Position numbers and translations under genes: made by a program
DNA from: Nonlabens ulvanivorans
GTDB lineage: Bacteria > Bacteroidota > Bacteroidia > Flavobacteriales > Flavobacteriaceae
Reading direction: 5' to 3'
Length of the DNA stretch: 64,000 bases
NCBI RefSeq assembly: GCF_000732625.1
Contig: NZ_JPJI01000032.1
Coordinates: forward strand, 1,102,193 to 1,166,192
Notes under the pieces: model-generated
Seen by the model: the letters and a program-made list of their open reading frames with translations, nothing else
Databases searched by the model: none
Told to the model about the DNA's origin: nothing
Shown: positions 1 to 64,000 of the stretch, in pieces
Layout: each line of letters starts with the position of its first letter
How positions within the stretch are numbered: position 1 is the stretch's first letter

Positions 1-26
1 TGCCATAATTAGGTTTGATTTTTTAG

Positions 27-62
27 AATTTCTCAAAATTGGTTGACCAAATATGAGAAATT
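27..62. promoter_or_regulatory. Extended dyad with TTGGTnnACCAA core
   Basis: The core TTGGTTGACCAA (39-50) is centred at 44.5. Outer arms AATTTCTCA (27-35) and TGAGAAATT (54-62) share the same centre. TTGGTnnACCAA resembles the sites of hexuronate regulators of the FadR/UxuR branch of GntR proteins. A second core lies before the PL17 gene. No GntR gene is in the window, so the regulator is an inference. Confidence 0.5.
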
Positions 63-144
63 ATCTTCTATTACTTTATAATTATACAATGGGAATTATT
101 CAGAATAGGGAGAATTGTGTACAAAGCATTGTGAAGCAATGTTT

Positions 145-158
145 TAATCGTGATTAGT
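145..158 (+). promoter_or_regulatory. Shared upstream motif TAATCGTGATTAGT
   Basis: This 14-mer matches 13 of 14 bases of TAATCGTGATTGGT at 6211-6224, before susC. Both copies are upstream of genes next to the hybrid two-component regulator, so it may be that regulator's binding site. Two copies are thin support. Confidence 0.25.
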
Positions 159-321
159 GCTTGTGATAACAGTGTAAAAAGATCTTAAAGAGTGATATTG
201 TCTCGTGAGATTTTATGTAGATTTATTAGGTTAAACTGAATAATAGCAACCCATATGCTGTACTAGCGTTCTCTTTTGTATAGATATCTTTATAGAGTAT
301 ATAGGACTTAACGACACCATC

Positions 322-1986
322 ATGAATCGACAAAATCAAATTTTTATTTTTTTATTAATTATAACTATTGTTATTATTTGTACATCATGTAGAGCACAAT
401 CAATACCTGAAATATTAAGTAACACTCAAGCAGATGATTATATTTATTTACCTGATTATAGTTATGCAGGTTACAAGAATGGCGAAGAATTAATACCTAA
501 TCAAGGAGTGGTCTACCTGGCTACTGATTATGGGGTTGTTGCAAATGATGGAATTGATGATTCTAAGGCGCTTATTAATGCTGTTGATGAGTTAAGAGCT
601 GTTGATGGAAGTGTGATTTTAGAATTACCTGCTGGTAAGATTATTTTGAGTGATATTATTTATATTGAGCGTAGCGATTTTATACTACGTGGTGCTGGGT
701 CTGGAGAGAACGGTACGATACTATATTTTCCTAGACCTTTAATGTATGTACATGATCCTGAACCTTTAAAAGAATTGAGAGAATATCTAATGGAATTTGA
801 TAAAAGGCAAAGAGAGGAAAAGAATAATATAGACCTAGCTTTTTCGCAATATGCCTGGTCTGGCGGATTTATATGGACGCAAGTTCCAGGTGAACGAGTG
901 AAGTCATATCTAGAGAAATATGAACGTCCAGTAAATGTACTTGCAAAAGTAACTTCTGGAAAACGAGGAGATTTCACCGTTACAGTGAAAAACAATAATT
1001 CCTTGAACGTGGGCGATGTTATTGAATTACAATTGTTCAATAAAGATGGTAAAGAAGGTGAAATAGTTGAATAACTCTACAAAAATGCCGATGTAAAAGT
1101 AGGAACACATCATTTTAACTTCCCTGATTTGCCTATCGTGAGACAACAGCTAGAAATCAAATTAATTGATGGGAATCAAGTCACTTTTAAATCACCACTC
1201 ACAATAAGTATAGACACCTCATACAAAGCTCAAATAGTAGAGTGGAAGCATTTAGAAAACGTAGGTATAGAGCATTTTTCTATAGAATTCCCGATGACAC
1301 CAAGAATAGCACACCATATAGAACAAGGTTTCAATGGGATTAACTTAACTAGATTATATAATAGTTGGGTTAAAGATATAGTTATTGTAAATGCAGATAG
1401 TGGTATTTTAACAGAAGAAATAGCTAACGTAACTATTCAGAATATAACAACAAGAGGAGAACATTATGCACACTACACGGTAGCGATGGCAGGTGTACAT
1501 AACGTGCTAGCTGAAAATATAATCGTAGAAAATTCTGCCGAGCATCCTTTAAGCTTCAATACTTTTTCTACTAAAAATGTTTATAAGAATTGTACGATTT
1601 ATAAAAAACCTATACTAGATCAACATAGCGGTGCAAATCATCAAAATTTGTTTGATAATATAACTGTTCATATCAATGAATTGAAAGGCGATTCATATCC
1701 GCTTTTTGCGGGCGGTGGTGCAGGCTATTGGAAACCTTCACATGGAGCGTACAGTACTTTTTGGAACATTAATGTAGTTTTAGAATCACCTCATTTATTA
1801 AAGGATCCTGTCTTACTTAATGGTATGTTAGATGGGCCACATGCTAGAGTAATAGGTATTCATGGCAATACTAGCTTCTTGGTAAAATATGAACCACTGG
1901 CTTATATTAAAATGACAAATCAATCTTTACATGATGTACCGTCACTATATGACTATCAGTTGAATAGCAGGTTAAATTATGATTAA
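322..1986 (+). pseudogene. Beta-helix polysaccharide lyase-like lipoprotein, broken by an in-frame stop
   Basis: One reading frame of 555 codons is interrupted by a single TAA at 1072-1074. The second part stays in the same frame, so there is no indel. The N-terminus is a lipoprotein signal ending near TSCRAQ. Next come the start of a pectate-lyase-3-type right-handed beta-helix (YGVVANDGIDDSKAL, residues 72-86) and, after the stop, repeated short strands such as VTIQNIT. Families of this fold cut or bind acidic polysaccharides; the substrate cannot be read here. The downstream half could restart at TTG 1129 or the next ATG but would lack a signal peptide. It lies before a hybrid regulator and SusC/D, so it was probably part of this locus. 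A sequencing error or readthrough is also possible. Confidence 0.7.
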
Positions 1987-2074
1987 TAATGGTATGAGTT
2001 CTTTCTAGTAACTCATAAAGTGGCTATAATCAATCATATTAACTACATTTAAGCCCAAATTTTGTTTTTGATAT

Positions 2075-5000
2075 ATGTATAGAATAGCGGTCATATTTCT
2101 CTTATTATTGAATGCTGCAGCTGCGCAAGTCAGTAGTTTTCAATTTCAGCATCTGTCTACAGCTCATGGTCTTTCTCAAAGTAGTGCTATAGCTATTGAG
2201 CAAGATGAATTAGGTCAGATGTGGATTGGTACCCGTGATGGCCTTAATGTATATGATGGTCATAAAATCACCGTTTTTAAATCTGATGGAGAGAATATTA
2301 ATTCCCTAAGTAGTAGTGATATATTATCACTTGAAAAAGATCAGAATGGTCAGATATGGATAGGAACTTATAATGGGCTTAATCGTTATAATCCTAAGAC
2401 TGATACCTTTACAAGGTTTTTAAAAACTAGTGATAAAAATTCTTTAGCTAGTAATATCATTCAAGAGGTCTATGCTACCAGTGATGGTAATATGTGGATA
2501 GGTACCTCAAAAGGTCTTTCTATATATAGCCCAAGTAAAGATTCCTATTATAATGAGATATTTGAGGAAGTACAACAGGAAGTTGTCGTTTACAGCGTTA
2601 TAGAGCTTTCACCTATTTCATATTTAATAGGAACTAATCTAGGTTTATGGTCAGTTGAAAAAGATGATCAAAATGGTACTTATGCTGTTTCTCGATTTAA
2701 CTCCTATCAAAATGATGACATTACAGACATCGTACCTGCAGGAAAAAACAGATATTTTATAGGTACAAAATCTTCAGGTGTATTAGTCTATGATAGTCTT
2801 TCTAAAGAGCTTAAGTCTTTTGTTATCAATGAGGATTTACACATTGATGATATACGTAAGTTACGATTAGATAAAGATGATAGGCTATGGATAGGAAGTT
2901 ATAATGGTGTTTACATTTATAATAAAGGACAAGTAAGTCATCTTACTAATAATCTAAATGATCCTTATAGTCTTGAAAAAAACTCTGTTAAAGCTCTTTA
3001 TGAGGATGCAAGTGGCTCGATTTGGGTAGGTACTTATTATGGTGGAGCAAATATCTGGAATGAAGCAAATAGTAACTTTCAGAATTATGTTCAAAATGGG
3101 ACTAATAAAGGCCTTAACTATCCCGTAGTTAGCTCTATGCAATCTTCAATAAATCAGCTGTTTATAGGTACAGAGCAAGGTGGTGTAAATATTCTAGATC
3201 TCGACACTAAAGATTTTAAATATCTAACTAGTGAGAATAGTGACTTAGTAGAGGATAATATTAAAACACTTTACCTCGATCAAAATAAGTTATATATAGG
3301 AACATTTAGTAACGGTGTTGATGTGTATGACATAGATAATGAGCAGTTTACAAAAAGCCCACTAAGTGACATACTTAAAGATGTAGGAGTGTATTCCATT
3401 TTGAAATCTGGAAATCACTTCTATTATGGAACTTTTGGAAAAGGTGTAATCTCGCAAGATGCTACTAAGAATATTACCACTTTAAATCGTGAAGATGGTC
3501 TTACAAGTGATTTGGTAAGATCCTTATTATTTGATAACAATGGGACACTATGGGTGGGAACTCAAAATGGTCTGAATAGTGTTGATAAGAACAATAAAGT
3601 CTTAAATTATTTATTTGATAAAAATCAGGATGCAGGCTTTGATGTGTTGCACCTCTATGAAGATAGTAATAAGGTAATATGGGCTGGAACTAAGTCCCAA
3701 GGTCTCTTTAAAAAAGTAAATAATCAGTTTTTAAAAGTTCCATTACAATGGGCTGATAAAGAAATTACAACTATACATTCTATTATCGAAGACGGTAATG
3801 GTATGCTTTGGATGAGTAGTAATCAGGGTATTTTAAAATTAAATAAGGATACTGAACAAATTTTATCTCTTAATCAGCAAAAAGATGGATTAGTAGGTAA
3901 TGAATTTAGTGATAATGCTGTGTTACGATTGCCACAAGATCAGCTCGTTTTTGGTAGTGTATCAGGGATATCTTCTTTTAATACTACTAAAATACGTACA
4001 GATAACTATGCGCCAGATGTACTCATTACCAACTTTAGAACTACAGGCGATGATTTATTGAAATTTAATGATAACAATGTTGAGGTTGAAAATATCGCTT
4101 TCGCGAAAGCGTTAAAAATAGATCATAATCAACGTAATTTTACCATTGAGTTTACAATGCCTAGTTATCATAATTTAACCAGTAAGACCTATGAGTATAG
4201 GTTAAATGGATTAGAAAAAGAATGGAATACAACGGTAGAGAATAAAGCCACCTATGCAATTCAAAATGCAGGTGATTATAATTTTGAAGTGCGTGGCGTT
4301 AATGGCGATGGGATCAAAAGTGAGATTACAACTTTAATCATAAAGGCAAAACCTGCGCCGTGGTATAGCTGGTGGGCATTTGTCTTGTATACAGCGGTAT
4401 TTATAGCAGTTGCTTATGTTTCATTAAGGATACTTAAATCTAGAACTAGATTGCAAGAAGAATTAAAATATGAACAGATTCAATTGCAACGAAATAGAGA
4501 TATTAATGAGGCTAAACTACAGTTTTTCACTAATATTTCTCATGAGTTTAGAACACCACTTACCTTGATATTAGGGCCATTGCAGCAATTGCTGGCTGAT
4601 TATAAAGGGACTAATAAAATGTACAAAAAATTATTAGTGATAGAAAGCAATGGTAAACAATTGCTACAGCTTATTAATACTCTAATGGATTTTAGAAAAT
4701 TGGAAAAAAATCAATTTGAAATTCATGCAGCCGAAGGGAACATCGTTAAGTTTTTAAAAGAGATATATTTTAGTTTTAAGGAACATGCAAAATTAGGAGA
4801 ATACGATTATGACTTTAAAACCATTGATGAAGAGATTCTAGTTTACTATGATAGACAAAAGTTAGAACGTGTATTTTTTAATCTCATCTCTAACGCATTT
4901 AAATTTACACCTAAAGGAGGAAAAATTAAAATAAAGATATCTAGAGATAAAGAACTTATTCACATTAAGGTAAAAGATAATGGGATAGGAATAGAACAAG

Positions 5001-6085
5001 AGAAGCAAGAAAAAGTCTTTGATCGCTTTTATGAGGTAGAATCTCATAAGGAAAATGCTAGCATATATAACCAAGGTACCGGTATCGGGTTAAACATTGC
5101 AAAAAATATAGTCCAACTACATAAAGGACAAATTAAATTGCAGAGTAAGGTTAATCAAGGTTCGACATTTTTAATATCCCTTAAGCTAGGAAAAGAGCAC
5201 TTTACTGAAGATCAGATAATTTCAGACTTTAAGTTTAGTGACGATGTTACACAGTATACCAATCAACTTGAGAACCCTAATTTAATCGCTGAGCCGTCTA
5301 GTATCGATTTTATTAATGACGAGGAGAAATCTACTGTTCTCGTAGTAGAGGATAATGTTTCTCTAAGATCGTTTATGGCTCAATTGTTAAAACAAAAATA
5401 CAATGTGCTAGAGGCTGGTAATGGAGAAGAAGCTTTCAAAATAGCAGTAAATAGTAACCCAGATATTATTGTGAGTGATGTGGTAATGCCTGTTATGGCA
5501 GGTACTGAATTATGTTCTAAAATAAAAGAAGACGTGCGTACCAGTCACATACCGGTAGTCCTATTAACATCAAGATCATCATTAATTTATAAACTAGAAG
5601 GTCTAGAAAGTGGTGCTGATGATTATCTAAGTAAGCCTTTTGATATTAATGAGCTACAATTGCGTGTAAAGAATCTTCTTTCTTATAAATCTAGTTTAAA
5701 AAAGAAATTTGGAAATGGGGATTTGTTCACGCCCGATGAAGTAAGTGTGTCTTCAGTAGATGATGAGCTTATGAAAAAGGCAATCCAAATAGTAGAAGAT
5801 AATATACCTAATGATCATTTTGATATACCTACATTTTGTTCAGATTTAGGAGTCAGTAGAACTATGTTATTTATTAAGGTTAAGGCTTGGACTAATTTTA
5901 CTCCTAACGAATTTATACAACATTTTAGAATGAAAAGAGCTGCTCAATTATTAGAATTGGGTACCCTTAATATTTCTGAAGTAAGTTATAAAGTAGGTTT
6001 TAGAAACCCAAAATACTTTAGTAAATGCTTCCAAAAAGTCTATGGTGAGACTCCATCAGTTTATTCCAAAAAATTCTCTGTTTAG
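2075..6085 (+). CDS. Hybrid two-component system sensor/regulator (HTCS)
   Basis: This 1336-residue single-protein signalling system of Bacteroidota senses a carbohydrate in the periplasm and activates nearby genes. A signal peptide is followed by a periplasmic two-propeller sensor with Reg_prop repeats ([13 protein letters not shown]-like units) and a Y_Y_Y domain to about residue 745. A membrane helix lies at about 765-785. The HisKA motif SHEFRTP has the phospho-acceptor His823, and the HATPase contains [14 protein letters not shown]. The receiver domain (about 1087-1200) has Asp1135 in SDVVMP, and an AraC-type HTH covers about 1230-1336. All key residues are present. It lies 210 bases before susC on the same strand and probably controls susC-susD-GH88-GH2. 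A 16-base palindrome is embedded at 4096-4111, coding for AFAKA. Confidence 0.95.
4096..4111. repeat. 16-base palindrome copy 1 (perfect)
   Basis: CGCTTTCGCGAAAGCG inside the HTCS gene, read in the frame that gives AFAKA. Confidence 0.9.
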
Positions 6086-6116
6086 AATTTGATTTTAACA
6101 AATAACCCTTTGAAAC

Positions 6117-6146
6117 TCCCGATTTTAATGAAATCGGGATTTTTTT
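6117..6146 (+). terminator. Rho-independent terminator after the HTCS gene
   Basis: Stem TCCCGATTT / AAATCGGGA (9 bp) with a 5-base loop and a run of seven T. It separates the regulator transcript from susC. Confidence 0.85.
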
Positions 6147-6210
6147 ATACCCTTTTTTGAATTTTTAGTTATTCTTGTTAAGCTAGTTTTAACAATCTAA
6201 ATTAATGATA

Positions 6211-6240
6211 TAATCGTGATTGGTTTTTCGAAAACGATTT
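6211..6240 (+). promoter_or_regulatory. susC upstream motif and TTTTCGAAAA dyad
   Basis: TAATCGTGATTGGT (6211-6224) repeats the motif seen at 145-158. It overlaps a region containing the perfect 10-base palindrome TTTTCGAAAA, flanked by CGATT. It lies about 60-80 bases before the susC start, a plausible place for HTCS activation. The function is inferred. Confidence 0.35.
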
Positions 6241-6294
6241 AGCTGTTTTTTTCAGATCAATAATATTAAACTAATTATCTAATTTTTTACTCTT

Positions 6295-9200
6295 ATGCAA
6301 AAAACTAACCCCAACAAGTTTTTAAATATCAGCACGCTTTTAGGCTGTATGTTATTTGCCATGTTTTCATATGCGCAAACGACAGTTACAGGTAAGGTTA
6401 TTGATGAACAAACTGAGCCACTTTTAGGAGTGACCGTACTTATTAAAGGAAGTTCTAGTGCCACCACCACCGATATAGATGGTAATTATTCTATTAATGT
6501 TGCAGATGCAGCAGCTGCTACTATCGTATATAGTTATGTCGGTTATGCTACTATGGAAGTACCAGTAAATAATCAGTCTATTATTAATGTGACTTTAAAG
6601 GAAGATCTAGCATTACTTGATCAGATTGTAGTCGTAGGTTATGGTACTCGTAAGAAAAGTGATGTAACTGGTGCAGTAAGCACGGTGAAATCAGAAGAAT
6701 TAAATGCGTATCCTACATTAGATGCTGCACAGGCACTTCAAGGTCGTGCTGCTGGTGTAGAAGTTCAAACTAATAACGGAGGTGAGCCAGGAGCACCTAT
6801 TAATATACGTATTAGGGGAAACACTTCTATTAATGCAAATAGTAGTCCCTTAATAGTAGTTGATGGTTTTGTAGGAGCTAATTTTCCACAGCCTGCAGAT
6901 ATAGCTTCAATTGAGATCTTAAAAGACGCATCTGCAACTGCAATCTATGGTTCCCGTGGTTCGAATGGTGTTGTACTGGTTACAACAAAAAGAGGTAAGG
7001 TAGGAAAACTAAGTGTTGAATATAATTTCAATTATTCTACTCAAAGAAATGCCAATGAGCTAGATCTTTTAAATGCTGATCAATTCGCTGCATATCAACA
7101 ACAGATTAATCCTGCGTATATTCAAAACGATGCAAATACAGACTGGCAAGATCTTATATATCAGAATGGTAACATTCAACAACATCAGTTCTCCTTTTCT
7201 GGTGGAACAGAGGATATTAATTTTTACGCATCTGCAAATTATTTTAATCAAGAAGGAGTTGTTGTAAATTCTGATTTTGAAAGGTTTACTTTTTTATCTA
7301 ATCTCGATGCTCAGGTAAATGATAAATTAAAACTAGGATTAAACCTATTTGCAAGTAGAGGATCTCAAAATGGGGTACCAACTCAATCAGACGGAACTCT
7401 TGCTAACGGAGGTGGAGATGATGTCGTTGCATCCTCATTTAGATTTGCACCGGATTTAGGAGTATTTGATGCTAATGGTAACTTTACCATTAATTCTATT
7501 GGTGATGATATAGATAATCCATTTGCTGTAGCAACAGAGAGTGTAAATGAAACTAAAACCGATTTATATCGTGCTAATCTGTCCTTAAATTATGAAATCG
7601 TTGAAGGCTTAACTTTTAGAACATCCTTTGGTTATGAATCAGAGAATGAAACAGAAGGATTGTTTCGACCGTCCTCTTTAACAATCACGGCCGGTGGCGT
7701 TGGTGGAGTTGCGGCAATTAGCAGTTTCAAGCGATCAAATTTATTGAGTGAAAATTTTCTTACTTACACAAGAGAAGTTGGAAAAGGTGATCTTACCTTA
7801 TTAGGTGGGTATTCTTATCAGAACTTAAAAAATCAGACCTATGCGGCAGGTGCCCAACAATTTATTTCTGATTCATTCTCTTATTATAATTTAGGTGGTG
7901 GATCTGTTCAATTAATACCTTCATCAGCTAGAACCATTTCTGAAATTCAGTCACAATTTGGTCGTGTGAATTATGATTACGATGATAGATATTTGTTAAC
8001 AGCTACAATTCGTCGCGACGGAGCTTCAAATTTTGCTGCAAATGAGAAGTATGCTGTATTTCCTTCAGCAGCAATTGGATGGAAAATTTCAAATGAATCT
8101 TTTTTTGAAAACGTAAACAGTATTTCTCAACTTAAATTGCGAGCAAGTTATGGTGCTACTGGTAATCAAGGTATCTCAGCTTATCAATCACTTGCAAGAT
8201 TTAATAGTGTTTATGCTGTAATTAATGGTAACCCAGTTAATAATGTTGTACCTGATCAACCAGCAAATCCAAATCTTAAATGGGAAACATCTTATCAAAC
8301 TAATATAGGTATTGATGTAGGATTGCTTAAAGATCGTATTACTATATCTGCAGACTACTACAATATCGATACAGAGGATTTAATTATTGCAGATGATAGT
8401 CAAGCAGAGTATCTTGGTTTTCTAACTACTGCAAGTTTGCGTAATATAGGTGAAGTTAATAACAAAGGTTTCGAATTTAATATTAATAGTAGAAATATTG
8501 TTGGTGAAGAATTCTCTTGGTCTACAGACTTTAATATTTCTACTAACCGCAATGAAGTTACAACTCTTCTTAATGGTGAAGATATTTTCTTAGATGCCTC
8601 ACCAGGATATTTTAATATCGATGAGACTCATGTCTTAAGAGAAGGAGAGTCAACAGGTGCTTTTTATGGATATGAATTCCGTGGTGTGTATCAAGGAGGA
8701 GCACTTCCTGAAGGGACAGCGGTATTTAGTGGTGCTGTAGCTGGAGACCCTTTATATACAGATATACCTGATGAAAATGGAATGATTGATGGTGAAATCA
8801 CAACAGCTGATAGGAAAATTTTAGGAGATCCAAATCCAGATTTTACGTTTGGTTTTAATAATAATTTCACTTACAAAAATTTTGATATGAATATTTTCTT
8901 TCAAGGTGCTGTTGGAGGAGATATTATGAACTTAACGGCATTACAACTTTATAGTGGTGATTCAAATGCTACCACTGACATTCTTAATGCTTGGACGCCA
9001 ACAAATACAGATTCAAATATCCCTAGTGTAGCGTTAAGAGCAAAAAGGATTTCATCTCAATTCTTAGAAGATGGTAGTTATGTAAGGCTTAAGAACATTT
9101 CTGTAGGTTATACTCTTCCAAATACATTTGCTGAAAAAATGGGAGTAAGTAGTTTGAGGTTTGCGATTAGTGCCCAAAATTTATTTACGATAACTAATTA

Positions 9201-9339
9201 CTCTGGTCTTGATCCTGAGGCTAGTTATTTCGGTGCTGGTTCTGTATCAAATAGAGATGCAAACACTACAAGAGGTTTTGACTTTGGTAACTATCCTACA
9301 TTAAGATCGTTTAACTTAAGTGCTAATATTAAATTTTAA
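6295..9339 (+). CDS. SusC-family TonB-dependent outer-membrane receptor
   Basis: 1014 residues, the usual SusC length. A signal peptide ends at about residue 27 (FSYAQ). A CarboxypepD_reg-like domain follows at about 30-110 (VTGKVIDEQ, TTTDIDGNYSI), then the TonB box/plug (VVVGYGTRKKSDVTG; SIEILKDASATAIYGSRGSNGVV). A long beta-barrel ends in a terminal aromatic pattern (SANIKF). It imports oligosaccharides across the outer membrane using TonB energy and pairs with the SusD protein 9 bases downstream. The neighbouring GH88 and GH2 suggest a uronic-acid oligosaccharide as cargo, which is inference. Confidence 0.95.
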   Translation: MQKTNPNKFLNISTLLGCMLFAMFSYAQTTVTGKVIDEQTEPLLGVTVLIKGSSSATTTDIDGNYSINVADAAAATIVYSYVGYATMEVPVNNQSIINVTLKEDLALLDQIVVVGYGTRKKSDVTGAVSTVKSEELNAYPTLDAAQALQGRAAGVEVQTNNGGEPGAPINIRIRGNTSINANSSPLIVVDGFVGANFPQPADIASIEILKDASATAIYGSRGSNGVVLVTTKRGKVGKLSVEYNFNYSTQRNANELDLLNADQFAAYQQQINPAYIQNDANTDWQDLIYQNGNIQQHQFSFSGGTEDINFYASANYFNQEGVVVNSDFERFTFLSNLDAQVNDKLKLGLNLFASRGSQNGVPTQSDGTLANGGGDDVVASSFRFAPDLGVFDANGNFTINSIGDDIDNPFAVATESVNETKTDLYRANLSLNYEIVEGLTFRTSFGYESENETEGLFRPSSLTITAGGVGGVAAISSFKRSNLLSENFLTYTREVGKGDLTLLGGYSYQNLKNQTYAAGAQQFISDSFSYYNLGGGSVQLIPSSARTISEIQSQFGRVNYDYDDRYLLTATIRRDGASNFAANEKYAVFPSAAIGWKISNESFFENVNSISQLKLRASYGATGNQGISAYQSLARFNSVYAVINGNPVNNVVPDQPANPNLKWETSYQTNIGIDVGLLKDRITISADYYNIDTEDLIIADDSQAEYLGFLTTASLRNIGEVNNKGFEFNINSRNIVGEEFSWSTDFNISTNRNEVTTLLNGEDIFLDASPGYFNIDETHVLREGESTGAFYGYEFRGVYQGGALPEGTAVFSGAVAGDPLYTDIPDENGMIDGEITTADRKILGDPNPDFTFGFNNNFTYKNFDMNIFFQGAVGGDIMNLTALQLYSGDSNATTDILNAWTPTNTDSNIPSVALRAKRISSQFLEDGSYVRLKNISVGYTLPNTFAEKMGVSSLRFAISAQNLFTITNYSGLDPEASYFGAGSVSNRDANTTRGFDFGNYPTLRSFNLSANIKF

Positions 9340-9348
9340 TAAAATAAC

Positions 9349-10890
9349 ATGAAAATAAATAGATATATGAAATCTTATAAATATTTAATTCTTGCAATAG
9401 GATTGTCGATAATAGGTTGTTCAGATCTTGAAGAAGAACCTGTAGGGCTTCTCGCTCCAGAAGGATTTTTTCAGTCAACACAAGATATTCAGACCGCCGT
9501 TAATGGAACCTATGGACATATGTTACATGAAGACTTTTGGGGACGTAAGATGTCCTTGACATTAATGTTGCGTAGTGATATGGTTGCCATAGGTGACCCT
9601 ACAACTTCAGGTCGTAGAATTGAACATGATGAATTTAATGTTCCCGCTGATAATGGTATGATTTCTGGATATTGGAATAGAACTTATCAAATCATTGCAG
9701 CAGCCAATAATGCTATCGCAGGTGCGGAATTAGTAAACGATACTGATGAGAATAAGAACCCAGTGGTCGCTCAAGCATACTTTGTTAGAGCTTTTACATA
9801 TTTTCATTTAGTTAGACAATTTGGAGAAATACCATATTTAAGCGAACCAGTTACAGATGTTGTAGCAGCAAACAGCATTAATAAAACTTCAGTTGATGAT
9901 GTTTATGCAAATATTATTGCTGATTTAGAATTTGCAGAGGAGTGGTTGCCAGATACTCAGCCAGCTAGATCATTACCTGCAAAATCTGCCGCACAGTCTT
10001 ATCTTGCTCTCGTTTATTTGACACGTGGTGAGCATCAACTTGCTTACAATTATGCTTTTGATGTAATTGATAACGAAGGTATTTACAACCTAGATTTAGA
10101 TCCTGACTTCCAAAATTTATTTAATGCAGATGTAGTTGATGGTTCATTAGAACCCATCTTTTCTTTAGACTTTAATGGTTTTAGTCCTAGTGATGATGGA
10201 AGGGATTATATGGCTGCATTAACTGGAATTAGAGGAGATGAGCAGTATGAGCCAAATGTTACTGGCGGTGGTTGGTCCGTAGGTGTGCCTTCACTAGCGG
10301 TATATAATGATTGGGATGATAATGATTATAGAAAAGAAGTAAGTTTTGACGATACTAACGTTGTAAATGATGTCGTTAATCCATTTACCACTTTTGCAAA
10401 CTTTAATTCTCGTGCAGTTAACAGACCTCATATTGCAAAATATACTAGGTTTACTGGTGAAACTGGTAACGGTAATGGTAGAAACTCTAACCATAATTAT
10501 CATTTTATGCGCTATGCAGAAGTACTCTTAATAGCAGCAGAAGCTCTAAATGAAGTTAGCGGAGGTAGTGGTGAAGCTATGGGATATGTAAACCGTGTAA
10601 GAGCTAGAGCTCGTGCTGGTAATGGATCTGCTTTTCCAGCTGATGTGTCTGGTTTAAATCAAGATGATTTAAGAGATGTTATTATTGATGAAAGAAGATT
10701 AGAATTAGCATTCGAATTTAAAAGATGGTACGATATAGCGAGGTTAAGAAATGGTAGTGAAGTGTTTGGACCTTCTGGATATGAAGGTCTAGTTCCTGGA
10801 TTTGATCCAGCACAAGATTATTTATTACCTCTTCCTGCAGATGAGATCTCTAGAAATCCAAATTTATTGCCTCAGAATCCAGGATATTAA
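9349..10890 (+). CDS. SusD/RagB-family glycan-binding lipoprotein
   Basis: 513 residues with a lipoprotein signal whose cysteine is in IIGCSDLEEEP. The fold is helical, TPR-like SusD/RagB: SusD-like N-terminal motifs (FFQSTQDIQTAVNGTYG) and the C-terminal region typical of the family (RYAEVLLIAAEALNE; DERRLELAFEFKRWYDIARL). It sits on the cell surface over the SusC barrel and captures glycan. Start: the ATG at 9349 is used. An in-frame ATG at 9367 would give a shorter, equally good signal peptide. It is followed by a terminator, so susC-susD forms one unit. Confidence 0.95.
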   Translation: MKINRYMKSYKYLILAIGLSIIGCSDLEEEPVGLLAPEGFFQSTQDIQTAVNGTYGHMLHEDFWGRKMSLTLMLRSDMVAIGDPTTSGRRIEHDEFNVPADNGMISGYWNRTYQIIAAANNAIAGAELVNDTDENKNPVVAQAYFVRAFTYFHLVRQFGEIPYLSEPVTDVVAANSINKTSVDDVYANIIADLEFAEEWLPDTQPARSLPAKSAAQSYLALVYLTRGEHQLAYNYAFDVIDNEGIYNLDLDPDFQNLFNADVVDGSLEPIFSLDFNGFSPSDDGRDYMAALTGIRGDEQYEPNVTGGGWSVGVPSLAVYNDWDDNDYRKEVSFDDTNVVNDVVNPFTTFANFNSRAVNRPHIAKYTRFTGETGNGNGRNSNHNYHFMRYAEVLLIAAEALNEVSGGSGEAMGYVNRVRARARAGNGSAFPADVSGLNQDDLRDVIIDERRLELAFEFKRWYDIARLRNGSEVFGPSGYEGLVPGFDPAQDYLLPLPADEISRNPNLLPQNPGY

Positions 10891-10914
10891 GAAGTTGAAA
10901 TAGCCAACTGCTTT

Positions 10915-10950
10915 AATCCCAGTGACTTTAAGTTGCTGGGATTTTTGTTT
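10915..10950 (+). terminator. Terminator after susD
   Basis: AATCCCAGTGAC pairs with GTTGCTGGGATT (12 pairs including G-T wobbles), followed by a T-rich tail. It ends or attenuates the susCD transcript before the glycosidase genes. Confidence 0.75.
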
Positions 10951-11037
10951 ACCCAATTTTGAATTGATGGTTCTACTCTTTGTGTTACTTTTAAAATGAA
11001 CGAGGTAAAATGCTTCGATCTTAATTTTATTTAAATC

Positions 11038-12222
11038 ATGAAAATCTTTTATAACATTAGCTGGCTCTTGACCTGTATTATTTTTTTTACCTCCTGCAAG
11101 CCTCATGAACCTAAAGAAATAATGACTGCTGATATTGATCAGCTTTTGATCGCTCGTTATAACAAAGTACTCAACTACACATTAGATTCGACAGCCTTTC
11201 CACGTAGTTATAATCCTGAGGCAAAACAAATACTCAAGCGACCATCAAAAGATTGGACGAGTGGCTTCTATGCAGGAAACTTATGGATGTTGAGTGATAT
11301 TACTGAAGAGTCTCGCTTTCGCGAAAGCGCACAAAAATGGACCGCATTTATAGAGAAAGAAAAGTTCAATGATAGAACTCATGATATGGGATTCAAGGTG
11401 TACAACAGTTTTGGTTTAGGATACAATCGTACAGGAAGTGAGAAGTATAAAAATATTCTAATAGAAAGTGCCCAAACGCTAGCTACACGATTTAATCCTA
11501 ATGTACAATCTATAAGATCTTGGGATTTTAGGGCAGACGAATGGGAATTTCCAGTCATTATTGATAACATGATGAATCTTGAACTACTTTTTGAAGCGAC
11601 TAAATTATCGGGCGATTCTACCTTTCATAAATTAGCAGTGAAACATGCTAATACCACATTAAGAAATCATTTTAGACCAGACGACAGTACGGTACATGTG
11701 GTGGTATATGATACGATTAATGGTAATGTAAAAGAACGTGTAACTCACCAAGGTTATAGCAATGAGTCTGCATGGGCTCGTGGACAAGGTTGGGGCATTT
11801 ATGGATATACGATGGCTTATAGATATACTAAAAACGAAGATTATTTAAAACAAGCGCAGGCGACTGCAAACTTTTTTATTAATCACAAAAATTTACCTGC
11901 AGACGGTATACCATATTGGGATTTTGATGCTCCTAACATTCCAGATGAGCCCAGAGATGTGTCTGCAGCTGCTATAGTAGCATCAGCTTTGGTAGAGCTT
12001 TATGGTTACACGGATAAGCAAGATTACATTAATTATAGCAGGAAAGTATTAAATAATTTAAAGTCTGAGGAATATATCCTTCCTGCTGACCTAGAGATTC
12101 CTTTTATTCTTCAACACAGCTCTGGTGACTGGTCCAAACGATCAGAAATGGATGAACCTATCATTTATGGAGATTATTATTTCCTTGAATTGATGCTACG
12201 CTTACAAGAACTGGATCAATAA
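11038..12222 (+). CDS. GH88 unsaturated glucuronyl hydrolase (lipoprotein)
   Basis: 394 residues; lipoprotein signal with cysteine in FFTSCKPH. GH88 enzymes remove the 4,5-unsaturated uronate that a polysaccharide lyase leaves at the non-reducing end. They do this by hydrating the vinyl ether, in an (alpha/alpha)6 barrel. The two family aspartates appear as Asp116 in HDMGF and Asp176 in IIDNMMN, a spacing (60) close to that of the characterised Bacillus UGL (88 and 149). GWARGQ-like text (SAWARGQGWGIYG) is also typical. It is followed 21 bases later by a GH2 gene, so the two probably act in order on a lyase product. The substrate (glucuronan, ulvan-like or other) is not determined. A 16-base palindrome is embedded at 11314-11329, read as RFRES. 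Confidence 0.9.
   Translation: MKIFYNISWLLTCIIFFTSCKPHEPKEIMTADIDQLLIARYNKVLNYTLDSTAFPRSYNPEAKQILKRPSKDWTSGFYAGNLWMLSDITEESRFRESAQKWTAFIEKEKFNDRTHDMGFKVYNSFGLGYNRTGSEKYKNILIESAQTLATRFNPNVQSIRSWDFRADEWEFPVIIDNMMNLELLFEATKLSGDSTFHKLAVKHANTTLRNHFRPDDSTVHVVVYDTINGNVKERVTHQGYSNESAWARGQGWGIYGYTMAYRYTKNEDYLKQAQATANFFINHKNLPADGIPYWDFDAPNIPDEPRDVSAAAIVASALVELYGYTDKQDYINYSRKVLNNLKSEEYILPADLEIPFILQHSSGDWSKRSEMDEPIIYGDYYFLELMLRLQELDQ
11314..11329. repeat. 16-base palindrome copy 2 (perfect)
   Basis: CGCTTTCGCGAAAGCG inside the GH88 gene, read in the frame giving RFRES. Compare the different frames at 4096 and 17935. Confidence 0.9.
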
Positions 12223-12243
12223 TTTTCACTTTAAAACTACTTT

Positions 12244-14655
12244 ATGAATCACTTTTTGAAACTTTGGGTACTCGTTTTTGTGATTACAGCCAGCTGTGAC
12301 TCAGATATGTCAGGGATATCAACTACTACTGTTGAAAGGTCTAAGACTAATATTAACCAAGACTGGAAATATTTAGAGCATCCAACATTAGATATAAATG
12401 AAGCTCTAGAAAAGCAAGATTGGGAATCTGTAAATCTACCACATACATGGAATGCGCTGGATGCAACTGATTTGAATCCAGGTTATAGACGTAGTTCTAG
12501 CTGGTATAAGAATGATTTGGAGATAGAAACTATTGCTGATAATGCAGTTTACGAATTGTATTTTGAAGGAGTAAACATTGTTTCTCAAGTATATGTGAAC
12601 GGAACAAAGGTAGGTGGTCACATAGGTGGTTACATAGGTTTTACAGTAGATATTACAGATGTAGTAAAAGCAGGAAGTAATGAAGTATTAGTTAGAGCAG
12701 ATAACAGCTATGATCCAGAAGTGATTCCTTCTCAAAAAAGTGATTTCTTTATTTATGGAGGTATTACTAGAGATGTATGGCTGGTAACTTTACCTGAAAC
12801 ACATATTGATAGAGTAAAAGTTACATCAACAGTTTCTGCAGAAAATGCTAGCGTACTTATTAATGTGGAAACTTCAACGCTTCCAAAAGAGTTTATAGTA
12901 GATTGTGAACTAACATCACCGACAGGTAAATCGGTTAAAAGGAGTGAAGCCGTTGGAACTGATAAATTCACGAGTCTATCATTTGAAAACATCGACTCTC
13001 CAGAACTTTGGAGTACCAACACTCCTAACCTTTATACCTTAACCACAATTATTAAAAACGGCGATAAAATCATTGATCAAACCGAGGAAAAAGTGGGATT
13101 ACGCTGGTTTGAATTTAAAGAGCATGGCGCGTTTTATTTAAATGGAGAACGATTATTATTAAGGGGAACTCACAGACATGAAGAACACGCTGGAGTAGGA
13201 GCAGCTATGAGCAACGAGCAACATCGTGCAGACATGGAACTGATAAAAAGCATGGGAACTAATTTTGTGAGACTCGCTCATTATCCACAAGATCCTGAAG
13301 TTTACAAGGCTTGTGATGAGTTAGGATTAATTGTTTGGGATGAACTACCATGGTGTCGTGGCGGATTGGGTAATGATGTATGGCAAGAAAATACTACCGG
13401 CATGTTGAAGGAAATTATCAATCAGAATTACAATCATCCCAGTATTGTATTCTGGTCGCTAGGAAATGAGATGTATTGGTTGCCAGATTTTGAGGATGGT
13501 GATAATACATTAAAGATGAACCAGTACTTACAATCACTCAATGATCTAGCTCATAAAATGGATCCGTCACGCGTTACCGCCATAAGAAAATACTATGAAG
13601 GAGCAGATATCGTAGACGTCTTCTCACCGTCCATATGGTCGGGATGGTATTCTGGTAGTTATAAAAGTTATCAAAAAGCTATTGATCAATATAAAGCTCA
13701 ATACAAACATTTTATCCATACCGAATACGGTGGCAGTAGCCATGTAGGTCGACATACAGAAAATCCGATTACTGGTGAAGGAGCTATTCAAGCTGATGGA
13801 TGGGAAGAGGCAATCGTACAAACAGATGTGGCAAATATTGCTCAAATAGGTGACTGGAGTGAAAACTATATGGTAGATTTATTTGACTGGCATTTACGTA
13901 TATCAGAAACGGATTCTACCTTTATAGGTAATGCGCAATGGGCGTTTAAAGATTTTGGGACGCCGTTAAGACCAGAAAATGATATTCCATATATTAATCA
14001 AAAGGGATTAGTGGATAGAGATAATAACCCCAAAGATTCCTATTATGTGTTCAAAAGCTACTGGAGTGATGAACCATTTGTATGGATAGAATCACACACT
14101 TGGACAGAACGTCAAGGTCCTAAAGGATTAGAAAGAGAAATAAGTGTTTATTCTAATGCAGAAGAGGTGGAGTTCTTTATGAACGGTAAATCTTTAGGTA
14201 AAAAGATTAAAGACGTTAATAAGTTTCCTGCATCCGGTCTTACTTGGTTAGTAGATTTTAAGGAAGGTGATAACGAGATGCGTGCGGTAGGCACAATGAA
14301 AGATGGTGACGTTGTGAATGACGAGCTATTGGTGAATTATAGATTTACTAAAAACGGAAAGCCTAAGGCACTTACATTAGATTCAACGCAGTTGGATAAT
14401 GGTAATATTTTACTAATCGCTCAAGCTGTAGATGCAGATGGACTAAGATGTCTAGATTATGAAGAGCGTATTTATTTCCAGGCCTTGTCTGGCGGTACGA
14501 CTATAAAAAGTCATGGAACACCGACTGGAAGTGAATCTATAAAAATGGCAAACGGTAAAGCAACGATAGAATTAATACGCAACGATGGAAGTGAGCAATT
14601 AGAAGTAATGGTTATAAATCAAAGTTTTAAAGGTACATATCTTGTTATTGAATAA
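12244..14655 (+). CDS. GH2-family glycoside hydrolase (beta-galactosidase/beta-glucuronidase type), lipoprotein
   Basis: 803 residues with a lipoprotein signal (TASCDSD). The sugar-binding jelly-roll (about 35-190), an Ig-like domain, and the TIM barrel (RGTHRHEEHAGVG; from about residue 290) come in GH2 order. The acid/base is Glu409 in SLGNEMYW and the nucleophile is Glu494 in HTEYGG. Extra C-terminal domains (from about 620) resemble the DUF4982-type modules found on many Bacteroidota GH2 enzymes. It probably removes a neutral or acidic beta-linked sugar exposed after GH88 action. The exact specificity cannot be read from sequence. It lies close after GH88 with no terminator between. Confidence 0.92.
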   Translation: MNHFLKLWVLVFVITASCDSDMSGISTTTVERSKTNINQDWKYLEHPTLDINEALEKQDWESVNLPHTWNALDATDLNPGYRRSSSWYKNDLEIETIADNAVYELYFEGVNIVSQVYVNGTKVGGHIGGYIGFTVDITDVVKAGSNEVLVRADNSYDPEVIPSQKSDFFIYGGITRDVWLVTLPETHIDRVKVTSTVSAENASVLINVETSTLPKEFIVDCELTSPTGKSVKRSEAVGTDKFTSLSFENIDSPELWSTNTPNLYTLTTIIKNGDKIIDQTEEKVGLRWFEFKEHGAFYLNGERLLLRGTHRHEEHAGVGAAMSNEQHRADMELIKSMGTNFVRLAHYPQDPEVYKACDELGLIVWDELPWCRGGLGNDVWQENTTGMLKEIINQNYNHPSIVFWSLGNEMYWLPDFEDGDNTLKMNQYLQSLNDLAHKMDPSRVTAIRKYYEGADIVDVFSPSIWSGWYSGSYKSYQKAIDQYKAQYKHFIHTEYGGSSHVGRHTENPITGEGAIQADGWEEAIVQTDVANIAQIGDWSENYMVDLFDWHLRISETDSTFIGNAQWAFKDFGTPLRPENDIPYINQKGLVDRDNNPKDSYYVFKSYWSDEPFVWIESHTWTERQGPKGLEREISVYSNAEEVEFFMNGKSLGKKIKDVNKFPASGLTWLVDFKEGDNEMRAVGTMKDGDVVNDELLVNYRFTKNGKPKALTLDSTQLDNGNILLIAQAVDADGLRCLDYEERIYFQALSGGTTIKSHGTPTGSESIKMANGKATIELIRNDGSEQLEVMVINQSFKGTYLVIE

Positions 14656-14780
14656 AGCTCCTTGATAGGGATAGTAAAGACTTCATCTAGGATCTCCATT
14701 GTTGTCTTTAAAGTCCACTTAAAACAGTAGTACTTAATCAATTTAAACTCTTAAACTTGCACAGTCATAATTAATAGTTG

Positions 14781-15632
14781 ATGATGAAGGATTTACAAAA
14801 GGCGATACTTTTCATGCTTTTCAGCACACTTGCGTTCGCGATAATGAACGGTGTTGTAAAATATCTATCTGATTTTAGCGCATTTCAATTAGTCTTTTTT
14901 AGATCTATTGGATCTTTAATCATCACCATGATTTACCTTAATTTCAAGAAAATTTCGATTTTAGGTAATAAAAGATGGTTGTTAATTGCTCGTGGCGTCT
15001 TCGGTTCAATTTCGCTCTTACTGTTCTTTTTATCACTCAAGTATTTACCGGTAGGTACAGCGGTAACTTTGAGATATTTATCACCCATATTTGCAGCCGT
15101 TTTTGCGGTAATATGGCTTAAGGAAAGAATTAAACCTATACAGTGGTTGTTTTTTTTGATAGCTTTTTCTGGTGTATTTATCTTAAAAGGGTATGATGAA
15201 AATATTTCACTAATCGGTATTGGTTTAGTACTATTATCAGCATTAGGTATGGGATTAGTATTTGTTGTTATCTCTAAAATAGGTAAACAAGATCATCCTA
15301 TGGTTATCATTAATTACTTTATGGCGATAGGTGTTATAATCGGTGGTCTACTTAGTATTAATAACTGGATTCAACCAGTAGGAGTTGAATGGTTATTATT
15401 AGCTAGCTTAGGTATTGTTGGATTTATAGGACAGTTGTTTATGACGCGTTCTTTTCAAATAGCCTCAACTTCATTAGTTGCACCATTAAAGTATTTAGAG
15501 GTCATTTTTACGGTATTGATAGGTGCTACTTGGTTTATGGAAATCTATACAATATGGTCTGTATTAGGTATTGCTTTGGTAATAATTGGGTTAGTTCTTA
15601 ATATACTTTATAAGTCTAAACGAAGCTTATAA
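14781..15632 (+). CDS. EamA/DMT-family inner-membrane transporter
   Basis: 283 residues, almost entirely hydrophobic, with about ten membrane helices in two EamA repeats (first half from LQKAILFMLF; second from GLVLLSALGMG). The ATG at 14781 is preferred over a TTG three bases earlier. EamA proteins export or import small metabolites, and the substrate is rarely predictable. Its position between a GH88/GH2 pair and the alginate genes makes a role in moving an unsaturated uronate or keto-sugar possible, but that is only context. A housekeeping metabolite exporter is the alternative. Confidence 0.8.
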   Translation: MMKDLQKAILFMLFSTLAFAIMNGVVKYLSDFSAFQLVFFRSIGSLIITMIYLNFKKISILGNKRWLLIARGVFGSISLLLFFLSLKYLPVGTAVTLRYLSPIFAAVFAVIWLKERIKPIQWLFFLIAFSGVFILKGYDENISLIGIGLVLLSALGMGLVFVVISKIGKQDHPMVIINYFMAIGVIIGGLLSINNWIQPVGVEWLLLASLGIVGFIGQLFMTRSFQIASTSLVAPLKYLEVIFTVLIGATWFMEIYTIWSVLGIALVIIGLVLNILYKSKRSL

Positions 15633-15758
15633 AAAACTTCTATTAACTTCTCACTTAAGCAAATTCTCAATAATCCTACCTTTTTAATCAGATTGTTTAA
15701 ACAAAAGACCTCTTGGATTTGCAATTCCACTATGAATACCTTTATTTTGGACAACCAG

Positions 15759-15772
15759 ATTGGTAAACCAAT
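15759..15772. promoter_or_regulatory. ATTGGTaaACCAAT operator before the PL17 operon
   Basis: A 14-base dyad, 50 bases before the PL17 start, with the same TTGGTnnACCAA core as 39-50. It matches the general form of FadR/UxuR-type GntR operators for uronate genes. The regulator is not in the window. Confidence 0.55.
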
Positions 15773-15821
15773 TTTGATAAGACTGATTTCTATTACCTTA
15801 TCTTTTAAACTTGACTGATTT

Positions 15822-18032
15822 ATGCTTCAAAGAATTATAGTTCTTGCCTTTTTAATAATGACTGCCACTGCATGCGAGCAAAAGCAAACAGCGATAGAAT
15901 CTTCTGGTTCAAGTAGTCAACTTCTTTTATCTACTTCAGGAATAAATGCTTTGAAAAATTCTGATAATTCAATAATTAATCAAGCCACAGAAAGTTTAGA
16001 GGATAAAGTGCAGGAAATATTAATTGAGCCAGTAATTATTCCACAGCCCGTTGATGCTGGTGGTGGTTATTCTCACGAGAAGCATAAAAGAAATTATGCA
16101 GAGTTGTATCAAGTTGCCATTTCATATAACCTAAATCCTAGTGATGAAAAACTAACTTATGTGAAAGAAATGTTTGATGGATATGCTAATATGTATCCTA
16201 CGTTAGGAATGCATCCTAAAGATAAAGAGAATCATCCAGGTGGTAAATTATACTGGCAAGGCCTCAATGAAGCGGTAACGCTTTTTTACATGATACAGGC
16301 TTACGATATGACTCGTGATTTTATGACAGAAGAAGAACGTGCAAAAATTGAAAGTGATTTATTACGCCCTATGGCAAAGTTTTTAAGCGTCGATAGTTAT
16401 GATGTCTTTAATAAGATTCACAATCACGGGACATGGTCTGTTGCTGCTGTAGGAATGACTGGGATGGTTTTGGGTGATGACGATATGATAGACCGTTCTA
16501 TTTATGGAAGTAATAAAGATAGTAAAACAGGTTTTATAGCTCAATTAGATCATTTGTTTTCTAGTGATGGGTTTTATAGTGAAGGACCTTATTACCATCG
16601 TTATGCTATTTTACCATTTATAGCTTTTGCAGAGGCGATTGAGAATAATCGTCCAGATGTGAAAATATTTGAGCATCGTGATGGTATTTTAAGAAAAGCT
16701 GTGACTACCTTATTGCAACTTACGGATGAACAAGGTCGTTTTTATCCTATCAATGATGCTATTAAAAGTAAGACATGGGAAAGTGATGAGGTTGTGTTTG
16801 CAACAAATATTGCCTATAAACAATATAAGGATGCATCTTTATTACCAGTAATTAAGATGATGAATAAAATATCATTAACAGATGCTGGTGCTATAGCTGC
16901 AAATGCTATAACAGATACCACTGAGGATTTTTATGAAAGACCTAGTATGTTCATTGCAGATGGAGTAGACGGTAACAGCGGTGGACTATCATTAATGCGC
17001 AGTCCACAAAATACAGCAGGTCAATTACAAACAGTTCTTAAATTCTCTACCCAAGGTATGGGACATGGACATTTTGATAGATTAACTTTATCTGTTTATG
17101 ATCATGGCAATGAAATTATACCAGATTATGGAGCAGCAAGGTTTCTGAATATAGAAACTAAAAGAGGTGGAAGATATTTACCAGAAAATAAAACCTATGC
17201 TCAACACACCATAGCACATGGTGCTGTAGTGCTGGACCAAAAATCACAATATAAAGGAAATGTAAAATATTCTGAAGAGCATGTTTCTCAACTTGTCAAA
17301 AACGATATGAGTAACGATCGATTACAAGTAACCATAGCAGCAGATACCATGGCATATGATGGTTCAAAATTGTCCAGATCAATCACCATGGTTAATGATG
17401 CAGATATCACAAATAGACCATTTATAATTGATTTGTATCATGTGGATTCTAATACAGGCCATCAAATGGATCTAAATTATCCATTCTTCGGTGATATAAT
17501 CGACACGCAATTTGATTATAATAGACCAGTTAATAAAACTGTTTTAGGAACTGATAATGGATACAATCACCTGGAAGTTCTTGCAAAAGGTTCACCTAAA
17601 CCTAACAGCACGAACTCTCAATTTACCTTCTTACAAGCTCAGCGATTTTATAGTATCACTAGCGTTACAGATCCGTCGACAGAATTATTCATCACTCAAA
17701 CTGGTGCAAATGATCCAGAGTTCAATCTTAATCTACAGCGTCAGTATTTAATTAGACAACCATCAGGAAGTAAAAACCACACTTTTGTAAATATTATAGA
17801 ACCGCATGGCTTCTTTAATCCTATTCAAGAAACGGTGACTTACCCTAAATCTGCCTTTTCAGAATTAACGCATGAGCAACAGGGCGATTATGATGTGGTA
17901 ACTTTTAAAATTGGAGAAGAGATTTATTTATACACGCTTTCGCGAAAGCGCGATGGCAAAAACAATCATACAATAACATTTAACGGGAAATCTTATAGTT
18001 GGGATGGACCACATCAATTAATTAAATTATAA
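15822..18032 (+). CDS. PL17 oligoalginate lyase (exolytic), lipoprotein
   Basis: 736 residues, the usual PL17 length. Lipoprotein signal with cysteine in TATACEQ. An (alpha/alpha)n toroid comes first and a heparinase II/III-like beta-sheet domain from about residue 390. Active-site positions known from PL17 enzymes are visible: Asn201-His202 in HNHGTW, Tyr258 in PYYHRYA and the histidine motif GMGHGHFD (His415/His417). The enzyme cleaves alginate oligomers to the unsaturated monomer in the periplasm. The next gene starts directly after its stop and encodes the KdgF-like cupin that takes that monomer, so this heads an alginate operon. A 16-base palindrome at 17935-17950 codes for LSRKR near the C-terminus. 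Confidence 0.93.
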   Translation: MLQRIIVLAFLIMTATACEQKQTAIESSGSSSQLLLSTSGINALKNSDNSIINQATESLEDKVQEILIEPVIIPQPVDAGGGYSHEKHKRNYAELYQVAISYNLNPSDEKLTYVKEMFDGYANMYPTLGMHPKDKENHPGGKLYWQGLNEAVTLFYMIQAYDMTRDFMTEEERAKIESDLLRPMAKFLSVDSYDVFNKIHNHGTWSVAAVGMTGMVLGDDDMIDRSIYGSNKDSKTGFIAQLDHLFSSDGFYSEGPYYHRYAILPFIAFAEAIENNRPDVKIFEHRDGILRKAVTTLLQLTDEQGRFYPINDAIKSKTWESDEVVFATNIAYKQYKDASLLPVIKMMNKISLTDAGAIAANAITDTTEDFYERPSMFIADGVDGNSGGLSLMRSPQNTAGQLQTVLKFSTQGMGHGHFDRLTLSVYDHGNEIIPDYGAARFLNIETKRGGRYLPENKTYAQHTIAHGAVVLDQKSQYKGNVKYSEEHVSQLVKNDMSNDRLQVTIAADTMAYDGSKLSRSITMVNDADITNRPFIIDLYHVDSNTGHQMDLNYPFFGDIIDTQFDYNRPVNKTVLGTDNGYNHLEVLAKGSPKPNSTNSQFTFLQAQRFYSITSVTDPSTELFITQTGANDPEFNLNLQRQYLIRQPSGSKNHTFVNIIEPHGFFNPIQETVTYPKSAFSELTHEQQGDYDVVTFKIGEEIYLYTLSRKRDGKNNHTITFNGKSYSWDGPHQLIKL
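17935..17950. repeat. 16-base palindrome copy 3 (perfect)
   Basis: CGCTTTCGCGAAAGCG inside the PL17 gene, read in the third possible frame (LSRK). Confidence 0.9.
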
Positions 18033-18413
18033 ATGATGAAAAGATTTAGTGAAAAATACATTTTGACAGACCAAATGGAATGGGAGAATTTAGGAGGTGG
18101 AGTCTCTCGTAAATTTTTAGGCTATGACAATCAAATCATGATGGTTCAAGTGAAATTTGAGAAAGGTGCAGAAGGAGCGCCTCATCAACATTTCCATACA
18201 CAAACAACTTATGTTGCTGCTGGAAAATTTGAATTTGAGATTGATGGAGTAAAGCAAATAGTGAGTGCTGGTGATGGCGTTTATATGGAGCCTAACTTGA
18301 TGCACAGTGCGGTATGTCTAGAAGAAGGAATGTTAATAGATGTGTTTGCACCAGTGAGAGAAGATTTTCTCGATGGTAGCGGTGTATCTTACTTTGGAGA
18401 TAAAGAAGCTTAA
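18033..18413 (+). CDS. kdgF: KdgF-like cupin, ring-opening of unsaturated uronate
   Basis: 126 residues forming one cupin barrel. The metal-binding motif is HQHFHTQ at about residues 49-55, with a second-motif histidine in LMHSAV near 90. KdgF converts 4,5-unsaturated galacturonate or mannuronate/guluronate into the open keto form (DKI or DEH). It starts with ATGATG immediately after the PL17 stop, so the two are co-translated. An SDR gene follows 32 bases later. General cupins share this fold, but the operon context supports KdgF strongly. Confidence 0.88.
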   Translation: MMKRFSEKYILTDQMEWENLGGGVSRKFLGYDNQIMMVQVKFEKGAEGAPHQHFHTQTTYVAAGKFEFEIDGVKQIVSAGDGVYMEPNLMHSAVCLEEGMLIDVFAPVREDFLDGSGVSYFGDKEA

Positions 18414-18445
18414 ATAACAACAACAATAAATAAACAATCAATAAT

Positions 18446-19207
18446 ATGAGTAATAAAGGTAAAGTAGCCATAGTAACTGGCGCAACTAGCGGAATAGGGT
18501 TTGAAGTAGCAAAACGATTAGGAACTGACGGTTATACGGTAGTGTTAAACGGTTTACAAGATGATCAAGGAGCTGAATGTGTGAAAGAATTAACCGCACA
18601 AGGTATTACTTGCGAGTACAGCGGTTTCGACGTTACTAGTGAAGAAGCAGTAAGTGCTAGCATTAAAGCAATAGGTGAGAAATATGGTAGAATCGATACA
18701 CTTGTGAATAATGCAGGTGGATTAGGAGGAAGATCTCGTTTTGAAGAAATGACTACTGACTTTTATAGAAAAGTAATGGCATTAAACTTAGACTCAGTAT
18801 TTTTTGCGTCTAGAGCAGCTATTCCTTATTTAAAAAATGGTGAGCACCCATCGATCATAAACTATACATCTAATGCAGCATGGAACGCTGGTGGTCCAGG
18901 TGCAGGTATCTATGGAACTTCTAAAGCTGGTGTACACGCTATTACTAGAGCTCTTGCAAAGGATCTTGCAGAATACGGAATACGTGTAAATGCAGTATCT
19001 CCTGGTACAATTGATACACCTTTTCATGCACAAATTAAATCCACTAAGCCAGAGGTATTTGCTTCATGGGCAAATAATATTTTACTAGGTCGTCTAGGTC
19101 AACCAGAAGATGTGTCTGGAGTTGTTTCTTTCCTTGCTAGTAAAGATGCTTCATTTATCACTGCAGAGACCATCCAGATAGGTGGTGGACAAGCTTTAGG
19201 TATTTAA
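18446..19207 (+). CDS. SDR oxidoreductase, candidate DEH reductase
   Basis: 253 residues, a classical short-chain dehydrogenase. The Rossmann glycine motif TGATSGIG is at about residues 11-18, NNAG at about 88 and the catalytic YGTSK near 154. Bacteroidota alginate operons usually carry one such enzyme beside kdgF. It reduces 4-deoxy-L-erythro-5-hexoseulose uronate (DEH) to 2-keto-3-deoxygluconate with NAD(P)H. Here it follows the kdgF gene at 32 bases and precedes another SDR at 18 bases. Which of the two SDRs is the DEH reductase cannot be decided from sequence alone. Confidence 0.85.
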   Translation: MSNKGKVAIVTGATSGIGFEVAKRLGTDGYTVVLNGLQDDQGAECVKELTAQGITCEYSGFDVTSEEAVSASIKAIGEKYGRIDTLVNNAGGLGGRSRFEEMTTDFYRKVMALNLDSVFFASRAAIPYLKNGEHPSIINYTSNAAWNAGGPGAGIYGTSKAGVHAITRALAKDLAEYGIRVNAVSPGTIDTPFHAQIKSTKPEVFASWANNILLGRLGQPEDVSGVVSFLASKDASFITAETIQIGGGQALGI

Positions 19208-19225
19208 TTTAATAGTCATAATAAA

Positions 19226-19978
19226 ATGAGTAAACTTAAAGGTAAAGTAGCTGTTGTAACTGGTGGCGCGCGCGACATAGGGCGTTCTATCTCTATACAA
19301 CTCGCTGCCGAAGGTGCTAATGTTGTTATCAATTATAACAGTAGTGCTAGTCAGGCAGAGGAAACTAAGAAAATGATTGAGGAAGCTGGTGGATCCTGTG
19401 CAATTGTAAAAGCTGATTTAACTAAAATGGCTGGCGTTAAAAAACTGAAAGACGCAACTGTAGCTGCTTATGGTAGCGAGGTGCATATTTTAGTAAATAA
19501 CACAGGTGGACTGGTAGCAAGAAAGAAAACAGAAGAAGTAGATGAGGAATTCTTTGATCTATTAGTAGATCTTAATTATAAATCTACCTTTTTTGTAACT
19601 CAAGCTATTAGGCCTTTAATGGGAGATGGTGGTTCAATAATTAACTTATCGTCTCTTGCTGGTCGTGATGGTGGTGGTGGTGCTACTCTTTATGCTGCTG
19701 CAAAAGGAGCTATCATGACTCTTACTAGAGGTTGGGCAAAAGAATTTGGTCCTGATGGAATACGTGTAAACGCAGTTGCGCCAGGTATGATCGCAACTAA
19801 GTTTCATGATGACTTCACACCAGATGAGGTGCGCACTAAGGTAGCTGGAATGGCGCCTTTACGTCGTCAGGGATATGCAGAAGATGTTGCAGACCTAGTT
19901 GTTTATCTAGCCACTGATAAGAGTGCTTATATTACTGGTACTAATATTGATATTAATGGTGGACTAGCATTTAGTTAG
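19226..19978 (+). CDS. SDR oxidoreductase, second member of the pair
   Basis: 250 residues, classical SDR with TGGARDIG at the N-terminus and YAAAK as the active-site Tyr/Lys motif near residue 150. The usual NNAGG is NNTGG here. It is only distantly similar to the preceding SDR, so this is not a recent duplication. It is the last gene of the PL17-kdgF-SDR-SDR unit and is followed by a strong bidirectional terminator. It may reduce DEH with another cofactor or act on a second uronate product. 3-oxoacyl-ACP-reductase-like names are likely in automatic annotation but do not fit the context. Confidence 0.85.
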   Translation: MSKLKGKVAVVTGGARDIGRSISIQLAAEGANVVINYNSSASQAEETKKMIEEAGGSCAIVKADLTKMAGVKKLKDATVAAYGSEVHILVNNTGGLVARKKTEEVDEEFFDLLVDLNYKSTFFVTQAIRPLMGDGGSIINLSSLAGRDGGGGATLYAAAKGAIMTLTRGWAKEFGPDGIRVNAVAPGMIATKFHDDFTPDEVRTKVAGMAPLRRQGYAEDVADLVVYLATDKSAYITGTNIDINGGLAFS

Positions 19979-20007
19979 TCTTTGAATTAGCCAAATATTC
20001 AAAACAA

Positions 20008-20039
20008 AAAAACCTGATAGATTATCTATCAGGTTTTTT
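20008..20039. terminator. Bidirectional terminator between the alginate SDR and PL6
   Basis: Stem AACCTGATAGAT / ATCTATCAGGTT with A-run on the left and T-run on the right, placed between convergent genes. Confidence 0.9.
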
Positions 20040-20061
20040 ATATACTTATAAAATATGCTGG

Positions 20062-22362
20062 TTAGTACACTAATTTTAGAGCGATGTTTTCAACTACCTT
20101 AATTTCTCCAGAGTTGGTAATCGTGTTGTTGATAGGTTGTTGACCTTTTGCACCCCATAAGACCGCTGTCAGTTTGGTGTGATTATCTTTAAATGTATTG
20201 TCCTTAAAAGTTACATTAACGATACCTCTAGTATTCACTAATATTTCATCGCTATCTGTTTTTCCACAATTCATAAAAGTATTACCAGACAGATTTAAAA
20301 CACCACCTATAGTTGATTCATCATATCCACCACGATAAAAGTCAATCACTTCATTGGATATATTTTCAAAGGTAGAATTAGTAACCGTTAAGAATTCTAC
20401 GTTATAATCTCCTTTATCATCAGTTTCTTTATCCAGCAAGAAACCATTTTTACAATTATTAAATTGAGAATTATTAACTATAATCTCATCTGCAAAGGAA
20501 CTTTTTGAGGCATCTATAACTGATTTAAAATTAGAAACACTAACATTTTTCAAATGGATTCCATAAGCCATGGACATATTCTCATCTAGCGTATTGAAAA
20601 GGTCTTGTTCTGGCGTTCCCAAAATATTTAAATTTTCTAAACTTAATATTCCTTTAGGTTGCATTAAGAAACCAGTTTTTAAGGCATCAAATTGAATTGT
20701 TGCTTTATCATTTGCTCCACGTATAGTAAGTTCCTTTGATAGAGGTATGGTTTTATCGATTAAGTAATTACCTTCACTTAAAACGATAACATCCTCAGAA
20801 TTTGCATTTTCAATCGCGGCTATTAATTCGTTAGTGTTAGAAACCTTATGTGTTTTAATATCTTGATTTCCTGATGCAGCTGTAAACCATTCTGGACCGT
20901 AATTATCAGTCATTAATTGTACAGGTTCTTCTTGAATTGGTGGGATAATTGCACCTATGTAATTTTGATCTTGATTTCTGTTTTTACCTAATGCATCTGT
21001 TTCTATAGCATTAAAGTTAAATCCATTGTATAATTCCTTTTCATAGGTTGTAGGAGTGTAGTAGATATCATATGCTGGTTTTAAGTCCGCTTTCGCGAAA
21101 GCGAAATAATCCAAATCTGTTGTGTTATTATCATATGCAGTGGTATATAGATTACTTTTAAACTTAACACCGTCAATCTTATCGTAAGCCTTAATTGGAT
21201 AAGAGGTAGCTGACTGGTTGTAAACAAAATTATTTGCAAAAATGACTCTTTCAGGTCTAGCAGATCTAATTTCTGATGGTGGTAGTACTTCGGCTTGATC
21301 TAGATTTACACCTACAGAAAAGTGAATAGGTTGCTCGCAGTTGATCCAGCTGTTGTGTGCAATTACAGCATCGGTAACTTGATTGTATCTATTTAGTGGT
21401 GATTTAGGGATACCATTCATCACTGCAAGTGCCGCACGAAATTCCTGACCTTTCAAGCCGTAAAAATAATTGTTAGTAATCCAGTGACCAGTGTTAATGA
21501 CTCTAATTCCGCCTACGTATGGATTATCATTTGCAATAAATAAATTACCACTGATAGTAGCGTAATTACCATGACGCGTGACTACAGATCCTTCACTTTC
21601 TAAAAATACATTGTTGCTGAAGTTGTTAAAATTAGATTTACTAGATATGATTTCAACCTCACCATTACATTTTTCAAAAAGGTTGTTAGTTACCTGAGTG
21701 TAAGATGGAGTCATAGAAGTCATACTAGCTCCTAACTGCATAGTCTCTGCCTTAGGTCCTCCTTTTCTAGGGCGTGGCCCGAAATGATTATCATGAATTT
21801 TATGATAATTGTTAATATGTCTATTATCATTTAAATAAACTTTTACGGTTGGACCTTCATTTGATTTTCCAGCGATATAAGAATGGTCTAGCTCGTTATA
21901 CTGTCCATAAAACTCTACCCAATGATCTTTTCTGTGTCTATCTAGTTGAGTGTAATCTTCTATTACGGTACCTGTAACGCGGCAGTTGTATGCTATAGAA
22001 TCTGGACTATTGCGGAATATGATAACAGCTTCATCTGGTGTGTAACCATTCTTAAAATATAAATCTTTGACAATTAAGTGTTCTCCACTTATTTTTAAAA
22101 CAGATTCACCTTCTAGCGTTACTTCTCCTGGCGTTTCTGCTCTCAAGGTTATAGGTTGTTTTTCAGTTCCTGTAGCATGAAATTTTATTTGAGAATTTTT
22201 CCATACGCCATTTGATAAAATTATCTCATCACCAGGTTGAGCATTATCAATCGCGTTTTGCAAATCTTCTATATTCTTTACAACTGTATCCGAAGGATTA
22301 TTTTGTTCTTCACTGCAGCTGAAGTTTAAAATTAATAGTAGAATAAGAAGTAGCTTTTTCAT
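20062..22362 (-). CDS. PL6 alginate lyase, two beta-helix domains, lipoprotein
   Basis: 766 residues; lipoprotein signal (ILNFSCSEE). Residues about 25-470 form the catalytic PL6/chondroitinase-B beta-helix. Lys242 in ISSKSNF and Arg263 in VTRHGNY are spaced 21 residues apart, as are Lys250 and Arg271 of chondroitinase B. A second parallel beta-helix (about 490-766) gives the two-domain form known from AlyGC-type enzymes. It degrades alginate, often poly-G or poly-MG, and would feed PL17. It is convergent to the PL17 operon and has its own promoter region. A 16-base palindrome at 21088-21103 codes for AFAKA. Confidence 0.92.
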   Translation of the reverse strand: MKKLLLILLLILNFSCSEEQNNPSDTVVKNIEDLQNAIDNAQPGDEIILSNGVWKNSQIKFHATGTEKQPITLRAETPGEVTLEGESVLKISGEHLIVKDLYFKNGYTPDEAVIIFRNSPDSIAYNCRVTGTVIEDYTQLDRHRKDHWVEFYGQYNELDHSYIAGKSNEGPTVKVYLNDNRHINNYHKIHDNHFGPRPRKGGPKAETMQLGASMTSMTPSYTQVTNNLFEKCNGEVEIISSKSNFNNFSNNVFLESEGSVVTRHGNYATISGNLFIANDNPYVGGIRVINTGHWITNNYFYGLKGQEFRAALAVMNGIPKSPLNRYNQVTDAVIAHNSWINCEQPIHFSVGVNLDQAEVLPPSEIRSARPERVIFANNFVYNQSATSYPIKAYDKIDGVKFKSNLYTTAYDNNTTDLDYFAFAKADLKPAYDIYYTPTTYEKELYNGFNFNAIETDALGKNRNQDQNYIGAIIPPIQEEPVQLMTDNYGPEWFTAASGNQDIKTHKVSNTNELIAAIENANSEDVIVLSEGNYLIDKTIPLSKELTIRGANDKATIQFDALKTGFLMQPKGILSLENLNILGTPEQDLFNTLDENMSMAYGIHLKNVSVSNFKSVIDASKSSFADEIIVNNSQFNNCKNGFLLDKETDDKGDYNVEFLTVTNSTFENISNEVIDFYRGGYDESTIGGVLNLSGNTFMNCGKTDSDEILVNTRGIVNVTFKDNTFKDNHTKLTAVLWGAKGQQPINNTITNSGEIKVVENIALKLVY
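21088..21103. repeat. 16-base palindrome copy 4 (perfect)
   Basis: CGCTTTCGCGAAAGCG inside the PL6 gene; encodes AFAKA on the minus strand. The next copy to the right is 10 kb away. Confidence 0.9.
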
Positions 22363-22531
22363 ATGAGTGATTTAGAATATGAAATTACCTTAAATAGTTG
22401 ATTTTTTATTTTCAAATTAATCATAGATAGTACAGTATTAGGGGAAAAAACATCCCAATTCATTGGTTTTACTGACTTAGGACGATATCATATTGTCAGT
22501 ATTGCTATATGAACAGTATTAATTTGATAAT

Positions 22532-22557
22532 TACAATCTTCAATTTTGAAGATTGTA
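22532..22557. promoter_or_regulatory. 26-base near-perfect palindrome
   Basis: Arms TACAATCTTCAA (22532-22543) and TTGAAGATTGTA (22546-22557) are perfect complements around two T. There is no T-run after it, and it is too AT-rich for a good terminator. A protein-binding site is more likely. Confidence 0.5.
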
Positions 22558-22604
22558 TATCTGTGAATTGAAAAGAAATTTCTTTAACAATATTTAACTT
22601 CGTT

Positions 22605-22638
22605 TAGTTCGGTTGGTTCCGAACTAGTTATATATTTG
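22605..22638 (+). promoter_or_regulatory. Promoter and operator of the GbsR/RND operon
   Basis: A Bacteroidota-type promoter has TTCG (22608-22611, consensus TTTG), 19 bases, then TATATTTG (22631-22638, consensus TAnnTTTG). The inverted repeat TAGTTCGG / CCGAACTA (22605-22626) covers the -33 element and spacer, which suggests autoregulation by the next gene's product. Confidence 0.6.
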
Positions 22639-22676
22639 CATGATTAAATAATGATAATAGGCTAATTTAAATAGAA

Positions 22677-23180
22677 ATGAAAGATTCGATTTGCAAGGAA
22701 AAAATGGCGCTTGTTGAAAAATTAGGTGTTCATTTAGAAAATAGGGAACAGCTTGCGCCTGTTGCAGCTCGGATTTTATCATATATCATACTTACTGGAA
22801 AAAAAGGAAGTACGTTTGAAGATCTAGTGACAATTCTATGTGCAAGTAAAAGCACTATATCTACACATCTTAATCATTTACAAGATTTAAATAAGATTCA
22901 ATACTTCACTAAAGTTGGAGATCGTAAAAAGTATTTTATCATAAAAAAAGATATCATAATTCAGCATATGGATAAAATGGTGAGTCATTGGGATGATGAA
23001 AGAGCCATACATGTAGAAATTAAGAACTATAAAGAGGTTATTAATAATAGCAAAATTGAGAATGAAGAAGAAAAATTTGATCTCAATTTTCACACAGATT
23101 ATATAAAATACATAGACGATGCTACAGCGTCTATTTTAGAATTAAAAAGTAAAATATCAAATAATCAAATCAATATCTAA
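22677..23180 (+). CDS. GbsR/MarR-family transcriptional regulator
   Basis: 167 residues with a winged-helix DNA-binding domain at about 25-90 (SKSTISTHLNHLQDL as recognition region) and a helical dimerisation tail. GbsR-type members commonly precede RND efflux operons in Flavobacteriia. The adaptor gene begins 12 bases after its stop. It probably represses its own operon through the inverted repeat at 22605-22626 and is released by a drug or metabolite. The ligand is unknown. Confidence 0.85.
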   Translation: MKDSICKEKMALVEKLGVHLENREQLAPVAARILSYIILTGKKGSTFEDLVTILCASKSTISTHLNHLQDLNKIQYFTKVGDRKKYFIIKKDIIIQHMDKMVSHWDDERAIHVEIKNYKEVINNSKIENEEEKFDLNFHTDYIKYIDDATASILELKSKISNNQINI

Positions 23181-23192
23181 AGGTAAAAAGTG

Positions 23193-24326
23193 ATGAATAA
23201 TAGTATAGTTTATAAATTAGTAATGATGGCTTTATTGTTCGTTATCACCAGTTGTGGAGATAACAATGAACAAGCAGCTGCTGCAAAAGAGCAACAAGCT
23301 TTACCATTTCCTGTTACTCGATTACAAACCAAAACCGTTACGGGTTATACAGAGTATCCAACAACTATTGAAGGCAAAGTGAATAGTGATGTAAGAGCCA
23401 AAACATCTGGATACATAGAAAAAGTATATGTAGACGAAGGTCAAAAAGTGCGTAAAGGACAAGTGCTTTTTAAATTAGAAACACAATCGTTAAGTCAAGA
23501 TGCAGGAGCAGCAAAAGCACGCGTTAATGTCGCACAGGTAGAGGTTGATAAACTAATTCCTTTAGTAGAAAAAAACATTATTAGTCCAGTACAGTTAGAA
23601 ACAGCAAAAGCAAATTTAGCGCAAGCAAAAGCTAATTATAGTGGTGTGACTGCAAATATTGGTTATGCTACCATTAAAAGTCCAATTGATGGTTTTGTTG
23701 GAGCTATTAATTTTAGAGAAGGCGCATTAATTAGTCCAAGTGATGCAACACCACTCACAACAGTAAGTCAGATAGACGAAGTCTATGCTTTTTTTAGTTT
23801 TAATGAAGCGCAATACATTGATCACTTACAACGCTCAGAAGGTCAAAACAAAGCAGAGCGTATTAAAAATTCACCAGACCTGACTTTAGTGTTAGCAAAT
23901 GGTAAGGAGTATTCTGAAAAAGGGCGTATTCAAACCAGTACAGGACAGATTAACCAAAGTACAGGTACTATTCAAATTAGAGCAGCTTTTGATAATCCAA
24001 ACGAAATTTTGACTAACGGAAATAGCGGAAAAATCAAATTCCCAATAGAGTATAAAGACGCTATTGTTGTACCACAAACGGCAACTTTTGAGCAACAAGG
24101 TAATATTATGATTTTCAAATTAGGAGAAAATAATAAAGTAGAGACTTCTATTTTAAAAATAAAAGGTACTGTAGATAACTTATATGTTGTAGAGTCTGGT
24201 GCAACAGCAAACGACAAGATTGTAGTATCTGGTATAGGAAAACTAAGAAGCGGTATGGCAATTGCGCCTCAAGAAACTTCTTTTGAAGAGGCTATAATAC
24301 CTGTAGCTACATTATTTAGAAATTAG
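23193..24326 (+). CDS. RND efflux periplasmic adaptor subunit (AcrA/MexA-like lipoprotein)
   Basis: 377 residues from the ATG at 23193 (a GTG three bases earlier is less likely). Lipoprotein signal, cysteine in FVITSCGDN. A lipoyl/biotinyl-like hairpin domain (GYIEKVYVDEGQKVRKGQV, about 70-90) and its partner half (ATIKSPIDGFVG, about 160) flank a short alpha-hairpin. Beta-barrel and membrane-proximal domains follow. It links the inner-membrane pump to the outer-membrane channel and anchors to the inner membrane. Second gene of a four-gene operon. Confidence 0.93.
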   Translation: MNNSIVYKLVMMALLFVITSCGDNNEQAAAAKEQQALPFPVTRLQTKTVTGYTEYPTTIEGKVNSDVRAKTSGYIEKVYVDEGQKVRKGQVLFKLETQSLSQDAGAAKARVNVAQVEVDKLIPLVEKNIISPVQLETAKANLAQAKANYSGVTANIGYATIKSPIDGFVGAINFREGALISPSDATPLTTVSQIDEVYAFFSFNEAQYIDHLQRSEGQNKAERIKNSPDLTLVLANGKEYSEKGRIQTSTGQINQSTGTIQIRAAFDNPNEILTNGNSGKIKFPIEYKDAIVVPQTATFEQQGNIMIFKLGENNKVETSILKIKGTVDNLYVVESGATANDKIVVSGIGKLRSGMAIAPQETSFEEAIIPVATLFRN

Positions 24327-24348
24327 ATAACCACCAAACATATTTATC

Positions 24349-27300
24349 ATGTTAAAAACATTTATTGAAAGACCAGTACTTTCAACAGTAATCTCTATTA
24401 TCATAGTTATGCTAGGTGTTATTAGTATAACTACCTTACCAATAGAGGAATATCCAGATATAGCACCACCAACTATTAAAGTAACTGCAAATTATACAGG
24501 TGCAAATGCAGAGACCGTTTTAGAGAGCGTTATTGTACCTATCGAGGAGCAAATTAATGGAGTAGAAGGTATGACCTACATTACCTCTACAGCTTCAAAC
24601 AATGGTACTGCCGAAATTACGGTATATTTTGATCAAGAAACAGATGCAGATATTGCAGCTGTAAACGTCCAAAACCGTGTAGCTAGAGCCACACCATTAT
24701 TACCATCAGAGGTAACACAAACAGGAGTTGTAACACAAAAGCAGGAAACCAGTGCTTTGATGTTTATTTCTATGTATTCTGAGAACGATAACTACGATGC
24801 TACATTTATTCAGAATTACTTAAAAATTAATGTAATTCCAGCAATGCAACGTATTAGTGGTGTTGGTGATGTTAGTGTATTTTCACAACAAGATTACGCT
24901 ATGCGTGTTTGGTTAAATCCAGAAAAATTAGCGTCTTATAATTTAATACCTTCAGATATTACTGCAGCTTTGGCAGAGCAAAATTTAGAAGCAGCAGCAG
25001 GTTCTTTAGGTGAAAATAATGGTGAATCATTTTCATATACATTAACCTATAGTGGTCGTTTTAAAGACGAAGCGCAATACAGCGATATTGTAATTAAAGC
25101 TTTAGGAAACGGAGAGTTTTTACGCTTAAAAGATGTGGCAACTATAGAGTTAGATGCTCAATCATACTCATCTAATGCCATGAGTATGGGGAATCCAGCA
25201 GTTTTTATGGGAATTTTCCAGACTAAAGGATCTAACGCACAAGAAATTATTGAAAATATTAAAGTGACTTTAGAAGATGTAAAAGCAGATCTTCCTGAAG
25301 GTTTAGACATTTTTGTACCATACGATACTAGTTTATTCTTAAACGCTTCAATAGAAAAAGTAATTAGCACATTATTAGAAGCCTTTTTACTGGTATTCTT
25401 AGTAGTATTTATCTTTTTACAAGATTTCCGTTCTACATTGATTCCTGCAATTGCAGTACCAGTATCTATTATAGGTACCTTCTTCTTCTTAAATGTTTTT
25501 GGCTATTCTATTAACTTACTTACATTATTTGCCTTAGTACTTGCTATTGGTATTGTAGTAGATGATGCTATTGTTGTTGTGGAAGCTGTTCATGCTAAAA
25601 TGGACGCAGGAGAACATAACCCGAAAGAGGCAACATTAACCGCAATGAATGAAATTTCTGGAGCCATAATTTCAATTACTTTGGTAATGGCAGCGGTATT
25701 TATTCCAGTAACGTTTATTACTGGACCAACAGGTGTTTTTTATGAGCAATTTGGTGTTACGTTAATTATTGCCATTTTAATTTCGGCAGTAAATGCATTA
25801 ACCTTAAGTCCTGCATTATGTGCTTTATTATTAAAAGAACATAAAGAAGATGAAGAGCTCAAAGGAAAAGGACCATTAAAACGTTTTTATACCTTATTCA
25901 ATCGTGGATTTAATGCAACCATTGATAGATACGGTAAATCATTACAGTTTTTATATAAAAGAAAATTTGTTTCAGTATTACTATTAATTATTGCAGGTAT
26001 TGGTATTTATTGGGCTTCAATGACAACTCCAACAGGTTTTGTACCTAATGAAGATAGAGGAATTGTTTTTGCAAACATTGAATTACCTCCAGGAGCATCA
26101 TTGGATAGAACAGATGCTGTTTCAAGAAAATTATATGCTCAAATTGAAGGTATAGAAGGTATTGAAGCTGTAAACTTTATTAAAGGTAGAAGTTTAATAA
26201 GTGGTGCTGGTAGTAATTATAGTTTTGGTATTATAAAACTTAAAAATTGGGATGAACGTGAAGACGAGTCATTATCTGCACAAGCTATTACAGGAAAATT
26301 ATTTGGTGTAGCAGCAGGAATACCTGATGCCAATATTATATTCTTTTCACCTCCAAGTATACGTGGTTTTGGTAACTCATCAGGTTTCGAAATCAATTTA
26401 TTAGATAAATTTGGTGGTGAGTTTACAGATTTAGATCAAGCCAATAAAGACTTTTCTATGGCTTTAATGAGTCACCCAGAAATTAAATATGCTCAATCTT
26501 CTTTTAGTACTAATTATCCGCAATATGAAATGGAAGTTAATGTACCGTTAGCAAAAGAAAAAGGCGTATCTGTAAGTAGTATATTTTCAACATTACAAGG
26601 ATATATAGGTGGAATTTATGCATCTGATTTTTCTAGATTCGGAAAACAATATAGGGTATACATTCAAGCATTACCGGAAGATAGAGCAGACGAGAATGCC
26701 TTAAACAGTATGTTTGTGCGTACAGATTCTGGCGAGATGACGCCTGTTACACAGTTTGTAACCTTAGAGCGTGTGTATGGTCCACAATCGGTAACACGTT
26801 TTAACCTTTTTAATTCTACCATGATTTCTGGTGCTACTAACGATGGTTATAGTACAGGTGATGCTATTAGAGTTATTGAGGAAGAGGTAGCAAAACTACC
26901 AAGTAATTATACAGTTGCTTACTCAGGTTTAACACGTGAAGAGATAAACGCAGGAAACCAAACGACGTTCATATTTATATTAAGTATCTTATTTGTATAC
27001 TTTTTATTAAGTGCACAATACGAAAGTTACTTGCTACCATTTGCTGTAGTATTATCATTACCATTTGGTGTATTTGGTGCCTATATAAGTACTAAATTCT
27101 TAGGGTTAGAAAACAATATATACTTCCAGATTGCCTTAATCATGCTTATTGGTTTGTTGGCTAAAAATGCCATACTTATTGTTGAGTTTGCTTTACAGCG
27201 AAGAAAAAATGGTGAGAGCATTGTAGATGCAGCGATAGATGGTGCTAAGTCACGTTTACGTCCAATTTTAATGACATCGTTTGCCTTTATCTTGGGATTA

Positions 27301-27486
27301 ATGCCTTTAGCTTTAGCTTCAGGTGTTGGGTCAGAAGGAAACAACTCTATTGGTTCTGGAGCAGCAGGCGGAATGCTTATTGGTACTATTCTAGGAGTAT
27401 TTGTTATTCCTATCCTATTTATATTATTCCAATGGTTACAAGAAAAAGTTTCGGGTAAACCAGCAGTACAAACTATTGAAGATTAA
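24349..27486 (+). CDS. RND-family proton-driven efflux pump (AcrB/HAE1 type)
   Basis: 1045 residues, a normal HAE1 length. Twelve membrane helices are arranged as 1+5 and 1+5 around two large periplasmic loops. Family signatures are GIVVDDAIVVVEA (helix 4 region, with the proton-relay aspartates), the N-terminal FIERPVLSTVISIIIVMLG and the C-terminal repeat GLLAKNAILIVEFA. It exports hydrophobic drugs or metabolites from the periplasm or inner leaflet using proton influx. It is tightly linked to its adaptor (22 bases) and the channel gene (4 bases). The absence of the 16-base palindrome from this operon contrasts with its surroundings. Confidence 0.95.
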   Translation: MLKTFIERPVLSTVISIIIVMLGVISITTLPIEEYPDIAPPTIKVTANYTGANAETVLESVIVPIEEQINGVEGMTYITSTASNNGTAEITVYFDQETDADIAAVNVQNRVARATPLLPSEVTQTGVVTQKQETSALMFISMYSENDNYDATFIQNYLKINVIPAMQRISGVGDVSVFSQQDYAMRVWLNPEKLASYNLIPSDITAALAEQNLEAAAGSLGENNGESFSYTLTYSGRFKDEAQYSDIVIKALGNGEFLRLKDVATIELDAQSYSSNAMSMGNPAVFMGIFQTKGSNAQEIIENIKVTLEDVKADLPEGLDIFVPYDTSLFLNASIEKVISTLLEAFLLVFLVVFIFLQDFRSTLIPAIAVPVSIIGTFFFLNVFGYSINLLTLFALVLAIGIVVDDAIVVVEAVHAKMDAGEHNPKEATLTAMNEISGAIISITLVMAAVFIPVTFITGPTGVFYEQFGVTLIIAILISAVNALTLSPALCALLLKEHKEDEELKGKGPLKRFYTLFNRGFNATIDRYGKSLQFLYKRKFVSVLLLIIAGIGIYWASMTTPTGFVPNEDRGIVFANIELPPGASLDRTDAVSRKLYAQIEGIEGIEAVNFIKGRSLISGAGSNYSFGIIKLKNWDEREDESLSAQAITGKLFGVAAGIPDANIIFFSPPSIRGFGNSSGFEINLLDKFGGEFTDLDQANKDFSMALMSHPEIKYAQSSFSTNYPQYEMEVNVPLAKEKGVSVSSIFSTLQGYIGGIYASDFSRFGKQYRVYIQALPEDRADENALNSMFVRTDSGEMTPVTQFVTLERVYGPQSVTRFNLFNSTMISGATNDGYSTGDAIRVIEEEVAKLPSNYTVAYSGLTREEINAGNQTTFIFILSILFVYFLLSAQYESYLLPFAVVLSLPFGVFGAYISTKFLGLENNIYFQIALIMLIGLLAKNAILIVEFALQRRKNGESIVDAAIDGAKSRLRPILMTSFAFILGLMPLALASGVGSEGNNSIGSGAAGGMLIGTILGVFVIPILFILFQWLQEKVSGKPAVQTIED

Positions 27487-27490
27487 AACA

Positions 27491-28909
27491 ATGAAGTCAA
27501 TAATAAAACATAGAAACTTTAGTAAAGGCGCATTAATATTAGTTGTTGCATTAACACTACAAAGTTGTTTTGTAGCTCAAGATTATGTGAGACCAGATTT
27601 ACCTGAAGTGACGCAAGAGCTTTATAGAACAGATAACTTGCCTATAGATAGTTTGTCCATGGCAGACTTATCTTGGAAAACAATGTTTAAAGATTCCGTT
27701 CTTCAAAGTTATATTGAAGAAGGTTTAGAAAATAACATGGACGTTCGAATAGCAATTCAACAAATGAATGCGGCACAAGCTTATGCAAAACAAGGAAAAG
27801 CAGGATTTCAACCTACTTTAAATGTAGGACCCAATTATACTCGTCAGGAATTTTCAGAAAATAGCCAGTTTGGTTCTATTTTTAGTGGTGGACTAAACAC
27901 CTATGACATTACAGCAAATTTATCATGGGAAGCAGATATTTGGGGTAAAATAAGCAGTAATAATCGAGCTACACAGGCAGCATATTTGCAAAGTGTTGCA
28001 GGTCATCAAGCAGTGAAAACTCAGCTTATTTCTAGTATAGCCAGTGCATATTATAATTTATTAGCCTTAGATGCGCAACTAGAAATTACAAAACAAACTA
28101 TAAAGACAAGGGAAAGTGGTGTAGAAACCATAAAGGCGTTAAAAGATGCAGGGCAGGTAACTCAAGTAGCCGTTGATCAAAATGTGGCTCAGTTTAATAA
28201 TGCTAGAGCTTTACAGGTGGATATTGAGACAGCTATTTTTAAAACTGAAAATACCTTGAGTATTTTGTTAGGTAAGGGACCGCAAAATTTTGATAGATCA
28301 ACATTAGAAAGCCAGGTGATTGAAGAAAATATTAAATTAGGTTTTCCTTCTACTTTATTACGTAATAGACCAGATGTAATGGCTGCCGAATATGGTTTAA
28401 TAAATTCGTTTGAGTTGACTAATGTTGCTAATAGTAGTTTCTATCCATCGTTAACGCTTACGGCTTCTGGAGGTTTACAGAGCTTACAATTAGATGAATT
28501 ATTGAGTGTTAACTCTCTATTCGCAAATATAGTAGGTGGATTAACCCAGCCAATTTTAAATAAGCGAAAGCTTAAGACGCAAAAAGAAGTTGCTCTTGCG
28601 CAACAAGAACAATCACTTTTAGAGTTTAAAAAAACATTGTTGATTGCTGGTAATGAAGTGTCAAATGCATTGTTTAGCTATGAATCAGAAACTAAAAAAT
28701 ATGAATTTAGAGTTAATGAAGTAGAGGCGCTGCGTAAAGCCGAAAGTAATTCTGAAGAATTATTAAAAAACGGCTATGCAAACTATCTTGATTTACTTAC
28801 CGCCAGAGAAAGTGCATTAACAGCAGAGTTAAATATTATTGATAGTAAATTACAGCAATTAGTAGCAGTCGTTAATCTATATGAAGCCTTAGGTGGTGGA
28901 TGGAGATAA
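27491..28909 (+). CDS. Outer-membrane efflux channel (TolC/NodT/OprM-type lipoprotein)
   Basis: 472 residues from the ATG at 27491. The frame is open 90 bases further upstream but that part lies within the pump gene. Lipoprotein signal with cysteine in LQSCFVAQDY. Two OEP repeats with long alpha-hairpins (NMDVRIAIQQMNAAQAYA; LGFPSTLLRNRPDVMAAE, typical of NodT proteins) form the trimeric exit duct. It completes the RND system and is followed by a strong terminator. Confidence 0.94.
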   Translation: MKSIIKHRNFSKGALILVVALTLQSCFVAQDYVRPDLPEVTQELYRTDNLPIDSLSMADLSWKTMFKDSVLQSYIEEGLENNMDVRIAIQQMNAAQAYAKQGKAGFQPTLNVGPNYTRQEFSENSQFGSIFSGGLNTYDITANLSWEADIWGKISSNNRATQAAYLQSVAGHQAVKTQLISSIASAYYNLLALDAQLEITKQTIKTRESGVETIKALKDAGQVTQVAVDQNVAQFNNARALQVDIETAIFKTENTLSILLGKGPQNFDRSTLESQVIEENIKLGFPSTLLRNRPDVMAAEYGLINSFELTNVANSSFYPSLTLTASGGLQSLQLDELLSVNSLFANIVGGLTQPILNKRKLKTQKEVALAQQEQSLLEFKKTLLIAGNEVSNALFSYESETKKYEFRVNEVEALRKAESNSEELLKNGYANYLDLLTARESALTAELNIIDSKLQQLVAVVNLYEALGGGWR

Positions 28910-28947
28910 CTTATGTTATTTAATACAGTAACTGTGTAACTTTAAAG

Positions 28948-28984
28948 ATGGGATTATTACAATTTGTGATAATCCCATTTTTTA
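28948..28984 (+). terminator. Terminator of the RND operon
   Basis: A 13-pair stem, ATGGGATTATTAC / GTGATAATCCCAT (one G-T pair), followed by a T-run. Confidence 0.9.
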
Positions 28985-29007
28985 TCCTTAAAATTTAAGT
29001 TTAGGGC

Positions 29008-29039
29008 ATAAAAAAGGGTTTCAATTTCTTGAAACCCTT
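29008..29039 (-). terminator. Terminator of tRNA-Arg
   Basis: AAGGGTTTCAA / TTGAAACCCTT stem with loop TTTC. On the minus strand it is followed by a T-run. The adjacent GGCATAAAAAA also flanks the tRNA-His terminator. Confidence 0.85.
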
Positions 29040-29050
29040 GTTATATCTAG

Positions 29051-29124
29051 TGACCTCGACAGGATTCAAACCTGTAACCTCTTGAGCCGTAATCAAGTGC
29101 GCTATTCAGTTGCGCCACGAGGCC
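29051..29124 (-). tRNA. tRNA-Arg (anticodon ACG)
   Basis: The acceptor stem GGCCTCG pairs with CGAGGTC (one G-T). The anticodon arm is CTTGA-TTACGGC-TCAAG with anticodon ACG, and the T-arm is ACAGG-TTTGAAT-CCTGT. It reads CGN arginine codons, with A34 presumably converted to inosine. CCA is not encoded. 74 bases. Confidence 0.95.
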
Positions 29125-29218
29125 TAGTTTCACGTCCAGCTTAACGCTTTAGCGGCTGCAAATATATACTTTTTGTTCAATTGCAGCAAAGCAGAATCAA
29201 TAATTATTTAATTAAATT

Positions 29219-31075
29219 TTACTCTAGATTTATTCGCCTCCTTTTAGGATACTTAACTCGATAAGAAAAACGCTCTTGAACCTGACTACCACTACCTAAA
29301 TTTATTTCCCAAGTTAAAATTTGAGTTTCTTTATCGACTTGTGCTGTTCCTGTTTCTACTTCATCAACTTTGATCTCACTATTACCACTTATCGGTACAC
29401 GATCTTGCAGTTTAACTGTAACTGTTTTATTACGATTATTTTTTAATGTAATCTCATAATTTTTAGAAACGATACGGTTGTTGCCAAAGAAAGATTTTGC
29501 CTTGAAATCTCGTTTATCTTCGCGCTTAACACTTATCTGTGGATCAACACCTAATCCTACTACCAATTCTTCTTTTGTGGTATCGGTGTCAAAATATATT
29601 TTACCTATAAATGCATCCTCAAAATAAACATTTGCCTCTCCAGGTATTAAATTCAATGATTCCCAATTAGAAAGAGTAGCGGTCAGAAATACATTTTCAT
29701 TAATTACAGGAGCAGCATAATAAGCATATGCAGCATCAACTTTATTATTTGATATTTCTATATCTGTAGATTCTCCCGTACTAGGTATTGAGTAAAGCTG
29801 TGATAAATTAAAGGTGCGCGATGCTATATTCTCATCAATATCTTCAACTACAGCTGGTACATAATCATCTACTTCAACTTCTTCAGCATCATAGTCAAAC
29901 CTACTTTTCTTTACAGTTCTATAGCCTGTAACTACAACCGCATCTAATGACTCTTCCATAGTTACATTGATGTTGGAAGCATATATAGGTGTTTCTTGAG
30001 GTGTATAGCCAGCATAACTAATCACTAGTACTTCGCCATCCTCTGCATTAATACTATAATTACCATCAAAATCGGTAGTCGTTGCTATAGAGGTTCCTTT
30101 TATTAATACCGTTGCTCCTAATACAGGTTCGCCAGAACTATCGGTCACTTTACCATTGATAGTTTTAACTAATGGATTATATCTTTTGTTACTTCTACCC
30201 GTTGCTCTTGCGTTGTAGTTCCTACTTACAAAACCTAGACGTTTTGTTTCTAGTTGCGGCATTTGGTTATCCATTTGAGGATCACCAGTTGATATCTTTA
30301 ATTTTATATTATTCCAGTCTGTGCCAGTAGCTTGATAAGCTTGGGCTTTAAAAGCGAGATTTATTTTGTCATCAGTACCTTGTGCCGTGATATCATATAT
30401 AGGTACCCATCCAGCGCTATATACATTATAACTAAAGTTGATCGAGTAGCGACGTGTTGATGGTGTGATGACTTTTAAGGTTATCGTTCCTCGACGCTCA
30501 TTAGCCTCAGGATTAAGCTTCTGCTTTTCGATATTCAACTTATTCAGTTGCTCGCTGGCTTTAGTAATAGCCTCATTATTTGCATTACGCTCATTAATAA
30601 TAGCAGCAAATCTGGTACGGTAATAAGTACCAAATTCTTTAATCTGTGCAAGGCTCAATCCGGTATCTTTACTGTTAAGACTGCGATTGCTTTCTAATAA
30701 TAATCTCTCTTGGTCCAGACCGCTATTAAGTGCATTTAATTTACCTATCGCATCTTTTACCTCTGCAATTTGAGCGTCTAGTGCTTTAATGTTATTGCTG
30801 GTTTCTTTCTTTTCTAATGCAGTAGCACTGTAAGAAAGTCCGTTAAGTCTCATTCCATCTAGATCTGTAATATTGATACTGGCCTCATCAATATCAGGTG
30901 ATAAATCACTTAATTTAATCTCATGGGTGCCTTTTTTCAATTCTATACTAGCAGTACGTTCTATACGAGCACCTTGTAGGTATAAGGTAACTTCATTAAT
31001 AGTAGATGCTGTTTTTAAATCCTGACTATGGACTAGAAATGAGGAAAGCAGTATGGCGATAAAAAGAATTCTCAT
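29219..31075 (-). CDS. DUF4139 (mucoidy-inhibitor MuiA-like) protein with inserted CarboxypepD_reg-like domain
   Basis: 618 residues with a Sec signal peptide (SSFLVHSQ). The N-terminal DUF4140 part (VTLYLQGARIERTASI) leads into a coiled-coil (about 90-195), then the DUF4139 beta-rich region (YSAGWVPIYDI onward). At about residues 305-385 a CarboxypepD_reg-like domain interrupts DUF4139. Its VLGATVLIKGTS and TTTDFDGNYSI are nearly the same as in the SusC protein here, and a TonB-box-like stretch VVVTGYRTVKKS follows. The function of DUF4139 proteins is poorly known; an envelope role is likely. It is monocistronic and divergent from apt. Confidence 0.85.
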   Translation of the reverse strand: MRILFIAILLSSFLVHSQDLKTASTINEVTLYLQGARIERTASIELKKGTHEIKLSDLSPDIDEASINITDLDGMRLNGLSYSATALEKKETSNNIKALDAQIAEVKDAIGKLNALNSGLDQERLLLESNRSLNSKDTGLSLAQIKEFGTYYRTRFAAIINERNANNEAITKASEQLNKLNIEKQKLNPEANERRGTITLKVITPSTRRYSINFSYNVYSAGWVPIYDITAQGTDDKINLAFKAQAYQATGTDWNNIKLKISTGDPQMDNQMPQLETKRLGFVSRNYNARATGRSNKRYNPLVKTINGKVTDSSGEPVLGATVLIKGTSIATTTDFDGNYSINAEDGEVLVISYAGYTPQETPIYASNINVTMEESLDAVVVTGYRTVKKSRFDYDAEEVEVDDYVPAVVEDIDENIASRTFNLSQLYSIPSTGESTDIEISNNKVDAAYAYYAAPVINENVFLTATLSNWESLNLIPGEANVYFEDAFIGKIYFDTDTTKEELVVGLGVDPQISVKREDKRDFKAKSFFGNNRIVSKNYEITLKNNRNKTVTVKLQDRVPISGNSEIKVDEVETGTAQVDKETQILTWEINLGSGSQVQERFSYRVKYPKRRRINLE

Positions 31076-31134
31076 AGTGAAATGTTTGACTCAAATTTAA
31101 AGATAAAATAAAAGGAACTTCTTACTTTTAGAAA

Positions 31135-31656
31135 ATGAATAATGAATTTATAGAATCCCACATACACGACATCCCAGATTTTCCTAAAGAAGGAATCATT
31201 TTTAAGGATATTTCTCCATTACTCGCTTCCGCGAAAGCGAGATCAATCACCACAGAATTACTCGTTAGAGACTTTAGAGGTCAAACTATTGATGTGGTAG
31301 TAGGTATTGAATCAAGAGGTTTTCTTTTTGGAATGCTACTAGCAGATGCGTTAAATGCAAAATTTGTGATGTTGCGTAAACCTGGTAAATTACCTGGAGC
31401 CATTATTTCACAAGAGTATGAGCTAGAATATGGTACAGATACACTAGAGCTACAGGAAAATGCAATTTCACCTGGTGATTGTGTTTTGATACACGATGAT
31501 GTGCTAGCAACAGGAGGAACCGCAATAGCCGCAGCTCAAATCATTCAGAAAGCTGGTGGGAAAGTAGAAGGTTTTAACTTTGTTATAGAACTAGACTTTA
31601 TCAATGGGCGCGAAAAAATTAAAGATTATAAGATCGCATCAGTACTTCACTATTAA
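31135..31656 (+). CDS. apt: Adenine phosphoribosyltransferase
   Basis: 173 residues, the standard Apt length. The PRPP-binding motif VLIHDDVLATGGTAIAA at about residues 120-136 is clear, as is GIESRGFLFG at about 60. It salvages adenine with PRPP to AMP in the cytoplasm. An imperfect copy of the 16-base palindrome at 31224-31239 codes for ASAKA near residue 32. The gene is alone, between DUF4139 (divergent) and a tRNA (convergent). Confidence 0.95.
   Translation: MNNEFIESHIHDIPDFPKEGIIFKDISPLLASAKARSITTELLVRDFRGQTIDVVVGIESRGFLFGMLLADALNAKFVMLRKPGKLPGAIISQEYELEYGTDTLELQENAISPGDCVLIHDDVLATGGTAIAAAQIIQKAGGKVEGFNFVIELDFINGREKIKDYKIASVLHY
31224..31239. repeat. 16-base palindrome copy, one mismatch
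   Basis: CGCTTCCGCGAAAGCG in apt; one change from the perfect sequence. Confidence 0.75.
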
Positions 31657-31671
31657 AAATTAAGGCATAAA

Positions 31672-31700
31672 AAAAGGTCTTAGTAAAACTAAGACCTTTT
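31672..31700. terminator. Bidirectional terminator between apt and tRNA-His
   Basis: AAAAGGTCTTAG / CTAAGACCTTTT, 12-base stem with loop TAAAA. Confidence 0.88.
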
Positions 31701-31703
31701 AAG

Positions 31704-31778
31704 GGTGGAAGACGGGATTCGAACCCGCGACTTCCGGCACCACAAACCAGCGCTCTAACCAACTGAGCTACAACCACC
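31704..31778 (-). tRNA. tRNA-His (anticodon GTG)
   Basis: Counting the extra G at -1 that marks tRNA-His, the acceptor GTGGTTG faces CTTCCAC with discriminator C73. The D-stem is GCTC/GAGC. The anticodon loop TTGTGGT has GTG, and the T-arm is GCGGG-TTCGAAT-CCCGT. Positions 5-68 and 6-67 would be U-U, which is unusual. CCA is not encoded. Confidence 0.93.
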
Positions 31779-31885
31779 ATATCAATGTGAGTTTTATTAA
31801 AGTGGATCTCAAGAATTCAACCACTGCGCCGTTAAGCGGATGCAAATTTAATACATTTCTGAATATTCAAAACACTTTATAAAAA

Positions 31886-32614
31886 TTATTTTAGATCAAA
31901 TATGCTATTTACTCCTGGATAGCGTTCTGACTTAAATCCTTCGGCGTGTTCTGTACCTAGATAACGACCTAAATTTGCAGCTCTATATTTTATAGAATCA
32001 AAGAAATTTTTATTACTTATCGGTGTCTCAGGTTCTTTAGAATTGGGGTCGTAAAACTGTGAGCTATAAGCTGCTACAGATTTTATTTTTGTGTCTAGAT
32101 GACCCGTTATATCGATCAGGATATCTGGTTCCATATCTTGCCATTGTATATAATGATACACGTGTTTAGGTCTCCAGGCTTCTTGAATTTGTCCTTCTAG
32201 TTTTGTTTCGATTTTACGTAGTCCCGATAAAAAACAGCTCTTACTTGTCAGTTCAGATCCCATTCCATGATCTGGATGGCGATCATAAATGGCATTACAC
32301 AACACAATTTCGGGTTTGTACTTTCTTATAATTTTAATAATCTCTAACTGGTGCTGTTCATCATTTATAAAAAAGCCATCTCGGAAACCTAGGTTTTCTC
32401 TCACCGATACACCTAATATTTTTGCTGCTGCTGCTGCTTCTTGATCACGTATGTCCGCAGTTCCACGCGTGCCTAATTCACCACGTGTAAGATCCAGTAT
32501 TCCTGTAATCTTACCATTGGCAGCTTCTTTTGCTAGAACGCCTGCACAGCTCAATTCTACATCATCTGGATGTGCGCCTATAGCGAGTATGTCAAGTTTT
32601 AAGTTATTCATCAT
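31886..32614 (-). CDS. bshB1: Bacillithiol biosynthesis deacetylase BshB1
   Basis: 242 residues, LmbE/PIG-L fold. The zinc motif AHPDDVE is at about residues 14-20 and the second-motif histidines are in RHPDHGMG near 112. It deacetylates GlcNAc-malate during bacillithiol synthesis, the low-molecular-weight thiol of many Bacteroidota and Firmicutes. Its ATG overlaps the upstream gene's TGA (ATGA), so the two are translationally coupled. The upstream gene handles cysteine/methionine sulphur, a sensible link because bacillithiol needs cysteine. Confidence 0.93.
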   Translation of the reverse strand: MMNNLKLDILAIGAHPDDVELSCAGVLAKEAANGKITGILDLTRGELGTRGTADIRDQEAAAAAKILGVSVRENLGFRDGFFINDEQHQLEIIKIIRKYKPEIVLCNAIYDRHPDHGMGSELTSKSCFLSGLRKIETKLEGQIQEAWRPKHVYHYIQWQDMEPDILIDITGHLDTKIKSVAAYSSQFYDPNSKEPETPISNKNFFDSIKYRAANLGRYLGTEHAEGFKSERYPGVNSIFDLK

Positions 32615-33774
32615 TTTGCAATTTTACGGCTTTTCTCCATGGCGCGCTCAATATCCTCTATAAGACTACTTACTTCTTCAATACCTACAGAAAAGCGTAA
32701 TAACTGATCTGTGATTCCTTGATCCTTGCGTTGTTGTGGTGTTAATAAAGAATGTGATGTCTCGGTAGGAGCGAGAATAGTACTTTCTACACCAGCCAGA
32801 CTTAAAGCTACTTTAACGATTTGTAATTCTTCTAGAAAACGATTGTGATTAATCGATTCTTTAAATTCAAATGACATCATACCACCATATCCATGCATTT
32901 GCGCTTTGGCAATTTTATAATCCGGATGCGATTTTAGACCTGGATAATTCACTTTTTTAATGGATGGATGTTTCTCTAGAAAGCGAGCTAGTTTTTTTGC
33001 GTTGCGAGTTTGTCTCTTAACTCTTAGACCTAGTGTTTTTATACTGCGTTCTAATAGCCACACGGTTTGATCACTTAAACTACCACCATAATTTTTTGCA
33101 GTTTTCCATATTTGATCCATGTGTTTTTGGGAACTACTTACGGTACCAGCACAAATATCGCTGTGACCACCTAGATATTTTGTCGCACTATGAATAATGA
33201 TATCGATACCAAAATCTGCAGGATTCTGATTAATAGGAGAGGCAAATGTATTATCGATAACGCTTATTAGAGAGTTCGCTTTCGCGAAAGCGGAAACCAC
33301 AGTCATATCTACTACTTCTAATAGTGGATTGCTAGGAGTTTCTATGTAAATCATCTTAGTATTTTCTTTGAGATGATCTTTAAGTGATTCACTATTAATT
33401 TGTTCTACAAACGAATATTCAATACCTAAATTTGAAAATTCAGCATCTACAAAATGAGAGGTGCCACCATAGATCGCACGTTGTAAAATAATATGATCGC
33501 CCGTTTTTAAGAACGCCATAAACACAGCGCTGATGGCTGCCATACCACTACCGAAAATGAGTCCAGCCTCACAGTTTTCTAGTTCAGCTATCTTCTGACC
33601 TAAGGCAACTTGATTAGGTGTATTGAAGTATCGTGGATATAGATTAGTGCCTTCGCTACGATAATCGTAAGCAGTTGAAGTATAAATAGGTGATGTAGCG
33701 CCACCATATTTTTCATCTTCTAAATTTCCTGCGTGAACACAAATAGTATTAACGGGTCTTTTTTTTGAGCTCAT
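32611..33774 (-). CDS. Trans-sulphuration PLP enzyme (cystathionine gamma-synthase/lyase family)
   Basis: 387 residues, Cys/Met metabolism PLP family. The Schiff-base lysine is in HSATKYLGGHSD (about residue 200), and IYTSTAYDY and SGMAAISAV are typical N-terminal motifs. Members form or split cystathionine, or release H2S or methanethiol. Sequence alone does not settle which, though cystathionine gamma-synthase/lyase is most likely. It overlaps bshB1 by four bases. A palindrome at 33277-33292 codes for AFAKA at about residues 161-165. Confidence 0.88.
   Translation of the reverse strand: MSSKKRPVNTICVHAGNLEDEKYGGATSPIYTSTAYDYRSEGTNLYPRYFNTPNQVALGQKIAELENCEAGLIFGSGMAAISAVFMAFLKTGDHIILQRAIYGGTSHFVDAEFSNLGIEYSFVEQINSESLKDHLKENTKMIYIETPSNPLLEVVDMTVVSAFAKANSLISVIDNTFASPINQNPADFGIDIIIHSATKYLGGHSDICAGTVSSSQKHMDQIWKTAKNYGGSLSDQTVWLLERSIKTLGLRVKRQTRNAKKLARFLEKHPSIKKVNYPGLKSHPDYKIAKAQMHGYGGMMSFEFKESINHNRFLEELQIVKVALSLAGVESTILAPTETSHSLLTPQQRKDQGITDQLLRFSVGIEEVSSLIEDIERAMEKSRKIAK
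33277..33292. repeat. 16-base palindrome copy 5 (perfect)
   Basis: CGCTTTCGCGAAAGCG in the PLP enzyme gene, giving AFAKA on the minus strand. Confidence 0.9.
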
Positions 33775-33888
33775 ATCTGTTTTTTTAAGCAGTCCAAGTT
33801 ACCGAATAATTGTGTTAAGATTTTCTCAAGTTTTACCACCTTTGTACATAGGTTTTAAAGAGCTTATTAAAAATACTATCTTCACACT

Positions 33889-35130
33889 ATGTCTATATTA
33901 TTTACTTACATCAAAGAATTGGTTCAAGTGCGAGAGCATACTAATGAGCCTTTAAGAGGTACTGCCATGGATGAGCTGCCGTCTATAAAAAATGCATATT
34001 TATATGTTGAAGATGGTCGTATTGTAGACTATGGATCGATGGATGATTTGCATCCTCATCCTGCAGAAGAAGTATACAATTGTGAAAATCAAATTATCGC
34101 GCCTGGTTATGTGGATTCTCATACACATCTAGTATTTGCTGCGACTCGTGAAAAAGAGTTTGAAGATCGTATTCATGGACTATCTTATGAAGAAATTGCT
34201 GCACGTGGTGGTGGCATACTTAACAGCGCTGCAAAACTGGCTGATATGAGTGAGGATGAACTTTATTTACAAGCTCAGGATCGTCTTAAGCAATTGATAG
34301 CTATGGGAACAACAGCCATAGAAATTAAAAGTGGATATGGCTTAAGTGTGGAAAGTGAGATTAAAATATTGCGTGTCGTAAAAAGGTTGAAAATTGAAAA
34401 TTATATTCCTATAAAAGCAACGTTTTTAGGAGCTCACGCCATACCTCTGGCATTTAAGGATGATAGAAAAGCATATTTAGATTTGATCGTTAATGAAATG
34501 TTACCTGTGATAGGTGAAGAAAATCTAGCTGATTATATCGATGTCTTTTGTGAAAAAAACTACTTTACAGTCGATGAAATGTTGCGAGTCATTGAAGCTG
34601 GTAGTGCATATGGATTGAAGGCCAAAGTACATTTGAATCAATTTAATGCGATAGGAGCGATAGACGCTGCTGTTAAAGCTGGTGCGGTAAGTGTAGACCA
34701 TCTAGAAGTAATGACGACTGCAGATTATGAATCCCTTGCTGATTCAAATACAATCGCGACAGCATTACCTAGCTGTTCTTTTTTCTTAGGACTGGATTAT
34801 GCACCGGTTAATGAGATGATTGAAAAAAATATAGCTGTAGCATTAGCAACAGATTATAACCCAGGTAGTACACCATCTGGGAACATGAATTTTGTGTTTT
34901 CTCTTGCATGTATAAAAATGAAAATGACGCCTCAACGTGCATTTAATGCAATGACTGTTAATGCAGCACACGCAATGGGATTACAAGATGAGGTAGGTAG
35001 TATCTCTAGAGGTAAAAAAGCTCATTTATTATTTTTTAAAGATATAGATTCGATTGCAGCAGTTCCATATCATTTTGGTCACTCAATTATTGATAGGGTA
35101 TTAGTAAATGGGCATCACATACAGGATTAA
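33889..35130 (+). CDS. hutI: Imidazolonepropionase
   Basis: 413 residues, amidohydrolase fold with the metal motif HTHLVFAATREKEF at about residues 78-91 and later metal histidines in LGAHAIP and KVHLNQF. It hydrolyses 4-imidazolone-5-propanoate to N-formimino-glutamate in histidine degradation. It precedes VOC (2 bases) and hutG (11 bases further), so it is the first gene of a hut operon. hutU and hutH are not in the window. Confidence 0.95.
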   Translation: MSILFTYIKELVQVREHTNEPLRGTAMDELPSIKNAYLYVEDGRIVDYGSMDDLHPHPAEEVYNCENQIIAPGYVDSHTHLVFAATREKEFEDRIHGLSYEEIAARGGGILNSAAKLADMSEDELYLQAQDRLKQLIAMGTTAIEIKSGYGLSVESEIKILRVVKRLKIENYIPIKATFLGAHAIPLAFKDDRKAYLDLIVNEMLPVIGEENLADYIDVFCEKNYFTVDEMLRVIEAGSAYGLKAKVHLNQFNAIGAIDAAVKAGAVSVDHLEVMTTADYESLADSNTIATALPSCSFFLGLDYAPVNEMIEKNIAVALATDYNPGSTPSGNMNFVFSLACIKMKMTPQRAFNAMTVNAAHAMGLQDEVGSISRGKKAHLLFFKDIDSIAAVPYHFGHSIIDRVLVNGHHIQD

Positions 35131-35132
35131 AG

Positions 35133-35510
35133 ATGAATTTAAATCAGGTCACTGTTCCGTCGTTAGATTTAGAAAGATCTATTCCTTTTTATGAAAAGTT
35201 AGGATTAAAACTTATTGTTAAGTCTTTACCACATTATGCAAGATTTGAATGTCCAGATGGTAAGTCAACTTTTTCTATTCATCTAACGGATGAATTGCCT
35301 AAAGGTGAAGGTATTTATGTTTATTTTGAATGTGAAGACCTTGATCAGAAAGTTGAAGATCTAATTGAATTAGGAATAGAGTTTTACATGAAACCTAAAA
35401 ACCAACCATGGTTATGGCGAGAAGCTAGATTAAAAGATGTGGACGGTAATTTAATCATTCTTTATTACGCTGGCGATAATAGACTCAATCCACCATGGAG
35501 GATTAATTAA
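35133..35510 (+). CDS. VOC-family (glyoxalase/dioxygenase-like) protein
   Basis: 125 residues, a single VOC module with the paired beta-alpha-beta-beta-beta units (VPSLDLERSIPFYEKLGLKL, then EARLKDVDGNLIILYYAG). It lies between hutI and hutG with gaps of 2 and 11 bases, so it is part of the operon. No specific reaction can be read. It may be a glyoxalase-type detoxifier or an uncharacterised step near formiminoglutamate. Confidence 0.85.
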   Translation: MNLNQVTVPSLDLERSIPFYEKLGLKLIVKSLPHYARFECPDGKSTFSIHLTDELPKGEGIYVYFECEDLDQKVEDLIELGIEFYMKPKNQPWLWREARLKDVDGNLIILYYAGDNRLNPPWRIN

Positions 35511-35521
35511 TAGTAACACTT

Positions 35522-36532
35522 ATGATGACTCACTTTCATTTTTTAACCAGAGAAGAACTTCTATCTTATAACAGTAAAAGAGCTTCTATCAATGATTTTA
35601 CGGGTGTCGAGCTAGAAGATGATTCAACCACATTTGCGCAAGCTGTAGATTGTTGTACTAGTCTAGCTGAATTAAAACAATCTCCATCAGATTATGTCAT
35701 TATAGGAATCCCAGAAGATATAGGTGTACGAGCTAACTTAGGTAGGGCAGGAGCCGCACAGGCTTGGGATGCCTTTTTATCTTCTTTCCTCAATTTGCAA
35801 CATCATTCAGATAATGATGCTAATCGTTTTTGTGTTTTAGGCCATGTGATCTTAAATGATTTAATGGATGAGTGTCAATCACTCAATGCAAATAATCACA
35901 AAGAAAGAATTCAACTAAGTGAGGCAGTTCAAATCATAGATCAACGCGTCTCAACTATTGTAAAAGAGATAAAAGGCTTAGGGAAATTACCTGTCGTAAT
36001 AGGCGGTGGACACAATAACTGTTACCCTATATTAAAAGCTTTTAATGGTATAGATGTCATTAACATCGATGCACATACCGATTTAAGAGTTGCTAATGGA
36101 AGACACAGCGGTAATGGCTTTTCTCATGCATTAGAACACGGTTATTTGCGAAATTATTTTATGATCGGTTTACAAGAGAATTACTTGAGTAAATCGATGC
36201 GAGAAATTTTACACGATGATTTGAGACTGTCCTACACAGCATACCAGTATGATTACACTAATATAGCCGAAGATGTACAGCTAGCCATAGATCATATAGA
36301 TTCTACTAATTATGGTCTTGAAATAGATATGGATGTGGTTGCTAATTTTCCGTCTAGTGCACAATCTCCTATTGGGTTTTCAATAGAAAGATTGCGCAAA
36401 ACGGTTAAAGAAATACTAGAAGTAAGCGATGAGATGCCTCGATATATCCATATTTGCGAGGCAGCTCCTATTTACGGTTACCCTAATCAAGTAGGTAAAG
36501 CACTAGCTAACTTTGTCAATGATTTACCTTAA
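35522..36532 (+). CDS. hutG: Formimidoylglutamase (arginase/ureohydrolase family)
   Basis: 336 residues. The ureohydrolase manganese motifs are visible: GGHNN at about residue 161, DAHTDLR at about 181 and a weaker third site IDMDVVANFPS near 259. With hutI two genes upstream, conversion of N-formimino-glutamate to glutamate and formamide is the best call. The typical third motif (S-x-D-x-D-x-x-D-P) is altered to LEIDMDVVA; this occurs in a group of flavobacterial homologues and may change metal loading. Confidence 0.85.
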   Translation: MMTHFHFLTREELLSYNSKRASINDFTGVELEDDSTTFAQAVDCCTSLAELKQSPSDYVIIGIPEDIGVRANLGRAGAAQAWDAFLSSFLNLQHHSDNDANRFCVLGHVILNDLMDECQSLNANNHKERIQLSEAVQIIDQRVSTIVKEIKGLGKLPVVIGGGHNNCYPILKAFNGIDVINIDAHTDLRVANGRHSGNGFSHALEHGYLRNYFMIGLQENYLSKSMREILHDDLRLSYTAYQYDYTNIAEDVQLAIDHIDSTNYGLEIDMDVVANFPSSAQSPIGFSIERLRKTVKEILEVSDEMPRYIHICEAAPIYGYPNQVGKALANFVNDLP

Positions 36533-36543
36533 ATAATTATAAA

Positions 36544-38352
36544 CTAATCGATAAACCGAGCATCAGTAAGCGTCTTCATAAAATTAATGATGTCATCCAT
36601 CTCTTCTTGTGATAAGTTTAATGGTTCAGTAGGTAGTGTTTGATATTCTTGATCAATAATACCAATTCCATAACCACCACCACGGTTATAAAAATCAACA
36701 ACTTCTTCTAAAGTTTGATACACACCATTATGCATATATGGAGCTGTTAGTTCAATATTACGTATGGTAGGAGTCTTAAAAAAGTGTTTTCTATTTTCTG
36801 TTTTAAAAACGTCATACCTTCCCAAGTCTGGATCGATACGACCATTAGAAACCACAGGAGACTCTGGGACACCTAAATGTTCCATTTCTGTGTCCATATA
36901 ATCTGGTGGCACGGTACCATTAAAAACCGGTGCAAAATGACATGTAGCACATTTTGCTTTACCATTGAAAAGATTGAATCCATTGATCTCTGACGCTGTT
37001 AAATCATTTTGTTCACCTCTTATGTTTTTATCCCATTTAGAATCCCATTCATTCAGTGATCTTACATAGTCTGCAATGGCCTTTCTGACGGTTTGTTGAT
37101 TGATAGTTACATTGTAAGCGGTCTTAAATTGATTTACGTAGCTAGAGTCTGTTTCAATGGCTTTTGTGAAACTTTTTAAATCAGAATGAAATTCATTGCT
37201 GTTATTGATAACAGATACAATTTGCCCTTCTAAACTACCAGCTCTTTTATCATAAAAAAAGCCTTGCTGATAAGCACTGTAAGTTAATGTAGGGCTATTG
37301 CGAGTTAATCCTATAGGTTTTGATATGCCATCTGTAAAAGCTAATTGCTCTATATGACAGGTAGCACAGCTTATCGATTTAGTTGAAGATAGGTTAGAAT
37401 CATTAAATAATTGTTTACCTAGTGCAACTTGACGATCGTTTGAGGATAATTGAGTTGTTTTAGCAAAATATTCTAAGGATAAAGTTTCATTAGAAAATAG
37501 ACTAGTGGCCTCATTTTTAATGGCAAGTTCCATAGGGAAATCCACTTTCCAATCTTTTGCCGTAGCAGTCCATAATTTCAAGATTGGATCGATATGATTA
37601 GTAATGAATTCATACCTATTAAAATGATTAAAATCTGTTGACTGTAGAAAGGTTTTGGCCTTTTGAAAATGAGTATGCCAACGATTTTCTAGTGGTAACT
37701 CCTTAAATTTTGAGGAGTATAGCGATAGTATTTGTTCGGTTTTCGCAAAAGCGGTAACAGCATCGTCTAAACTATTTTCTAAGACTGGAGAGTCAAAGCC
37801 AGTGACACCGGTTGTAGCGGTACGTAAAATTTGTTTACGAACCATCCATAAAATATGGTAGGGTTGATAATAACTTAAATCTGAGTTTTTACTCAGTAAT
37901 TCTAATCGGGATGCAATGATATTAGATGTTTTGTGAATGGATTCTACATCTAATTGATCTGTGAATATTAACTCTTCAAGTGTTTGAAAACTTTGCGGGT
38001 TATTAATTTTAATATCTGTAAGGTCTTCTTCTTCTACTTTAAGAATATTAGGAGCGTTTAAAAAATTATAGTTGTTGATATCATGAAACGACAATATGGG
38101 CTCAACTTTTTTAAAGGAGTTTCTAGCTTTTAAGAAATAAAATTCTAGCGAATCTCTGTTTTTTGATACGGACAGTTGTGCAGTAAAGAATTTACATTCA
38201 TTAATGTCATTGATATAAAGATCCTGTAAGGCTTGATTTTGATTAACAGGCTCACTAATTCTATAATCCTTATTCTGATTACAAGAGGTCAATAAAAAAA
38301 TAAGACCTGCTATGATACAGGCCTTATTTAAAAACATTTTTATTCCTTTCAT
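36544..38352 (-). CDS. Imelysin-like/di-haem cytochrome c peroxidase fusion lipoprotein
   Basis: 602 residues with lipoprotein signal (LLTSCNQN). Residues about 30-295 are helical and carry an imelysin-like pattern (FQTLEELIF). Residues about 300-600 are a CcpA/MauG-type di-haem domain with CATCH at 329-333 and CATCH at 468-472. PTIRNIELTAPYMHNG (near 535) is the usual distal part. It would handle peroxide or oxidise a partner in the periplasm. Its ATG is 1 base after the PhoX-like gene's stop, so the two are one operon. A diverged copy of the palindrome at 37738-37753 gives AFAK. Confidence 0.85.
   Translation of the reverse strand: MKGIKMFLNKACIIAGLIFLLTSCNQNKDYRISEPVNQNQALQDLYINDINECKFFTAQLSVSKNRDSLEFYFLKARNSFKKVEPILSFHDINNYNFLNAPNILKVEEEDLTDIKINNPQSFQTLEELIFTDQLDVESIHKTSNIIASRLELLSKNSDLSYYQPYHILWMVRKQILRTATTGVTGFDSPVLENSLDDAVTAFAKTEQILSLYSSKFKELPLENRWHTHFQKAKTFLQSTDFNHFNRYEFITNHIDPILKLWTATAKDWKVDFPMELAIKNEATSLFSNETLSLEYFAKTTQLSSNDRQVALGKQLFNDSNLSSTKSISCATCHIEQLAFTDGISKPIGLTRNSPTLTYSAYQQGFFYDKRAGSLEGQIVSVINNSNEFHSDLKSFTKAIETDSSYVNQFKTAYNVTINQQTVRKAIADYVRSLNEWDSKWDKNIRGEQNDLTASEINGFNLFNGKAKCATCHFAPVFNGTVPPDYMDTEMEHLGVPESPVVSNGRIDPDLGRYDVFKTENRKHFFKTPTIRNIELTAPYMHNGVYQTLEEVVDFYNRGGGYGIGIIDQEYQTLPTEPLNLSQEEMDDIINFMKTLTDARFID
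37738..37753. repeat. Diverged 16-base palindrome copy
   Basis: GGTTTTCGCAAAAGCG: three changes from the perfect palindrome, still coding AFAK on the minus strand. Confidence 0.45.
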
Positions 38353-38353
38353 A

Positions 38354-39823
38354 TTATCTTTCTAATCCCGAAATTACATACATCATACTACCTTCTTTAC
38401 GACTAGAAGCTACATCAGATACTGCAGTTGGATCTGTGAAAGCACTACCGTCTGCAGGTTCCCATCCGTGATTTTGAGTCATCACTAAAAAGGTATTGTC
38501 CACACCTATAGTTTCTGATATGTCAATCATACCAGTGATTTCCCAAATGCTGTTTTCAGTACCTATTCCTGCAGCAGCAGCAGCTACTTGATCACATTCT
38601 AACACTGTTTTTAATTCGCCAGTATTTAAATTGTATTGATATAATCTAGCATAGTGTGTTCTTGCAGCATCATCAAAGTATCCATTAGGATCCTCTTGGA
38701 TATAAGCATAGTTTTCTGTTACTAAAATGTTGTCTGGACTATGGAAACCCCATGCTTTTCCGCCTTGCTTATCACCATCTAATACACAAGTGATTTTTGC
38801 AGGACCTGTAGGGTCATTTTCATTAAGTTCTACTTTATAAATTCTACCATAAAGAGATCCTTTACCTACTAGATCAGCTTTAAGGCGTCCTGTAACTGCA
38901 AAATATATTTCTCTTTGATTGTCGTCGCTACCTCTTCTCCAGTCGATGTCTTCCAATCTAGAGAATCCCATAACGCCTTTCTGTTTAGCTTCAGCGTCAA
39001 GTAAATCGATATTTCTTTGATTCAGTTCTACAAACTCTGCATCATAAGTTTGCCCTTCTACCATGTCTACTTCAAAGTTGATTCCAGCGGTATTTACTTT
39101 TAATCCATAAAGTTTACCACTATATAAATCACCACGATCACCTACATACATACCAAGTTGGCCTGATGGAGTGCTGTTATCTGAATGATCATCACCTATA
39201 AAAACTACTGTTTTATCATCATAAGCATCCTTTCCTATAGCGACAGCATTTTCTGTACTCCATTGTCCCATTGCTGTAAGAATCTCTGGAGTAGTACGAG
39301 AAGAACTAGGCTTGAAAGGTTCAGTAACAAAAACACCTTTTGATGCGCCACCCCATTCACCACCAGATAAATATAACGGGCCAAAACCATGCTCTTCTGG
39401 TGTAATTAAAGAACCTGAACATTGTGCTGTAGCGGCAGTGGCATCTGAATTAAGAATATATTCTCCTGCAACAGGCTTAAACGTTTTATCTAATGTGATA
39501 CGAGCGATTGAATAATCTGCTTCAATGTTATTAATCAACATAAAATTATCATCTTGTTGATTGTACATTAATCCAGCTCCGTCTGCCATTGATCCATAGA
39601 TAAAATTAGGAGTGTCTGGTAATTGATCTGCACTAGAGAGAATAGGATAGACATCTACATTACTAAAAGAAGATGTTGTCTTAAGAAAGTTAGGTGTTGT
39701 GGAGTGGGATTGTAACACAATATCCTTTCCTTGAGCACCATTTGTTGCGTTGTCATCATCATTATTACAGCTTACTAATAAGGTTAATAACGAGGCAGAT
39801 AAGAGTAAATATTTTGTTTTCAT
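38354..39823 (-). CDS. PhoX-like (DUF839) beta-propeller lipoprotein
   Basis: 489 residues; lipoprotein signal LLVSCNNDDDN. The rest is a DUF839/PhoX-type propeller with repeating YGSMADGAG, LYLSGGEWGG and FHSPDNILVTENYAYIQEDPNG blocks (the last near residue 360). PhoX proteins are Ca/Fe-dependent phosphatases. Many flavobacterial DUF839 members are unassigned, so phosphatase activity is tentative. It is first gene of a two-gene operon with the imelysin-like/cytochrome peroxidase fusion. Confidence 0.8.
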   Translation of the reverse strand: MKTKYLLLSASLLTLLVSCNNDDDNATNGAQGKDIVLQSHSTTPNFLKTTSSFSNVDVYPILSSADQLPDTPNFIYGSMADGAGLMYNQQDDNFMLINNIEADYSIARITLDKTFKPVAGEYILNSDATAATAQCSGSLITPEEHGFGPLYLSGGEWGGASKGVFVTEPFKPSSSRTTPEILTAMGQWSTENAVAIGKDAYDDKTVVFIGDDHSDNSTPSGQLGMYVGDRGDLYSGKLYGLKVNTAGINFEVDMVEGQTYDAEFVELNQRNIDLLDAEAKQKGVMGFSRLEDIDWRRGSDDNQREIYFAVTGRLKADLVGKGSLYGRIYKVELNENDPTGPAKITCVLDGDKQGGKAWGFHSPDNILVTENYAYIQEDPNGYFDDAARTHYARLYQYNLNTGELKTVLECDQVAAAAAGIGTENSIWEITGMIDISETIGVDNTFLVMTQNHGWEPADGSAFTDPTAVSDVASSRKEGSMMYVISGLER

Positions 39824-40144
39824 TAGTTATGATTTTTTAGTTGCGGCAAAAGTAAAAGTCCCATCCAGCAATTTTTAAAAATCAAAATCAATGAATCTTT
39901 AAGCATTTGTAATCAATATGGACCTGCTCGTTACTCAAAGGTTAAGAGTTTTAATTAAATGTTTATTATACTGTTTAATTAATTCATAACCAATGAGCTA
40001 AAAGATGTGTTTATATTTTAACTAAAGGTTAAAATTTTGCTAGCTTTTTTTAATCTGTCTTAAATTGATTGTGATAAATCCATCTTAATTGGTTGGTAAT
40101 AGATATCGCTTTCGCGAAATTTGAATCTTAAAACAATTGTATTT
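39824..40144. other. Divergent intergenic region
   Basis: About 320 bases between two divergent lipoprotein genes. It contains TACTTTTG on the minus strand (39847-39854), a possible -7 element for the PhoX-like operon, and a truncated palindrome copy at 40107. AT-rich with no clear RNA or ORF. Confidence 0.5.
40107..40119. repeat. Truncated palindrome copy
   Basis: CGCTTTCGCGAAA followed by T instead of GCG; 13 of 16 bases, in an intergenic stretch 25 bases before a start codon. Confidence 0.6.
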
Positions 40145-40924
40145 ATGAAGAATATTATACTATCAATCAGTCTTATTGCTTTACTAGCAGGCTGTAAAAA
40201 CGAAACCACCAAAGAAGTAAAATCAACAGTGCAAAATGAGGTTGCTTCTATTGATAGTTATCAACCTAAAATAGAAATAATGCCGATTTCTCATGCGACC
40301 TTTGCGATGAAATGGGACGATAAAGTATTTTATATTGATCCAGTAGGAGGAATAGAAGCTTTTCAAAACATGCCAGAAGAAGATGTCATTCTAATAACAG
40401 ATATACATGGTGATCATCTCAATTTAGAAACATTAAATGGAATAAGAAGTGAAGGGTCTTTATTAATCGTGCCTGAAGCCGTTAATGAAAAAATAAAAGA
40501 AGATCAAAGTGATGCTGAGGTGATACATAATGATCAATCTACAAGTTTCGACGGTTTTAAAGTGACCGCAATACCTATGTATAACCTCACAGAAGAACGT
40601 CTTAAGTTTCATGAAAAAGGAAGAGGTAACGGATATGTAATTGAAAAAAATGATTATAAAGTGTACATATCAGGTGATACAGAAGATATTCCTGAGATGA
40701 GAGCGCTTCAAGGAATTGATAAAGCCTTTGTTTGTATGAATTTACCATATACTATGACGGTAGAAAGTGCAGCTGATGCTGTACTTGACTTTGCCCCAGT
40801 AGAGGTTTATCCTTATCACTATAGAGGAACTGAAGGTAAATCTGATGTGATTAAGTTTAAAGAATTAGTGAATACAGGAAATAGCGATATACAAGTGAAT
40901 CAATTGGAGTGGTATCCAAACTAA
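40145..40924 (+). CDS. MBL-fold metal-dependent hydrolase, lipoprotein
   Basis: 259 residues from ATG 40145, which gives a good lipoprotein signal (IALLAGCKNE). A TTG 24 bases upstream is unlikely. UlaG/YcfB-type beta-lactamase fold: HGDHL at residues 88-92 holds the metal histidines, and SGDTEDIPEM near 176 carries the later metal aspartate. The substrate is unknown. The lipobox places it in the envelope, unlike cytosolic UlaG proteins. Confidence 0.85.
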   Translation: MKNIILSISLIALLAGCKNETTKEVKSTVQNEVASIDSYQPKIEIMPISHATFAMKWDDKVFYIDPVGGIEAFQNMPEEDVILITDIHGDHLNLETLNGIRSEGSLLIVPEAVNEKIKEDQSDAEVIHNDQSTSFDGFKVTAIPMYNLTEERLKFHEKGRGNGYVIEKNDYKVYISGDTEDIPEMRALQGIDKAFVCMNLPYTMTVESAADAVLDFAPVEVYPYHYRGTEGKSDVIKFKELVNTGNSDIQVNQLEWYPN

Positions 40925-41007
40925 TTTTGTTTAATTTATTAATAAATTAGATAAACATTAACAAGCGTTTTACAGGTAACTATTTAATTTTAAATAAATT
41001 AAATAGC

Positions 41008-41235
41008 ATGAAAAACAAAGCAATACGTTGGGTGATTTTTACCACTGCATTTTTAGTCCTAGTAACGATTTTATCATCCTATAATGTAACTTTCAAGTGG
41101 ATATTTTCATTAGTAGTATTAGGTCAGGCATCTTTAATAATATCTGTTTATTTGGTGCTGAGAGATGAATATTCTACAACTCTAACTTTTAAAGATGGTT
41201 ATCAAGATCATCACTTAGAGAAGGATATAGAATAA
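41008..41235 (+). CDS. Small membrane protein, unknown
   Basis: 75 residues with two hydrophobic stretches (IFTTAFLVLVTILSS; IFSLVVLGQASLIISVYLVL) and a charged tail rich in D/E/K/H. I do not recognise the family with certainty; it resembles small two-helix flavobacterial membrane proteins. It is followed by a terminator and stands alone. Confidence 0.7.
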   Translation: MKNKAIRWVIFTTAFLVLVTILSSYNVTFKWIFSLVVLGQASLIISVYLVLRDEYSTTLTFKDGYQDHHLEKDIE

Positions 41236-41256
41236 AAATTAACATTAATTGATATG

Positions 41257-41282
41257 AGCGACCCAATCGGGTCGCTTTTTTT
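41257..41282 (+). terminator. Terminator
   Basis: AGCGACCC / GGGTCGCT stem, loop AATC, then seven T. Confidence 0.92.
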
Positions 41283-41458
41283 ATGCTCTTCAACTATAAA
41301 AATCATACCGTGATACTTTAGTTAACAGTTTGAAACTTTATTGAAATCTTAGACGTATAAGTTTGTCATCTCAAATCGGGATAAATGTCACATTGCTATC
41401 GGGAATAATATAACACCTATTAGGCACTATCATAAAATTACAAGCCTAAACCGCGATT

Positions 41459-41466
41459 TACATTTG
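41459..41466 (+). promoter_or_regulatory. -7 element TACATTTG before the DUF547 operon
   Basis: Matches TAnnTTTG 30 bases before the ATG at 41496. No good TTTG at the usual upstream distance was found. Confidence 0.4.
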
Positions 41467-41495
41467 TCATATAAATATTTAATAATAAATCTGTT

Positions 41496-42203
41496 ATGAA
41501 AAAAATACTCACCATACTATTCTTCATTAGTCTAACAATATCTGCCACAAGTAAAGGGAATGATAATTTTTATAATGAGGCTAACATGTTTTTGCACACT
41601 CATGTAAAAAACGGTTTAGTTGATTATGAATCAATATCAAAAGAGCCATCTCAACTAAATAAATTGATAGGTATGATTGAAAACGCACAAGTTGAGCAAT
41701 CAAACTCTTTAGATTATCAAGCCTTTTATATTAATGCTTATAACCTATATGTTATAAAAGGTATTGTAGATGATAAATTATCGTCACCACTAGACAAGAA
41801 AGGTTTTTTTGATTCTATAAAACACAAGGTAGCAGGAGAGTCTTTGACATTGAATGATATAGAAAATAAAAAGCTTAGAGCCGCATTCCATGATGCACGT
41901 TTTCACTTTGTATTAGTATGCGGTGCCCTAGGTTGTCCACCTTTAATCAATCAGTCATATCGTCCAGCTACATTAGAAAAGCAACTAGAACAACAAACTA
42001 TTAATGCTTTAAATGACGATCATTTTATACAAATTAAGAAAAATAGAGTAGCAGTATCACAAATCTTTGAATGGTATCAAGAAGACTTTACAGCTTCAGG
42101 AAAAAGCATACTAGAATTTATATCCAAATACAGGAAGCAAGCTCTTCCAGAAAACGCCAAACTTTCTTTTTATACCTATAACTGGAAAGTAAATAAGCAA
42201 TAA
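41496..42203 (+). CDS. DUF547 secreted protein
   Basis: 235 residues with a Sec signal peptide (SLTISATSKG). DUF547 motifs are present: YQAFYINAYNLYVIKGI near residue 75 and HFVLVCGALGCPPL near 145, where the Cys and surrounding residues suggest a papain-like fold. Its function is unknown. It starts an operon with a barrel protein (28 bases) and an Omp85-like protein. Confidence 0.88.
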   Translation: MKKILTILFFISLTISATSKGNDNFYNEANMFLHTHVKNGLVDYESISKEPSQLNKLIGMIENAQVEQSNSLDYQAFYINAYNLYVIKGIVDDKLSSPLDKKGFFDSIKHKVAGESLTLNDIENKKLRAAFHDARFHFVLVCGALGCPPLINQSYRPATLEKQLEQQTINALNDDHFIQIKKNRVAVSQIFEWYQEDFTASGKSILEFISKYRKQALPENAKLSFYTYNWKVNKQ

Positions 42204-42231
42204 TTAATCAAACATAAAAGTATCTATATCC

Positions 42232-43137
42232 ATGAAATCAATCCATCAAATTTTTGTTCTAATAGCCTTAATATTAGGATTATCAACTTCGGCACAAGAG
42301 AATATGAATGATGAGCCTAAAGGTTCGGTTATTCAAACATTAACACCTTCAAAATTAATAGGTAAAGGGCAATACGATATTAAGTGGTTCAATAATTTAT
42401 ATACTCAAACTAGAAGTACATTTTCTAATGGAAGAGAAGATAGACAAACTTTCTTTACATCAACCTTAGAAGCTTATACCGGTATTGGTGAAAATAAAAG
42501 ATGGAATATAGGATTGATTCTAGAAGCACGTAGTAACGTGGTTGCAGACAGGTCTGCTCTAGACGTTTTTTCATTTGATGGTGAATATGCTACCGCTCGT
42601 TCTGGTCTTACATCTATCGCACCATCAGTGAAATTTGTACCTTTTTCAAAGGTTAATAATTTCTCGATACAAAGTTCACTTTTTATTCCTTTAGTAGATA
42701 ATGAGTCAGAAGATTTTGATGCTATTAATAATAATAACGGTGTCTTTCTAGATCAAAATGGATTTACCTGGCAAAATAGATTTTTCTATGATTACACTTT
42801 TGACGGTAACAAATGGCAAATCTTCGGTGAACTTAATTCTGAACTCAACTTTGGTGATGAAGATAAGAGCTTTGCCAATAATAGTTTAAATCTTACTCCT
42901 GGTGTGTTTTTAAGTTATTTTCCATCTTCTAAGTTTACCGTACTTGCGCTGGCGCAACATTCACAGCGTATTGATTTAGGGAATAACTTTACTCAAGATT
43001 TTACCGCCATAGGGACTGGTGTTAAGTATCAACTGACAGATGAACTTAATATAGAATCCTTATACACCAATTTTATAAGAGGTAATGATACAGGACTAGG
43101 GCAAACCTTTAATATAGGTCTGCGATTTGTAAAGTAA
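42232..43137 (+). CDS. Outer-membrane beta-barrel protein, unknown
   Basis: 301 residues; signal peptide ends near STSAQE. Alternating hydrophobic/polar strands with aromatic ends (WNIGLILEARS, FTWQNRFFYDYTF) end in FNIGLRFVK, a typical barrel terminus. It looks like a transporter-type or phenol-degradation-like barrel of Bacteroidota, but no specific role can be given. Middle gene of DUF547-barrel-Omp85 operon. Confidence 0.75.
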   Translation: MKSIHQIFVLIALILGLSTSAQENMNDEPKGSVIQTLTPSKLIGKGQYDIKWFNNLYTQTRSTFSNGREDRQTFFTSTLEAYTGIGENKRWNIGLILEARSNVVADRSALDVFSFDGEYATARSGLTSIAPSVKFVPFSKVNNFSIQSSLFIPLVDNESEDFDAINNNNGVFLDQNGFTWQNRFFYDYTFDGNKWQIFGELNSELNFGDEDKSFANNSLNLTPGVFLSYFPSSKFTVLALAQHSQRIDLGNNFTQDFTAIGTGVKYQLTDELNIESLYTNFIRGNDTGLGQTFNIGLRFVK

Positions 43138-43139
43138 AT

Positions 43140-44396
43140 ATGAGGACACAACTAACCACCATTTTTTTATTTTTTATTATCGCGCCCTATGCTTTATCAC
43201 AAGTGATAAGCGAGATTGTTATTCAAGATAATAAAAGGACTAAAACAGGCTATATTACATCATTAATTGATCTTAAAGTAGGGCAATCATTAGATAGCCT
43301 TACGCTTAAGAGTGATGTCTTGCGCCTTAAACGAGAAGCAGGAATTGCCCATGCATATTATCAAGTTCATCTAACTGATCAAGGATATAAAATAGTGTAT
43401 GGCGTAGAAGAAAATTTCACCATCATACCATCTTTTAATTTTTATACCACAAATGATGATGAAGTGGCTTATCGTATCGGTATTGCAGAATTTAATGCGT
43501 TAGGGCGCGGTATCTCTATAGGTGGTCATTATTTAAGAGATATCTATGATTCTTATGGAGCAGGAATACGAGCACCGTATCTATTTAATAAGCATATAGG
43601 TCTAGCTGTTAATTATCAAAACTTGACAACTGAAGAGCCTGTGTTTTTTAATGAAGGAACTGCTTTATATAGGTATAATAATAATTCTATTGAGCTTTCT
43701 GGTCTTTACCAATTCAATCTAAAAAATAGAGTAGAATTAGGTTTTAGTTTATTTACAGAGAAATATGATTATAAATCTGGTACTATCAGTAATCAAGCAC
43801 CATTAAACCTCGATGTTGATAAGCATTTATTAAAATTTATCTACGAATATAATGGTGTTGATTTTTATTATCAGTACAGTGAAGGTTTTAGAAATGTGTT
43901 CAACGCACAATATGTAGAAAGTACCAATAGAACACTACCTAGTTTTTTAATCGTTAGAAATGATTTAACTTATTTCAAAAGAATAAAGAAACGAGGAAAT
44001 TGGGCTACTAGATTAACACTAGGTCTGGCTACAAATGATGAGTCACCATTTGCACCATTTGCGGTGGATAATAATTTAAATGTGCGTGGTGTTGGAAATT
44101 TAATCGATCGTGGTACAGGATCTGTTGTCATAAATACAGAATACAGACATAGTATAATTGATAAGGAATGGTTTGTATTGCAAGGAAACGCCTTTATAGA
44201 TGCCGGGACATGGCGCAATCCAGGAGGTTCTTTTAGAGATTTTACTAATTCCAATAATGTACGTGTCTATCCGGGATTAGGAGTACGTTTTATGCATAAG
44301 CGTATTTTTAATGCGATACTACGTATTGATTACGGAGTAGGCATTACACCAGGATCAACTCAAGGATTCGTTTTTGGAATAGGTCAGTATTTTTAA
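43140..44396 (+). CDS. Omp85-like outer-membrane protein with one POTRA-like domain
   Basis: 418 residues with a signal peptide (YALSQ). Residues about 22-95 resemble one POTRA domain (ISEIVIQDNKRTKTGYI), and about 100-418 a surface-antigen barrel (NLNVRGVGNLIDRGTGSVVINTEYRHSI; QGFVFGIGQYF at the end). The conserved RGVG motif fits Omp85 (V/I)RG(Y/F/V). Shorter than BamA, like a patatin- or TamA-like member. It may insert or secrete a partner, possibly the DUF547 protein. Confidence 0.8.
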   Translation: MRTQLTTIFLFFIIAPYALSQVISEIVIQDNKRTKTGYITSLIDLKVGQSLDSLTLKSDVLRLKREAGIAHAYYQVHLTDQGYKIVYGVEENFTIIPSFNFYTTNDDEVAYRIGIAEFNALGRGISIGGHYLRDIYDSYGAGIRAPYLFNKHIGLAVNYQNLTTEEPVFFNEGTALYRYNNNSIELSGLYQFNLKNRVELGFSLFTEKYDYKSGTISNQAPLNLDVDKHLLKFIYEYNGVDFYYQYSEGFRNVFNAQYVESTNRTLPSFLIVRNDLTYFKRIKKRGNWATRLTLGLATNDESPFAPFAVDNNLNVRGVGNLIDRGTGSVVINTEYRHSIIDKEWFVLQGNAFIDAGTWRNPGGSFRDFTNSNNVRVYPGLGVRFMHKRIFNAILRIDYGVGITPGSTQGFVFGIGQYF

Positions 44397-44399
44397 TGA

Positions 44400-44415
44400 C
44401 GCTTTCGCGAAAGCG
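44400..44415. repeat. 16-base palindrome copy 6 (perfect), intergenic
   Basis: CGCTTTCGCGAAAGCG, 4 bases past the Omp85-like stop codon and before a convergent gene. It can fold as a hairpin, but without a T-run on + (ATATAAAA follows). It is the only perfect copy outside a gene. Confidence 0.88.
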
Positions 44416-44425
44416 ATATAAAAAA

Positions 44426-44827
44426 TCATCCAAAAAATACACCATGCAGGTATCTGCCAGGCACTAATGTGAAACCACCTGCAATCATGATAGCGCCTAC
44501 ATAGAGCATGATCATTTTAATTTTGTGTTTACGTACGTTACCCTTTTTTATAGCTATAAGAGCTGTAGGAATAGAGTAAAGCGTTAAGAAACTGAAAAGA
44601 TGAATCCATCCAAAATGATTTAACAACTGTGGTCCTACCAATGCTGGTAAGAACAGAGAAACGATCGCAGTAATCATCATTAAGGTCATGTAAATTTTAC
44701 CTAATACTTTATGAAGTGAATTCCCTTTTCTAAAAAAAAGTAAGTATGCTCCTAAAAATATACAAGGTACAACGGTACCCAAATGTAGGTACATCAATAA
44801 ATTATAAGAATTACTATATAATAACAT
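44426..44827 (-). CDS. DUF2306-type membrane protein
   Basis: 133 residues with four hydrophobic helices and conserved HLGTVVP and LPALVGP. It matches the DUF2306 family. The start at 44827 (MLLYSNSYN) is preferred over an upstream ATG at 44887, because the extra N-terminus looks unlike the family. Function unknown. It follows icd's terminator in the opposite sense and has no operon partner. Confidence 0.75.
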   Translation of the reverse strand: MLLYSNSYNLLMYLHLGTVVPCIFLGAYLLFFRKGNSLHKVLGKIYMTLMMITAIVSLFLPALVGPQLLNHFGWIHLFSFLTLYSIPTALIAIKKGNVRKHKIKMIMLYVGAIMIAGGFTLVPGRYLHGVFFG

Positions 44828-44921
44828 GAGATTAATTTTAATAAAGATAAACAGCGATATCAAAATCTGACATTTCAAGATACTCAACTGTTAGTTTTTA
44901 ATTCTCAAATGTGTATTTATA

Positions 44922-44968
44922 GAAAATAAAAAAGTCCTGATTGAAACAATCAGGACTTTTATTTTTTT
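44922..44968. terminator. Terminator after icd
   Basis: AAAAGTCCTGATT / AATCAGGACTTTT stem with loop GAAAC; A/T runs on both sides. Confidence 0.9.
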
Positions 44969-44981
44969 AGATAAGTATAAA

Positions 44982-47201
<2,220 letters not shown>

Positions 47202-47230
47202 TTATTATGAATTTTAATTAGTATTATAAT

Positions 47231-47266
47231 CTCAAATTATCTTATTTGAGTAGTCTAGCAAATATA
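47231..47266 (-). promoter_or_regulatory. icd promoter -7 element and inverted repeat
   Basis: The minus strand has TATATTTG (47259-47266, consensus TAnnTTTG). Just downstream lies the dyad CTCAAAT/ATTTGAG (47231-47250), about 30 bases before the ATG. The position fits an operator over or after the transcription start. Confidence 0.45.
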
Positions 47267-47410
47267 ATATTTAACAGGCTTATTTAAAACCTAAATTATC
47301 ATAAGCTTAGTAGTTTAAATAGAGCTTATGGATGTATTGAATGATTGATTTTGCAATTGTAGATGAAAAGGGTTGAAAGCTTACTGTGAGATTTAAAAAT
47401 ATGATATAAA

Positions 47411-47435
47411 AAAAGCTGTCCATAGGACAGCTTTT
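47411..47435 (-). terminator. Terminator after rplS
   Basis: AAAAGCTGTCC / GGACAGCTTTT with loop ATA and T-run on the minus strand. Confidence 0.9.
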
Positions 47436-47461
47436 CTCTAATATAATTAAGATCTAATAGA

Positions 47462-47815
47462 TTATTTTCTACGAGCTTCTTTGATACGTGCTTTTTTACC
47501 AGTAAGCTCACGGAAGTAATAGATACGTTTTCTACGCACAGCTCCGGCTTTGTTTAATTCAATTTTCTGAATCGCTGGAAGGTTGATAGGGAAGATACGT
47601 TCTACACCTATGTTACCACTCATTTTTCTAATTGTAAAAGTTTTTGTAGCACCTGTTCCTCTTACCTGGATTACAACTCCACGGAAAAACTGTGTACGGC
47701 TTTTTTCACCTTCTTTAATTTCATAGTACACTGTGATTGTATCACCAGCACTAAATTTAGGGAAATCTTTCTTTTCAATGAATTCGTCTTGCACGAATTT
47801 TACTAAATGTTCCAT
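47462..47815 (-). CDS. rplS: Ribosomal protein bL19
   Basis: 117 residues, standard for L19: FSAGDTITVYYEIKEGEK, FFRGVVIQVRGTG and VRRKRIYYFRELTGKKARIKE. A component of the 50S subunit at the interface with 30S. It lies downstream of trmD, as in many bacteria, but a small T9SS-tagged gene has been placed between them. Confidence 0.98.
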   Translation of the reverse strand: MEHLVKFVQDEFIEKKDFPKFSAGDTITVYYEIKEGEKSRTQFFRGVVIQVRGTGATKTFTIRKMSGNIGVERIFPINLPAIQKIELNKAGAVRRKRIYYFRELTGKKARIKEARRK

Positions 47816-47953
47816 GTTGAATGGGAATTAATTTGTTTAAGTAAAGAGTAACATTCACGAAGATCGTCAGAGGTTAATTTTTACGAGCTGCAAAAATACA
47901 AACTTCTTTTACTGTTACAAAAATTTTTGAAGAAAATAATCGAATACTTCTGG

Positions 47954-48313
47954 TTACTGTATGATCAGTTTTTTTACGGTACTCTGTGTGTCACTTTGTA
48001 TACGTAGGAAGTAGATTCCAGCTGCTAATTTAGACACATCAAAATCGATAACCTGTTTATTTAAACCACTTTTTGCATTATAAACTTGCTCTCCTAAGGA
48101 ATTAATAATTGTAATGCCTATACTTTTAGTATCTGTTTGGTTTACTCTCAACTTGAGTACTCCATTTTTTACAGGATTAGTTAAAAGTGTAAACTCATCC
48201 TCTATATCTATACGAGATGAATTGGAAACAATAATATCGTTTACAGGAGCCGCTGCTGTAAATACAGGACTAGTAAAAGCTATTAAGAATAAAAAAAGTA
48301 AAAATTGTTTCAT
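47954..48313 (-). CDS. Mini-protein made of a signal peptide plus T9SS C-terminal sorting domain
   Basis: 119 residues: signal peptide, a short spacer and a type A Por-secretion C-terminal domain from about residue 43. The domain shows NPVKNGVLKLR, TIINSLGEQVYNA and LAAGIYFLRIQSDTQSTVKKLIIQ-like ends (KLIIQ terminus). Normally this tag trails a large cargo protein; here no cargo is present. It lies between trmD and rplS with 51 and 138 bases of spacing, so it probably has its own promoter. It may be a remnant of a larger gene or a real small secreted protein. Confidence 0.8.
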   Translation of the reverse strand: MKQFLLFLFLIAFTSPVFTAAAPVNDIIVSNSSRIDIEDEFTLLTNPVKNGVLKLRVNQTDTKSIGITIINSLGEQVYNAKSGLNKQVIDFDVSKLAAGIYFLRIQSDTQSTVKKLIIQ

Positions 48314-48364
48314 GTTTGTCTACATATTAGAGTAAATCTACGACATTTTATCAAATACTAAACG

Positions 48365-49045
48365 TTAAATATCGCTTAAAAGATCCGGTCGTCTATCCTT
48401 AGTTCGTTGTATGGCTTGGTCTTCTCTCCATTGATCTATTGCTGGTAAATTACCACTCAATAGAATTTCAGGAACTTTGTGGCCTTTATATTCTGCAGGT
48501 CTAGTATAAACCGGTGGTGCAAGAAGGCCATCTTGAAAACTATCAGTCAATGCACTAGTCTCATCACTAATCACGCCAGGAATTAATCTTATGATAGAAT
48601 CACATAAAACAGCAGCTCCTAATTCACCGCCGCTTAATACATAATCACCTATTGAAATCTCTTTTGTAATAAACATATCCCGCACTCTCTGGTCTATACC
48701 TTTATAGTGCCCACAAATAATCATTAGATTTTCTTTGAGAGAAATGTGATTTGCAATTCCTTGATTTAAAGTCTCACCATCAGGTGTCATATATATGACT
48801 TCATCATAGTCACGTTCACTTTTAAGATCTGTAATTATTTTATCTAATGGCTCAATCATCATCACCATACCAGCGCCACCACCATATTGATAGTCATCAA
48901 CCTGATTGTATTTGTTGAGGCCATATTTTCTTAAATCGTGCATATGCACTTCAACAAGACCTTTTTCAATGGCTCTCTTGAGAATAGAAGCTTCAAATGG
49001 ACTCTTGATTAATTCTGGTAAAACGGTAATAATATCTATGCGCAC
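48365..49045 (-). CDS. trmD: tRNA (guanine-N1)-methyltransferase
   Basis: 226 residues, SPOUT fold with the trefoil-knot signatures [20 protein letters not shown] and [13 protein letters not shown]. Methylates G37 of several tRNAs using SAM to prevent frameshifts. rpsP and rimM are not beside it. Upstream on the same strand are a small membrane protein and YbjQ. Downstream is the T9SS mini-protein. Confidence 0.97.
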
Positions 49046-49108
49046 AGTAGCAAGTTTTAAAATGCAAAAATAGGTTTATTAAGTGATTGCTCTCCATACT
49101 AATTAATA

Positions 49109-49237
49109 TTACCAGTCACGTTCTTCAAAACCTTCATTTCCCTTCTTCTCAATTCTTTTAATGATTAAGTAGATTATAATCCCAATACAGGCTGCGATTC
49201 CGATTAAATAAAGTAAAATTATAAATAGAGCCGCCAT
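49109..49237 (-). CDS. Small single-helix membrane protein (42 aa)
   Basis: 42 residues, starting one base after the stop of the YbjQ-family gene. One strongly hydrophobic helix (ALFIILLYLIGIAACIGI) is followed by KRIEKKGNEGFEERDW. Too short for standard gene calling. The hydrophobic/charged pattern and tight spacing to the previous gene argue that it is real. Function unknown; possibly an accessory of the YbjQ protein. Confidence 0.65.
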   Translation of the reverse strand: MAALFIILLYLIGIAACIGIIIYLIIKRIEKKGNEGFEERDW

Positions 49238-49238
49238 C

Positions 49239-49553
49239 TTATTTTAGTTTAACTGCAGTGCCATAAGCAAGAATTTCACTCGCACCTTGCATCACCATCG
49301 ATGATGTAAGTCTTACGTTGATAATTGCATCTGCGCCCAGTCTTCTAGCATCATCTACCATTCGCTGCATTGCCTGATCTCTACTATGTGCTTGTAATTT
49401 TGTGTACTCATCAATTTCTCCGCCTACTAGATTTTTTAGACCTGCAAAAATATCACTTCCTACATTTCTGGCTCTAACAGTGCTGCCTCTAGCGACTCCT
49501 AGTATCGCTTCTATTTCTTTTCCAGGTATAAAATCAGTTGTTGAAACTATCAT
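49239..49553 (-). CDS. YbjQ/DUF74 family protein
   Basis: 104 residues, typical length of the YbjQ (heavy-metal-binding, DUF74) family. Motifs are VARGSTVRARNVGSDIFAG near residue 20 and RRLGADAIINVRL near 72. These form small pentameric cytosolic assemblies of unknown role. A 42-residue membrane protein gene follows 1 base after its stop, suggesting membrane recruitment. Divergent from the DUF6588 gene. Confidence 0.88.
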   Translation of the reverse strand: MIVSTTDFIPGKEIEAILGVARGSTVRARNVGSDIFAGLKNLVGGEIDEYTKLQAHSRDQAMQRMVDDARRLGADAIINVRLTSSMVMQGASEILAYGTAVKLK

Positions 49554-49594
49554 AATTTGTTTTTATTTATTTTCACGGGCTTATTATCAGCCTT

Positions 49595-50587
49595 ATGAAA
49601 TTTAAAGTTACCATTCTTTGTTGTGTTTTCGCTTTCGCGAAAGCGGAATTTTCCAATTCTCAAAATAACGAACTGGGAGAAGTGCTTACCGATATGTTAC
49701 TCATATCTGATAGATATGTGCAACCAGCAGCAGAGGCATCTGTGATGCAATCTAGTGCTGGTTGGTATTATAGTGCTAATACTTTAAGTAAATATAAGGT
49801 TACTGTTGCGTTACATGCCAATGCATTAGTTTTTCCATCAAGTAAGAAAAGTTTTGAAATCAATAATGATGAATTATTGAATTTAACGATACGAGGTGAC
49901 GAGTCCACGACTATACCTACTACATTAGGTGGTGAACAACGCACATTCTTTGATTTTACTATAGATGGTGAAGAGTACGAATTTCAGGCTTTTGAAGGTA
50001 TCGATACGGGATTTCTAGCATATCCATTCTTACAGGTTGGAGTAGGGTTGTGGCAAGAAACAGAGCTTCTGTTAAGATATTCACCTAATATAAAAATAGA
50101 TAAATCTGATTATGCAATTTATGGAATTGGAGTAAAACATAATTTATCACAATATTTATTCAAGGGTGATCGTCCTGTTGAGCTGGCGTTTTTAACCAGT
50201 TATTCTTTATTTGATTTAAATCTATCATTCAATCCATATGAATTACGATCTGATGATAATTCTCCACCGTTAGCAGTAATTGATGGATCTTTAGTTGATG
50301 CTCATGCTATATTATTTCAATTAATAGGTAGTAAAGATTATAACAATTGGACCTTTAGTTCTGGTGTTGCTTATAATCGTAGCTGGATAGATTATGAGTT
50401 AAGTGGAGATGACGGTTTTTTTCTACAGACCTTGAACGATGTTCTCAGTGTACTAAGTGAAACGCAGCATAGCTATAAAGTGGATTTAGGTGCTACCTAT
50501 CATTTTAATAATTGGGATTTGAGTTCTCAATTAAGTGCTGGTAACTTCATCAATTTAAATATAGGTGGTGTTTATCATATTCAATAA
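49595..50587 (+). CDS. DUF6588-like secreted protein, probable barrel
   Basis: 330 residues. The signal peptide end is written by the 16-base palindrome (49630-49645): FAFAKA followed by EFSNS, where AKA fits a signal peptidase I site. The remainder has repeated amphipathic strands and ends in NIGGVYHIQ, as in outer-membrane barrels. It resembles DUF6588 proteins. Function unknown. Monocistronic, divergent from YbjQ. Confidence 0.72.
   Translation: MKFKVTILCCVFAFAKAEFSNSQNNELGEVLTDMLLISDRYVQPAAEASVMQSSAGWYYSANTLSKYKVTVALHANALVFPSSKKSFEINNDELLNLTIRGDESTTIPTTLGGEQRTFFDFTIDGEEYEFQAFEGIDTGFLAYPFLQVGVGLWQETELLLRYSPNIKIDKSDYAIYGIGVKHNLSQYLFKGDRPVELAFLTSYSLFDLNLSFNPYELRSDDNSPPLAVIDGSLVDAHAILFQLIGSKDYNNWTFSSGVAYNRSWIDYELSGDDGFFLQTLNDVLSVLSETQHSYKVDLGATYHFNNWDLSSQLSAGNFINLNIGGVYHIQ
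49630..49645. repeat. 16-base palindrome copy 7 (perfect), inside a signal peptide
   Basis: Encodes AFAKA at the signal-peptide cleavage region of the DUF6588-like protein. Confidence 0.9.
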
Positions 50588-50735
50588 ATGAATTTTTTAA
50601 AAAGTGCAGCTTATTTTAAGATTTTTGTAGTAAAAGAGGTTGATTGCGTTAATATTGTAGCATATTTTGTTAAAAGCAACGTGTTTTTTGTATAAATCTT
50701 AATTTAATAGTTTTCATTGGTTTCATAGTCAAATT

Positions 50736-50743
50736 TATCTTTG
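50736..50743 (+). promoter_or_regulatory. -7 element TATCTTTG
   Basis: Matches TAnnTTTG 42 bases before the 50786 start; upstream TTGG (50717-50720) is closer than the normal -33 spacing. Confidence 0.4.
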
Positions 50744-50785
50744 TGTTATAAAAATTAAGTATAACTAATATAAAGATTTAGACCA

Positions 50786-51373
50786 ATGAAGAAGAGAATT
50801 TTAAGTACAATAGCTGTAGCAGGATTATTATCATTAAACGCGGTAAATGCTCAAACCTACGAGCCATTGCCGGGCGTTAATAAAGGAACAATTACTAATG
50901 TTAACGGTATCGCAGATGATTTAAAAAATGAAGGTATCGTAGGAGTAGGAAGTTGGTCAAGTTTCAATACCTTATCTAATCATATGTATCTCTTAGAAGG
51001 AGCTAATCTAAAGCAAACTAAGATGTTAGTTTCAAAAATGGGAACTAATATCATGATGTTAGATGATACTATTCCATCTTGGGTAGATACGGAAGCGATA
51101 CGAGAAGATGTTGCAGATGTTCAAAAAGAGTTTAAGGAGCTTATCGCTACTAAAACAGATAATGATGAATATATGGAGGATCTGGAAGAATTGACTGAAC
51201 AATATGAAGACTTGAGAGAAGAGCTTAAAGAAGTAACCATGGAATATATTGAAACTTTAGATGAAGCAAATGAAGAGCGTAAGGATCAATTAGAAAAAGG
51301 TAATTATGAAAAAGCTCAAGAAAAATATCAGAAAGAGATTCAGGAATTAAATAATATTTCTGAAAATAAATAG
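50786..51373 (+). CDS. Secreted coiled-coil protein, unknown
   Basis: 195 residues; clear signal peptide (LLSLNAVNAQT). The first half of the mature protein is globular (NMLD-like text; GSWSSFNTLSNHMYLLEG). The second half (about 110-195) is rich in E, K, D, L and M and forms a long coiled coil. I do not recognise the family. It ends at a strong bidirectional terminator shared with rplT. Confidence 0.8.
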   Translation: MKKRILSTIAVAGLLSLNAVNAQTYEPLPGVNKGTITNVNGIADDLKNEGIVGVGSWSSFNTLSNHMYLLEGANLKQTKMLVSKMGTNIMMLDDTIPSWVDTEAIREDVADVQKEFKELIATKTDNDEYMEDLEELTEQYEDLREELKEVTMEYIETLDEANEERKDQLEKGNYEKAQEKYQKEIQELNNISENK

Positions 51374-51413
51374 AGGTATAGATACTAGAGTTTTAAATAA
51401 AAAAAATCCCATC

Positions 51414-51439
51414 ATTACTGATGGGATTTTTTATTTGCG
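51414..51439. terminator. Bidirectional terminator, 50786 gene / rplT
   Basis: AAATCCCATCA / TGATGGGATTT stem with loop TTAC, A-run and T-run. Confidence 0.92.
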
Positions 51440-51458
51440 AGAGGTTGTTAAACCTAAT

Positions 51459-51803
51459 TTATTTTACTTTGTTTACAACAGCTTCAAAAGCTTCTGGGTG
51501 ATTCATTGCTAAGTCAGCAAGAACTTTACGATTTAACTCGATATCATTCTTCTTAACAGCTCCCATAAACTGTGAGTAGCTCATTCCATGCATACGTGCA
51601 CCAGCGTTGATACGCGTGATCCATAAGGCACGGAAAGTTCTTTTCTTATTTCTTCTATCACGGTAAGAGTAAGACATTGCTTTCTCTACTGCGTTTTTTG
51701 CTACTGTCCATACGTTTTTACGACGTCCGAAGTAACCTTTTGCTTGTTTAAGCACTCTTTTTCTGCGAGCTCTGCTCGCTACTCTGTTTTTAGCTCTAGG
51801 CAT
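51459..51803 (-). CDS. rplT: Ribosomal protein bL20
   Basis: 114 residues: [22 protein letters not shown] and the C-terminal [26 protein letters not shown] region. Needed for early 50S assembly. In other bacteria L20 represses its own operon through the mRNA leader. Last gene of thrS-infC-rpmI-rplT. Confidence 0.98.
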
Positions 51804-51906
51804 AATTTTAATTTTTTAGTAGGAGGCGATTCATAAAGAATTCTTGATAAGCCTTTCTACTGGGTTTGTTATTAATTAATAAACCATCAAGGTTTACAAT
51901 GAGGTC

Positions 51907-52104
51907 TTACTTAAGACGTAATTGTAACTTGATATTGTTTTCATCTGCTTTGTGCACAAGTCCATCGTGCGTTAAAGCTAGTTTACGCTTCTTACTTTTC
52001 TTAGTAAGGATGTGACTCTTAAAAGCGTGTTTTCTTTTGATCTTACCAGTACCAGTAAGCTTGAAACGCTTCTTAGCACTAGATTTAGTTTTCATTTTAG
52101 GCAT
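51907..52104 (-). CDS. rpmI: Ribosomal protein bL35
   Basis: 65 residues from ATG 52104 ([14 protein letters not shown]), the family's standard N-terminus. An upstream in-frame ATG at 52128 adds eight non-family residues and is unlikely. Very basic 50S protein. Spaced 103 bases before rplT. Confidence 0.97.
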
Positions 52105-52141
52105 AATTTCCTTTTTTAATTCTCGCATTCTCAGCCCGAAA

Positions 52142-52173
52142 GCTGTTTAAATAAAACAGCCCTCATTTTGAGG
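52142..52173 (-). promoter_or_regulatory. Twin hairpins between infC and rpmI
   Basis: GCTGTTT/AAACAGC (52142-52160) and CCTCA/TGAGG (52161-52173) lie back to back in the 101-base infC-rpmI gap, with no T-run. The place fits an L20/L35-type leader or a processing site. Confidence 0.4.
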
Positions 52174-52205
52174 ACTGCAAAAATAGTATTTTTATTGATA
52201 TCTAC

Positions 52206-52760
52206 CTACTTTTTCTTAGGCGCAAGAAACATATTCATGCGTTTTCCTTCTAGTTTCGGCATTTGCTCAACTTTACCTAGTTCTTCTAGGTCACGAGCAA
52301 GTCTTAATAATAGAATTTCTCCTTGATCTTTGTAGATAATAGAACGACCTTTAAAGAATACATATGCTTTTAATTTTGCTCCTTCTTTAAGGAATTTTTC
52401 AGCGTGTTTTCTTTTAAACTCGTAATCGTGATCATCCGTATTAGGTCCAAAACGGATTTCTTTGATGACTACTTTAGAGGCATTTGCCTTCATCACTTTT
52501 TCACGTTTCTTCTGCTCATAGACAAACTTTTTGTAGTCCATGATTTTTGCTACCGGCGGATCTGCTTTAGGTGAAATTTCTACAAGATCTAACTCCATTT
52601 CACGAGCTTTTGCAAGCGCGTCTCTAGTGTCTAAAACTTGTGGTTCAACTCCTTCACCTACAAGGCGTACTTTTCTAGCGCGTATTTTTTCATTAATCGC
52701 GTGCTTGTCTTCTTTGATAATACGAGCCGGTCCGCGGCTTCTGCGTCTTCTTATTGCTAT
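52206..52760 (-). CDS. infC: Translation initiation factor IF-3, non-standard start
   Basis: 184 residues if started at ATA 52760, close to the usual 180. The frame reads (M)[15 protein letters not shown], then [16 protein letters not shown], then [23 protein letters not shown] and the C-terminal half to FLAPKKK. No ATG, GTG, TTG or CTG is in frame before Met55, and the conserved N-domain lies upstream of that Met. The start must therefore be a rare codon: ATA at 52760 (flavobacterial-type MAIRR), ATA at 52766, or ATT at 52721. In E. coli infC uses AUU and IF-3 represses it, so the same control is likely here. Follows thrS closely. Confidence 0.93.
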
Positions 52761-52776
52761 GGCTATATAATTTTAA

Positions 52777-54723
52777 TTAAACTTCAAATGTTTTTATTGT
52801 CGAGGCGATTTCATCTTTAATATACTGGCTAAACGCTTCAACCGTCATACTTCCTAAATCATCTCCTCCATGTTTACGTACAGAAATTGTGCCGTCTTTT
52901 TCTTCTTGTTCTCCTACTATGAGCATATAAGGCAATTTATTCATCTCTGCCTCACGTATTTTTTTACCCATGGTCTCGGCACGATTATCAATCGTTGTGC
53001 GAATTTCGTTAATTTCTAGCAAATTAGCCACCTGTTTAGCATAATTTTCATATTTCTCGCTGAGAGACAGAATAGTACACTGCTCTGGCATCAACCACAA
53101 TGGGAAGTTACCGCCAGTATGTTCTAATAAAATTGCTATAAAACGTTCCATACTACCAAATGGAGCTCTATGGATCATTACAGGTCTATGTGATTCATTA
53201 TCAGCGCCTTTGTACCATAGGTCAAAGCGTTCTGGTAAATTATAATCTACTTGAATAGTTCCTAATTGCCAGCTGCGACCTAGAGCATCCTTAACCATAA
53301 AGTCTAGTTTAGGACCGTAAAAGGCAGCTTCGCCTTCTTCTATCACATAGTTGAGACCTTTATCTTTTGCAGCACTGATAATTGCATTTTCTGCAATTTC
53401 CCAATTTTTAGTATCACCTATATATTTTTCTGGTTTTTTAGGATCACGAACACTTACTTGTGCAGTAAAATTTTCAAATCCTAGTGAACCAAATACATAG
53501 AGAACTAAATCGATAACGGCTTTAAACTCCTTATCTAGCTGTTCTGGCATACAAAAAATGTGTGCGTCATCTTGTGTAAAACCTCTCACGCGTGTTAGTC
53601 CGTGTAGTTCACCACTTTGCTCATAACGATATACAGTACCGAATTCTGCAAAACGTTTTGGTAAATCTCTGTAAGACCATTGTGAACTTTTATAGATCTC
53701 ACAGTGATGTGGACAGTTCATAGGTTTTAATAAAAACTCTTCATCATCATTAGGAGTTTTTATAGGTTGAAAAGAGTCTGCACCATACTTTTCATAGTGA
53801 CCAGAAGTGACATATAGTTCTTTAGAACCTATGTGGGGACTGATTACCATTTCATAACCAGCTTTTTTCTGAGCTTTCTTTAAGAAGTCTTCTAATCGCT
53901 CACGTAATGCAGCACCTTTTGGTAACCACAATGGCAACCCTTGACCTACACGTTGAGAAAAAGTAAAAAGTTGTAACTCTTTACCTAATTTTCTATGGTC
54001 TCTTTTTTTAGCCTCTTCTAGTAATTCTAGGTACTCCTTAAGGTCTTTCTGTTTAGGGAAAGAGGTACCATACATACGAGTAAGTTGTGGGTTTTTTTCA
54101 TCACCACGCCAGTATGCACCAGCAATACTCATAATTTTCACAGCTTTTATAATCCCTGTATTAGGAATATGACCACCACGACATAAATCTGTGAAAGTGT
54201 CATGATCACAGAAGGTAATCTCACCATCTGTTAAGTTTTCAATAAGCTCTACCTTATAAGGATTGTTTTGATCCTTATAAAATTGAAGAGCATCTGCCTT
54301 ACTAACACTGCGCATGGTAAACTCATGTTTGCCACGTGCTATTTCAAGCATTCGCGCTTCTATCTTTGGAATATCACTTTCAGATATGGAATGCTCTTTA
54401 AAGTCTATGTCATAATAAAACCCATTATCTATAGCAGGTCCTATTGTTAAACTTACACCTGGAAACAACTCTTCAATAGCTTGAGCCATGATATGAGATG
54501 TTGAGTGCCAGAAAGCTTCTTTTCCTTCTGGATTGTTGAAGGTAAAGAGCACTAAACTACCATCTTCTGTAAGTGGTGTTTTAGTCTCTACTTTAATTCC
54601 GTTAAAACTAGCGCTTATTACATTGCGAGCAAGTCCTTGTGATATGCTCATCGCGACATCCATAGGTGTGGTGCCGTTTTCCATTTCTTTTATACTACCG
54701 TCTGGTAAAGTAATTTTAATCAT
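52777..54723 (-). CDS. thrS: Threonyl-tRNA synthetase
   Basis: 648 residues. TGS domain (1-61), editing domain with HSTSHIMAQAIEELFPG near residue 73, class II core (MNCPHHCEIYK, RVRGFTQDDAHIFC, HRAPFGSMERFIAILLEH) and the anticodon-binding C-terminus. All class II motifs are present. Charges tRNA-Thr. First gene of the conserved thrS-infC-rpmI-rplT operon. Confidence 0.98.
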   Translation of the reverse strand: MIKITLPDGSIKEMENGTTPMDVAMSISQGLARNVISASFNGIKVETKTPLTEDGSLVLFTFNNPEGKEAFWHSTSHIMAQAIEELFPGVSLTIGPAIDNGFYYDIDFKEHSISESDIPKIEARMLEIARGKHEFTMRSVSKADALQFYKDQNNPYKVELIENLTDGEITFCDHDTFTDLCRGGHIPNTGIIKAVKIMSIAGAYWRGDEKNPQLTRMYGTSFPKQKDLKEYLELLEEAKKRDHRKLGKELQLFTFSQRVGQGLPLWLPKGAALRERLEDFLKKAQKKAGYEMVISPHIGSKELYVTSGHYEKYGADSFQPIKTPNDDEEFLLKPMNCPHHCEIYKSSQWSYRDLPKRFAEFGTVYRYEQSGELHGLTRVRGFTQDDAHIFCMPEQLDKEFKAVIDLVLYVFGSLGFENFTAQVSVRDPKKPEKYIGDTKNWEIAENAIISAAKDKGLNYVIEEGEAAFYGPKLDFMVKDALGRSWQLGTIQVDYNLPERFDLWYKGADNESHRPVMIHRAPFGSMERFIAILLEHTGGNFPLWLMPEQCTILSLSEKYENYAKQVANLLEINEIRTTIDNRAETMGKKIREAEMNKLPYMLIVGEQEEKDGTISVRKHGGDDLGSMTVEAFSQYIKDEIASTIKTFEV

Positions 54724-54884
54724 AACTACAAAATATGAACCTGCAAAGTTAATCGCTTTATAGGAATGACAATATTATTTTGATGTCATTTAGCGCCTAT
54801 TTGTGTAGATTCTTCTAATTTAAAAACAGTATTAAGGCTGCTTTTGATTATTTGTTTACTTTAGGAGTCATAAATTAAACGACG

Positions 54885-56777
54885 ATGACTTCATTTGTAG
54901 GGAAATGGAAGTTGTTAGTGATCGTGTTCTTTGTTGGGTATTACGCTTTCGCGAAAGCGGAAACACCAGCAACCATTGCACATACTATCTACTCCAATAC
55001 AGAAATTGCAACCTTTAGTATAGATAAAAGTTCAACACGAACCGAGATTTTTGAACTTTTCAAAGAGCTTTTTATCAATCATAGTGTCAAAGCCAAATTA
55101 AATGGATATAAACGTCATGGTGGTGTCATAACCTTACTAGACCTGACGTTGACTGATCAAAATGGAACCATTTTTCCTTTAAATCTTCAAAATGATAAGG
55201 GTATCGATACTGTTTGCTTAACGCTTAATCCTGCATTCAATAATATTGTTGAATTTGCACCATGTGATGTTGCCTTAAAAGCTGTTACACCTATAAGTGC
55301 CTCTCAATATGGTCAGTTTTATGAGACAACTTTTGTGGACTCTACAGAAGTTGATGAAAAAGAAACGGTTCAGAAAGCAGAAGAAACTGTGAAAGAAAAA
55401 GCAGATTCTCGACAGACTGCTCAAGAAGTGATAGCTGCACGTAAGGCAAAGACAGAAACGGAAATAGAAGCGGCCAGATTGAGAGTGAAACAGCAACAAG
55501 AGCAACGACGTATAGATGTGCTAGCTAGAAAAGCAAAACTAGAGGCACAACAAGCGGAAAAGCGTATTCAAAATGAACAATTAATTGCAGATCGAACTTT
55601 GAAACGAGAACAGCAATTAAGAGAGGTAAGTGAACGACAACTGGCGAGAAGGCAAGAAGCAGAAGCGGCACGTATAGCAAAGTTAGAAGATGAAAAAAGG
55701 CAAATAGCTATTGAAACGGCTAGATTAGAAACTCTTGCGCAAGAAGAACGTCTTCAGTTAGAAACTCTTGAAAAGGAACGGCTTGCTGCTCAACAACGAC
55801 AAGAACAACGACGATTACAGGAAGAGCTAGATAAAAAAGAAGCGCTGCGATTAAAAGAGGAAGAAAAAGAACGAGCTCGAGAAGTAATACGCGTGCGTAA
55901 AAGACTGGAAGCTGAACGATTAGAGCAAGTTAAGGCAGAAAATGAACGAGTAAAGAAAGAAAAAGAGGCTCTAGAATTAAAACGGTTAGAAAGACAACTG
56001 GAACTAGATAGACTCGCCCTAGAGCGACAAGCTTTACAAGATGAACTTAATGCACAATTAGAGAAAGAACGTCTCATCGAAGAAGAAAAGAGAAGAGCGG
56101 CACTGTTAAAAGCAGAACAGGAATTAATTGATGAACGTGAAAGGTATAGAGAAGATCTGGGCCAGGCAGACTCTCGTAAGCAACTTATGGTTAATGCAAA
56201 TGAACAAGGCTATATTGCTATAGAGGACCGAATTATAGAGCAAGGCTATTTAATGTTCAATGCAGAGCAGTGTAGCTTTAAAGTATACATGGGTCGTACT
56301 TTTATTTATGACGCCTTTGGTGCTAAAATATTAACCATCGATGATGAATTGACAGATGCACCACAAAGTGGTAAGGTTATCGTTAATCAAGTAGAGGCTA
56401 CTTATGAATTTACAGAGAATCTACTTATAATTAAAAATTCACAAGGTCAACTTATTGATGAAGAAGGTAAAGTGGTAGGTGCTGGAGTTAATAGTACCGA
56501 TTCACAAAGTCAAGATTTTAAAACAACGCATAGTTTTAAAATACAGATTCATTTTTCTGATGATGAAATAAAAAACGTTTTTAATCAAATCGAGCAATAT
56601 CAGTTTGATACAGAGCTGTTAGAATCCACATTTAATCAAAGCGGTAGTCTGACTAATTTGGTATTTAGAATAGATGACGAGTCATTTGTTTTCAATGTAT
56701 TGGACTCAAATTCATTTATATTAATAGATATCGATGAGAGAAATAATCGAGTAAATGTAAGTAAGAAGGAGAATTAG
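54885..56777 (+). CDS. Secreted coiled-coil protein with terminal repeated domains (paralogue 1)
   Basis: 630 residues. The signal peptide is built partly by the 16-base palindrome (54944-54959): YAFAKA, then ETPATI, with AKA fitting a signal peptidase I site. Residues about 40-115 are an alpha/beta domain (FSIDKSSTRTEIFELFKEL, then ITLLDLTLTDQNG). Residues about 150-430 are a coiled coil very rich in E, K, R, Q, L. Residues about 455-540 are a second domain (EQCSFKVYMGRTFIYD) and about 550-625 a second copy of the first type. The next gene has the same order. The M56 peptidase further on seems to carry the first-type domain too. Function unknown. Confidence 0.75.
   Translation: MTSFVGKWKLLVIVFFVGYYAFAKAETPATIAHTIYSNTEIATFSIDKSSTRTEIFELFKELFINHSVKAKLNGYKRHGGVITLLDLTLTDQNGTIFPLNLQNDKGIDTVCLTLNPAFNNIVEFAPCDVALKAVTPISASQYGQFYETTFVDSTEVDEKETVQKAEETVKEKADSRQTAQEVIAARKAKTETEIEAARLRVKQQQEQRRIDVLARKAKLEAQQAEKRIQNEQLIADRTLKREQQLREVSERQLARRQEAEAARIAKLEDEKRQIAIETARLETLAQEERLQLETLEKERLAAQQRQEQRRLQEELDKKEALRLKEEEKERAREVIRVRKRLEAERLEQVKAENERVKKEKEALELKRLERQLELDRLALERQALQDELNAQLEKERLIEEEKRRAALLKAEQELIDERERYREDLGQADSRKQLMVNANEQGYIAIEDRIIEQGYLMFNAEQCSFKVYMGRTFIYDAFGAKILTIDDELTDAPQSGKVIVNQVEATYEFTENLLIIKNSQGQLIDEEGKVVGAGVNSTDSQSQDFKTTHSFKIQIHFSDDEIKNVFNQIEQYQFDTELLESTFNQSGSLTNLVFRIDDESFVFNVLDSNSFILIDIDERNNRVNVSKKEN
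54944..54959. repeat. 16-base palindrome copy 8 (perfect), inside a signal peptide
   Basis: Encodes AFAKA at the signal-peptide cleavage region of the coiled-coil protein. Confidence 0.9.
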
Positions 56778-56861
56778 ATGCCGTTTACCTTGTAAGTTAT
56801 GTATTTAGTGGATTTAACAATAACTATATTATTCTAATAATTATTAAAATTTATAACGGTG

Positions 56862-56869
56862 TATTTTTG
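56862..56869 (+). promoter_or_regulatory. -7 element TATTTTTG
   Basis: Matches TAnnTTTG, 24 bases before the ATG at 56894; no clear -33 element. A separate transcript from the preceding gene is possible. Confidence 0.35.
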
Positions 56870-56893
56870 CAAACTGAATAAATAACGATAAAA

Positions 56894-58393
56894 ATGTTCT
56901 CTAGATTATTAATGACTGTCTTTACAGTTGTTTTATTTTTAAGTAATTACACGCAAGCAAGTTCTTTATCTACCATAGATATTGAAGGTGTTAATCAGAC
57001 TATATTTAAGTTAGATAGCAATAGCAGTAAAGATGATCTCTTTTTGTTTTTTGATACGTTAAAAGAGTCTTTTGAAATTAATGCACAACTCATTTCCTAT
57101 AAGGCACGCAATGGAAAAGTGATGGTTCTAGGTATTGCTTTTCAAGAAAAGACACAACGTTCCACAAAATTCATTATTAAGTCTAACTCTGAAATAGATG
57201 ACTTGTGTATTGTAATTAATAATGTGACAAACATTGTAAGTTATGCAGGTTCTTGTGATGAGGATGGTCCGTCCATACTACATCGTGATCCTGTGCAAGA
57301 AGCAAAAGAAAGAAAAATATATAATGCTAGAGTAGAAAAGCTCAAGCAATATAAACAACGTATAAAAGATATTTTTGTAAAGGAAGATATAACAGTAGAG
57401 TATGATGAAATAGCTGATGATCAAAAACAAGCAGCCCAAAAGGCTCGTGAAAATTCAAGACGCAATCAATCATCAGGTGGCTATTCAACACTTTCACAAG
57501 CAGTCAATAAAGATTACAATGCACGTAAAGACTCTTTAAGGAAAGTTAAAGAAGCAAAACTTGAATTAGAAAGGTTAAAAGCAGAAGAAATAGCCCTTCA
57601 AACCAAACACAGAAAAGATTCTCTTAAGAAGGCTCGTGCCAGTCGTCAGAATGGATTAATGCCTAGAGATAGTGTTAAAAAGCCTGTTGTCATCATTGTA
57701 TCAGAATCTGTAGAGGATCAAGTTGATAATGCCGGATCAGAAGTTCAGTCTATCTCAAGTATTCAAGAAAGGAATAGAATTGAAGATGAACAAAACACTG
57801 CTGATGTACTAAATGCAATAAAGCAAAATACGGCAGGTGTCGATGCTGCAATAGAGTCTAATACAGTATTCTTTTCAGGCGAACAGTGTACTTACAAGGT
57901 CTATTCTGATAAGACTTTTATTTATGATTCGTCAGATAAGACCATTATGATCTTAGATAAACCGTTAGCAAATGAACCTGAGAATGGAACCACAATGCTT
58001 AAAGGTGACACTTATAGTTTTGAGTTTGATGGCTTATCGCTGGTTTTGAAAAATAGTAATGGAATGCTCATTAATAAAGAAGGTAATCTACTCAACCCAT
58101 CGGCATCATTTGATAATGAAGTTGCCATAGCGACCTTTCAATTGACTGAAGAGTTTGTAATTACAAAAAACTCAAAATCTCTGGATGTTCAAAAACTTGT
58201 TTCTGAGATAGAGAAAAAGAAATTCAATTGTAGTATTATTGAAAACATAAGTAATACTAACAATGTCATTACTAACATATCTTTTAAAATTGATGATAAG
58301 ATTTACAGCTTTGATGGTGAAGATGGAATACCTGTTTTATTAATTCAATTAGATGAAATTCACCATAGGGCAAGAGTTCAAACCGCTTATTAG
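56894..58393 (+). CDS. Secreted coiled-coil protein with terminal repeated domains (paralogue 2)
   Basis: 499 residues with a signal peptide (YTQASSL). Same layout as the preceding gene but with a shorter coil: N-terminal domain about 25-115 (FKLDSNSSKDDLFLFFDTL; VMVLGIAFQEK), charged coil about 150-310, middle domain about 325-400 (EQCTYKVYSDKTFIYD), and C-terminal domain about 410-495 (ISFKIDDKIYSFDG). The shared EQC(S/T)-KVY and TFIYD motifs make common descent clear. A strong terminator follows. Probably envelope or cell-surface; not recognised. Confidence 0.75.
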   Translation: MFSRLLMTVFTVVLFLSNYTQASSLSTIDIEGVNQTIFKLDSNSSKDDLFLFFDTLKESFEINAQLISYKARNGKVMVLGIAFQEKTQRSTKFIIKSNSEIDDLCIVINNVTNIVSYAGSCDEDGPSILHRDPVQEAKERKIYNARVEKLKQYKQRIKDIFVKEDITVEYDEIADDQKQAAQKARENSRRNQSSGGYSTLSQAVNKDYNARKDSLRKVKEAKLELERLKAEEIALQTKHRKDSLKKARASRQNGLMPRDSVKKPVVIIVSESVEDQVDNAGSEVQSISSIQERNRIEDEQNTADVLNAIKQNTAGVDAAIESNTVFFSGEQCTYKVYSDKTFIYDSSDKTIMILDKPLANEPENGTTMLKGDTYSFEFDGLSLVLKNSNGMLINKEGNLLNPSASFDNEVAIATFQLTEEFVITKNSKSLDVQKLVSEIEKKKFNCSIIENISNTNNVITNISFKIDDKIYSFDGEDGIPVLLIQLDEIHHRARVQTAY

Positions 58394-58413
58394 TCTTAAA
58401 ATTAATCTCTTAT

Positions 58414-58449
58414 AAATCCCGTACTTATTACAAGTACGGGATTTTTTTT
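58414..58449 (+). terminator. Terminator after paralogue 2
   Basis: AAATCCCGTACTT / AAGTACGGGATTT, 13-base stem, loop ATTAC, eight T. Confidence 0.92.
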
Positions 58450-58456
58450 ATTCAAA

Positions 58457-58472
58457 AACTATAATAATAGTT
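58457..58472. promoter_or_regulatory. BlaI-like operator 1, AACTATaataATAGTT
   Basis: A 6-base-arm dyad with a 4-base centre. Its centre is exactly 40 bases from that of the second copy (58495-58514), about four helical turns. Confidence 0.55.
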
Positions 58473-58490
58473 AATCAACTACGTTTTTAG

Positions 58491-58521
58491 TTTGATAACT
58501 ATAAAAATAGTTATATGTTTG
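58491..58521 (+). promoter_or_regulatory. blaI-type promoter with operator 2 in the spacer
   Basis: TTTG (58491-58494), 19 bases, TATGTTTG (58514-58521) is a full Bacteroidota promoter. The spacer is filled by ATAACTATaaaaATAGTTAT (58495-58514), an 8-base-arm dyad sharing AACTATnnnnATAGTT with operator 1. A repressor bound here would block the promoter. Confidence 0.65.
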
Positions 58522-58557
58522 AACATCGATTAGTGATGGTAGTAAAAAATATTAAAT

Positions 58558-58917
58558 ATGGAGAAGCTCACACAAAAGGAAGAAGAAATCATGCAAGTGC
58601 TTTGGCAATTAGAGAAAGCATTTGTAAAAGAGATTGTACCACAATTATCAGGTACTAATCATTACAATACCGTTTCTACTATTGTACGCAAGTTAGAAGA
58701 GAAAGGATATGTGGCTTATGAGGCTTTTGGTAAAACACACCGATATTATCCTATAGTAGATAAAGAAGTTTACCGCAACACCTTTGTCAATAATGCGATG
58801 ACCAGATATTTTAACGATAGTTATAAAAATATGGTTTCGTTTTTTGCAAAAGAAGAAAAAATAAGCGCAGCAGATTTGAGAGAAATTCTAGAAATGATAG
58901 AATCTAAAGAAAAATAA
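58558..58917 (+). CDS. BlaI/MecI-family transcriptional repressor
   Basis: 119 residues, winged helix with KLTQKEEEIMQVLWQLEKAFVKEI and TVSTIVRKLEEKGYV, followed by a helical dimerisation arm. In this family a partner M56 peptidase triggers cleavage and release of the repressor. The partner begins 1 base after this stop. It probably represses itself and the peptidase gene through the paired dyads upstream. No beta-lactamase gene is nearby, so the signal is not obviously a beta-lactam. Confidence 0.92.
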   Translation: MEKLTQKEEEIMQVLWQLEKAFVKEIVPQLSGTNHYNTVSTIVRKLEEKGYVAYEAFGKTHRYYPIVDKEVYRNTFVNNAMTRYFNDSYKNMVSFFAKEEKISAADLREILEMIESKEK

Positions 58918-58918
58918 G

Positions 58919-61705
58919 ATGGAAGCAGTTATAGAATATTTACTTAAAAGTGCTGGTGTACTAAGCAACTTTGTCCTTACATATCATTTTTTATTGCGAC
59001 GGTTGACTTTTTTTCAAGCAAATCGGTGTTTTCTATTTTTAGGTATTATTGCATCCATTGCCTTCCCATTGATAGAAATTACACAGACTGTTTATGTGGA
59101 ACAACCCATTCAACAATATACATATGTACCACAGCAAGTAGCAACGCCCATGGCAATAATGCTAGAACAGCCTGCAATTCCAGTAGATACAGCTTTTGAT
59201 TACTGGCAGCTTTTCGGCTTTTTATATGTAACTGTTATGGTTTTCTTTATAGGTAAAATGATAGTAGAGCTTAGCTCACTGTATCGTTTAATACGTTCAG
59301 GTAAGACCGTTAAGAGCGGGAATTTTGTGACGGTTACGCTTTCGCGAAAGCTGACTCCTTTTAGTTTCTTTAATTATATATGTATTAGTGAATCAGAAGA
59401 GCCCAGTGCTGCGCTAGATGTCATATTAGATCATGAGAAGGTACACGCCAGACAATGGCATAGTATTGATGTATTGCTGAGTCATTTATATAGAGCCATC
59501 TTCTGGATCAATCCGCTGGCGTGGTGGTTAAAAAAGCAAATAGGAGAGAACCTAGAGTTTATCGCAGATGCCGAAGCAAAAACGCAAACTAAATCTGGTG
59601 TTAGTTACGAGCGTACTTTATTGAGTAGCGCTGCATTTCATCTACAACCTTCACTAGCTAATAATTTTTTCACACCATTTATTAAAAAACGTATTATGAT
59701 GTTACAAAAAGAAGCCAGTGCACGCTGGAACGCATATAAGTATGCATTAATATTACCAGTAATTGTTGTTTTTCTCTACAGTTTTAATGTAGTTACTGAA
59801 GTTGAGTATCTAGAATTAGAAAATGATCCAACTCTAGATATTCAAAATTCATTAAAAGAGAGCAATGATCTAAATATGATCAATGCTGTTAAGGTTTCTA
59901 AAGCAGATTCTATTCTTAAAACCTCTGAAGAGCTTATCTATGATATCACAGCACAGACAACTGATGAAGATTTAGATAGGTATGCATCACAAATCAATGA
60001 CTATGCAAATTATCAAGTGAAATTTAGTGATCAAGAACGTGATGAAAGAAATAGATTAAAACGTCTTAGTATCTCTACAAAGTTTCCTGAAACAAAATGG
60101 GACAAGAACATGACTATTGGGACTGAGCCTTTTAAGTTATTACTTATTAAAGCTAGTAAAGAAAAGCTATGGGTGAATGATGATAATTCAAGTGAGACAT
60201 TATACATCACTAAAGATGGAGTTCATGTAGAAATGGGAGACGATTGGACCTATGGAGATTTAAATATAGAGCAAGATGAAAATTTTCAATGGAGTGAGGT
60301 AAACTCTAAAGATGTGAAGATTTACATTAAAATCACACCTACATCTACTAAAGAGTCTTTAGAAGAACATAAAAAGTTTTTAAAAGAATCTCATAACGTT
60401 GATTTCAAATACAGTAAGCTTAGATATAAAGAAGGAAAGCTGGTGTCTATTAAAATAGAACTGGATGATAATGATGGAGCAAAAATAGCACAGACCTATA
60501 AGAATGACACCGCAATACCTAATATATGTATTAACGGTTCTATAAAAGGAGATCACAAAAACTGGAAGCTCAACAATTGCGAGGATGCACCTCAAACTAC
60601 CTATCAATTAGGTGATGTTAAGTATATGAACTTATCACCTGATGAATATCATCAACTGACGCAAATGAATGTAGATAGTATTATGCAAACAATAAAATTG
60701 AGTACTATAAATATGGACTCATTACAGAATCAAATTGATTTGCAGCTTATGAATATCAATTTTGACTCTATTGAATCACACATTCAAAAATCCTTAATTT
60801 ATATCAATTCAGATTCAATAGGTAATTATTATCAAGAGTTACCAGATTTAAATGACTTAGATGATATTAATTACTCGCGGTTTGAAATGCCTAATAGTAA
60901 TTTAAGCTCTGGTAACTACATCGTTATGAATAACTCTGATAGTGAGAAACAGTTAGTTATAGTGGATGGTAAAGAATTTAATGGGTCTGTTTTAAGCGGG
61001 AATATGGACATGAGTAATGTTGCTTCAATGAATATATTAAAAGGTGAAGATGCAACTGATTTATATGGTGAGAAAGGAAAAGATGGAGTTGTGATTATTG
61101 CTACTAAAGATGGTGAAGGACTTAAAGAATTGCCAAGTAGTGTTGATAGAAGAGCACTGATGGATCAAAGACGATTTGAAATGGATTCTTTAAGAGCGAT
61201 GAGAAGAGATCAAATGGAATCTAGAAGGCAAGAACTATTACAACGCAGAGATGAAAAGAGACAACAAGCTCTCATTGAAAGAGATAGCTTAAAAAGAAGA
61301 GTTTCTATAGATTCTATAAGAATAGATAGAAACATGAGGATAGAAGAAAGACGTACAGCTATACTACAAGAAAGAGAAAGGAAAAAGGATGAAATAAATA
61401 AAAGGAGAGAACATATTATTGCTAACTCTCGTAATGGTGAATCTACACTTAGTGAAATTATAACCTCAGATACGCTTATGAACTTTAGTGAAGGGATGCT
61501 GGAAAAGTATGGAGAAAAAGTAAGAGCCAAAGGATACTCTTTCAATATCAAAACCTTTAAAGAACGCAATGGTAAAGTTGTAAAATTAAAAATAGAATTT
61601 GCAGGCACTGATTATGCCATTGCTACTAATAAAGGAATAAATAAACTCACTTTTGACTATTTCAAGGATGGGTTAAGTCCTAAAATGACATCCGTAAGTA
61701 ACTAA
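58919..61705 (+). CDS. M56 (BlaR1-like) membrane metallopeptidase with TonB-plug-like and repeated periplasmic domains
   Basis: 928 residues, far longer than BlaR1 (about 600). Membrane helices fill the first 300 residues. The zinc motif HEKVH (172-176) sits in LDHEKVHARQWHS, and ENLEFIADAEA near 217 is the typical third-ligand region. A last helix (about 280-300) leads to a large periplasmic part: repeat-type domains near 345-400 and 465-545 (KITPTSTKESLEEHKKFL), a TonB-plug-like stretch near 665-740 (MNILKGEDATDLYGEKGKDGVV), a basic Arg-rich coil (about 750-845) and a last repeat-type domain to the end. Coupled to the BlaI gene. A near-perfect palindrome (59337-59352) codes LSRK. Confidence 0.88.
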   Translation: MEAVIEYLLKSAGVLSNFVLTYHFLLRRLTFFQANRCFLFLGIIASIAFPLIEITQTVYVEQPIQQYTYVPQQVATPMAIMLEQPAIPVDTAFDYWQLFGFLYVTVMVFFIGKMIVELSSLYRLIRSGKTVKSGNFVTVTLSRKLTPFSFFNYICISESEEPSAALDVILDHEKVHARQWHSIDVLLSHLYRAIFWINPLAWWLKKQIGENLEFIADAEAKTQTKSGVSYERTLLSSAAFHLQPSLANNFFTPFIKKRIMMLQKEASARWNAYKYALILPVIVVFLYSFNVVTEVEYLELENDPTLDIQNSLKESNDLNMINAVKVSKADSILKTSEELIYDITAQTTDEDLDRYASQINDYANYQVKFSDQERDERNRLKRLSISTKFPETKWDKNMTIGTEPFKLLLIKASKEKLWVNDDNSSETLYITKDGVHVEMGDDWTYGDLNIEQDENFQWSEVNSKDVKIYIKITPTSTKESLEEHKKFLKESHNVDFKYSKLRYKEGKLVSIKIELDDNDGAKIAQTYKNDTAIPNICINGSIKGDHKNWKLNNCEDAPQTTYQLGDVKYMNLSPDEYHQLTQMNVDSIMQTIKLSTINMDSLQNQIDLQLMNINFDSIESHIQKSLIYINSDSIGNYYQELPDLNDLDDINYSRFEMPNSNLSSGNYIVMNNSDSEKQLVIVDGKEFNGSVLSGNMDMSNVASMNILKGEDATDLYGEKGKDGVVIIATKDGEGLKELPSSVDRRALMDQRRFEMDSLRAMRRDQMESRRQELLQRRDEKRQQALIERDSLKRRVSIDSIRIDRNMRIEERRTAILQERERKKDEINKRREHIIANSRNGESTLSEIITSDTLMNFSEGMLEKYGEKVRAKGYSFNIKTFKERNGKVVKLKIEFAGTDYAIATNKGINKLTFDYFKDGLSPKMTSVSN
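59337..59352. repeat. 16-base palindrome copy, one mismatch
   Basis: CGCTTTCGCGAAAGCT in the M56 gene; last base changed. Confidence 0.75.
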
Positions 61706-61730
61706 CTAGATTTAAAAATTAATTAGGCCT

Positions 61731-61764
61731 AAAAAGCCTGTCTTTAATTAAGACAGGCTTTTTT
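61731..61764 (+). terminator. Terminator of the BlaI-M56 operon
   Basis: AAAAAGCCTGTCTT / AAGACAGGCTTTTT stem, AT loop, T-run. Confidence 0.92.
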
Positions 61765-61809
61765 ATATTTAGAGAATTGAACTTATCGATAATAAGATAC
61801 CTTTGCATC

Positions 61810-61962
61810 ATGAGAAAAAAGCTCTTTAAAATATTAGCCCGAGTTAATAAAGCCGTTTTACCCAGCTTTACAAAACGTCGATTAGATTTAAGCAAGGCCA
61901 GTAAATGGCAAATGATGATCTTCGGTTATAAATTATGGGTAACTAAAAACGCACTTGACTAA
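61810..61962 (+). CDS. Small basic flavobacterial protein
   Basis: 50 residues from ATG 61810 (MRKKLFKILARVNKAV...), ending ...VTKNALD. An upstream start at 61777 is not favoured. Similar 50-residue proteins occur widely in Flavobacteriia, and I recall that some are labelled SsrA-binding protein by automatic tools. Length and content do not fit SmpB. Its TAA overlaps the next ATG (TAATG), so it is coupled to the BtuF-like gene. Confidence 0.75.
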   Translation: MRKKLFKILARVNKAVLPSFTKRRLDLSKASKWQMMIFGYKLWVTKNALD

Positions 61963-62762
61963 TGTTTATATCAATCACTGACCAATGTTACCGTACTGTT
62001 GATTTACCACAGCGCCCTTTGCGTATTGTTTCCTTAGTACCTTCACAAACAGAGCTTCTTGTAGAATTAGGACTTGAAGAATACCTAGTAGGTATTACTA
62101 GATTTTGTGAATATCCAACTGGATTAATTGATAAAATAAAAGTGGTAGGTGGTACAAAAAAGGTGATTGCTTCACGTATTTGGGAAGTTCAGCCAGATCT
62201 TATCATTTGTAATAAAGAAGAGAACACACAAGAGATTGTTCTAGCTTGTCAAGAAATCGCACCTACATACGTGTCAGATATAGCTCATCTAGATGATGCT
62301 ATTGAAATGATTGCAGACATAGGAAAAATGACTGGGACTAGTTTTAAAGCTAAATCGTTAGTGAATAGAATCAAAATAAACTTCAATCATTTTGATAAAG
62401 AATCACACAGTGCAGTCAACGCACTATATTTAATATGGAAAAATCCTTACATGACAGTTGGTAGCGATACCTTTATTCATGATATCATGGAGCGTGGTGG
62501 TTATAAAAACATCATGGATGGAGCTAGTCGTTATCCAGAATTGACGTTACAAAACATAATTAATTTAAATCCTGAAGTGATTCTGTTCTCATCAGAACCT
62601 TATGCTTTTAATGATTTAGATAAGAAGGAAATTGAAGACGCTTTCGCGAAAGCGGAATTAAAAAGTCCCAGATTGTTAACCGTAGATGGGACGTATTTCT
62701 CATGGTATGGCAGCCGTTTAAAAGACACACCTAACTATTTCAAACAATTGAATTCTAATTAA
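61962..62762 (+). CDS. BtuF-like ABC substrate-binding protein
   Basis: 266 residues, cobalamin/siderophore-type binding fold (PF01497): RIVSLVPSQTELLVELGLEEYLVGITRFCEYP at the start, WEVQPDLIICNKEEN near 70 and GGYKNIMDGASRYPELT near 180. No signal peptide is visible, which is odd for a periplasmic protein but common in flavobacterial members of this group. No BtuCD partner lies nearby. A palindrome at 62639-62654 codes AFAKA near residue 227. Confidence 0.82.
   Translation: MFISITDQCYRTVDLPQRPLRIVSLVPSQTELLVELGLEEYLVGITRFCEYPTGLIDKIKVVGGTKKVIASRIWEVQPDLIICNKEENTQEIVLACQEIAPTYVSDIAHLDDAIEMIADIGKMTGTSFKAKSLVNRIKINFNHFDKESHSAVNALYLIWKNPYMTVGSDTFIHDIMERGGYKNIMDGASRYPELTLQNIINLNPEVILFSSEPYAFNDLDKKEIEDAFAKAELKSPRLLTVDGTYFSWYGSRLKDTPNYFKQLNSN
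62639..62654. repeat. 16-base palindrome copy 9 (perfect)
   Basis: CGCTTTCGCGAAAGCG in the BtuF-like gene, giving AFAKA. Confidence 0.9.
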
Positions 62763-62925
62763 ATAGTGTTTGTTTGAGCTGAATAATTTCTGCTTTAAGC
62801 TGTTCTGCTTTTTTAAGAATAACCTGGCTGCGATCTCTATCTTTTAAGGCTACTTGAAACGATTTTCTTATCATAGAACAATACAAACGCTCTTTCTTGT
62901 ACAAATCTAAAGTGCGGTCACTCAT
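62755..62925 (-). CDS. Small coiled-coil protein, unknown
   Basis: 56 residues from ATG 62925 (MSDRTLDLYKK); an in-frame ATG at 62949 adds eight residues. Helical and charged (LKKAEQLKAEIIQLKQTLF at the end). Its 3' end overlaps that of the convergent BtuF-like gene by 8 bases. Not recognised; plausible but not certain. Confidence 0.55.
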   Translation of the reverse strand: MSDRTLDLYKKERLYCSMIRKSFQVALKDRDRSQVILKKAEQLKAEIIQLKQTLFN

Positions 62926-63013
62926 TTTATTTTTTAATTTAGAAAACAAAATTAAATTTAGTCTGTCTATTTATTTCCCCATTTAAAGTTAATAACGGTT
63001 AACAAAATATCAA

Positions 63014-63031
63014 TTGTGAGTTTGTTCACAA
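63014..63031. promoter_or_regulatory. CRP/FNR-like dyad TTGTGA-N6-TCACAA
   Basis: Perfect 6-base arms around six bases, the form of Crp-family sites. It lies about 90 bases before the minus-strand small protein gene and 25 bases before an orphan terminator. Confidence 0.4.
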
Positions 63032-63045
63032 ATAATATTTCATAA

Positions 63046-63081
63046 AAAAAAAGGCTGCTTCAGTAGAAACAGCCTTTTTAA
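63046..63081. terminator. Orphan terminator-like hairpin
   Basis: AAAAAGGCTGCTTC / GAAACAGCCTTTTT, one mismatch in the stem, A-run and T-run. The transcript it ends is not identified. Confidence 0.7.
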
Positions 63082-63153
63082 AATCCCCTTAATGATGTCG
63101 AAACATACATTTACTAGACGTTAATCTTCTTAAAAGGTTGCGTGAGATTTTAA

Positions 63154-63187
63154 ATAAAAAAAAGAAACCATCAAAATAGATGGTTTC
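63154..63187 (-). terminator. Terminator after the DUF4197 gene
   Basis: GAAACCATC / GATGGTTTC stem with an A-run at its left, a T-run on the minus strand. Confidence 0.82.
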
Positions 63188-63284
63188 TCCTTTCAACTAA
63201 CCCATAATAACGCTCCAATAGCAGGGCAAATTTCAATAAATTTCTTATTAGACGAGTTAACTGATTGTAAAAAGTCTGTTACAT

Positions 63285-63995
63285 TTAATCTTGTAGAGCA
63301 AATACACGTTGTAATAAATCTGTACCTCTGGAAGATACTTTGCTACGTATTTCTATTTCTTCTTGAGCAATCATTTTATAAACTCCTTCAAGTGCCTTTT
63401 GAGTAACATAATCTGTAAGGTCTGGATTTACATCACTAGTTAATGGTAAAGAATTGTATTTATTTATAGCACCAGACCATAGTTCTGTTGCGCCTACTTC
63501 ACCTAATTTATTATTAATAATAGGACTGAATTTTGCATACAACGCCTGTTGTGTTGCATTTTCAAGATAAGAGGTCGCAGCACGCTGATCACCTAATAAA
63601 ATCTGTTTTGCATCATTAAAAGATATTCCTTTTACAGCATCAACAAATATAGGAAGAGCTTCTTTTGTAGCATCCTCGGCAGCACGATTAAGAAGTTTGA
63701 GACCTTCATCTGCAACACTAGATAAACCTATTTTACGTAAACCATCATCTACTTTTTGTAATTCTTCTGGTAATAGAATTTTAACCAGTTCATTTCTATA
63801 GAAACCATCTGTAGCCATGAGTTTAGAAACTTCCTTGTCAATTCCTTGATCAAGAGCTTGTCTAAGTCCATTACCTATATCTGCTTGAGATAAAACACCG
63901 CCACTACCTGATGGTATACTATTAACAATTTCATTGAGACTACCGCAACTGTTAAAACTAATAGCGATGGTTAAAAGGATTATGATCTTTTTCAT
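63285..63995 (-). CDS. DUF4197 lipoprotein
   Basis: 236 residues; lipoprotein signal AISFNSCGSL. Helical DUF4197 protein: SQADIGNGLRQALDQGI near residue 40 and YVTQKALEGVYKMIAQEE near 200. Family of unknown role in Bacteroidota and Proteobacteria. The gene lies close to the window edge but is complete. Confidence 0.9.
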   Translation of the reverse strand: MKKIIILLTIAISFNSCGSLNEIVNSIPSGSGGVLSQADIGNGLRQALDQGIDKEVSKLMATDGFYRNELVKILLPEELQKVDDGLRKIGLSSVADEGLKLLNRAAEDATKEALPIFVDAVKGISFNDAKQILLGDQRAATSYLENATQQALYAKFSPIINNKLGEVGATELWSGAINKYNSLPLTSDVNPDLTDYVTQKALEGVYKMIAQEEIEIRSKVSSRGTDLLQRVFALQD

Positions 63996-64000
63996 TTATA

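Follow-up and report, generated by a model that had tools for sequence, protein, structure and literature searches.

The analyzed window, a 64,000-nucleotide stretch of Nonlabens ulvanivorans DNA, holds 13 copies of a 16-bp palindrome (features to which no strand is assigned): nine perfect, two with one mismatch, and two with three mismatches, all at the positions reported in a first-pass annotation. The host open reading frames (ORFs) and frames given there for the perfect copies were likewise recovered, in that eight of nine lie within ORFs, where the palindrome is translated as AFAKA six times and as RFRES and LSRK once each. AFAKA-frame copies occur in ORFs for a hybrid two-component sensor (copy at 4096..4111; ORF 2075-6085, plus strand), a chondroitinase B-like protein (21088..21103; 20062-22362, minus), a Cys/Met PLP-dependent enzyme (33277..33292; 32611-33774, minus), a DUF6588 protein (49630..49645, near the N terminus; 49595-50587, plus), a protein without a Pfam match (54944..54959, near the N terminus; 54885-56777, plus), and a periplasmic binding protein (62639..62654; 61962-62762, plus). 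A GH88-like ORF (11314..11329; 11038-12222, plus) reads its copy in the RFRES frame and an alginate lyase/heparinase-like ORF (17935..17950; 15822-18032, plus) in the LSRK frame, and the ninth perfect copy (44400..44415) lies in a 29-bp spacer flanked by two convergent ORFs, whose ends are at 44396 (plus) and 44426 (minus). One-mismatch copies lie in a phosphoribosyltransferase ORF (31224..31239, T6>C; 31135-31656, plus) and an M56 peptidase-like ORF (59337..59352, outer base; 58919-61705, plus); of the three-mismatch copies, one lies in an ORF at 36544-38352, minus (37738..37753), and the other (40107..40122) overlaps the first two bases of an ORF at 40121-40924, plus. An N. ulvanivorans homologue (L024) has a perfect copy in the same codons as the 4096 site, and the 21088 site is missing from an N. 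xiamenensis homologue (L061), whose alignment is gapped at that place. Mean spacing of the 13 copies is ~4.9 kb (minimum, 2053; maximum, 10136), and 100 dinucleotide shuffles of the window gave 0 matches to the 16-mer, in line with the earlier estimate of a random expectation far below one.

Counts of the 16-mer across the genome and its congeners, a check proposed with that annotation, were far above chance. The Nonlabens genome contains 436 perfect copies (versus 0 for reversed controls), with the word at a density of ~1 per 4.5 to 5 kb: 236 on the main contig (C32, 1.64 Mb, which holds the origin region) and 200 in the other 1.57 Mb. Places on C32 with 0, 1, 2, and 3 mismatches number 236, 97, 27, and 20, compared with means of 0.0, 0.0, 0.21, and 3.4 for permuted palindromes; the 97 one-mismatch copies are off at the outer base in 63 cases, at positions 6-7 in 32, and elsewhere in 2. 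Among the genomes searched, the word is nearly restricted to three genera: all 22 of the congeners searched are dense (180 to 737 perfect copies, a fourfold range, some of these genomes being incomplete), as are five Dokdonia genomes and a third genus (G234), and the remaining genomes are at or near background. The open-licence literature yielded no published mention of the 16-mer or its 12-mer core and no description of a flavobacterial highly iterated palindrome; nor, judged by listings, did the word appear in that literature on Nonlabens/Dokdonia palindromes, Bacteroidetes uptake sequences, or regularly spaced nucleoid palindromes.

Along C32, the copies are evenly spaced. The 360 sites with ≤2 mismatches form a single interval shorter than 1 kb (46.6 expected), and their largest gap is ≤13.2 kb, when the largest gap in 1000 simulations (the spacing null) was never <16.7 kb; for the 333 sites with ≤1 mismatch, 0 intervals fall below 1 kb (61.4 expected). 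Near-miss copies thus obey the even spacing too. Site counts in 80 segments of 20 kb have an index of dispersion of 0.28, with no segment empty, and each full 100 kb of the contig holds 15 to 24 sites; as for the origin-terminus distribution, which the first-pass annotation had proposed to test, no strong positional bias is seen within this contig, which covers the origin region. Even spacing is also found in the D. sinensis core and is not clear in G234.

The claim that the palindrome sits mostly inside genes stands by count, for C32 as for the window, but not by density. On C32, 141 of the 236 perfect copies (60%) are genic, in all three frames; the 95 intergenic copies fall in ~10.5% of the sequence, and the word is thus enriched outside genes (the split derives from a simple in-house gene caller, so that RNA genes and small genes that it overlooked count as "intergenic"). 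Intergenic copies number 0.546 per kb in convergent regions, 0.947 in codirectional regions, and 0.90 in divergent regions. We reject an RNA hairpin or terminator: convergent regions are not enriched, the word follows a T-rich flank and precedes an A-rich one, the reverse of what a two-way terminator would have, and the flanks do not covary within a copy. Strong gyrase sites, considered for the phased flanks, are argued against by the deficit in convergent regions.

Comparison with a related species shows how little the 14-bp core changes: third codon positions are altered in 1 of 47 cases, compared with 1038 of 2847 (36.5%) nearby, and intergenic cores in 1 of 154 positions, compared with 142 of 1254 comparison positions. 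The flanks are A/T-rich and symmetric, strongly over 17 bp and weakly to ~50 bp, with A-rich patches near +9 and, more weakly, near +28 and +46, and a weakly resolved period of ~19 bp. Alignment of host proteins to homologues, also proposed earlier, points to substitution in most comparisons: the site is ungapped in 27 of 33 Dokdonia, 20 of 24 Nonlabens, and 5 of 5 G234 comparisons, and in 26 of the 27 ungapped Dokdonia alignments the partner lacks the word. Overall, 10 of 62 comparisons (16%, versus 7 to 9% for control windows) have a gap within the word, indicating some indels near variable stretches. Judged from these alignments, the copies came mostly via substitution; we reject an insertion element, as homologous partners mostly align without gaps at the site, and the Dokdonia sites mapped through the word do not support the suggested insertion after the manner of Rickettsia palindromic elements. 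Such elements share with the Nonlabens word a palindromic sequence within ORFs, but the latter is 16 bp long, evenly spaced, and mostly not an insertion. Taken together, even spacing, core conservation, substitution origin, and symmetric flanks indicate a mark that is under selection or driven, with a symmetric protein as its probable reader, and not a selfish insert; from the even spacing and the protection from mutation, something in the cell probably recognizes its own DNA by this word. What survives of the earlier interpretation is an overrepresented genome-wide mark, probably protein-read, with HIP1 as a partial analogue only.

Our preferred reading, at a probability of roughly 0.45, takes the mark for a palindromic counterpart of DNA-uptake (self-recognition) sequences, functioning as they do, in a genome that lacks a type IV pilus ATPase. 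The putative reader, a DNA-binding protein that would be symmetric and probably a dimer, would recognize the word as a chromosome-wide self mark; fragments bearing it would be favored for uptake, or retention, from relatives and then recombined in; and this drive would raise the word to about one copy per transferable fragment (~3 to 6 kb), a second copy within 1 to 2 kb bringing no gain. What we infer in this account is that a protein reads the word, that uptake takes place, and that it drives the copy number. Uptake in the Nonlabens genome would bypass the type IV pilus: no PilB/T2SSE ATPase scored above the cutoff in this and four other dense genomes (G000, G003, G250, G455, and G234), and T2SSE is present in four dense genomes (G007, G015, G441, and G453) and in one unmarked genome (G116), a distribution on which we reject type IV pilus uptake. 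Genes for a TonB-type barrel and a DUF5689 surface protein, both required for transformation in Riemerella (same family), adjoin in the Nonlabens genome, where ComEC is also found. Since all 28 of the genomes searched for ComEC and DUF5689 have both, marked and unmarked alike, these do not account for the distribution of the mark; Flavobacterium johnsoniae, according to PMC8459023, was not competent despite the Riemerella gene set. For the DUF5689 protein, alignment-free structure prediction was uninformative (mean pLDDT, 33.6), and a PDB search to E 1 returned no relative.

The likeness to the USS/DUS of Pasteurellaceae and Neisseriaceae rests on the sequence pattern: hundreds of near-exact copies with a one-mismatch cloud, an ORF majority in all frames, an intergenic excess, even spacing, substitution origin, and clade specificity. 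The Nonlabens word differs in being a perfect palindrome with symmetric flanks, whereas known uptake sequences are not palindromes, in being sparser than USS/DUS (~1 per kb), and in residing in a genome without the pilus ATPase. According to PMC1939737, Haemophilus uptake sequences are evenly spaced and 65% lie in ORFs, similar to the 60% genic share on C32, and uptake sequences are spaced less evenly than compaction signals should be. Phages bear on the matter in both directions: two phages whose isolation host was a Nonlabens (under the name Persicivirga) have 0 copies in the 35.0/35.7 kb of each that was scanned, which we count for the uptake reading and against a Chi-like one, and in some contigs of tailed phages the word comes close to its density in the host, something that an uptake role does not call for and that we count against it.

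The main rival, which we hold to be possible at something like one chance in three, is an intracellular chromosome-organizing site: a dimer would bind the palindrome, wrap ~100 bp of flank, and anchor or compact the chromosome at ~4.5-kb steps, selection keeping at least one site in reach everywhere and a neighboring second site being unneeded. The symmetric flanks with their A-rich patches, the limit on gap size over 1.64 Mb, the lack of empty 20-kb segments, and the copies in phage contigs all fit such a site; the lack of strong positional bias on C32, the poorly resolved flank period, and the fourfold variation among congeners do not. The sites of parS, Noc, SlmA, and matS are also palindromes of similar length (12 to 16 bp) bound by dimers, but the Nonlabens word is present in several hundred copies, far more than are known for any of these, with no strong regional bias seen. 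Canonical parS exists separately (near 562 kb of C32), and ParB_N has one match in the Nonlabens genome and a single match in eight of nine dense genomes searched, the second match in G441 being a 616-aa type found in unmarked genomes too; with none seen among these nine genomes, a Noc-like ParB paralogue is rejected, and its absence also weighs against an organizing site. A more specific version, which we hold to be only slightly less probable than this rival, is a chromosome-wide ruler: in Nonlabens, Dokdonia, and the third genus, a dimeric protein would bind ~560 to 1100 evenly spaced palindromes, with ~110 bp wrapped at each; if true, it would amount to a sequence-encoded periodic architecture of a bacterial chromosome, and we know of no bacterial nucleoid system resembling it.

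We consider it improbable that the word is a Chi-like self mark for DNA-end processing or defense, working in both directions as a palindrome, such that DNA far from a copy would be degraded after breakage or entry. The upper limit on gaps and the near-host density of some phage contigs would suit this role, but Chi, an octamer, is short, oriented, and devoid of symmetric flanks, and sites of this type do not need such long ones, whereas the Nonlabens word is longer, palindromic, and symmetrically flanked. Its density is comparable to that of Chi in E. coli, for which PMC1939737 lists 1008 copies in ~4.64 Mb, or ~1 per 4.6 kb. Very improbable, in our view, is a HIP-like by-product, whereby a methyltransferase target in the palindrome would bias mismatch repair toward the full word. 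The suggested resemblance to HIP1 and the alternate HIPs of cyanobacteria holds insofar as all are highly iterated, clade-specific palindromes whose one-off copies vary mostly at the outermost base, and the methylation-directed repair model predicts a saturating density (both points for HIP1 from PMC4390886). It does not extend to the overrepresented unit, which is 14 to 16 bp (302 copies of the 14-mer versus 313 of TTTCGCGAAA) and not 5 to 8 bp, to the density, which is about five times lower than 1 per kb, or to the extended flanks, which the model does not predict; moreover, the inner, methylase-sized word TCGCGA is not enriched outside sites (122, versus a mean of 251 for five other same-composition palindromes).

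On a GyrA tree (single gene), one clade of marked genera is rejected (AU p 0.0097), in a test that followed an earlier tree on which the marked rows had been compared; by RpoB identity, G234 and Dokdonia are among the nearest to Nonlabens, alongside unmarked G131, G188, and G145, so that, next to horizontal sharing, a single origin with losses is possible. Selected genome-wide words are rare, and each has pointed to machinery of the cell, as with Chi, uptake sequences, parS, and perhaps HIP1. The Nonlabens word is at once long, perfectly symmetric, and unusually evenly spaced, and its marine hosts include cultured strains. If it acts in uptake, we know of no earlier such signal in Bacteroidota, and pilus-free transformation would be opened to sequence-level tests; if it is a nucleoid mark, it would constitute a periodic ruler in a bacterial chromosome. 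Under either reading, the word may tag DNA that has moved from the marked genera into others.

In the window, the palindrome CGCTTTCGCGAAAGCG is present as nine perfect copies (window positions 4096, 11314, 17935, 21088, 33277, 44400, 49630, 54944, and 62639) plus two copies with one mismatch and two with three (31224, 37738, 40107, and 59337), all at the places reported by the first-pass annotation; shuffled window sequence yields no match. The reading frames reported for the perfect copies are likewise correct, with a stop codon in none of the word's three frames, and Pfam bears out the claim that the host genes belong to unrelated families (one of ten host ORFs has no Pfam match); the copy at 44400 lies between two convergent ORFs. 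The window also contains GH88-like, alginate lyase/heparinase-like, and chondroitinase B-like genes for polysaccharide degradation (11038–22362), which probably belong to a polysaccharide utilisation locus, and an Rfam L19-Flavobacteria ribosomal protein leader (47849–47876, minus strand).

The draft genome (3.21 Mb in 45 contigs, with the window's contig, C32, at 1,660,217 bp) holds 436 perfect copies and none of the reversed control, so the recurrence noticed in the window extends genome-wide at a count not near random; the 14-mer core occurs 566 times. Over 1.64 Mb of C32, we counted 236, 97, 27, and 20 places at 0, 1, 2, and 3 mismatches, versus averages of 0, 0, 0.21, and 3.4 for permuted palindromes, and subtraction leaves 200 perfect copies for the other 1.57 Mb of the genome, which is mildly sparser. 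On C32, TTTCGCGAAA occurs 313 times and GCTTTCGCGAAAGC 302 times, and TCGCGA is not enriched outside the sites. Changes are tolerated at the outer base and next at positions 6 and 7, positions 2–5 and 8 being nearly fixed; in G234, which represents a third marked genus, the outer base is frequently a different letter.

Perfect copies number 180 to 737 in each of 22 congeners (22/22; e.g., 464 in N. tegetincola and 602 in N. dokdonensis) and 230, 550, 576, 630, and 711 in Dokdonia genomes reached by name, while 36 genomes of other genera contain four copies in one and none in the remainder. Of 397 Flavobacteriaceae genomes sampled from a larger group, 48 carry at least one copy, and more than 13 occur only in Nonlabens, D. 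sinensis, and G234 (153 copies). The 10-base core, counted in 255 genomes, occurs 559 to 1107 times in marked genomes and 0 to 34 times in all others (reversed control, 0 to 28), a few unmarked genomes being modestly above their own reversed control (27 versus 7 in G086, 34 versus 21 in G188). Among 395 genomes sampled across the phylum, our genome alone has more than six copies of the 14-mer. Nonlabens, the related Nonlabens BBFL7, or Dokdonia account for 67 of the 80 loci with the word among the matches listed. The number of origins of the mark is read from a single gene tree, and RpoB ranks point the opposite way.

Outside the marked genera, scattered copies reappear with the same separations, 933 and 2446 bp, and are read as moved cargo. 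One such locus, L260, was annotated in detail: its four copies lie in genes for an RND pump (one), an outer-membrane efflux protein (two), and a P-type ATPase (one). It holds a metal-resistance cluster (RND pump, OEP, multicopper oxidase, and P-type ATPase; L260:640–13605) in a genus otherwise lacking the word, and its copy spacings recur in several other genera. The word was also found in 41 viral stretches. Tailed-phage contigs of two kinds (L152, L142, L140, and L138) carry it every ~2 to 6 kb: proteins tested in L152 and L142 identify portal, head, tape-measure, terminase, or sheath genes, L140 shares the ORF layout of L152, and L138 the site spacing of L142. A head protease gene is present in a further locus, L129. 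Across 23 viral loci, each more than 9 kb long, 51 sites with two or fewer mismatches occur in 297 kb; this is not a frequency, because the loci were selected for the word and a few are GC-rich with one copy each that may be chance. In contrast, P12024S and P12024L, phages whose Nonlabens host is recorded as Persicivirga, lack the word even when three mismatches are allowed (35.0 of 35.7 kb scanned in each).

Within Nonlabens, sites are strongly conserved. Across 152 kb aligned to BBFL7 at 84% identity, in stretches not selected by the word, the 14-bp core changed at 1/47 third codon positions (versus 1038/2847 at 80 to 300 bp away) and 1/154 intergenic bases (control, 142/1254). Flank bases change freely (38/120 third positions; 73/336 intergenic bases, above the control), such that only flank composition is kept. 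The 22 aligned perfect sites are perfect (18), one-mismatch (3), or three-mismatch (1) in BBFL7; in the reverse direction, 18/22 are perfect and 4/22 have one mismatch. In protein-guided alignments, the site is kept at the same codons in 16 of 20 ungapped Nonlabens comparisons, some at ~52 to 66% protein identity, or in 9 of 13 if double counting of seven perfect sites, each seen from both sides, is removed, a share biased upward because loci were fetched for carrying the word. The site is retained in only 1 of the 27 ungapped Dokdonia comparisons, and our genome and G234 have one site in common, at 39% protein identity. Whether sites were inserted or substituted had been raised at the outset: gaps fall inside the site in 4/24 (Nonlabens), 6/33 (Dokdonia), and 0/5 (G234) comparisons versus 7 to 9% of control windows, suggesting that sites arose mostly by substitution, in variable stretches, although some alignments have low identity (as little as 20%), so that some partners may not be true orthologues.

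On C32, sites are also evenly spread. Perfect copies there average 6.9 kb apart (coefficient of variation [CV], 0.55), with no pair closer than 1 kb, and adding one-mismatch copies makes the set evener (333 sites; mean, 4.9 kb; CV, 0.47; 0 intervals under 1 kb versus 61.4 expected). For 360 sites with at most two mismatches, pair correlation is 0.01, 0.25, and 0.63 in kilobases 1 to 3 and ~1 thereafter. A null model that kept the observed site densities within and between genes, and allowed no gene or gap more than one site (1000 runs; genes called on the draft with a simple custom caller), gives 46.6 short intervals (minimum, 30), CVs of at least 0.71, and largest gaps of at least 16.7 kb, versus the observed 1, 0.44, and 13.2 kb. 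The largest gap includes a complete rRNA operon; the second largest (12.1 kb) comprises stretches without Rfam matches. All 80 20-kb windows hold a site (dispersion, 0.28; one N-rich window and the last 20 kb excluded), and the sites are uniformly dense around the inferred origin, near 560 to 620 kb of C32. Canonical parS sites at C32:561801 (one mismatch) and C32:563693 (perfect), near the GC-skew switch, mark this origin region. Other genomes give a mixed picture. In D. sinensis, the core copies yield one short interval versus 15.7 expected, but the CV is 0.99 for the perfect copies alone, which leave a gap of 30 kb, and five short intervals appear once up to two mismatches are allowed. In G234, evenness is not clear (core, 2 short intervals versus 4.0 expected in 140 kb).

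Among known systems, uptake sequences fit best: they resemble the mark in copy number, in the reading frames used, in their excess outside genes, in their even spacing, and in having a cloud of one-off variants. For Haemophilus, PMC1939737 places 65% of copies in ORFs, cites Karlin and colleagues for their even spacing, and describes them as non-palindromic, unlike the mark. The classical pilus route is absent from our genome (T2SSE ATPase search). Riemerella, of the same family, transforms via a TonB-type barrel, a DUF5689 protein, ComEC, and others (PMC8459023), none of which is known to be sequence specific; DNA binding by the DUF5689 protein is speculation by the authors of that paper. Our genome has ComEC and adjoining barrel and DUF5689 genes (C32:446181–450466, equivalent to L185:6181–10466), the barrel's plug domain scoring just under its cut-off; this pair resembles the pilus-free transformation pair of Riemerella. 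Because DUF5689 and ComEC occur in 28/28 genomes, marked or unmarked, they permit uptake and do not explain the mark.

The flanks bear on a possible site of chromosome architecture. They are symmetric and A/T-rich. The outgoing strand has little G between +3 and +17 and is rich in A at +2, +3, and +6 to +12, with a weaker A-rich patch at +25 to +31 and a faint one near +44 to +48. Genic, intergenic, and one-mismatch copies share broadly this pattern; D. sinensis has a similar one, and in G234 it is weaker (50 arms). On C32, the outward strand avoids G and tolerates C over 15 bases, which is more than plain A/T-richness. Flanks do not covary within copies, ruling out a longer hairpin. An intracellular dimer would account for the symmetry and long flanks no less well than uptake, and our sequence-based survey found no reader, the protein presumed to recognise the mark. 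Weighing the uptake fit, the absent pilus, and this dimer-like symmetry together, we consider the mark tentatively uptake-like (probability, roughly 0.45); an architectural site is a possible though less favored explanation, a Chi-like mark is unlikely, and a HIP-like by-product most improbable. The mark behaves as a putative set of binding sites, kept where needed and not where another is near.
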